Below, piece after piece: positions 1-16,131 of a stretch of DNA of 16,131 nucleotides. The notes beneath the pieces are model-generated. The model searched no databases and was not told where the DNA came from. It saw only the letters and a list, made by a program, of their open reading frames with translations. The stretch is taken from contig NW_001915187.1 in NCBI RefSeq assembly GCF_000208925.1, positions 1-16,131 on the forward strand, written 5' to 3'. Position numbers and translations under genes: made by a program. This DNA comes from Entamoeba histolytica HM-1:IMSS. Its lineage: Eukaryota > Evosea > Mastigamoebida > Endamoebidae. Every line of letters begins with the position of its first letter. The first letter of the stretch is position 1.

Positions 1-1386
1 AGAAATTGCAATATAAATATAATATTTATGAATAAAATGAACATGTAAGATATAAATTATGAAAATTCAAGAGAATAGAATGATGAAAGTAATGATAATT
101 AGTATTTGTAATAAGAATAAGAAGATTAATTAATAAAGAAATAAGAAGATTAATAGAAGTGTTTTGAATCAAAATACCATATGAAATAATTGAGACGGAT
201 ATTGTTAACAAAAATATGAAAGAATTAATGAAATAATGTTATAATCATTTTGATGAATATAAGAATCTATATAGAATAGAAGAAATAATCTATTTGATAT
301 TAAAATAATAGATGTAATAGCAGTTAAATATCATATAGAAGATGTTTGTTTTGAAACATAATAATTAATATATTTTATTGATAATAAATAAAAGTTTTAT
401 TTCATTTTTAATTTTATTATTAATATTTATATAAAACAATTTTAAATTAATAATTAATTCTGATAGATGAATAATAAACTAAATATGTTTAGTATAAACT
501 AATATATGAATCGAATAAAATATTATAAATAATATTAATATTTCTATAGAATAATTGAATAAATAATTTATATGAAAAATAAGAAATAAATAAGAAGAGT
601 TATAAATTAAAATATTTATTTAAAAAATAAACATAGAATTTATTTTATAAAAAGAATTAAATATTAATATTTATTAAAATATTTATTTTATTTGTTAATA
701 TAAAATAATGAATGAAAAGAATATTTAAATATATTTTTATTTTATTTGTAAATTGTTACATTATTATATTATTTACATAGATAAAATATTAAATATTATT
801 AATTCATTAAATTATTTATAAAATTATAAAGAATTAATAAAATTATATTTATTTATGATTACTATTATTATTATTATTATTATTTATTGAATAAATTATT
901 TTTGATTTTCTTCTTTTGAAATATATAATTTATTTTATTTATTCAATTTATTTAATATTATGAAATTTATTCTATTTGTTTATTTATTTACTTCTTTATA
1001 ATATCTATTTATTTGATTAAATTTATCATGTTTCTTTTTGCTTTTTTAATATATTTTAATTTATGAAATATTTATTTTCTTATTTTTATTTATTTCTTTT
1101 TTATAATTATTTTGTATGGTACAATTTATTATTAGTGTGTTAATTTGTATATTGTATATTATTATTTCTTCATTCATTTGGTTATTTATCATTTATTTAT
1201 ATTTTGTTTTATACCATATTCTGTTTGTAGAAAATATAATTCTTTAATTCTTTGACTATTTCATATCTAATCATTTATTCACGTTTCTCGTGTTTATAAC
1301 TTATTATTCTCTCTAATATTTAAAATCACATTATTTTTATTATAATTTATTATAATTATTTATTTTTAATCAATCTAAAAGAATGA

Positions 1387-1404
1387 AATTAGTATATACT
1401 AATT
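1387..1404. repeat. 18-bp palindrome in ITR-L
   Basis: The perfect palindrome AATTAGTATATACTAATT is flanked by near-symmetric AATGA and TCATT, giving a longer imperfect stem. A related TTAGTATAAACTAA lies at about 489-502, beside an ACTAAA/TTTAGT inverted pair at 477-492. It may be a protein-binding or hairpin site. Chance palindromes are common in AT-rich DNA, so its function is uncertain. Confidence 0.6.
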
Positions 1405-1714
1405 CATTTGTGTAAATATTAGAATGGAGATTATATTTTGATTCATAACAACATAAGAATGTATAGATTTTTCATTTGAAATAAAGATAATAAATGAAAA
1501 GAAATAGAAAATGGAAATAAAAATAAAAAGAATGAATAATAAATAAAAAAGAAGAAATAGAATATGATTAAAAGAATAATAGAAGAATAATATAAATAAT
1601 AAGAAAATAGAAGAAAATAAGACATAATGATAATAAACAAGAATTAGATATAATAAAAGAAATTAAACGATATAAAGAAGAATATAAATAACAGAAATAT
1701 GTCAGAAGAAGAAA

Positions 1715-1768
1715 AAATATTAATAATTTGTGATTTTCTCCGGAGAAAATCACAAATTATTAATATTT
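1715..1768. repeat. 54-bp perfect palindrome in ITR-L, candidate origin or cruciform
   Basis: Two 27-nt arms are perfect reverse complements with no loop. The centre lies between 1741 and 1742 in the core TTCTCCGGAGAA, the only GC-rich spot in a long AT-only stretch. Such a uniform perfect palindrome can extrude as a cruciform and is a plausible Rep recognition or resolution site. It does not show the standard CRESS nonanucleotide in a loop, so the origin role is inferred. Confidence 0.85.
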
Positions 1769-1792
1769 CAAAATGAAATGATTATGAATGTT

Positions 1793-1905
1793 CTAAAAAT
1801 AGAATGATGACGTGTAAATACGTAATAATTATTTATAGAAATAGATTTGACGTGGTAACAACTCAAATGTATTTATAGAAATAGAATTTACTCATCAACA
1901 CGTAA
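1793..1905. promoter_or_regulatory. ACGT/TATAGAAATAGA repeat array in ITR-L
   Basis: A 15-nt direct repeat, ATTTATAGAAATAGA, occurs at 1831-1845 and 1871-1885, 40 bp apart. ACGT cores are interspersed: TGATGACGTG (1805), TACGTA (1819), GACGTGG (1849) and CACGTAATC (1899). Repeats beside a strong palindrome resemble the iterons bound by rolling-circle Rep proteins, and TGACGT is also a bZIP (CRE-like) site. Either reading is inference. Confidence 0.55.
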
Positions 1906-1967
1906 TCAAATATAAATAGAATTATGGAATAGATAACACAAAAATCTAAAAAATTAAAGATAGAAAT

Positions 1968-1987
1968 GTCAGCTGACAACGCTGACC
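1968..1987. promoter_or_regulatory. GTCAGC inverted motif cluster
   Basis: A GTCAGCTGAC palindrome is followed after three bases by GCTGACC, giving three GTCAGC half-sites in 20 bp. The right ITR has the same cluster at 14203-14221 with a slightly different spacer. A further GGTCAGCGA lies at 13904-13912 in the unique region. This is possibly a binding site of a viral or host factor near the ITR promoter. Confidence 0.4.
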
Positions 1988-2046
1988 AAATTTATAGTAA
2001 AATTATAATAAAAATATTATAAAATATAATAAAAATATATAGTCAG

Positions 2047-2087
2047 TATAAATATATATATATATATTTTGAACCTCAAAAGTCAGT
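2047..2087 (+). promoter_or_regulatory. Inward TATA/TCAGT promoter at ITR-L edge
   Basis: TATAAA and a (TA)n run at 2047-2068 are followed by TCAGT at 2083-2087, whose A lies about 31 bp from the centre of the run. This matches the arthropod TATA plus initiator layout. It points rightward into 2088-4049, where only leftward genes lie, so a transcript would be antisense to the spike genes or non-coding. The final T of TCAGT is just outside the shared repeat; the right ITR reads TCAGA there. Confidence 0.4.
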
Positions 2088-2159
2088 GTTGAATTATTTA
2101 TGAAACACTCTCTGACTAAAGTGTGTTGAATAACACAATTTATTGATTTCTTTTGCTCG

Positions 2160-2253
2160 ATTTAATGTTATCAGTTATCAGGAAATCGTTACATGCACTT
2201 CCCTTTGGTTGTTATTTCACTCTTATTTTCCTGTACAACTGACAACATTAAAT
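2160..2253. repeat. Imperfect inverted repeat between ITR-L and the first gene
   Basis: The left arm, about 2160-2185 (TTTAATGTTATCAGTT then CAGGAAA), pairs with the right arm, about 2227-2253 (TTTCCTG then AACTGACAACATTAAA), with few mismatches and a loop of about 41 nt. It lies just downstream of the leftward spike gene, whose stop is at 2269. Possible roles are a 3' processing structure or a replication hairpin. A smaller perfect stem, TGTGTT-GAAT-AACACA, lies at 2122-2137, and a leftward AATAAA polyadenylation signal overlaps 2139-2144. No gene is seen in 2087-2268. Confidence 0.55.
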
Positions 2254-2268
2254 TATTCACAAAAGAAT

Positions 2269-3333
2269 TTAATTACCTAGTGCTTTCCAGCGGTTCGAGA
2301 AAAGTGAAGTTGGCAAATATGAATATGATGGTGTATCTTTTCTGAATGCTATTTTCATTGAATCTTCTTGTTGTGCCATTTCATCATCAGAGTTCGATGC
2401 TATAAAGAATATACTGCCCCAATTTATTGCATTGGCGAAGAGTATTGGAACGAGTAATGCCTTTTCCCCCGCAGCTAAGAAGATTTCTCCTTCATATATG
2501 AATCGGGGTTCTAATTTCCCATTATTTGCGAATTTTAACGAAAGGCAGCTTTTAGAACTTAGTAGAGTTATATAAAACGGTCTAAGCGCGTGACTAGATT
2601 TTACGAGTGTCGTTTCTTCGGAGTAAGGAATGTTGAGTTCCGACCATGTAACCTGTTCTGTGTTTGTAGGAAGGTTTATTATGTTGGTAGGATAGTTAAT
2701 TGGAAAGGCTTCGGTTCCACTCGAATAATATAGCTTATTGAATGTATGTTTTTCTTCTGGGATGTTCGTGGTTATGGTAATTTTTGAAAAACCATAGTAG
2801 TTTGAATCCGGAGTGTAAGTTGCTGTTGCGTTTTCCTGTATTGTTATGTCTTTTGCTTGTAGAGCAGGTTGTACGTTTATTGATGCATTGACGGCATTTA
2901 AACCGTAATGATTTTCGTCTGGTTTAAGAAGGTAATTTCCGTTATTCGTAAATGTGTGTGCTAGTGTTTGAAGAGGAGGGTTGACATCCGTTGTTATCGA
3001 AACTTGACCGAAGGTATGATTCGGTTCTGGTAAGAAGGTTTGTTGGCCGTTCTGGTTTATCAATTTTACTAACATATCTTCTGTTTTAGGAGGTACATCG
3101 ACTTTGAGGTTTACTTCTTTTATTCCGTCGTAATCAGTTGGTGTTTGAATTGTATAATTTCCATTCTGTGTTATGTAAGAAGATAGAGTTATAGTATTTA
3201 TTGGTTGTTTTGTTTCCAAATCTGGTATATTTGTTAGAATAATTTTTTCTTTTTCGGAAATTATTTCAAGTGAATCCTGGTTCGATTTATTGCATGTTTT
3301 TATGAGGTTTGTTAGGTTTATCTCTGTTTCCAT
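2269..3333 (-). CDS. Spike/fibre-like protein with four beta-repeats, 354 aa
   Basis: I do not recognise a named family. Residues 1-45 form a domain shared with the next gene (METEINLTNLIKTC versus MNTEVSIKDLINTC). Residues 53-81, 90-118, 127-154 and 163-191 are four degenerate repeats of about 30 residues with the pattern NGNYxxxPxxxYxGxxxVxxxVxVxP. This pattern is common in phage tail-fibre-like and surface proteins. Residues 215-354 form a C-terminal domain containing TWSELNIP and ending in LFSNRWKAL, both echoed in the paralogue. There is no signal peptide or membrane helix. A role as a virion spike or host-attachment protein is inferred from the repeats and from its place beside the capsid genes. 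It starts at an ATG 49 nt after the upstream gene's stop; TTTTAATTGA lies 37 nt before the ATG. Confidence 0.85.
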   Translation of the reverse strand: METEINLTNLIKTCNKSNQDSLEIISEKEKIILTNIPDLETKQPINTITLSSYITQNGNYTIQTPTDYDGIKEVNLKVDVPPKTEDMLVKLINQNGQQTFLPEPNHTFGQVSITTDVNPPLQTLAHTFTNNGNYLLKPDENHYGLNAVNASINVQPALQAKDITIQENATATYTPDSNYYGFSKITITTNIPEEKHTFNKLYYSSGTEAFPINYPTNIINLPTNTEQVTWSELNIPYSEETTLVKSSHALRPFYITLLSSKSCLSLKFANNGKLEPRFIYEGEIFLAAGEKALLVPILFANAINWGSIFFIASNSDDEMAQQEDSMKIAFRKDTPSYSYLPTSLFSNRWKALGN

Positions 3334-3382
3334 TGGTTATAATGTTTATTGAGATGAATTGAATAACTAGTCAATTAAAAGT

Positions 3383-4009
3383 TTAAACTTCCTTGTTGAA
3401 GTATTTATTCCAAATCTCATCAAAAAGACCGGGAGAAACTGCTGATATTCCTCCATTAATTTCCAAGTCTATTTCAATGAATTGTTGGTTTGAGTTTTGT
3501 TCTCTTCCCCCACTTTCTAATGTTAATGTTAGACGTTTAGTTGAATCATTATAATTTAATCTATAAGGAAATATTATTATGTTTTTTTGAGGTGTGATAT
3601 TGAACCATTGATTTTCGTATGCACCGAAATGGATTGTGTGTGTTTTCAAGTCGAAGCTCATTACTACATAGAGTATTCCACTTCCTTCTGTAATCATTAT
3701 TTCATGTTCATCGTCATCTTCCATTGTTAGAAATGTCACAGTTGAAGTTGGAATGTTTAGAGATTGCCATGTTTGAGTGTTACCCTTTTCAGATGTTATG
3801 ATTATATGATTAGTTGGTTGTTCATTTATTTGTATTTGTTTTTCGTCATTGTCTGGATTAATTCCTGTCAGTTTTATTCTGTTTATTACAAGTAAGCTTG
3901 GTATATCTTTTAGAGTTATTGTTTCTTTTTCCAATACAATGTCGTATTGATTCATTTGGAGGATATTACAGGTGTTTATTAGGTCTTTTATACTCACTTC
4001 TGTGTTCAT
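3383..4009 (-). CDS. Short spike-like paralogue without repeats, 208 aa
   Basis: This is a paralogue of the 354-aa neighbour that lacks the repeat section. The N-terminal 45 residues align (xxTExxxxxLIxTCN, then an acidic/hydrophobic stretch ending in IPxL). The motif TWQSLNIP (80-87) matches TWSELNIP, and the C-terminal SPGLFDEIWNKYF matches LPTSLFSNRWKAL. The predicted character is beta-rich, soluble, without signal peptide or membrane segment. The pair may share a capsid-anchoring N-terminus and a common distal fold, with the longer one carrying an inserted stalk (inference). It is divergent from capsid-like gene 1, with only 40 bp between the two start codons. Confidence 0.85.
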   Translation of the reverse strand: MNTEVSIKDLINTCNILQMNQYDIVLEKETITLKDIPSLLVINRIKLTGINPDNDEKQIQINEQPTNHIIITSEKGNTQTWQSLNIPTSTVTFLTMEDDDEHEIMITEGSGILYVVMSFDLKTHTIHFGAYENQWFNITPQKNIIIFPYRLNYNDSTKRLTLTLESGGREQNSNQQFIEIDLEINGGISAVSPGLFDEIWNKYFNKEV

Positions 4010-4049
4010 TGATATTCTCAGTTTCTCTGGGATCTTGTAATATCAGTTT
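3989..4049 (+). promoter_or_regulatory. Divergent spike/capsid promoter
   Basis: The two start codons (leftward 4009, rightward 4050) are separated by 40 bp. For the rightward gene, TATA at 3989 lies 31 bp before the A of TCAGTTT (4018-4024), a textbook arthropod core promoter giving a leader of about 30 nt; its TATA lies inside the spike gene. Inverted TGATATT (4010-4016) and AATATCA (4039-4045) sit next to the two ATGs. A second TCAGT lies at 4043-4047. Confidence 0.55.
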
Positions 4050-5537
4050 ATGTCTTTTTCATCTAATTCAACATTTAAACATAAGAAATATGGACCAGCT
4101 AAAGTTAATGTCGATATTGCAAAACGTAATCAGAGACAAGAGCTTACTGTTACTATTCCGGTGTCAACTGAATGGAGAGGTGCAATGAGACATATCGGGG
4201 GAAGAGATTACAGTGATGTCCACACCATTTCGAGTTTATCCATGCTTGCTGGTTCCAGGCAATTTATAGAAATGTGTGATTGTTTTGATCAATTTAAAAT
4301 TATGGATGTTCATATTTGTGGCGATGTTAGTAAAGGAGTATCCACATTAATGAATTTTAGAGTGTGTTTTATAAAGAGTATTTCACTTCAGGTGAGTATT
4401 GATAATGGTTCAAATTGGACAGATATCGATGCTGCTGAATTATTAGTTGATGCGAATCATGTGTATTTTGAAGAAGGTCAGGCTGGCGAATTTATTGAAT
4501 ATTATAATGGGAATTTTTATATCGGAAAACCGGAACATGGTGCTGGTTATCCGATAATTGCCACGCAAGTTCTCAGTTTTCCAACTGTTTATGGTTTAGC
4601 TAGTCGTCGTACTGTTCCTCCCGGATTTTTTACTCCAAGTCCTACAGGAGTTTCATATGTTGAGCCTAGTTTTGATGTTCTTTCTTCTTATTCTTCTTTT
4701 ATATATCAAAGTAAATTACCTGGTGCCAGTTTACATCTATCACTTGATGTTGCTGGAGTATCTTCGAGTGAAAAAATGATGACAACCCCCACTATGATGG
4801 CGGGAAAGTTATATAAATTTATTCCAGAGAATCAAAATGGACGTTTTTATCCTTTTATTATGTATGGTGCCAAAGCCACTCTTCCCACTGGTGCTGGTGA
4901 TATTACTGATGCTCTTTCTTTTATTGATGATGGTGGTATTTCTTGGACTGGTAATGTGGGAATACCTCAAGAAGAAGAGGAAATTATTTTGGATAATGCC
5001 AATGTTGATTTACAGGATGTTATTCGTGATAATGTGAAAATAAAAGTTCGTGTTGGTCGTGGTATTGTAGTTGGAGGATTTCAGGGATCGGATGCCGCGG
5101 ATGTTGAAGCTGCATATAAACAAGAACTTGCTAATCATACCACCGTTGAGACTGATGGTTCGTATATTATGAAAATTATGGGGTATATTACAGTGAGATT
5201 TAAGCAATTGCGTTCATCTCCTCTTGAGATTGTCGAAGCATATAATTTTGTTCGTTGTCAGTCATCTTGGAGAAATCCAACGACTGGCGAGGTTGCATCT
5301 CATGACAGTGTAATTTCGTTAAATGGTTTAGGACAATTTGTTCAAGATGGTGTTAGCGGGTTTGTTATTGAACGTGGTGATGGAGAGTCATGGACGGATG
5401 CATTGAAACGATATGGCTTTGAAAACATTCCAGTTGATACTTTCTTGACTCTTGGTTCTCTTGCTGAAGGAACGGGTATTACTTCTTATGCATGTAATAT
5501 GGTTAAAAAGGGAGTTAAGAATGAATTGGTCCATTAG
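4050..5537 (+). CDS. Capsid-like protein 1 (putative jelly-roll), 495 aa
   Basis: This is a probable structural shell protein. It is beta-strand-rich with a basic N-terminus (FKHKKYGPAKVNVDIAKRNQRQ). It has the CRESS-capsid-like motif FIEMCDCFDQFKIMDV (72-87), which corresponds to FHNYMGMYDQFKLNAV in capsid-like 2. Near residues 372-388 is a strand pattern, IMKIMGYITVRFKQLR, like the last jelly-roll strand of CRESS capsids. Residues 253-280 (KLYKFIPENQNGRFYPFIMYG) also fit a shell protein. About 100 residues follow the presumed jelly roll, ending with NELVH and a stop. A different frame is open directly across and beyond this stop, so the true C-terminus may be longer. The family assignment rests on motif patterns, not on a search. 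The start is the first ATG after the TATA/TCAGT promoter. Confidence 0.75.
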   Translation: MSFSSNSTFKHKKYGPAKVNVDIAKRNQRQELTVTIPVSTEWRGAMRHIGGRDYSDVHTISSLSMLAGSRQFIEMCDCFDQFKIMDVHICGDVSKGVSTLMNFRVCFIKSISLQVSIDNGSNWTDIDAAELLVDANHVYFEEGQAGEFIEYYNGNFYIGKPEHGAGYPIIATQVLSFPTVYGLASRRTVPPGFFTPSPTGVSYVEPSFDVLSSYSSFIYQSKLPGASLHLSLDVAGVSSSEKMMTTPTMMAGKLYKFIPENQNGRFYPFIMYGAKATLPTGAGDITDALSFIDDGGISWTGNVGIPQEEEEIILDNANVDLQDVIRDNVKIKVRVGRGIVVGGFQGSDAADVEAAYKQELANHTTVETDGSYIMKIMGYITVRFKQLRSSPLEIVEAYNFVRCQSSWRNPTTGEVASHDSVISLNGLGQFVQDGVSGFVIERGDGESWTDALKRYGFENIPVDTFLTLGSLAEGTGITSYACNMVKKGVKNELVH

Positions 5538-5782
5538 TTGAAAGTGCCATTTCTGATGCTGTACCTGGTTATAATACTGCTAAGGTGTTGGTAGGATACG
5601 CTTATACTGGTATTTCTGAAGGTATGGAGTTTATTGATAATAATACGTATTTGAGTGCTGGTCGAGATGCTTTGGAATCTGTCTTAATTGGTGGGTTGAG
5701 GAAAGTTGCAGGTGATAAAGTTGTTGATTTTTGTGGTAATGTTACTTCATTACTATCAAAGACTATATCACTCTTTAATTAG
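5525..5782 (+). CDS. Open -1-frame tail after capsid-like 1
   Basis: Directly over the stop of capsid-like 1, the -1 frame is open from 5525 to the TAA at 5782 (about 85 codons). It reads like real protein, with Gly/Ala-rich amphipathic stretches (VPGYNTAKVLVGYAYTG, then ESVLIGGLRKVAGDKVV). There is no ATG near its beginning; the first in-frame ATG is at 5624, giving only 52 aa, and GTG lies at 5585. The distance 4050-5782 is one base short of a multiple of three. I see no canonical slippery heptamer in the overlap. Options are a C-terminal extension of capsid-like 1 hidden by a one-base error or real mutation, translational frameshifting, or a small separate gene. Confidence 0.45.
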   Translation: MGPLVESAISDAVPGYNTAKVLVGYAYTGISEGMEFIDNNTYLSAGRDALESVLIGGLRKVAGDKVVDFCGNVTSLLSKTISLFN

Positions 5783-5815
5783 AACTTTTAATTGAATCTT
5801 GTTTTCAATCATTTG
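5783..5815 (+). promoter_or_regulatory. TTTAATTGAA element before capsid-like 2
   Basis: In this 33-bp gap, TTTAATTGAA (5787-5796) lies 19 nt before the ATG, which is preceded by CATTTG. The next gap (6770-6798) has GATTATTGAA 17 nt before ATTTGATG. The same TTTAATTGAA precedes the ATG at 12282 by 21 nt. This may be a shared short promoter or leader element; similar AATTGA motifs occur upstream of genes in some large cytoplasmic DNA viruses. Chance is not excluded in AT-rich DNA. Confidence 0.35.
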
Positions 5816-6769
5816 ATGCAACGACGTGTTAGTAGACGTAATTATCCAAGAAGAGGTTATAAAAAACGTACAACTTTGAAACGACAAGCATTTGGTAATT
5901 TTGCAAGTGCTATGCAGCAACGAGATAGTACTAATGTAGTTATTAGTATGCAAGAGGATGTTTCTATTAATGTTCCAGTTGGTGCAAATGAAGGTACAAT
6001 GTTGAGGAATGTCACTGCTTTGATGACTTCTACACAATATTTTCATAATTATATGGGAATGTATGATCAATTCAAGTTAAATGCTGTCAGAGCATCCATG
6101 GAAATGACATTCATTGGAAATCAGTTGTTAAATAGTGCAACATTCCCTTCTATATGTACAGCATGGGATCGTAATGGTGTTAGAATTAATACTGCTGTTA
6201 TTAATAATACGAGATATTTCCAATTACCTGCTTATTCTTCTGTTTCTTCTTATTCTAGTGCAAATGAAAAGACATTGTATTATGGTAGTAGATGGGGAGT
6301 AGTGAGACAATTAGATGCAGCATCTATGATGGAAAAGTCTATGTATTTACCAACAACTAATACTAGAGATGTACTTAGTATGGATAACATGTATAGTGCA
6401 TGGAATCCTCAATTACTTATCGCTATAAAAACTCCTCAAGCTGTTAATGTTGCCAATGCTTGTACTCTTACTATTCATTGGCAATTTGATGTTACATTGA
6501 GAGGTTTGAGAAAAGTACTCGTTACTGATGAAAATTCATTTAAACCTTATGCTGGGTTTATTGGTTATGCTCGCAATAATAATGGACTTGTTGTACCTAG
6601 TAATATTCCTAATGCTCAACCTCCGTATATTTTAGTTGGAGCTATTGCTAATGGATTTGCTCCATCAATTAATCCTGAGACTGTTTATGATAATGCCAAT
6701 GATGCATATTCTAACGGTGGGTTGGTAATACCAAATGATGGATTGCCAGAACATAATGTTAATCTCTAA
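5816..6769 (+). CDS. Capsid-like protein 2 (CRESS-type), 317 aa
   Basis: This is a probable coat protein. The N-terminus is an Arg/Lys-rich arm (MQRRVSRRNYPRRGYKKR, then LKRQ), as in circovirus-type capsids, where it binds the ssDNA genome and serves as a nuclear localisation signal. A beta-rich body follows: MGMYDQFKLNAVRASMEMTFI (80-100) is the typical strand C/D pattern, and WNPQLLIAIKT (196-206) with LTIHWQFDVTLRG (218-230) resembles the final strands of the jelly roll. The C-terminal 80 residues are Asn/Pro-rich and probably loop-like. The frame is open eight codons further upstream from a TTG, but ATG 5816 directly precedes the basic arm and is preferred. It is 33 nt after the preceding frame and 29 nt before the next gene. 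Confidence 0.85.
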   Translation: MQRRVSRRNYPRRGYKKRTTLKRQAFGNFASAMQQRDSTNVVISMQEDVSINVPVGANEGTMLRNVTALMTSTQYFHNYMGMYDQFKLNAVRASMEMTFIGNQLLNSATFPSICTAWDRNGVRINTAVINNTRYFQLPAYSSVSSYSSANEKTLYYGSRWGVVRQLDAASMMEKSMYLPTTNTRDVLSMDNMYSAWNPQLLIAIKTPQAVNVANACTLTIHWQFDVTLRGLRKVLVTDENSFKPYAGFIGYARNNNGLVVPSNIPNAQPPYILVGAIANGFAPSINPETVYDNANDAYSNGGLVIPNDGLPEHNVNL

Positions 6770-6798
6770 TTGATTATTGAACTTTATTTGGTTATTTG

Positions 6799-9273
6799 AT
6801 GTGGAGACGAAGGAGAAGACAATATAGTTATAACAAACGAAATAACCGTTATTATAATAGTGCTGGAAAGTATGTTTCCAGACAATATGATAAACAACCC
6901 ATTGATAATGAACAACAGTTTTATCAATTTGGTGGAAGACCTTATAATCCACCACTTCCAGATGAATCTCTTCAAAATATAGTTAGTAGGGAATTGGATA
7001 AACGATTAGGTGAAGAAGGTAGTTTTTATAAAGAAAACAATAAACGACAGAAAAAGATTGATGATGATAATAAAAGTCTGTATAGAGCTATTCTACGTGC
7101 TCAACAGGATAATCTTAAAAATGTTCATCATATTGAACGTTTAGAGTCTGCAATTAAAAAATATAAACAAAATGCTGAACGATTTGTTACAGTTGAAGAT
7201 TTAGTTCGTGAAAATAGAGAAATGATAAATGAAAATGTGAATAAGATTAATGAATTAAAAATACAATTTGGTGATTTTATTCCTCGTAATGTTCGTACTC
7301 AAATAAAGGATCTTACAGAACAAAATTCAGTATTGAAACGTCGTGTATCTCAAATTGAAAGGAATAATGGGATATTTGTTACTCGTGCAGAGTTAAATGC
7401 TTTCAGAGATTTCTATGAACCTCTAATTGAAAAACAGGGTTCTAGATTACAAAATATCGAAGAACGAGTTAATGTCATGAGAGGATTAATTGATAAATAT
7501 CCTGCCTTTGAGAATGAATTACAGAATCTATCTAATGCTTATCGGAATATGGGAATGGTATTTTCTAAACAATATGATGATTTAAATTCTCAATTTAGAC
7601 ATTTGAATACAATAAGTCCAGAAAATTTAAATGCTGTTAGAGCAGATTTGGAATTATATAAAAACCACCTTCAAAAAGAAATACAATTACTTTATAAGAC
7701 TAAATTGGATGTTAATGATGCTGCTAAGTGGTTTGATCAGACATTACCTAATACATATAATCGAAATGATGTAAATGCTTTATTAGGACAAATTAATGAT
7801 TATGTAAAGAAACAAGAAGGAATTATTAAGGATATTGATTCAAGACTTGCTGAACAGAACCGATTTTCATTGAAACAACTCGATGCTGTTACAGATAAGG
7901 TCAATTTATATACAGAACGTCTTGATAAATTAGAAAAGAAATCAGAAGAATGGAAAAATGTTTTTGATGTTGTTAATAGATTACCTGAACATATGAAAAT
8001 ACCATTAAATGATTTACTTAAAGATTTATTGGAAGAAAGAGAACCCGCTAATTTCACTAGAAGAATGAGAATACTTGAGAGTGAAGTGAAAGCTCTTAAT
8101 TCATCAATACATAAAATTGGTAGTGGTAAAACAGAAGAAATTACTCGTGTAATAAGTTTGGTGAATAGTATACAAAATGATATGAATTCATATAAAAAGA
8201 AGGGACAAATAATAAATGCAGGAGAAGAACAATTTTATAGTGATGATCCGGATATGAGACAGAGTAAAAAGGCATTTGAAAATACACGCCAATTATTAAT
8301 TTCTCGTTTTAAAGATGTTAATAAGTATATAAAAGATGATGAGGTTCGGGGTGCACAATATAATGATGTAATAAGTAATGTTAATGCAATTATGAAACAA
8401 TTTGAAAATATTGCTCAGTCTTTTAATGCTGAATATGTTGTTCCTGTTAATGATATGCAAAATTTTCATGAAAGTATGATGATGGTTTTGAGTGGTATTA
8501 TGGATGATAAGTCTAATGTTGATGAAATTCGTTATAAATTGGATGTTGCTTCTCATGATTTTGATAAATTACGAGGTTCTTGGAATGATAATAGAAATGC
8601 GGGTGCTAAGATTATTGCAAATAAGTTAGCTGAACGAAATGGTATAAATATTAATGATTTTGTTGAATATGCTCAGAGTTTTGCTGTACGTGGTGGTGCA
8701 GATTCTTATGTTTCTGAGAGTGTAATACAGCCTAGAAAAAGAATGATAAGAGATGATATTTCTTCTGATTCAAATTCTGGATTTGACAAACGCGGAGATG
8801 AAACAGTTACACTGAGAGAAGGAAATCGTGGATATGAAATAATGGGTAGACATAAAATTGAACCTAAATATGATGCTATTCCCATTGCTTCGGATTATAG
8901 ACAGAAGACAAATGATTTGATGCGTTCATCTTATAATGAATATGATTACGAGAAGTGGTACAAAGAAGCTAGAGGAAGAATAAAGGAACGAGTAAAGAAA
9001 TATTATGATAATCCAGAAAATGAAAGAGAAGTTGTCGATATTAATGGACATATTACTGAATCTATTCCAAGGGGCGTGTATGACATGATTGAGGCGGATG
9101 AAATTGGACGATATGAAAAGCGCGTGAGTGCTTCGAAAAGAAACAATTTAATATTGAAACGTACCATGGAACGCATTAATAAACATGCATGGGAAGAAGC
9201 GGCGAAGAAGGATAAAACGGTGAAACCGAGAAAAATAACAAAAATTTCAATGGTAAAAGATAAAAAGAAGTAA
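6799..9273 (+). CDS. Arg-rich, long coiled-coil protein, 824 aa
   Basis: The family is not recognised. The N-terminus is strikingly basic (MWRRRRRQYSYNKRNNR), recalling the arm of capsid-like 2, and is followed by a Tyr/Pro/Gly linker with PYNPPLP (about residues 50-56). From about residue 60 to 600 the sequence is almost continuously charged and helical with heptad-like spacing of Leu/Ile/Val: a long coiled coil. The last 200 residues are charged, with a basic C-terminus. There is no signal peptide or membrane segment. The position after the capsid genes suggests a virion or assembly protein that binds nucleic acid through its arm: an internal core, scaffold or tape-measure-like protein (inference). 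The track-style start at TTG 6796 is one codon upstream; ATG 6799 is chosen. Confidence 0.8.
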   Translation: MWRRRRRQYSYNKRNNRYYNSAGKYVSRQYDKQPIDNEQQFYQFGGRPYNPPLPDESLQNIVSRELDKRLGEEGSFYKENNKRQKKIDDDNKSLYRAILRAQQDNLKNVHHIERLESAIKKYKQNAERFVTVEDLVRENREMINENVNKINELKIQFGDFIPRNVRTQIKDLTEQNSVLKRRVSQIERNNGIFVTRAELNAFRDFYEPLIEKQGSRLQNIEERVNVMRGLIDKYPAFENELQNLSNAYRNMGMVFSKQYDDLNSQFRHLNTISPENLNAVRADLELYKNHLQKEIQLLYKTKLDVNDAAKWFDQTLPNTYNRNDVNALLGQINDYVKKQEGIIKDIDSRLAEQNRFSLKQLDAVTDKVNLYTERLDKLEKKSEEWKNVFDVVNRLPEHMKIPLNDLLKDLLEEREPANFTRRMRILESEVKALNSSIHKIGSGKTEEITRVISLVNSIQNDMNSYKKKGQIINAGEEQFYSDDPDMRQSKKAFENTRQLLISRFKDVNKYIKDDEVRGAQYNDVISNVNAIMKQFENIAQSFNAEYVVPVNDMQNFHESMMMVLSGIMDDKSNVDEIRYKLDVASHDFDKLRGSWNDNRNAGAKIIANKLAERNGININDFVEYAQSFAVRGGADSYVSESVIQPRKRMIRDDISSDSNSGFDKRGDETVTLREGNRGYEIMGRHKIEPKYDAIPIASDYRQKTNDLMRSSYNEYDYEKWYKEARGRIKERVKKYYDNPENEREVVDINGHITESIPRGVYDMIEADEIGRYEKRVSASKRNNLILKRTMERINKHAWEEAAKKDKTVKPRKITKISMVKDKKK

Positions 9274-9325
9274 ATTAATTTAATTCTTTTTAGTCATAAA
9301 TGATGTCTGGATCATTTCCATCTCT

Positions 9326-10972
9326 TCAGAAAGGTGGCTGTTCCCTGGGAAAGTTTTCTTCTTTGTATTCTTCGTCTGTATAATCTTCTTCCATTTCTTC
9401 GTTGTAATCATCAGCTGAAGAGTCCATGTATCTCGCGAAATAACTATTTCTCTGCTTTTCATAGGAGGACATGGTTTCTCTTTCGAAGTCGCCAAAATCT
9501 TCCCTTGACAAGCCGAGTGGATTATCTGTTTGGTATTCTTCTAGGTCTTTGTTCCACTCTTCTAACATACTCGTGTTGTCTTCTTGGGATTCATTTAGAA
9601 TTTTTTTCATCTTCTTATCTTTCTTTGCTTCTTTTATTTTTTCCGTCAGGCCTTCTAGGAATTCTTCATCGTAACCGAGTGACTCCATTAAATTAGTCAC
9701 TCTTTTGTAGAAAGAGAGGTGCTCCGCCGATTTATTATCAATTAAATCTTGTTCTTCTGGCATATCTTTGATGGTCTCATATTTTTCTTGTAAATCTTCC
9801 ATTGCATCGTAGTTTTCTTCCCGCTTTTCCATATCTTCTGAATCTTTTTCAGATTCTTCGGGATCTTTATAAAGCTTTTTATCTATGAACACTGTCAGTG
9901 AATTTCTTTTCCACCAGTTATAGCCTCCGTTGTATTTCATCAATTCTACTACTCCTTCATACTCCCTCTGATTTAATAGGTGGATACAAGGTCTGGCGGT
10001 AACAATTGCTTTTGAGTATTTAATATTGACCATTGTTTTTTTATCTATAGTAGAAGTAACCGCCTTTATTAATCTTATTAAATTTTTATCGTAATTTATA
10101 TCGTCAAAGAGAATGAATTTATAATTTTGTTCGTCGTCGTACGCGTCGAACAGAGAATCTCCTCTTAACATGAAGGTATTATATTTTAAGAAGATTTCTT
10201 GTATGGCAAATTCTGTTTTGCCTGTTTTGGTAGGTCCTACAATAAATAAATTTCCCATCCGATATTTATTCCCCGCGGCACATTTCAACCATTTGCGGAT
10301 TGTTTGTACTTCCGGCATTTCTTCTCTCCAGGGGAATAAATCGGTTCTCGTGTAATGTTCGATATCTAGACGTCTCGCGTTCTTACGCAACCACCTCGCC
10401 TTTATTTTACCTTCCTGCTGAATATACTTTTCAGCGTTAATATCTAGAAGGGTTTTTTCCAATTCACTGTAATCCTGGTAAGAATCGAGTTCTGATAAAG
10501 CGTTGATCCACGTCTGTTTCAAGTCCTCCTTTGTGGATGGATCCCCCTTACACATCCCAGCACCTTTCTTCGTAATATAACGTATAATCGCCGAGATATC
10601 ACCAGTGCGTGAGGTGTAAGAATTTACCCGTGAGTACCAAAAAGTCTGCTTCGTTCCGTCCGAGTGATTAATTAACGGTCTCGCTTTAAATGAGCGCGGT
10701 CTCTTGGTGACTATTAGCAGGTGCTGGTGTGGTTTGGGATTTACTTCGTCTATTTCAGTGGGTGAAATATGAGCATACTGAACGTTATTTGTTGCACCGG
10801 CTAGACGATCCACCACTTCTTTGAACTGTATTTGATTGGAAATTTCATCGCCCCAGAGCGTTAAATACATGAATCTGGACGTGAAATGGAGAGCCTTGTT
10901 GTTTGCTAGAGCATCTTTTAAGTGAATCATGTCCATTTTATTGGGTTCAGAGTGGAATTCTTCTTTAGACAT
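9326..10972 (-). CDS. rep: Replication protein: HUH endonuclease + SF3 helicase, 548 aa
   Basis: Rep-type initiator. HUH nuclease domain: motif I-like SRFMYLTLWG (32-41), motif II PHQHLLIV with His82 and His84 (metal ligands), and motif III RYITKKG with Tyr132 as the nicking tyrosine and Lys135/136. SF3 helicase: Walker A GPTKTGKT (246-253), Walker B KFILFDDI (285-292), and motif C-like KAIVTARP (321-328), where CRESS Reps usually have a conserved Asn. The motif order is that of CRESS-DNA virus Reps, which nick the origin and unwind DNA. Unusually, residues 370-548 form a long, highly acidic tail rich in Glu/Asp, making the protein much longer than typical CRESS Reps (about 300-400 aa). It lies convergent with the coiled-coil gene (52-nt gap) and divergent from the 172-aa gene. 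Confidence 0.95.
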   Translation of the reverse strand: MSKEEFHSEPNKMDMIHLKDALANNKALHFTSRFMYLTLWGDEISNQIQFKEVVDRLAGATNNVQYAHISPTEIDEVNPKPHQHLLIVTKRPRSFKARPLINHSDGTKQTFWYSRVNSYTSRTGDISAIIRYITKKGAGMCKGDPSTKEDLKQTWINALSELDSYQDYSELEKTLLDINAEKYIQQEGKIKARWLRKNARRLDIEHYTRTDLFPWREEMPEVQTIRKWLKCAAGNKYRMGNLFIVGPTKTGKTEFAIQEIFLKYNTFMLRGDSLFDAYDDEQNYKFILFDDINYDKNLIRLIKAVTSTIDKKTMVNIKYSKAIVTARPCIHLLNQREYEGVVELMKYNGGYNWWKRNSLTVFIDKKLYKDPEESEKDSEDMEKREENYDAMEDLQEKYETIKDMPEEQDLIDNKSAEHLSFYKRVTNLMESLGYDEEFLEGLTEKIKEAKKDKKMKKILNESQEDNTSMLEEWNKDLEEYQTDNPLGLSREDFGDFERETMSSYEKQRNSYFARYMDSSADDYNEEMEEDYTDEEYKEENFPREQPPF

Positions 10973-11107
10973 TAATGTATTTTTGTTAGTTCGATTTGAT
11001 CTATTTTTACGGATTGGTGAGGTTTTTTTTTCTTACGTGGCGATGACATCGTTGAAGGTGGCTGAACTATTTAACGAAAGAAAACTTTAAAATATATATC
11101 GAATTCA
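10973..11107. promoter_or_regulatory. Divergent rep / 172-aa gene control region
   Basis: This is 135 bp between divergent start codons. It contains TTACGTGG (11033-11040) directly followed by the inverted repeat CGATGACATCG (11041-11051), echoing the ACGT and GATGAC elements of the ITR array. AATATATATC (11091-11100) is TATA-like but only about 8 nt before the ATG at 11108, so a start site 30 bp downstream would fall inside the reading frame. No TCAGT initiator is seen. Confidence 0.45.
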
Positions 11108-11626
11108 ATGACAAACATGAACAGGCCAAGAGATGATATTTACATGGACGTCGCCGCTATGGATATATTAGATGTTTACACTGAGGCGCAGTCTGAGCCG
11201 AACGTTAACGCTTTCCTCAAGAAGTTCTATTACACCATGAAAGAGCCGTCATATATTGACTGGAAGATTAATAACTCCGATAAAGTTAAAAGTGATGAAG
11301 ACAGGCGAGATTTAATAAGACAAAAACTTGAAAGTATTAGAAGATGTGAAAGAATATCTAGATATTTGGATGAAAATAATATAGGACTTAATTCATTTAA
11401 TGCATGGAATAAAAAGTTTGCAAAGAAGTGTAATAAAAAGACCGTTGACCAGAGTACTATTCCAGACTGGGTTCGAAAGTCGTCTCGAAAACAGGCCGAA
11501 GAAGTTGATGTTGATGTTATTCGCGTTGAAGAAAATGAAAACGAATCTAAACGCGCTTTACTTAGACCGTTAAAATCTAAAGATGAGGAAAAGAAGCCTA
11601 AGAAGGTTGAGACTAAAGATAATTAA
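11108..11626 (+). CDS. Charged small protein, 172 aa, unknown function
   Basis: Not recognised. Residues 1-50 are acidic/mixed (RDDIYMDVAAMDILDVYTEA). The middle is helical and charged, with a run of Arg/Lys/Asp/Glu (DKVKSDEDRRDLIRQKLESI). Residues 97-130 are basic with two Cys. The C-terminus is strongly charged and Lys-rich (KSKDEEKKPKKVETKDN), probably disordered. There is no membrane segment or signal peptide. It is divergent from rep through a 135-bp region, so co-regulation with replication is plausible. Alternative starts are Met4 (11117) and Met13 (11144); a TATA-like run just before 11108 favours considering Met13. An AATAAA lies at 11744-11749, about 120 nt after the stop. Confidence 0.75.
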   Translation: MTNMNRPRDDIYMDVAAMDILDVYTEAQSEPNVNAFLKKFYYTMKEPSYIDWKINNSDKVKSDEDRRDLIRQKLESIRRCERISRYLDENNIGLNSFNAWNKKFAKKCNKKTVDQSTIPDWVRKSSRKQAEEVDVDVIRVEENENESKRALLRPLKSKDEEKKPKKVETKDN

Positions 11627-11815
11627 AGACTTTTTACTCTTTTATTTTCTTAATATTATTAGATAATGTGGAATTAGACGAAACGTGGTGTTTAGTTGTT
11701 TAGACTAAATTTGATGTGCCCGGCGAGGGAGTTTACATAAGTTAATAAAAAGGTTGTGGACAACAAATACTCGTTTAATTGACAAATAGAAAATAAAATA
11801 ATTAATAAAAATTAA
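11627..11815. other. Convergent intergenic region with poly(A) signals
   Basis: These 189 bp between convergent genes contain AATAAA on the + strand at 11744-11749 (for the 172-aa gene) and, on the - strand, AATAAA at 11646-11641 (for the 101-aa gene). The two transcripts would overlap. There is a small GC-rich spot (GTGCCCGGCGAGGGAG) near 11717-11732 and an 11-nt TTTAG-A-CTAAA stem near 11699-11709. No gene is seen. Confidence 0.4.
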
Positions 11816-12121
11816 TCACTTAAAGTGTATTGCATAATCTCTGTTATAAAGAAATCTAAATTGACTTAAAATTTCTATCAATTTTTCATTTTCTATTATT
11901 AACACTTGGGCGTCTGCTATTAAATAATCTAAATAGCCAAATAACGTATCATCATAGTTAAATTCTTTAATAAACGAAACTTGTCTTGTCCATAAAGCGA
12001 TTGCATGAATGAGGCTATCTCCTTCGGGAGATAAATTGGTTGTTGATAAATGTTTAATAATGATGGATAATTCCTTTGTCAAATCATTCAAAGCATTTTT
12101 AATGTAAGCGGAGGAGTTCAT
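11816..12121 (-). CDS. Small helical protein, 101 aa, unknown function
   Basis: Not recognised. It appears all-alpha, with long amphipathic stretches (YIKNALNDLTKELSIIIKHL; then SLIHAIALWTRQVSFI; then the acidic-hydrophobic DTLFGYLDYLIADAQVLII), ending in RFLYNRDYAIHFK. There is no signal peptide; hydrophobic segments are interrupted by charges, so a membrane helix is unlikely. It starts at a single clear ATG and is divergent from the 12282 gene. The neighbouring 109-aa protein has a similar size and helical layout, but I cannot show homology by eye. It is probably an accessory or early protein, judged from the ACGT-rich shared promoter. Confidence 0.7.
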   Translation of the reverse strand: MNSSAYIKNALNDLTKELSIIIKHLSTTNLSPEGDSLIHAIALWTRQVSFIKEFNYDDTLFGYLDYLIADAQVLIIENEKLIEILSQFRFLYNRDYAIHFK

Positions 12122-12281
12122 GGCGACGATGTTAATGTTTAATTTTCAGTTCTTTAAAAACGTTTGATTACGTATTGATTAGTAATATTTATTGTCTGTT
12201 TGATGACGTGTACTGCCTGTTCACGGTGAGTTATGTCTGTTTATGATAAATTTAATTGAAGTTTATCTTGTAATTTATTCA
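12122..12281. promoter_or_regulatory. Divergent promoter with ITR-like ACGT elements
   Basis: The gap between the 101-aa and 109-aa genes contains three ACGT cores (12160, 12170, 12206). TGATGACGTGTA at 12201-12212 is identical over 12 bases to the ITR array at 1805-1816 (and to the mirror at 14375-14386). GATTACGTATTGATT (12166-12180) also resembles ITR sequence. TTTAATTGAA (12251-12260) lies 21 nt before ATG 12282. Confidence 0.5.
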
Positions 12282-12611
12282 ATGAGTAATAATCCTGAAG
12301 ACAAGATTGACTACTATCCGTTTGACGACTTAAAAGTTGAATTGTTGCTTGATTTTTATAATGATATGAATGACTTACATGATCTGTGTGATGATATGGT
12401 TAATTTGTATAAAAGGGAGGAGTGCTGTACTTTAGGAAGTGAAAGATATTCTGTTCTCATTGAAGATGAAATCTTTTTGATAGAGGATATCGCTTCTTTA
12501 GCTTGTAAATTCTTGGAGCAACATGGTTCTGTTATTGGGGCTTTTAGACGATGTAGGGAAAAAAGAGAAAACAGAAAACATGAACAGTGTAAGCCGAAGA
12601 AGAATAATTAA
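12282..12611 (+). CDS. Small acidic helical protein, 109 aa, unknown function
   Basis: Not recognised. It starts MSNNPEDKIDYYPFDD, followed by acidic amphipathic helices (VELLLDFYNDMNDLHDLCDDMVNLY; SVLIEDEIFLIEDIASLACKFL) and a basic tail (FRRCREKRENRKHEQCKPKKNN). It has five Cys but no clear zinc-binding spacing. The frame opens 13 codons earlier at ATG 12243, but that stretch contains the TTTAATTGAA element found before other genes. I therefore prefer Met at 12282; with the upstream ATG it would be 122 aa. It converges on the 51-aa membrane protein gene. Confidence 0.7.
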   Translation: MSNNPEDKIDYYPFDDLKVELLLDFYNDMNDLHDLCDDMVNLYKREECCTLGSERYSVLIEDEIFLIEDIASLACKFLEQHGSVIGAFRRCREKRENRKHEQCKPKKNN

Positions 12612-12634
12612 ATTTTATTTTGGCTTATTTTCGT

Positions 12635-12790
12635 TTAATCCAGGAATTTTAAAAATAATTCAGCTATTATTATGCACATAATTAGTACGAGTAATATAAT
12701 TGAAGCCGCAACGGAGTAACATACTCTTAATAGTAGATTTGGTCTTTTGTTCTCTAATTTATTAATAAACGAATTTCCTGTTTCTTCCAT
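12635..12790 (-). CDS. Single-pass membrane miniprotein, 51 aa
   Basis: A short ATG-started frame in an otherwise unexplained gap. A hydrophilic N-terminus (MEETGNSFINKLENKRPN) is followed by an uninterrupted hydrophobic segment at residues 23-43 (VCYSVAASIILLVLIMCIIIA), then ELFLKFLD and a stop. This is the layout of a small membrane protein; the basic residues before the helix (K15, R16, R22) predict an N-terminus on the cytosolic side. It lies 32 nt downstream of the dNK stop on the same strand. CTAATTGAA (12830-12822, reverse strand) lies 31 nt before the ATG, and an AATAAA signal (12619-12614) follows the stop closely. Function is unknown; a viroporin-like or virus-exit role would be speculation. 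Confidence 0.6.
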   Translation of the reverse strand: MEETGNSFINKLENKRPNLLLRVCYSVAASIILLVLIMCIIIAELFLKFLD

Positions 12791-12822
12791 GATATAAACA
12801 AAGAATGAGAATAATTAGATAT

Positions 12823-13200
12823 TCAATTAGAAGTTGACTTGCTTGTTTGGTGCTTGATAAAGAAATCCGTATACGTAGTATTGAGTGGTATCAACTGTTC
12901 CTTGAATTTATATCTGGCGGTTTCTGATAGTCTGTTTCTTTTGAGAAGTCTTTTAAATTGTATATCAATATTACTACAATAAAGTAGAAAATAATAGTCT
13001 GTGTCAAATTCACCCAATAAAAGAGAACATATATAATCACCCAACACCAATTGTTCGACTTCGATAATATCCAAATATGAAGTATCTAATTTTACCAGCG
13101 TAACGGCGCTCTCTGAGACATTTGGAATTTGATATCTTTTACATAAATATTCTGTTTGTAATTTCAGACTTTCTCTTTGTGCATTTGTTAACGTTTTTCG
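12823..13200 (-). CDS. Deoxynucleoside kinase, C-terminal part (frame-shifted)
   Basis: This continues the kinase in the -1 frame, open from just after a TAA at 13203-13201 to the TGA at 12823-12825. It contains helical sequence and then the LID-like motif KRLLKRNRLSE, the Arg-rich lid that closes over the phosphates in the dNK/thymidine kinase family. It lacks a usable ATG at its beginning, and a TTG at 13074 would remove the helix before the lid. Together with the upstream part it covers about 247 codons, the normal size of dNKs, with a one-base discrepancy. I read it as the second half of one gene rather than a separate gene. Confidence 0.7.
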   Translation of the reverse strand, partial: RKTLTNAQRESLKLQTEYLCKRYQIPNVSESAVTLVKLDTSYLDIIEVEQLVLGDYICSLLLGEFDTDYYFLLYCSNIDIQFKRLLKRNRLSETARYKFKEQLIPLNTTYTDFFIKHQTSKSTSN

Positions 13201-13565
13201 TTATGACAAAATATTTCTAACGATTCTATGGGGTGCCTATCCCAAATAACGAAATCGGCTTCCTCATAATCTAAAGAATTCAATTGGTCTTCATAACACT
13301 GTAAAATATACTTCTGGAATTCAAAATTTGTAATGATATTATTAAATAATTTCTTGAGCATTTCTTCACCTGAATGATTATAATCTATATATTCCCTGAT
13401 GAACACGGCCTCCGTATAATTACTAACGTAGTTGTAGATTGCACTTCCCAGTGTCGACTTTCCGGTAGCAATACTTCCTCCGAGAAAGATGTGTTGTTTT
13501 CTGAATGGATAAGGATAAGGTTGTTGAGTGGGCACTTTATTAAGTTGAGGGGAGTTACTGGTCAT
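13188..13565 (-). CDS. Deoxynucleoside kinase, N-terminal part
   Basis: The enzyme phosphorylates deoxynucleosides to supply dNTPs for viral DNA synthesis. After a Pro-rich N-terminus come the P-loop GGSIATGKST (about residues 29-38), the catalytic-Glu region REYIDY (57-62), a substrate-binding helix with FQKYILQCYEDQ (about 83-94) and DRHPIES (109-115), the DRH/ERS motif. The DRHPI wording resembles herpesvirus-type thymidine kinases. The frame stops at 13188 just after an A5 run (CGAAAAACG), and the remainder of the family fold lies in the next frame. The frame opens at TTG 13577, but the first ATG is at 13565. This is a viral or virus-acquired kinase; substrate preference cannot be told. 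Confidence 0.85.
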   Translation of the reverse strand: MTSNSPQLNKVPTQQPYPYPFRKQHIFLGGSIATGKSTLGSAIYNYVSNYTEAVFIREYIDYNHSGEEMLKKLFNNIITNFEFQKYILQCYEDQLNSLDYEEADFVIWDRHPIESLEIFCHNEKR

Positions 13566-13695
13566 GTTAGCAGCCAATTGATTAAAGTTTTTAGTATCTC
13601 GACTTTGTTGTTTTTATTTGTTTGACAGGTTGTTACACGTATATATTACGTTATTATATCGTTCTCTGTTTTAATATTTTTATTATTTAATATTT

Positions 13696-13879
13696 TTATT
13701 TGCCATTTAATTTCTCGATGCTCTTGTAATACTTCACCTTCTCTTGTTGTTTTAATCGTTTTTTACGTTTCTCCGCTTCTTTATGTTTCTATGACGCGTT
13801 TTCTTCTCATTTCTGCACCTTTCTTTCACCCTAATTCATCACCATGTGAAATTTTGAACGTTAAATTCAACCCTGCCAT
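13696..13879 (-). pseudogene. Possible broken small basic ORF
   Basis: Leftward from ATG 13879 the frame reads 17 codons (MAGLNLTFKISHGDELG) to a TGA, remains open after it to a TAA near 13783 (including MRRKRVIET), and then a different frame gives 30 codons to a TAA at 13696 with a strongly basic helical sequence (KEAEKRKKRLKQQEKVKYY). No single frame joins them. It begins 60 nt after the predicted start site at 13939. It may be a decayed gene, a spliced or frameshifted one, or chance. Confidence is low. Confidence 0.3.
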
Positions 13880-13890
13880 GTATACATTAC

Positions 13891-13926
13891 TATATATACC
13901 GGGGTCAGCGAACTGATAATTTCAGT
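13891..13926 (+). promoter_or_regulatory. Rightward TATATATA/TCAGT promoter facing ITR-R
   Basis: TATATATA (13891-13898) is followed by TCAGTC (13922-13927), 33 bp from TATA to the initiator A. GGTCAGCGA lies between them at 13904-13912. The transcript would run into the right ITR, where no gene is seen, so it could be a non-coding or readthrough RNA, or this may be a non-functional match. Confidence 0.35.
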
Positions 13927-13938
13927 CGGTTCTTGCAC

Positions 13939-13974
13939 TGACTATTTTGTTATAAATATCTTTCCCCTTTTATA
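13939..13974 (-). promoter_or_regulatory. Leftward TATAAAAGG/TCAGT promoter upstream of dNK
   Basis: On the reverse strand, TATAAAAGG (13974-13966) is followed 35 nt later by the A of GTCAGTGC (initiator at 13941-13937). This is the strongest TATA box in the window. It would transcribe leftward through the broken ORF to the dNK (ATG 13565) with a leader of about 370 nt. Confidence 0.5.
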
Positions 13975-14283
13975 AAAATAGCTGAGTAAATAATAATTGA
14001 GTTTTGAATTGAGTTGAAATTGAGGTATAATATTTATTTTGATTCCATAAATTGTGTTATTAATCCCAATATGGTCAGTAAGTGTCTCAATATTATTCCC
14101 CTTCTGACTTTTGAGGTTCAAAATATATATATATATATTTATACTGACTATATATTTTTATTATATTTTATAATATTTTTATTATAATTTTACTATAAAT
14201 TTGGTCAGCGAGTCAGCTGACATTTCTATCTTTAATTTTTTAGATTTTTGTGTTATCTATTCCATAATTCTATTTATATTTGA

Positions 14284-14398
14284 TTACGTTTCAATACGTC
14301 ATCATTCTATTTCTATAAATACATTTGAGTTGTTACCACGTCAAATCTATTTCTATAAATAATTATTACGTATTTACACGTCATCATTCTATTTTTAG
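14284..14398. promoter_or_regulatory. ACGT/TATAGAAATAGA repeat array in ITR-R
   Basis: This is the mirror of the left array, but with one extra unit-like element: ACGTCATCATTCT occurs twice (about 14296 and 14378), whereas the left copy has an unrelated sequence at the matching spot. This is the largest difference between the two ITRs, so copy number or sequence of the repeats varies between ends. Confidence 0.55.
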
Positions 14399-14422
14399 AA
14401 CATTCATAATCATTTCATTTTG

Positions 14423-14476
14423 AAATATTAATAATTTGTGATTTTCTCCGGAGAAAATCACAAATTATTAATATTT
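14423..14476. repeat. 54-bp perfect palindrome in ITR-R
   Basis: This is the second copy of the palindrome, with its centre between 14449 and 14450 and the identical TTCTCCGGAGAA core. Being self-complementary, it reads the same in both ITRs. It lies about 320 bp outside the inner ITR border, as on the left. Confidence 0.85.
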
Positions 14477-14786
14477 TTTCTTCTTCTGACATATTTCTGT
14501 TATTTATATTCTTCTTTATATCGTTTAATTTCTTTTATTATATCTAATTCTTGTTTATTATCATTATGTCTTATTTTCTTCTATTTTCTTATTATTTATA
14601 TTATTCTTCTATTATTCTTTTAATCATATTCTATTTCTTCTTTTTTATTTATTATTCATTCTTTTTATTTTTATTTCCATTTTCTATTTCTTTTCATTTA
14701 TTATCTTTATTTCAAATGAAAAATCTATACATTCTTATGTTGTTATGAATCAAAATATAATCTCCATTCTAATATTTACACAAATG

Positions 14787-14804
14787 AATTAGTATATACT
14801 AATT
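14787..14804. repeat. 18-bp palindrome in ITR-R
   Basis: This is the mirror copy of the AATTAGTATATACTAATT palindrome of the left ITR, at the symmetric position. Confidence 0.6.
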
Positions 14805-16131
14805 TCATTCTTTTAGATTGATTAAAAATAAATAATTATAATAAATTATAATAAAAATAATGTGATTTTAAATATTAGAGAGAATAATAAGTTATAAACA
14901 CGAGAAACGTGAATAAATGATTAGATATGAAATAGTCAAAGAATTAAAGAATTATATTTTCTACAAACAGAATATGGTATAAAACAAAATATAAATAAAT
15001 GATAAATAACCAAATGAATGAAGAAATAATAATATACAATATACAAATTAACACACTAATAATAAATTGTACCATACAAAATAATTATAAAAAAGAAATA
15101 AATAAAAATAAGAAAATAAATATTTCATAAATTAAAATATATTAAAAAAGCAAAAAGAAACATGATAAATTTAATCAAATAAATAGATATTATAAAGAAG
15201 TAAATAAATAAACAAATAGAATAAATTTCATAATATTAAATAAATTGAATAAATAAAATAAATTATATATTTCAAAAGAAGAAAATCAAAAATAATTTAT
15301 TCAATAAATAATAATAATAATAATAATAGTAATCATAAATAAATATAATTTTATTAATTCTTTATAATTTTATAAATAATTTAATGAATTAATAATATTT
15401 AATATTTTATCTATGTAAATAATATAATAATGTAACAATTTACAAATAAAATAAAAATATATTTAAATATTCTTTTCATTCATTATTTTATATTAACAAA
15501 TAAAATAAATATTTTAATAAATATTAATATTTAATTCTTTTTATAAAATAAATTCTATGTTTATTTTTTAAATAAATATTTTAATTTATAACTCTTCTTA
15601 TTTATTTCTTATTTTTCATATAAATTATTTATTCAATTATTCTATAGAAATATTAATATTATTTATAATATTTTATTCGATTCATATATTAGTTTATACT
15701 AAACATATTTAGTTTATTATTCATCTATCAGAATTAATTATTAATTTAAAATTGTTTTATATAAATATTAATAATAAAATTAAAAATGAAATAAAACTTT
15801 TATTTATTATCAATAAAATATATTAATTATTATGTTTCAAAACAAACATCTTCTATATGATATTTAACTGCTATTACATCTATTATTTTAATATCAAATA
15901 GATTATTTCTTCTATTCTATATAGATTCTTATATTCATCAAAATGATTATAACATTATTTCATTAATTCTTTCATATTTTTGTTAACAATATCCGTCTCA
16001 ATTATTTCATATGGGTATTTTGATTCAAAACACTTCTATTAATCTTCTTATTTCTTTATTAATTAATCTTCTTATTCTTATTACAAATACTAATTATCAT
16101 TACTTTCATCATTCTATTCTCTTGAATTTTC

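Follow-up and report, generated by a model that had tools for sequence, protein, structure and literature searches.

What kind of element occupies a contig of the Entamoeba histolytica HM-1:IMSS assembly (NW_001915187.1) on which a replication initiator, capsid-like genes and long terminal repeats stand together? The whole stretch of 16,131 nucleotides, hereafter the window, had received a preliminary description as an apparently undescribed linear virus, possibly of arthropods. Analysis of the assembly revealed five related copies, namely the window (contig C72) and four more, and identified the window as one partly damaged copy of a multi-copy, large linear Rep element. Its gene content comprises an HUH+SF3 Rep, two capsid paralogues, two spike-like paralogues, an 824-aa protein, a deoxynucleoside kinase (dNK) and inverted terminal repeats (ITRs) (Table 1); the presence of this same set in all five copies of this genome places the association beyond chance. 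The claimed combination of a CRESS-type Rep, capsids and a nucleoside-kinase gene in one large linear, long-ITR element holds, whereas the term "linear virus" holds only for the linear, long-ITR element, the contig being a partly damaged copy among five and only putatively a free virus. Neither Rfam nor tRNA scans returned any hit in the window.

Table 1. Features of the 16,131-nucleotide window
Feature	Position	Strand	Basis or remark
Left ITR, at least 2.09 kb	61..2146	+	Runs off contig end
Perfect 54-bp palindrome, 27-bp arms, loopless, left ITR	1715..1768	.	
Two ~40-bp repeats starting TGACGTG, left ITR	1808..1887	+	Adjoin palindrome; third, variable unit next
Spike-like protein, 354 aa	2269..3333	-	Putative function
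Spike-like paralogue, 208 aa	3383..4009	-	Putative function
Large capsid protein, 495 aa	4050..5537	+	Structure model
Small capsid protein, 317 aa, single jelly roll, Arg-rich N-terminus	5816..6769	+	Structure model
824-aa protein, Arg-rich N-terminus, probably coiled-coil	6799..9273	+	
Rep, HUH endonuclease + SF3 helicase, 548 aa	9326..10972	-	Motif alignment, profile comparison
Early-cassette protein, 172 aa	11108..11626	+	
Early-cassette protein, 101 aa	11816..12121	-	
Early-cassette protein, 122 aa	12243..12611	+	Relatives also in group B
Deoxynucleoside kinase, truncated in window copy	13188..13565	-	Pfam
Right ITR	14044..16131	-	
TGACGTG repeats, right ITR, 2.4 units	14296..14394	-	
Same 54-bp palindrome, right ITR	14423..14476	.	

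All 13 of the proteins aligned retain the HUH, YxxK and Walker A/B residues of the Rep without change. Comparison of the Rep profile with two phytoplasma plasmid Reps (NC_010856 and NC_019290), which bear the geminivirus Rep catalytic domain (Gemini_AL1), gave an hhalign probability of 98.5 (E 1.5e-15) over 316 columns. These motifs and this profile match confirm the HUH+SF3 Rep announced from the sequence and make it a geminivirus/circovirus-type Rep, as in the Cressdnaviricota. A single-sequence Pfam search with the window Rep returned no family at E up to 1, and 7 of the 13 aligned Reps matched a family weakly (best E 9.7e-4). In tblastn searches against plasmids, the lowest E values (to 3e-3) were obtained at haloarchaeal places, mostly annotated as Orc1/Cdc6 and covering 72-130 residues, and the phytoplasma Reps appeared at E 0.1-0.6; the latter were preferred on the strength of their Rep annotation and longer coverage. 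PDB sequence searches, run with both profiles as well as with the Rep and small-capsid sequences, returned nothing meaningful; two rows, at E 2.2 and 3.9, were tropomyosins.

Both capsid proteins are read from their models as single jelly rolls, the large one at low confidence (pLDDT 64.6, pTM 0.45), and the two profiles are paralogous (probability 92, E 6e-7), so that the pair of CRESS-like capsid candidates stands, with a single jelly-roll capsid related to those of the Cressdnaviricota. For the large capsid, Foldseek listed parvovirus and densovirus capsids as weak rows only; no parvovirus Pfam model occurred among the matches of ten window ORFs at E up to 1. Compared with a 577-aa relative, the large capsid gene has a reading frame that is broken close to the 3' end. 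Database searches with the small capsid yielded 56 relatives, 54 of them unnamed and from ENA, Logan or JGI sources, with identities of 49-68% in 53 of the 54; these unnamed proteins point to related elements elsewhere. IMG/VR scans with the small capsid, the Rep, a group-B-type Rep, the large capsid and a group B capsid found no relative, nor did one scan of prokaryote genome contigs. Group B, a further and distantly related lineage that follows the same overall plan, inhabits the same genome; its second jelly-roll candidate matched the two capsid profiles weakly (probabilities 25 and 45), which suggests dual capsids there too.

The N-terminal 63 residues of the 354-aa spike match the second spike, in the form found in other copies, at 38%; the paralogy proposed at the outset is thereby supported, and the spike role is a putative one. 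A tblastn search of phages with the 354-aa protein gave no match. The 824-aa protein, possibly a core or assembly protein, matched models of the Rad50 type, among others, but weakly and far under the cut-offs. All NCBIfam matches fell below curated cut-offs, the best being Rad50 for this protein (E 4e-4), and the 172-aa protein matched an IS66 accessory protein (E 8e-4), likewise below its cut-off. In Pfam, the 122-aa protein matched the poxvirus TNF-receptor SECRET domain (22.2 bits against a cut-off of 20.5), a hit set aside as chance, since none of its four counterparts in other copies matches, nor does the one group B relative scanned.

Pfam recovered the predicted dNK (E 1.6e-8), truncated in the window to 125 aa versus 242-256 aa in the other four copies, and the one clear PHROGs match linked it to the thymidylate-kinase family (E 1.1e-5). 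The genome holds 13 dNK places; the ribonucleotide reductase large subunit was not found in the genome searched, the control being found in 11 of 14. The Pfam scan of ten window ORFs matched no DNA polymerase, in keeping, within that scan, with the absence noted earlier, and thus no protein-primed DNA polymerase B of the kind that marks Bidnaviridae and Polinton-like viruses.

The ITRs proved as long as first described, reaching at least 2.09 kb, and their outer 1-kb bins contain 11-12% GC. Positions 61-1887 and 14304-16131 align as two identical blocks (118 and 1711 nt) separated by a one-base indel, followed by inner blocks at 1900-1977 (100%) and 1980-2146 (89%). Since both contig ends cut through the ITRs and the sequence continues further in other copies, the true termini lie outside the window, and the inverted repeats flanking both sides in five copies argue for a linear genome. 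Sequence common to C82, C88 and C56 beyond the ITR was considered as host flank and dropped, as its blocks recur in the same order on the 522-kb contig C392; the ITR may therefore extend further than seen.

In all five copies both ITRs harbor the perfect 54-bp palindrome, which makes 10 of 10 arms. The 34-bp core of this palindrome occurs at 10 places in 16.95 Mb of genome and nowhere else at up to 3 mismatches, and the longest palindrome arms in shuffled ITRs (n=100) were 13 bp. Across the ten arms, variation amounts to one paired change, which counts as a single event and was reached by 57 of 500 shuffles. Cressdnaviricota typically have a nonanucleotide origin placed in a stem-loop; of such nonanucleotides, TAATATTAC and TAGTATTAC were searched for and are absent here, and the loopless palindrome is present instead. 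We regard it as a putative Rep origin or terminal hairpin, and the adjoining TGACGTG repeats as iteron-like candidates.

The other copies share 89-100% identity with the window in the virion half and 57-80% in the Rep/dNK half, the synonymous sites of Rep being saturated between copies. From sequence comparison, this pattern is best read as module exchange between copies, with a presumed route and direction, over a region running from the p824/Rep gene junction to the right ITR; gene conversion that homogenises the virion halves would produce an identical pattern.

Regarding the host, three of the other copies encode Reps that share 99.8% identity with named E. histolytica proteins, two from HM-3:IMSS and one from HM-1:IMSS-B, so that the guess of an arthropod is replaced by Entamoeba. 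An E. histolytica contig of 214,769 bp carries a 99% match to the large capsid, a contig of 131,106 bp carries a 67% Rep match, and a distant Rep on contig C335 lies about 4 kb away from a host gene. In E. dispar, Rep and capsid proteins are found on equal-sized contigs with locus tags close together: EDI_192730 and EDI_192750 are both listed with a 15,699-bp contig, and EDI_113650 and EDI_113620 with 19,304 bp. Host flank was neither seen on the window nor established on the other four copies, and contigs break inside ITRs; integration of the five is accordingly a putative one.

The probable explanation, in our judgment, is a multi-copy lineage of large linear Rep viruses that reside in the E. 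histolytica genome and measure about 16 kb or more. Its shell would be built from the two paralogous jelly-roll proteins. Rep, whose motifs are intact, would recognise the repeats adjoining the ITR palindrome, nick there and unwind the DNA, and host polymerases could then replicate it from both ends through strand displacement, which would make a viral polymerase unnecessary and agrees with the lack of a polymerase match. The kinase may increase dNTP supply in a host with no detected ribonucleotide reductase, and the modules right of the p824/Rep junction appear to have been swapped between copies. The window copy would at present be an inherited, partly damaged provirus or a linear resident element.

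A purely fossil set of proviruses, left by an extinct lineage and no longer replicating, overlaps this explanation and differs on present activity alone; we hold it possible while leaning against it. The ITR arms of four copies differ by 1.3-5.1% (longest aligned block of each), some genes are disrupted and C392 holds remnants of both kinds of ITR, as expected of fossils, but the window arms are identical over about 1.9 kb save the one-base indel and a short inner gap (read collapse during assembly being the alternative), most genes are still open and constrained, and relatives occur, as proteins, among the unnamed ENA, Logan and JGI entries. At the other extreme, a living, temperate-phage-like Entamoeba lineage, resident in genome or nucleus, would combine one virion module with exchangeable Rep/dNK cassettes setting replication compatibility or immunity, which would let five coexist per cell, its particles being the roughly 70-nm virus of 1972; this we deem unlikely. 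Distinctly improbable is a linear plasmid or transposon-like amoeba element that captured capsid genes and makes no virions now or ever: many copies in one genome, long ITRs, the near-identical Reps annotated in HM-3:IMSS and HM-1:IMSS-B and the damaged genes of the window would suit it, but of 50 pairwise comparisons covering five virion-half genes, spikes included, 46 gave a dN/dS no higher than 0.18, and small-capsid relatives (56) outnumber those of Rep (23) and the large capsid (at least 17). The four exceptions all involve the frame-disrupted 208-aa spike gene of one copy, and these ratios indicate that the virion-half genes are under purifying selection. A chimera created in assembly by joining a small circular CRESS virus to another replicon, which the preliminary description had named as its own refutation, is scarcely credible: the contig ends inside repeats and the halves differ sharply in divergence between copies, but the same junction recurs in five of five copies and the E. 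dispar locus tags put Rep near capsid genes.

The resident virus lineage that we favor bears on two older observations. The available part of a 2023 review (PMC9973342) gives no genome data for the polyhedral virus, roughly 70 nm in size, that was seen in E. histolytica in 1972; the element is a testable genome candidate for it. Fourteen Rep-like genes are listed for HM-1:IMSS in the portion of PMC3198968 consulted, 15 Rep matches were found here, and many long-known Entamoeba Rep-like genes may belong to whole viruses. Entamoeba Rep genes are already known; the whole element (Rep, capsids and ITRs) is apparently new, no earlier description having been found in the one literature library searched, which agrees with its having been called undescribed, and the accessible parts of PMC10120064 and PMC4642659 describe no such element.

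Among known systems, the phytoplasma plasmids share a Rep homologous over the 316 columns but are small circular bacterial plasmids of 3.6 and 4.1 kb, with no capsid product in the features shown. Parvoviridae and archaeal Rudiviridae combine an HUH Rep, a linear genome and terminal repeats without a DNA polymerase, and the element would work like them; parvovirus ITRs and genomes are shorter, however, and the host of Rudiviridae is unrelated. The genome of Cressdnaviricota is usually circular ssDNA, except in the Lineavirales (Oomyviridae), whose genomes are small. The preliminary description had set the linear genome apart from the usual small CRESS circles; linear cressdnaviruses are, however, now known as the Lineavirales, which share this genome form with the element; as described in the part of PMC12451638 available, their hosts are probably stramenopiles, in contrast to Entamoeba here. 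Naryaviridae and Nenyaviridae, in the available text of PMC7493932, share the host genus, a Rep and a Cap gene and copies integrated in Entamoeba genomes, but are small and circular by description, whereas the element is linear, of about 16 kb, with ITRs, two capsids, spikes and a dNK. Large CRESS viruses with two or three divergent capsid paralogues in one genome also exist, according to the portion of PMC7000223 at hand, but these are circular and much smaller, with no ITRs or dNK reported there. If our reading is true, the CRESS-type Rep/capsid plan, here joined by a metabolic gene, paired shell paralogues and long terminal repeats, reaches about 16 kb, well beyond the 3.5-6.2 kb of the five two-capsid circular genomes named in that portion.

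Analysis of the window confirmed the ten main open reading frames of the preliminary description. The inverted terminal repeats (ITRs) are made up of the blocks listed below, the two outer ones being separated by a one-base indel. In 1-kb bins, GC content is 11–13% in the outer ITRs and 28–39% across positions 2001–13500.

Inverted repeat blocks and variable repeats of the window
Feature	Left arm	Right arm	Orientation	Match
ITR block	61-178	16014-16131	inverted	100% complementary
ITR block	177-1887	14304-16014	inverted	100% complementary
ITR block	1900-1977	14212-14289	inverted	100%
ITR block	1980-2146	14044-14210	inverted	89%
Variable third repeat	1888-1910	14280-14303		

A DNA search with the large-capsid region revealed five copies of the element in the assembly (16.95 Mb, 392 contigs): the window itself (all of contig C72) and contigs C86, C49, C88 and C82, at 90–97% identity. 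Searching the assembly with the Rep protein gave 15 places, namely the five copies at 68–100% identity and ten others, on nine contigs, at 24–31%. The window's large-capsid reading frame is broken near its end and its deoxynucleoside kinase (dNK) ends at 125 aa; intact versions of both genes are present among relatives, and the damage may be due to sequencing error.

Among the matches listed, the large capsid shares 99% identity with a protein encoded by a 214,769-bp E. histolytica contig, 91% with E. nuttalli, and 85–90% with the three closest E. dispar proteins, others from E. dispar lying at 39–43%. Three other copies have Reps 99.8% identical to E. histolytica proteins, two of them from HM-3:IMSS and one from HM-1:IMSS-B, and that of one further copy is 96% identical to an E. 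nuttalli P19 protein. Because genes of the element match E. histolytica proteins, the assembly is very probably from this species, and the suggestion of an arthropod virus is therefore not borne out. A PDB search with a host enzyme gave no indication of species. Elsewhere, the large capsid has at least 17 protein relatives, Rep 23 (including the window's own) and the small capsid 56. Two of these last are from E. dispar and 54 from ENA, Logan or JGI sources (53 at 49–68% identity, one at 29%). In E. dispar, Rep and capsid genes appear to lie on common contigs, since their contig sizes are equal and their locus tags close, as in EDI_192730/EDI_192750 and EDI_113650/EDI_113620.

Comparison of the four other copies with the window in 500-nt bins gave identities of 89–100% at 1501–9000, 77–83% at 9001–9500, 57–80% at 9501–14000, 81–92% at 14001–14500 and 97–100% beyond 14500. 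C49 is at 89% in the 501–1000 bin; it ends early, and its outermost bins (62–68%) carry no meaning. Synonymous divergence, computed with our own Nei-Gojobori script, was 0.03–0.40 across the five virion-half genes (two spike-like, two capsid and the 824-aa gene, the latter compared on its larger piece alone where cut by a contig half). In 46 of 50 pairs their dN/dS did not exceed 0.18; the remaining four (0.30–0.43) all involve the frame-disrupted 208-aa spike gene of C49. The five early genes (Rep, 172-aa, 101-aa, 122-aa and dNK) gave pS values of 0.44–0.98, and Rep dS was saturated in 10/10 pairs. A swap of whole early cassettes can account for this synonymous gap, as can gene conversion holding the virion halves alike; differing protein constraint cannot explain a gap at synonymous sites.

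Both ITRs of the window contain a perfect palindrome of 54 bp, its arms 27 bp long; the longest arms in shuffled ITRs (n = 100, single-base composition kept) reached 13 bp. This palindrome occurs in 10/10 ITR arms of the five copies. Its centre is identical in nine; the tenth bears two mutually complementary changes, a single event matched by 57 of 500 shuffles and thus only suggestive. Allowing up to three mismatches, the 34-bp core was found at exactly the same ten places in the assembly, in which N stretches cannot match, and its reversed control at none. Some 40 bp further in, each arm has two or three repeats of 40 bp, beginning with TGACGTG in most arms. Together, palindrome and repeats make up a putative Rep origin or hairpin terminus. 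The variable, iteron-like third repeat exists in two forms, neither of them restricted to the left or the right arm; their switching of sides between copies fits exchange between arms, or arm flipping.

Regarding nucleotide metabolism, the ribonucleotide reductase large subunit was not found in the assembly, which may be incomplete; the control was detected in 11 of the 14 genomes searched. For a host relying on salvage, a dNK supplied by the virus would be fitting. The assembly holds 13 dNK-type places, four of them within the other viral copies. Contigs C23, C146 and C118 display paired adjoining dNK-type frames of about 360–380 and 222–225 aa, either host paralogues or another mobile element.

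A second, distant lineage of Rep elements (group B) encodes a 507-aa capsid, 37–38% identical to the small capsid, on C123, C174, C48, C69 and C189, with fragments on C239 and C142. Complete 477-aa Rep frames are found on C123 and C189, and partial or interrupted matches only on C48, C174 and C239. Group B contigs also show 122-aa-type and weak spike matches, and on C142 inverted repeats roughly 0.9 kb long are separated by some 7 kb. A second jelly-roll-like candidate accompanies the 507-aa capsid in group B (loci L031, L034, L036 and L037 and the five contigs encoding that capsid). Locus L037 harbors a hairpin (2180–2239; 28-bp arms, 4-nt loop) about 0.4 kb inside its left inverted repeat; no similar hairpin turned up in the 11 other loci covered by that scan. 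L034 contains a 716-nt inverted repeat (46–761/1069–1784, 90% complementary, 307-nt spacer). C335 carries a distant Rep whose neighbours include a Rab-GAP gene at about 4 kb and, at 6 kb, a gene encoding thioredoxin-like domains such as occur in UGGT. On C392 (522 kb), group A (window-type) and group B ITR remnants stand side by side at 104500–108500 (L046), perhaps marking a shared insertion site. Some relatives and remnants are thus truly chromosomal.

Rep-like genes are already known in Entamoeba genomes (PMC3198968), and Entamoeba viruses of the small circular CRESS type have been described (PMC7493932). No large linear element of this type was found in the accessible parts of the literature searched, a scope leaving out bioRxiv and most subscription journals. 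A link between these elements and the 70-nm polyhedral virus seen in E. histolytica in 1972, which the accessible text of a 2023 review presents without genome data (PMC9973342), is conjecture.

The window Rep matched no Pfam family (HMMER, E up to 1), and only 7/13 aligned Reps weakly matched REP_ORF2-G2P (best E 9.7e-4). Residues T38, H82, H84, Y132, K135, G251-K252-T253 and D290-D291 are invariant in all 13, as are the same motif residues in a six-member alignment with group B Reps, save the YxxK lysine, replaced by arginine in one. A tblastn search of plasmids with Rep returned 16 weak records. The lowest E-values (down to 3e-3) belong to haloarchaeal records, most of them annotated Orc1/Cdc6; three are from phytoplasmas (E 0.1–0.6), two of them annotated as replication-associated proteins, both containing Gemini_AL1 (E 9.8e-22 and 2.5e-20). 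Profile comparison of the Entamoeba Reps with these two gave a probability of 98.5 (E 1.5e-15, 316 columns). In this alignment, which does not include motif I, HxH, YxxK, Walker A and Walker B are in register between the Entamoeba and phytoplasma proteins.
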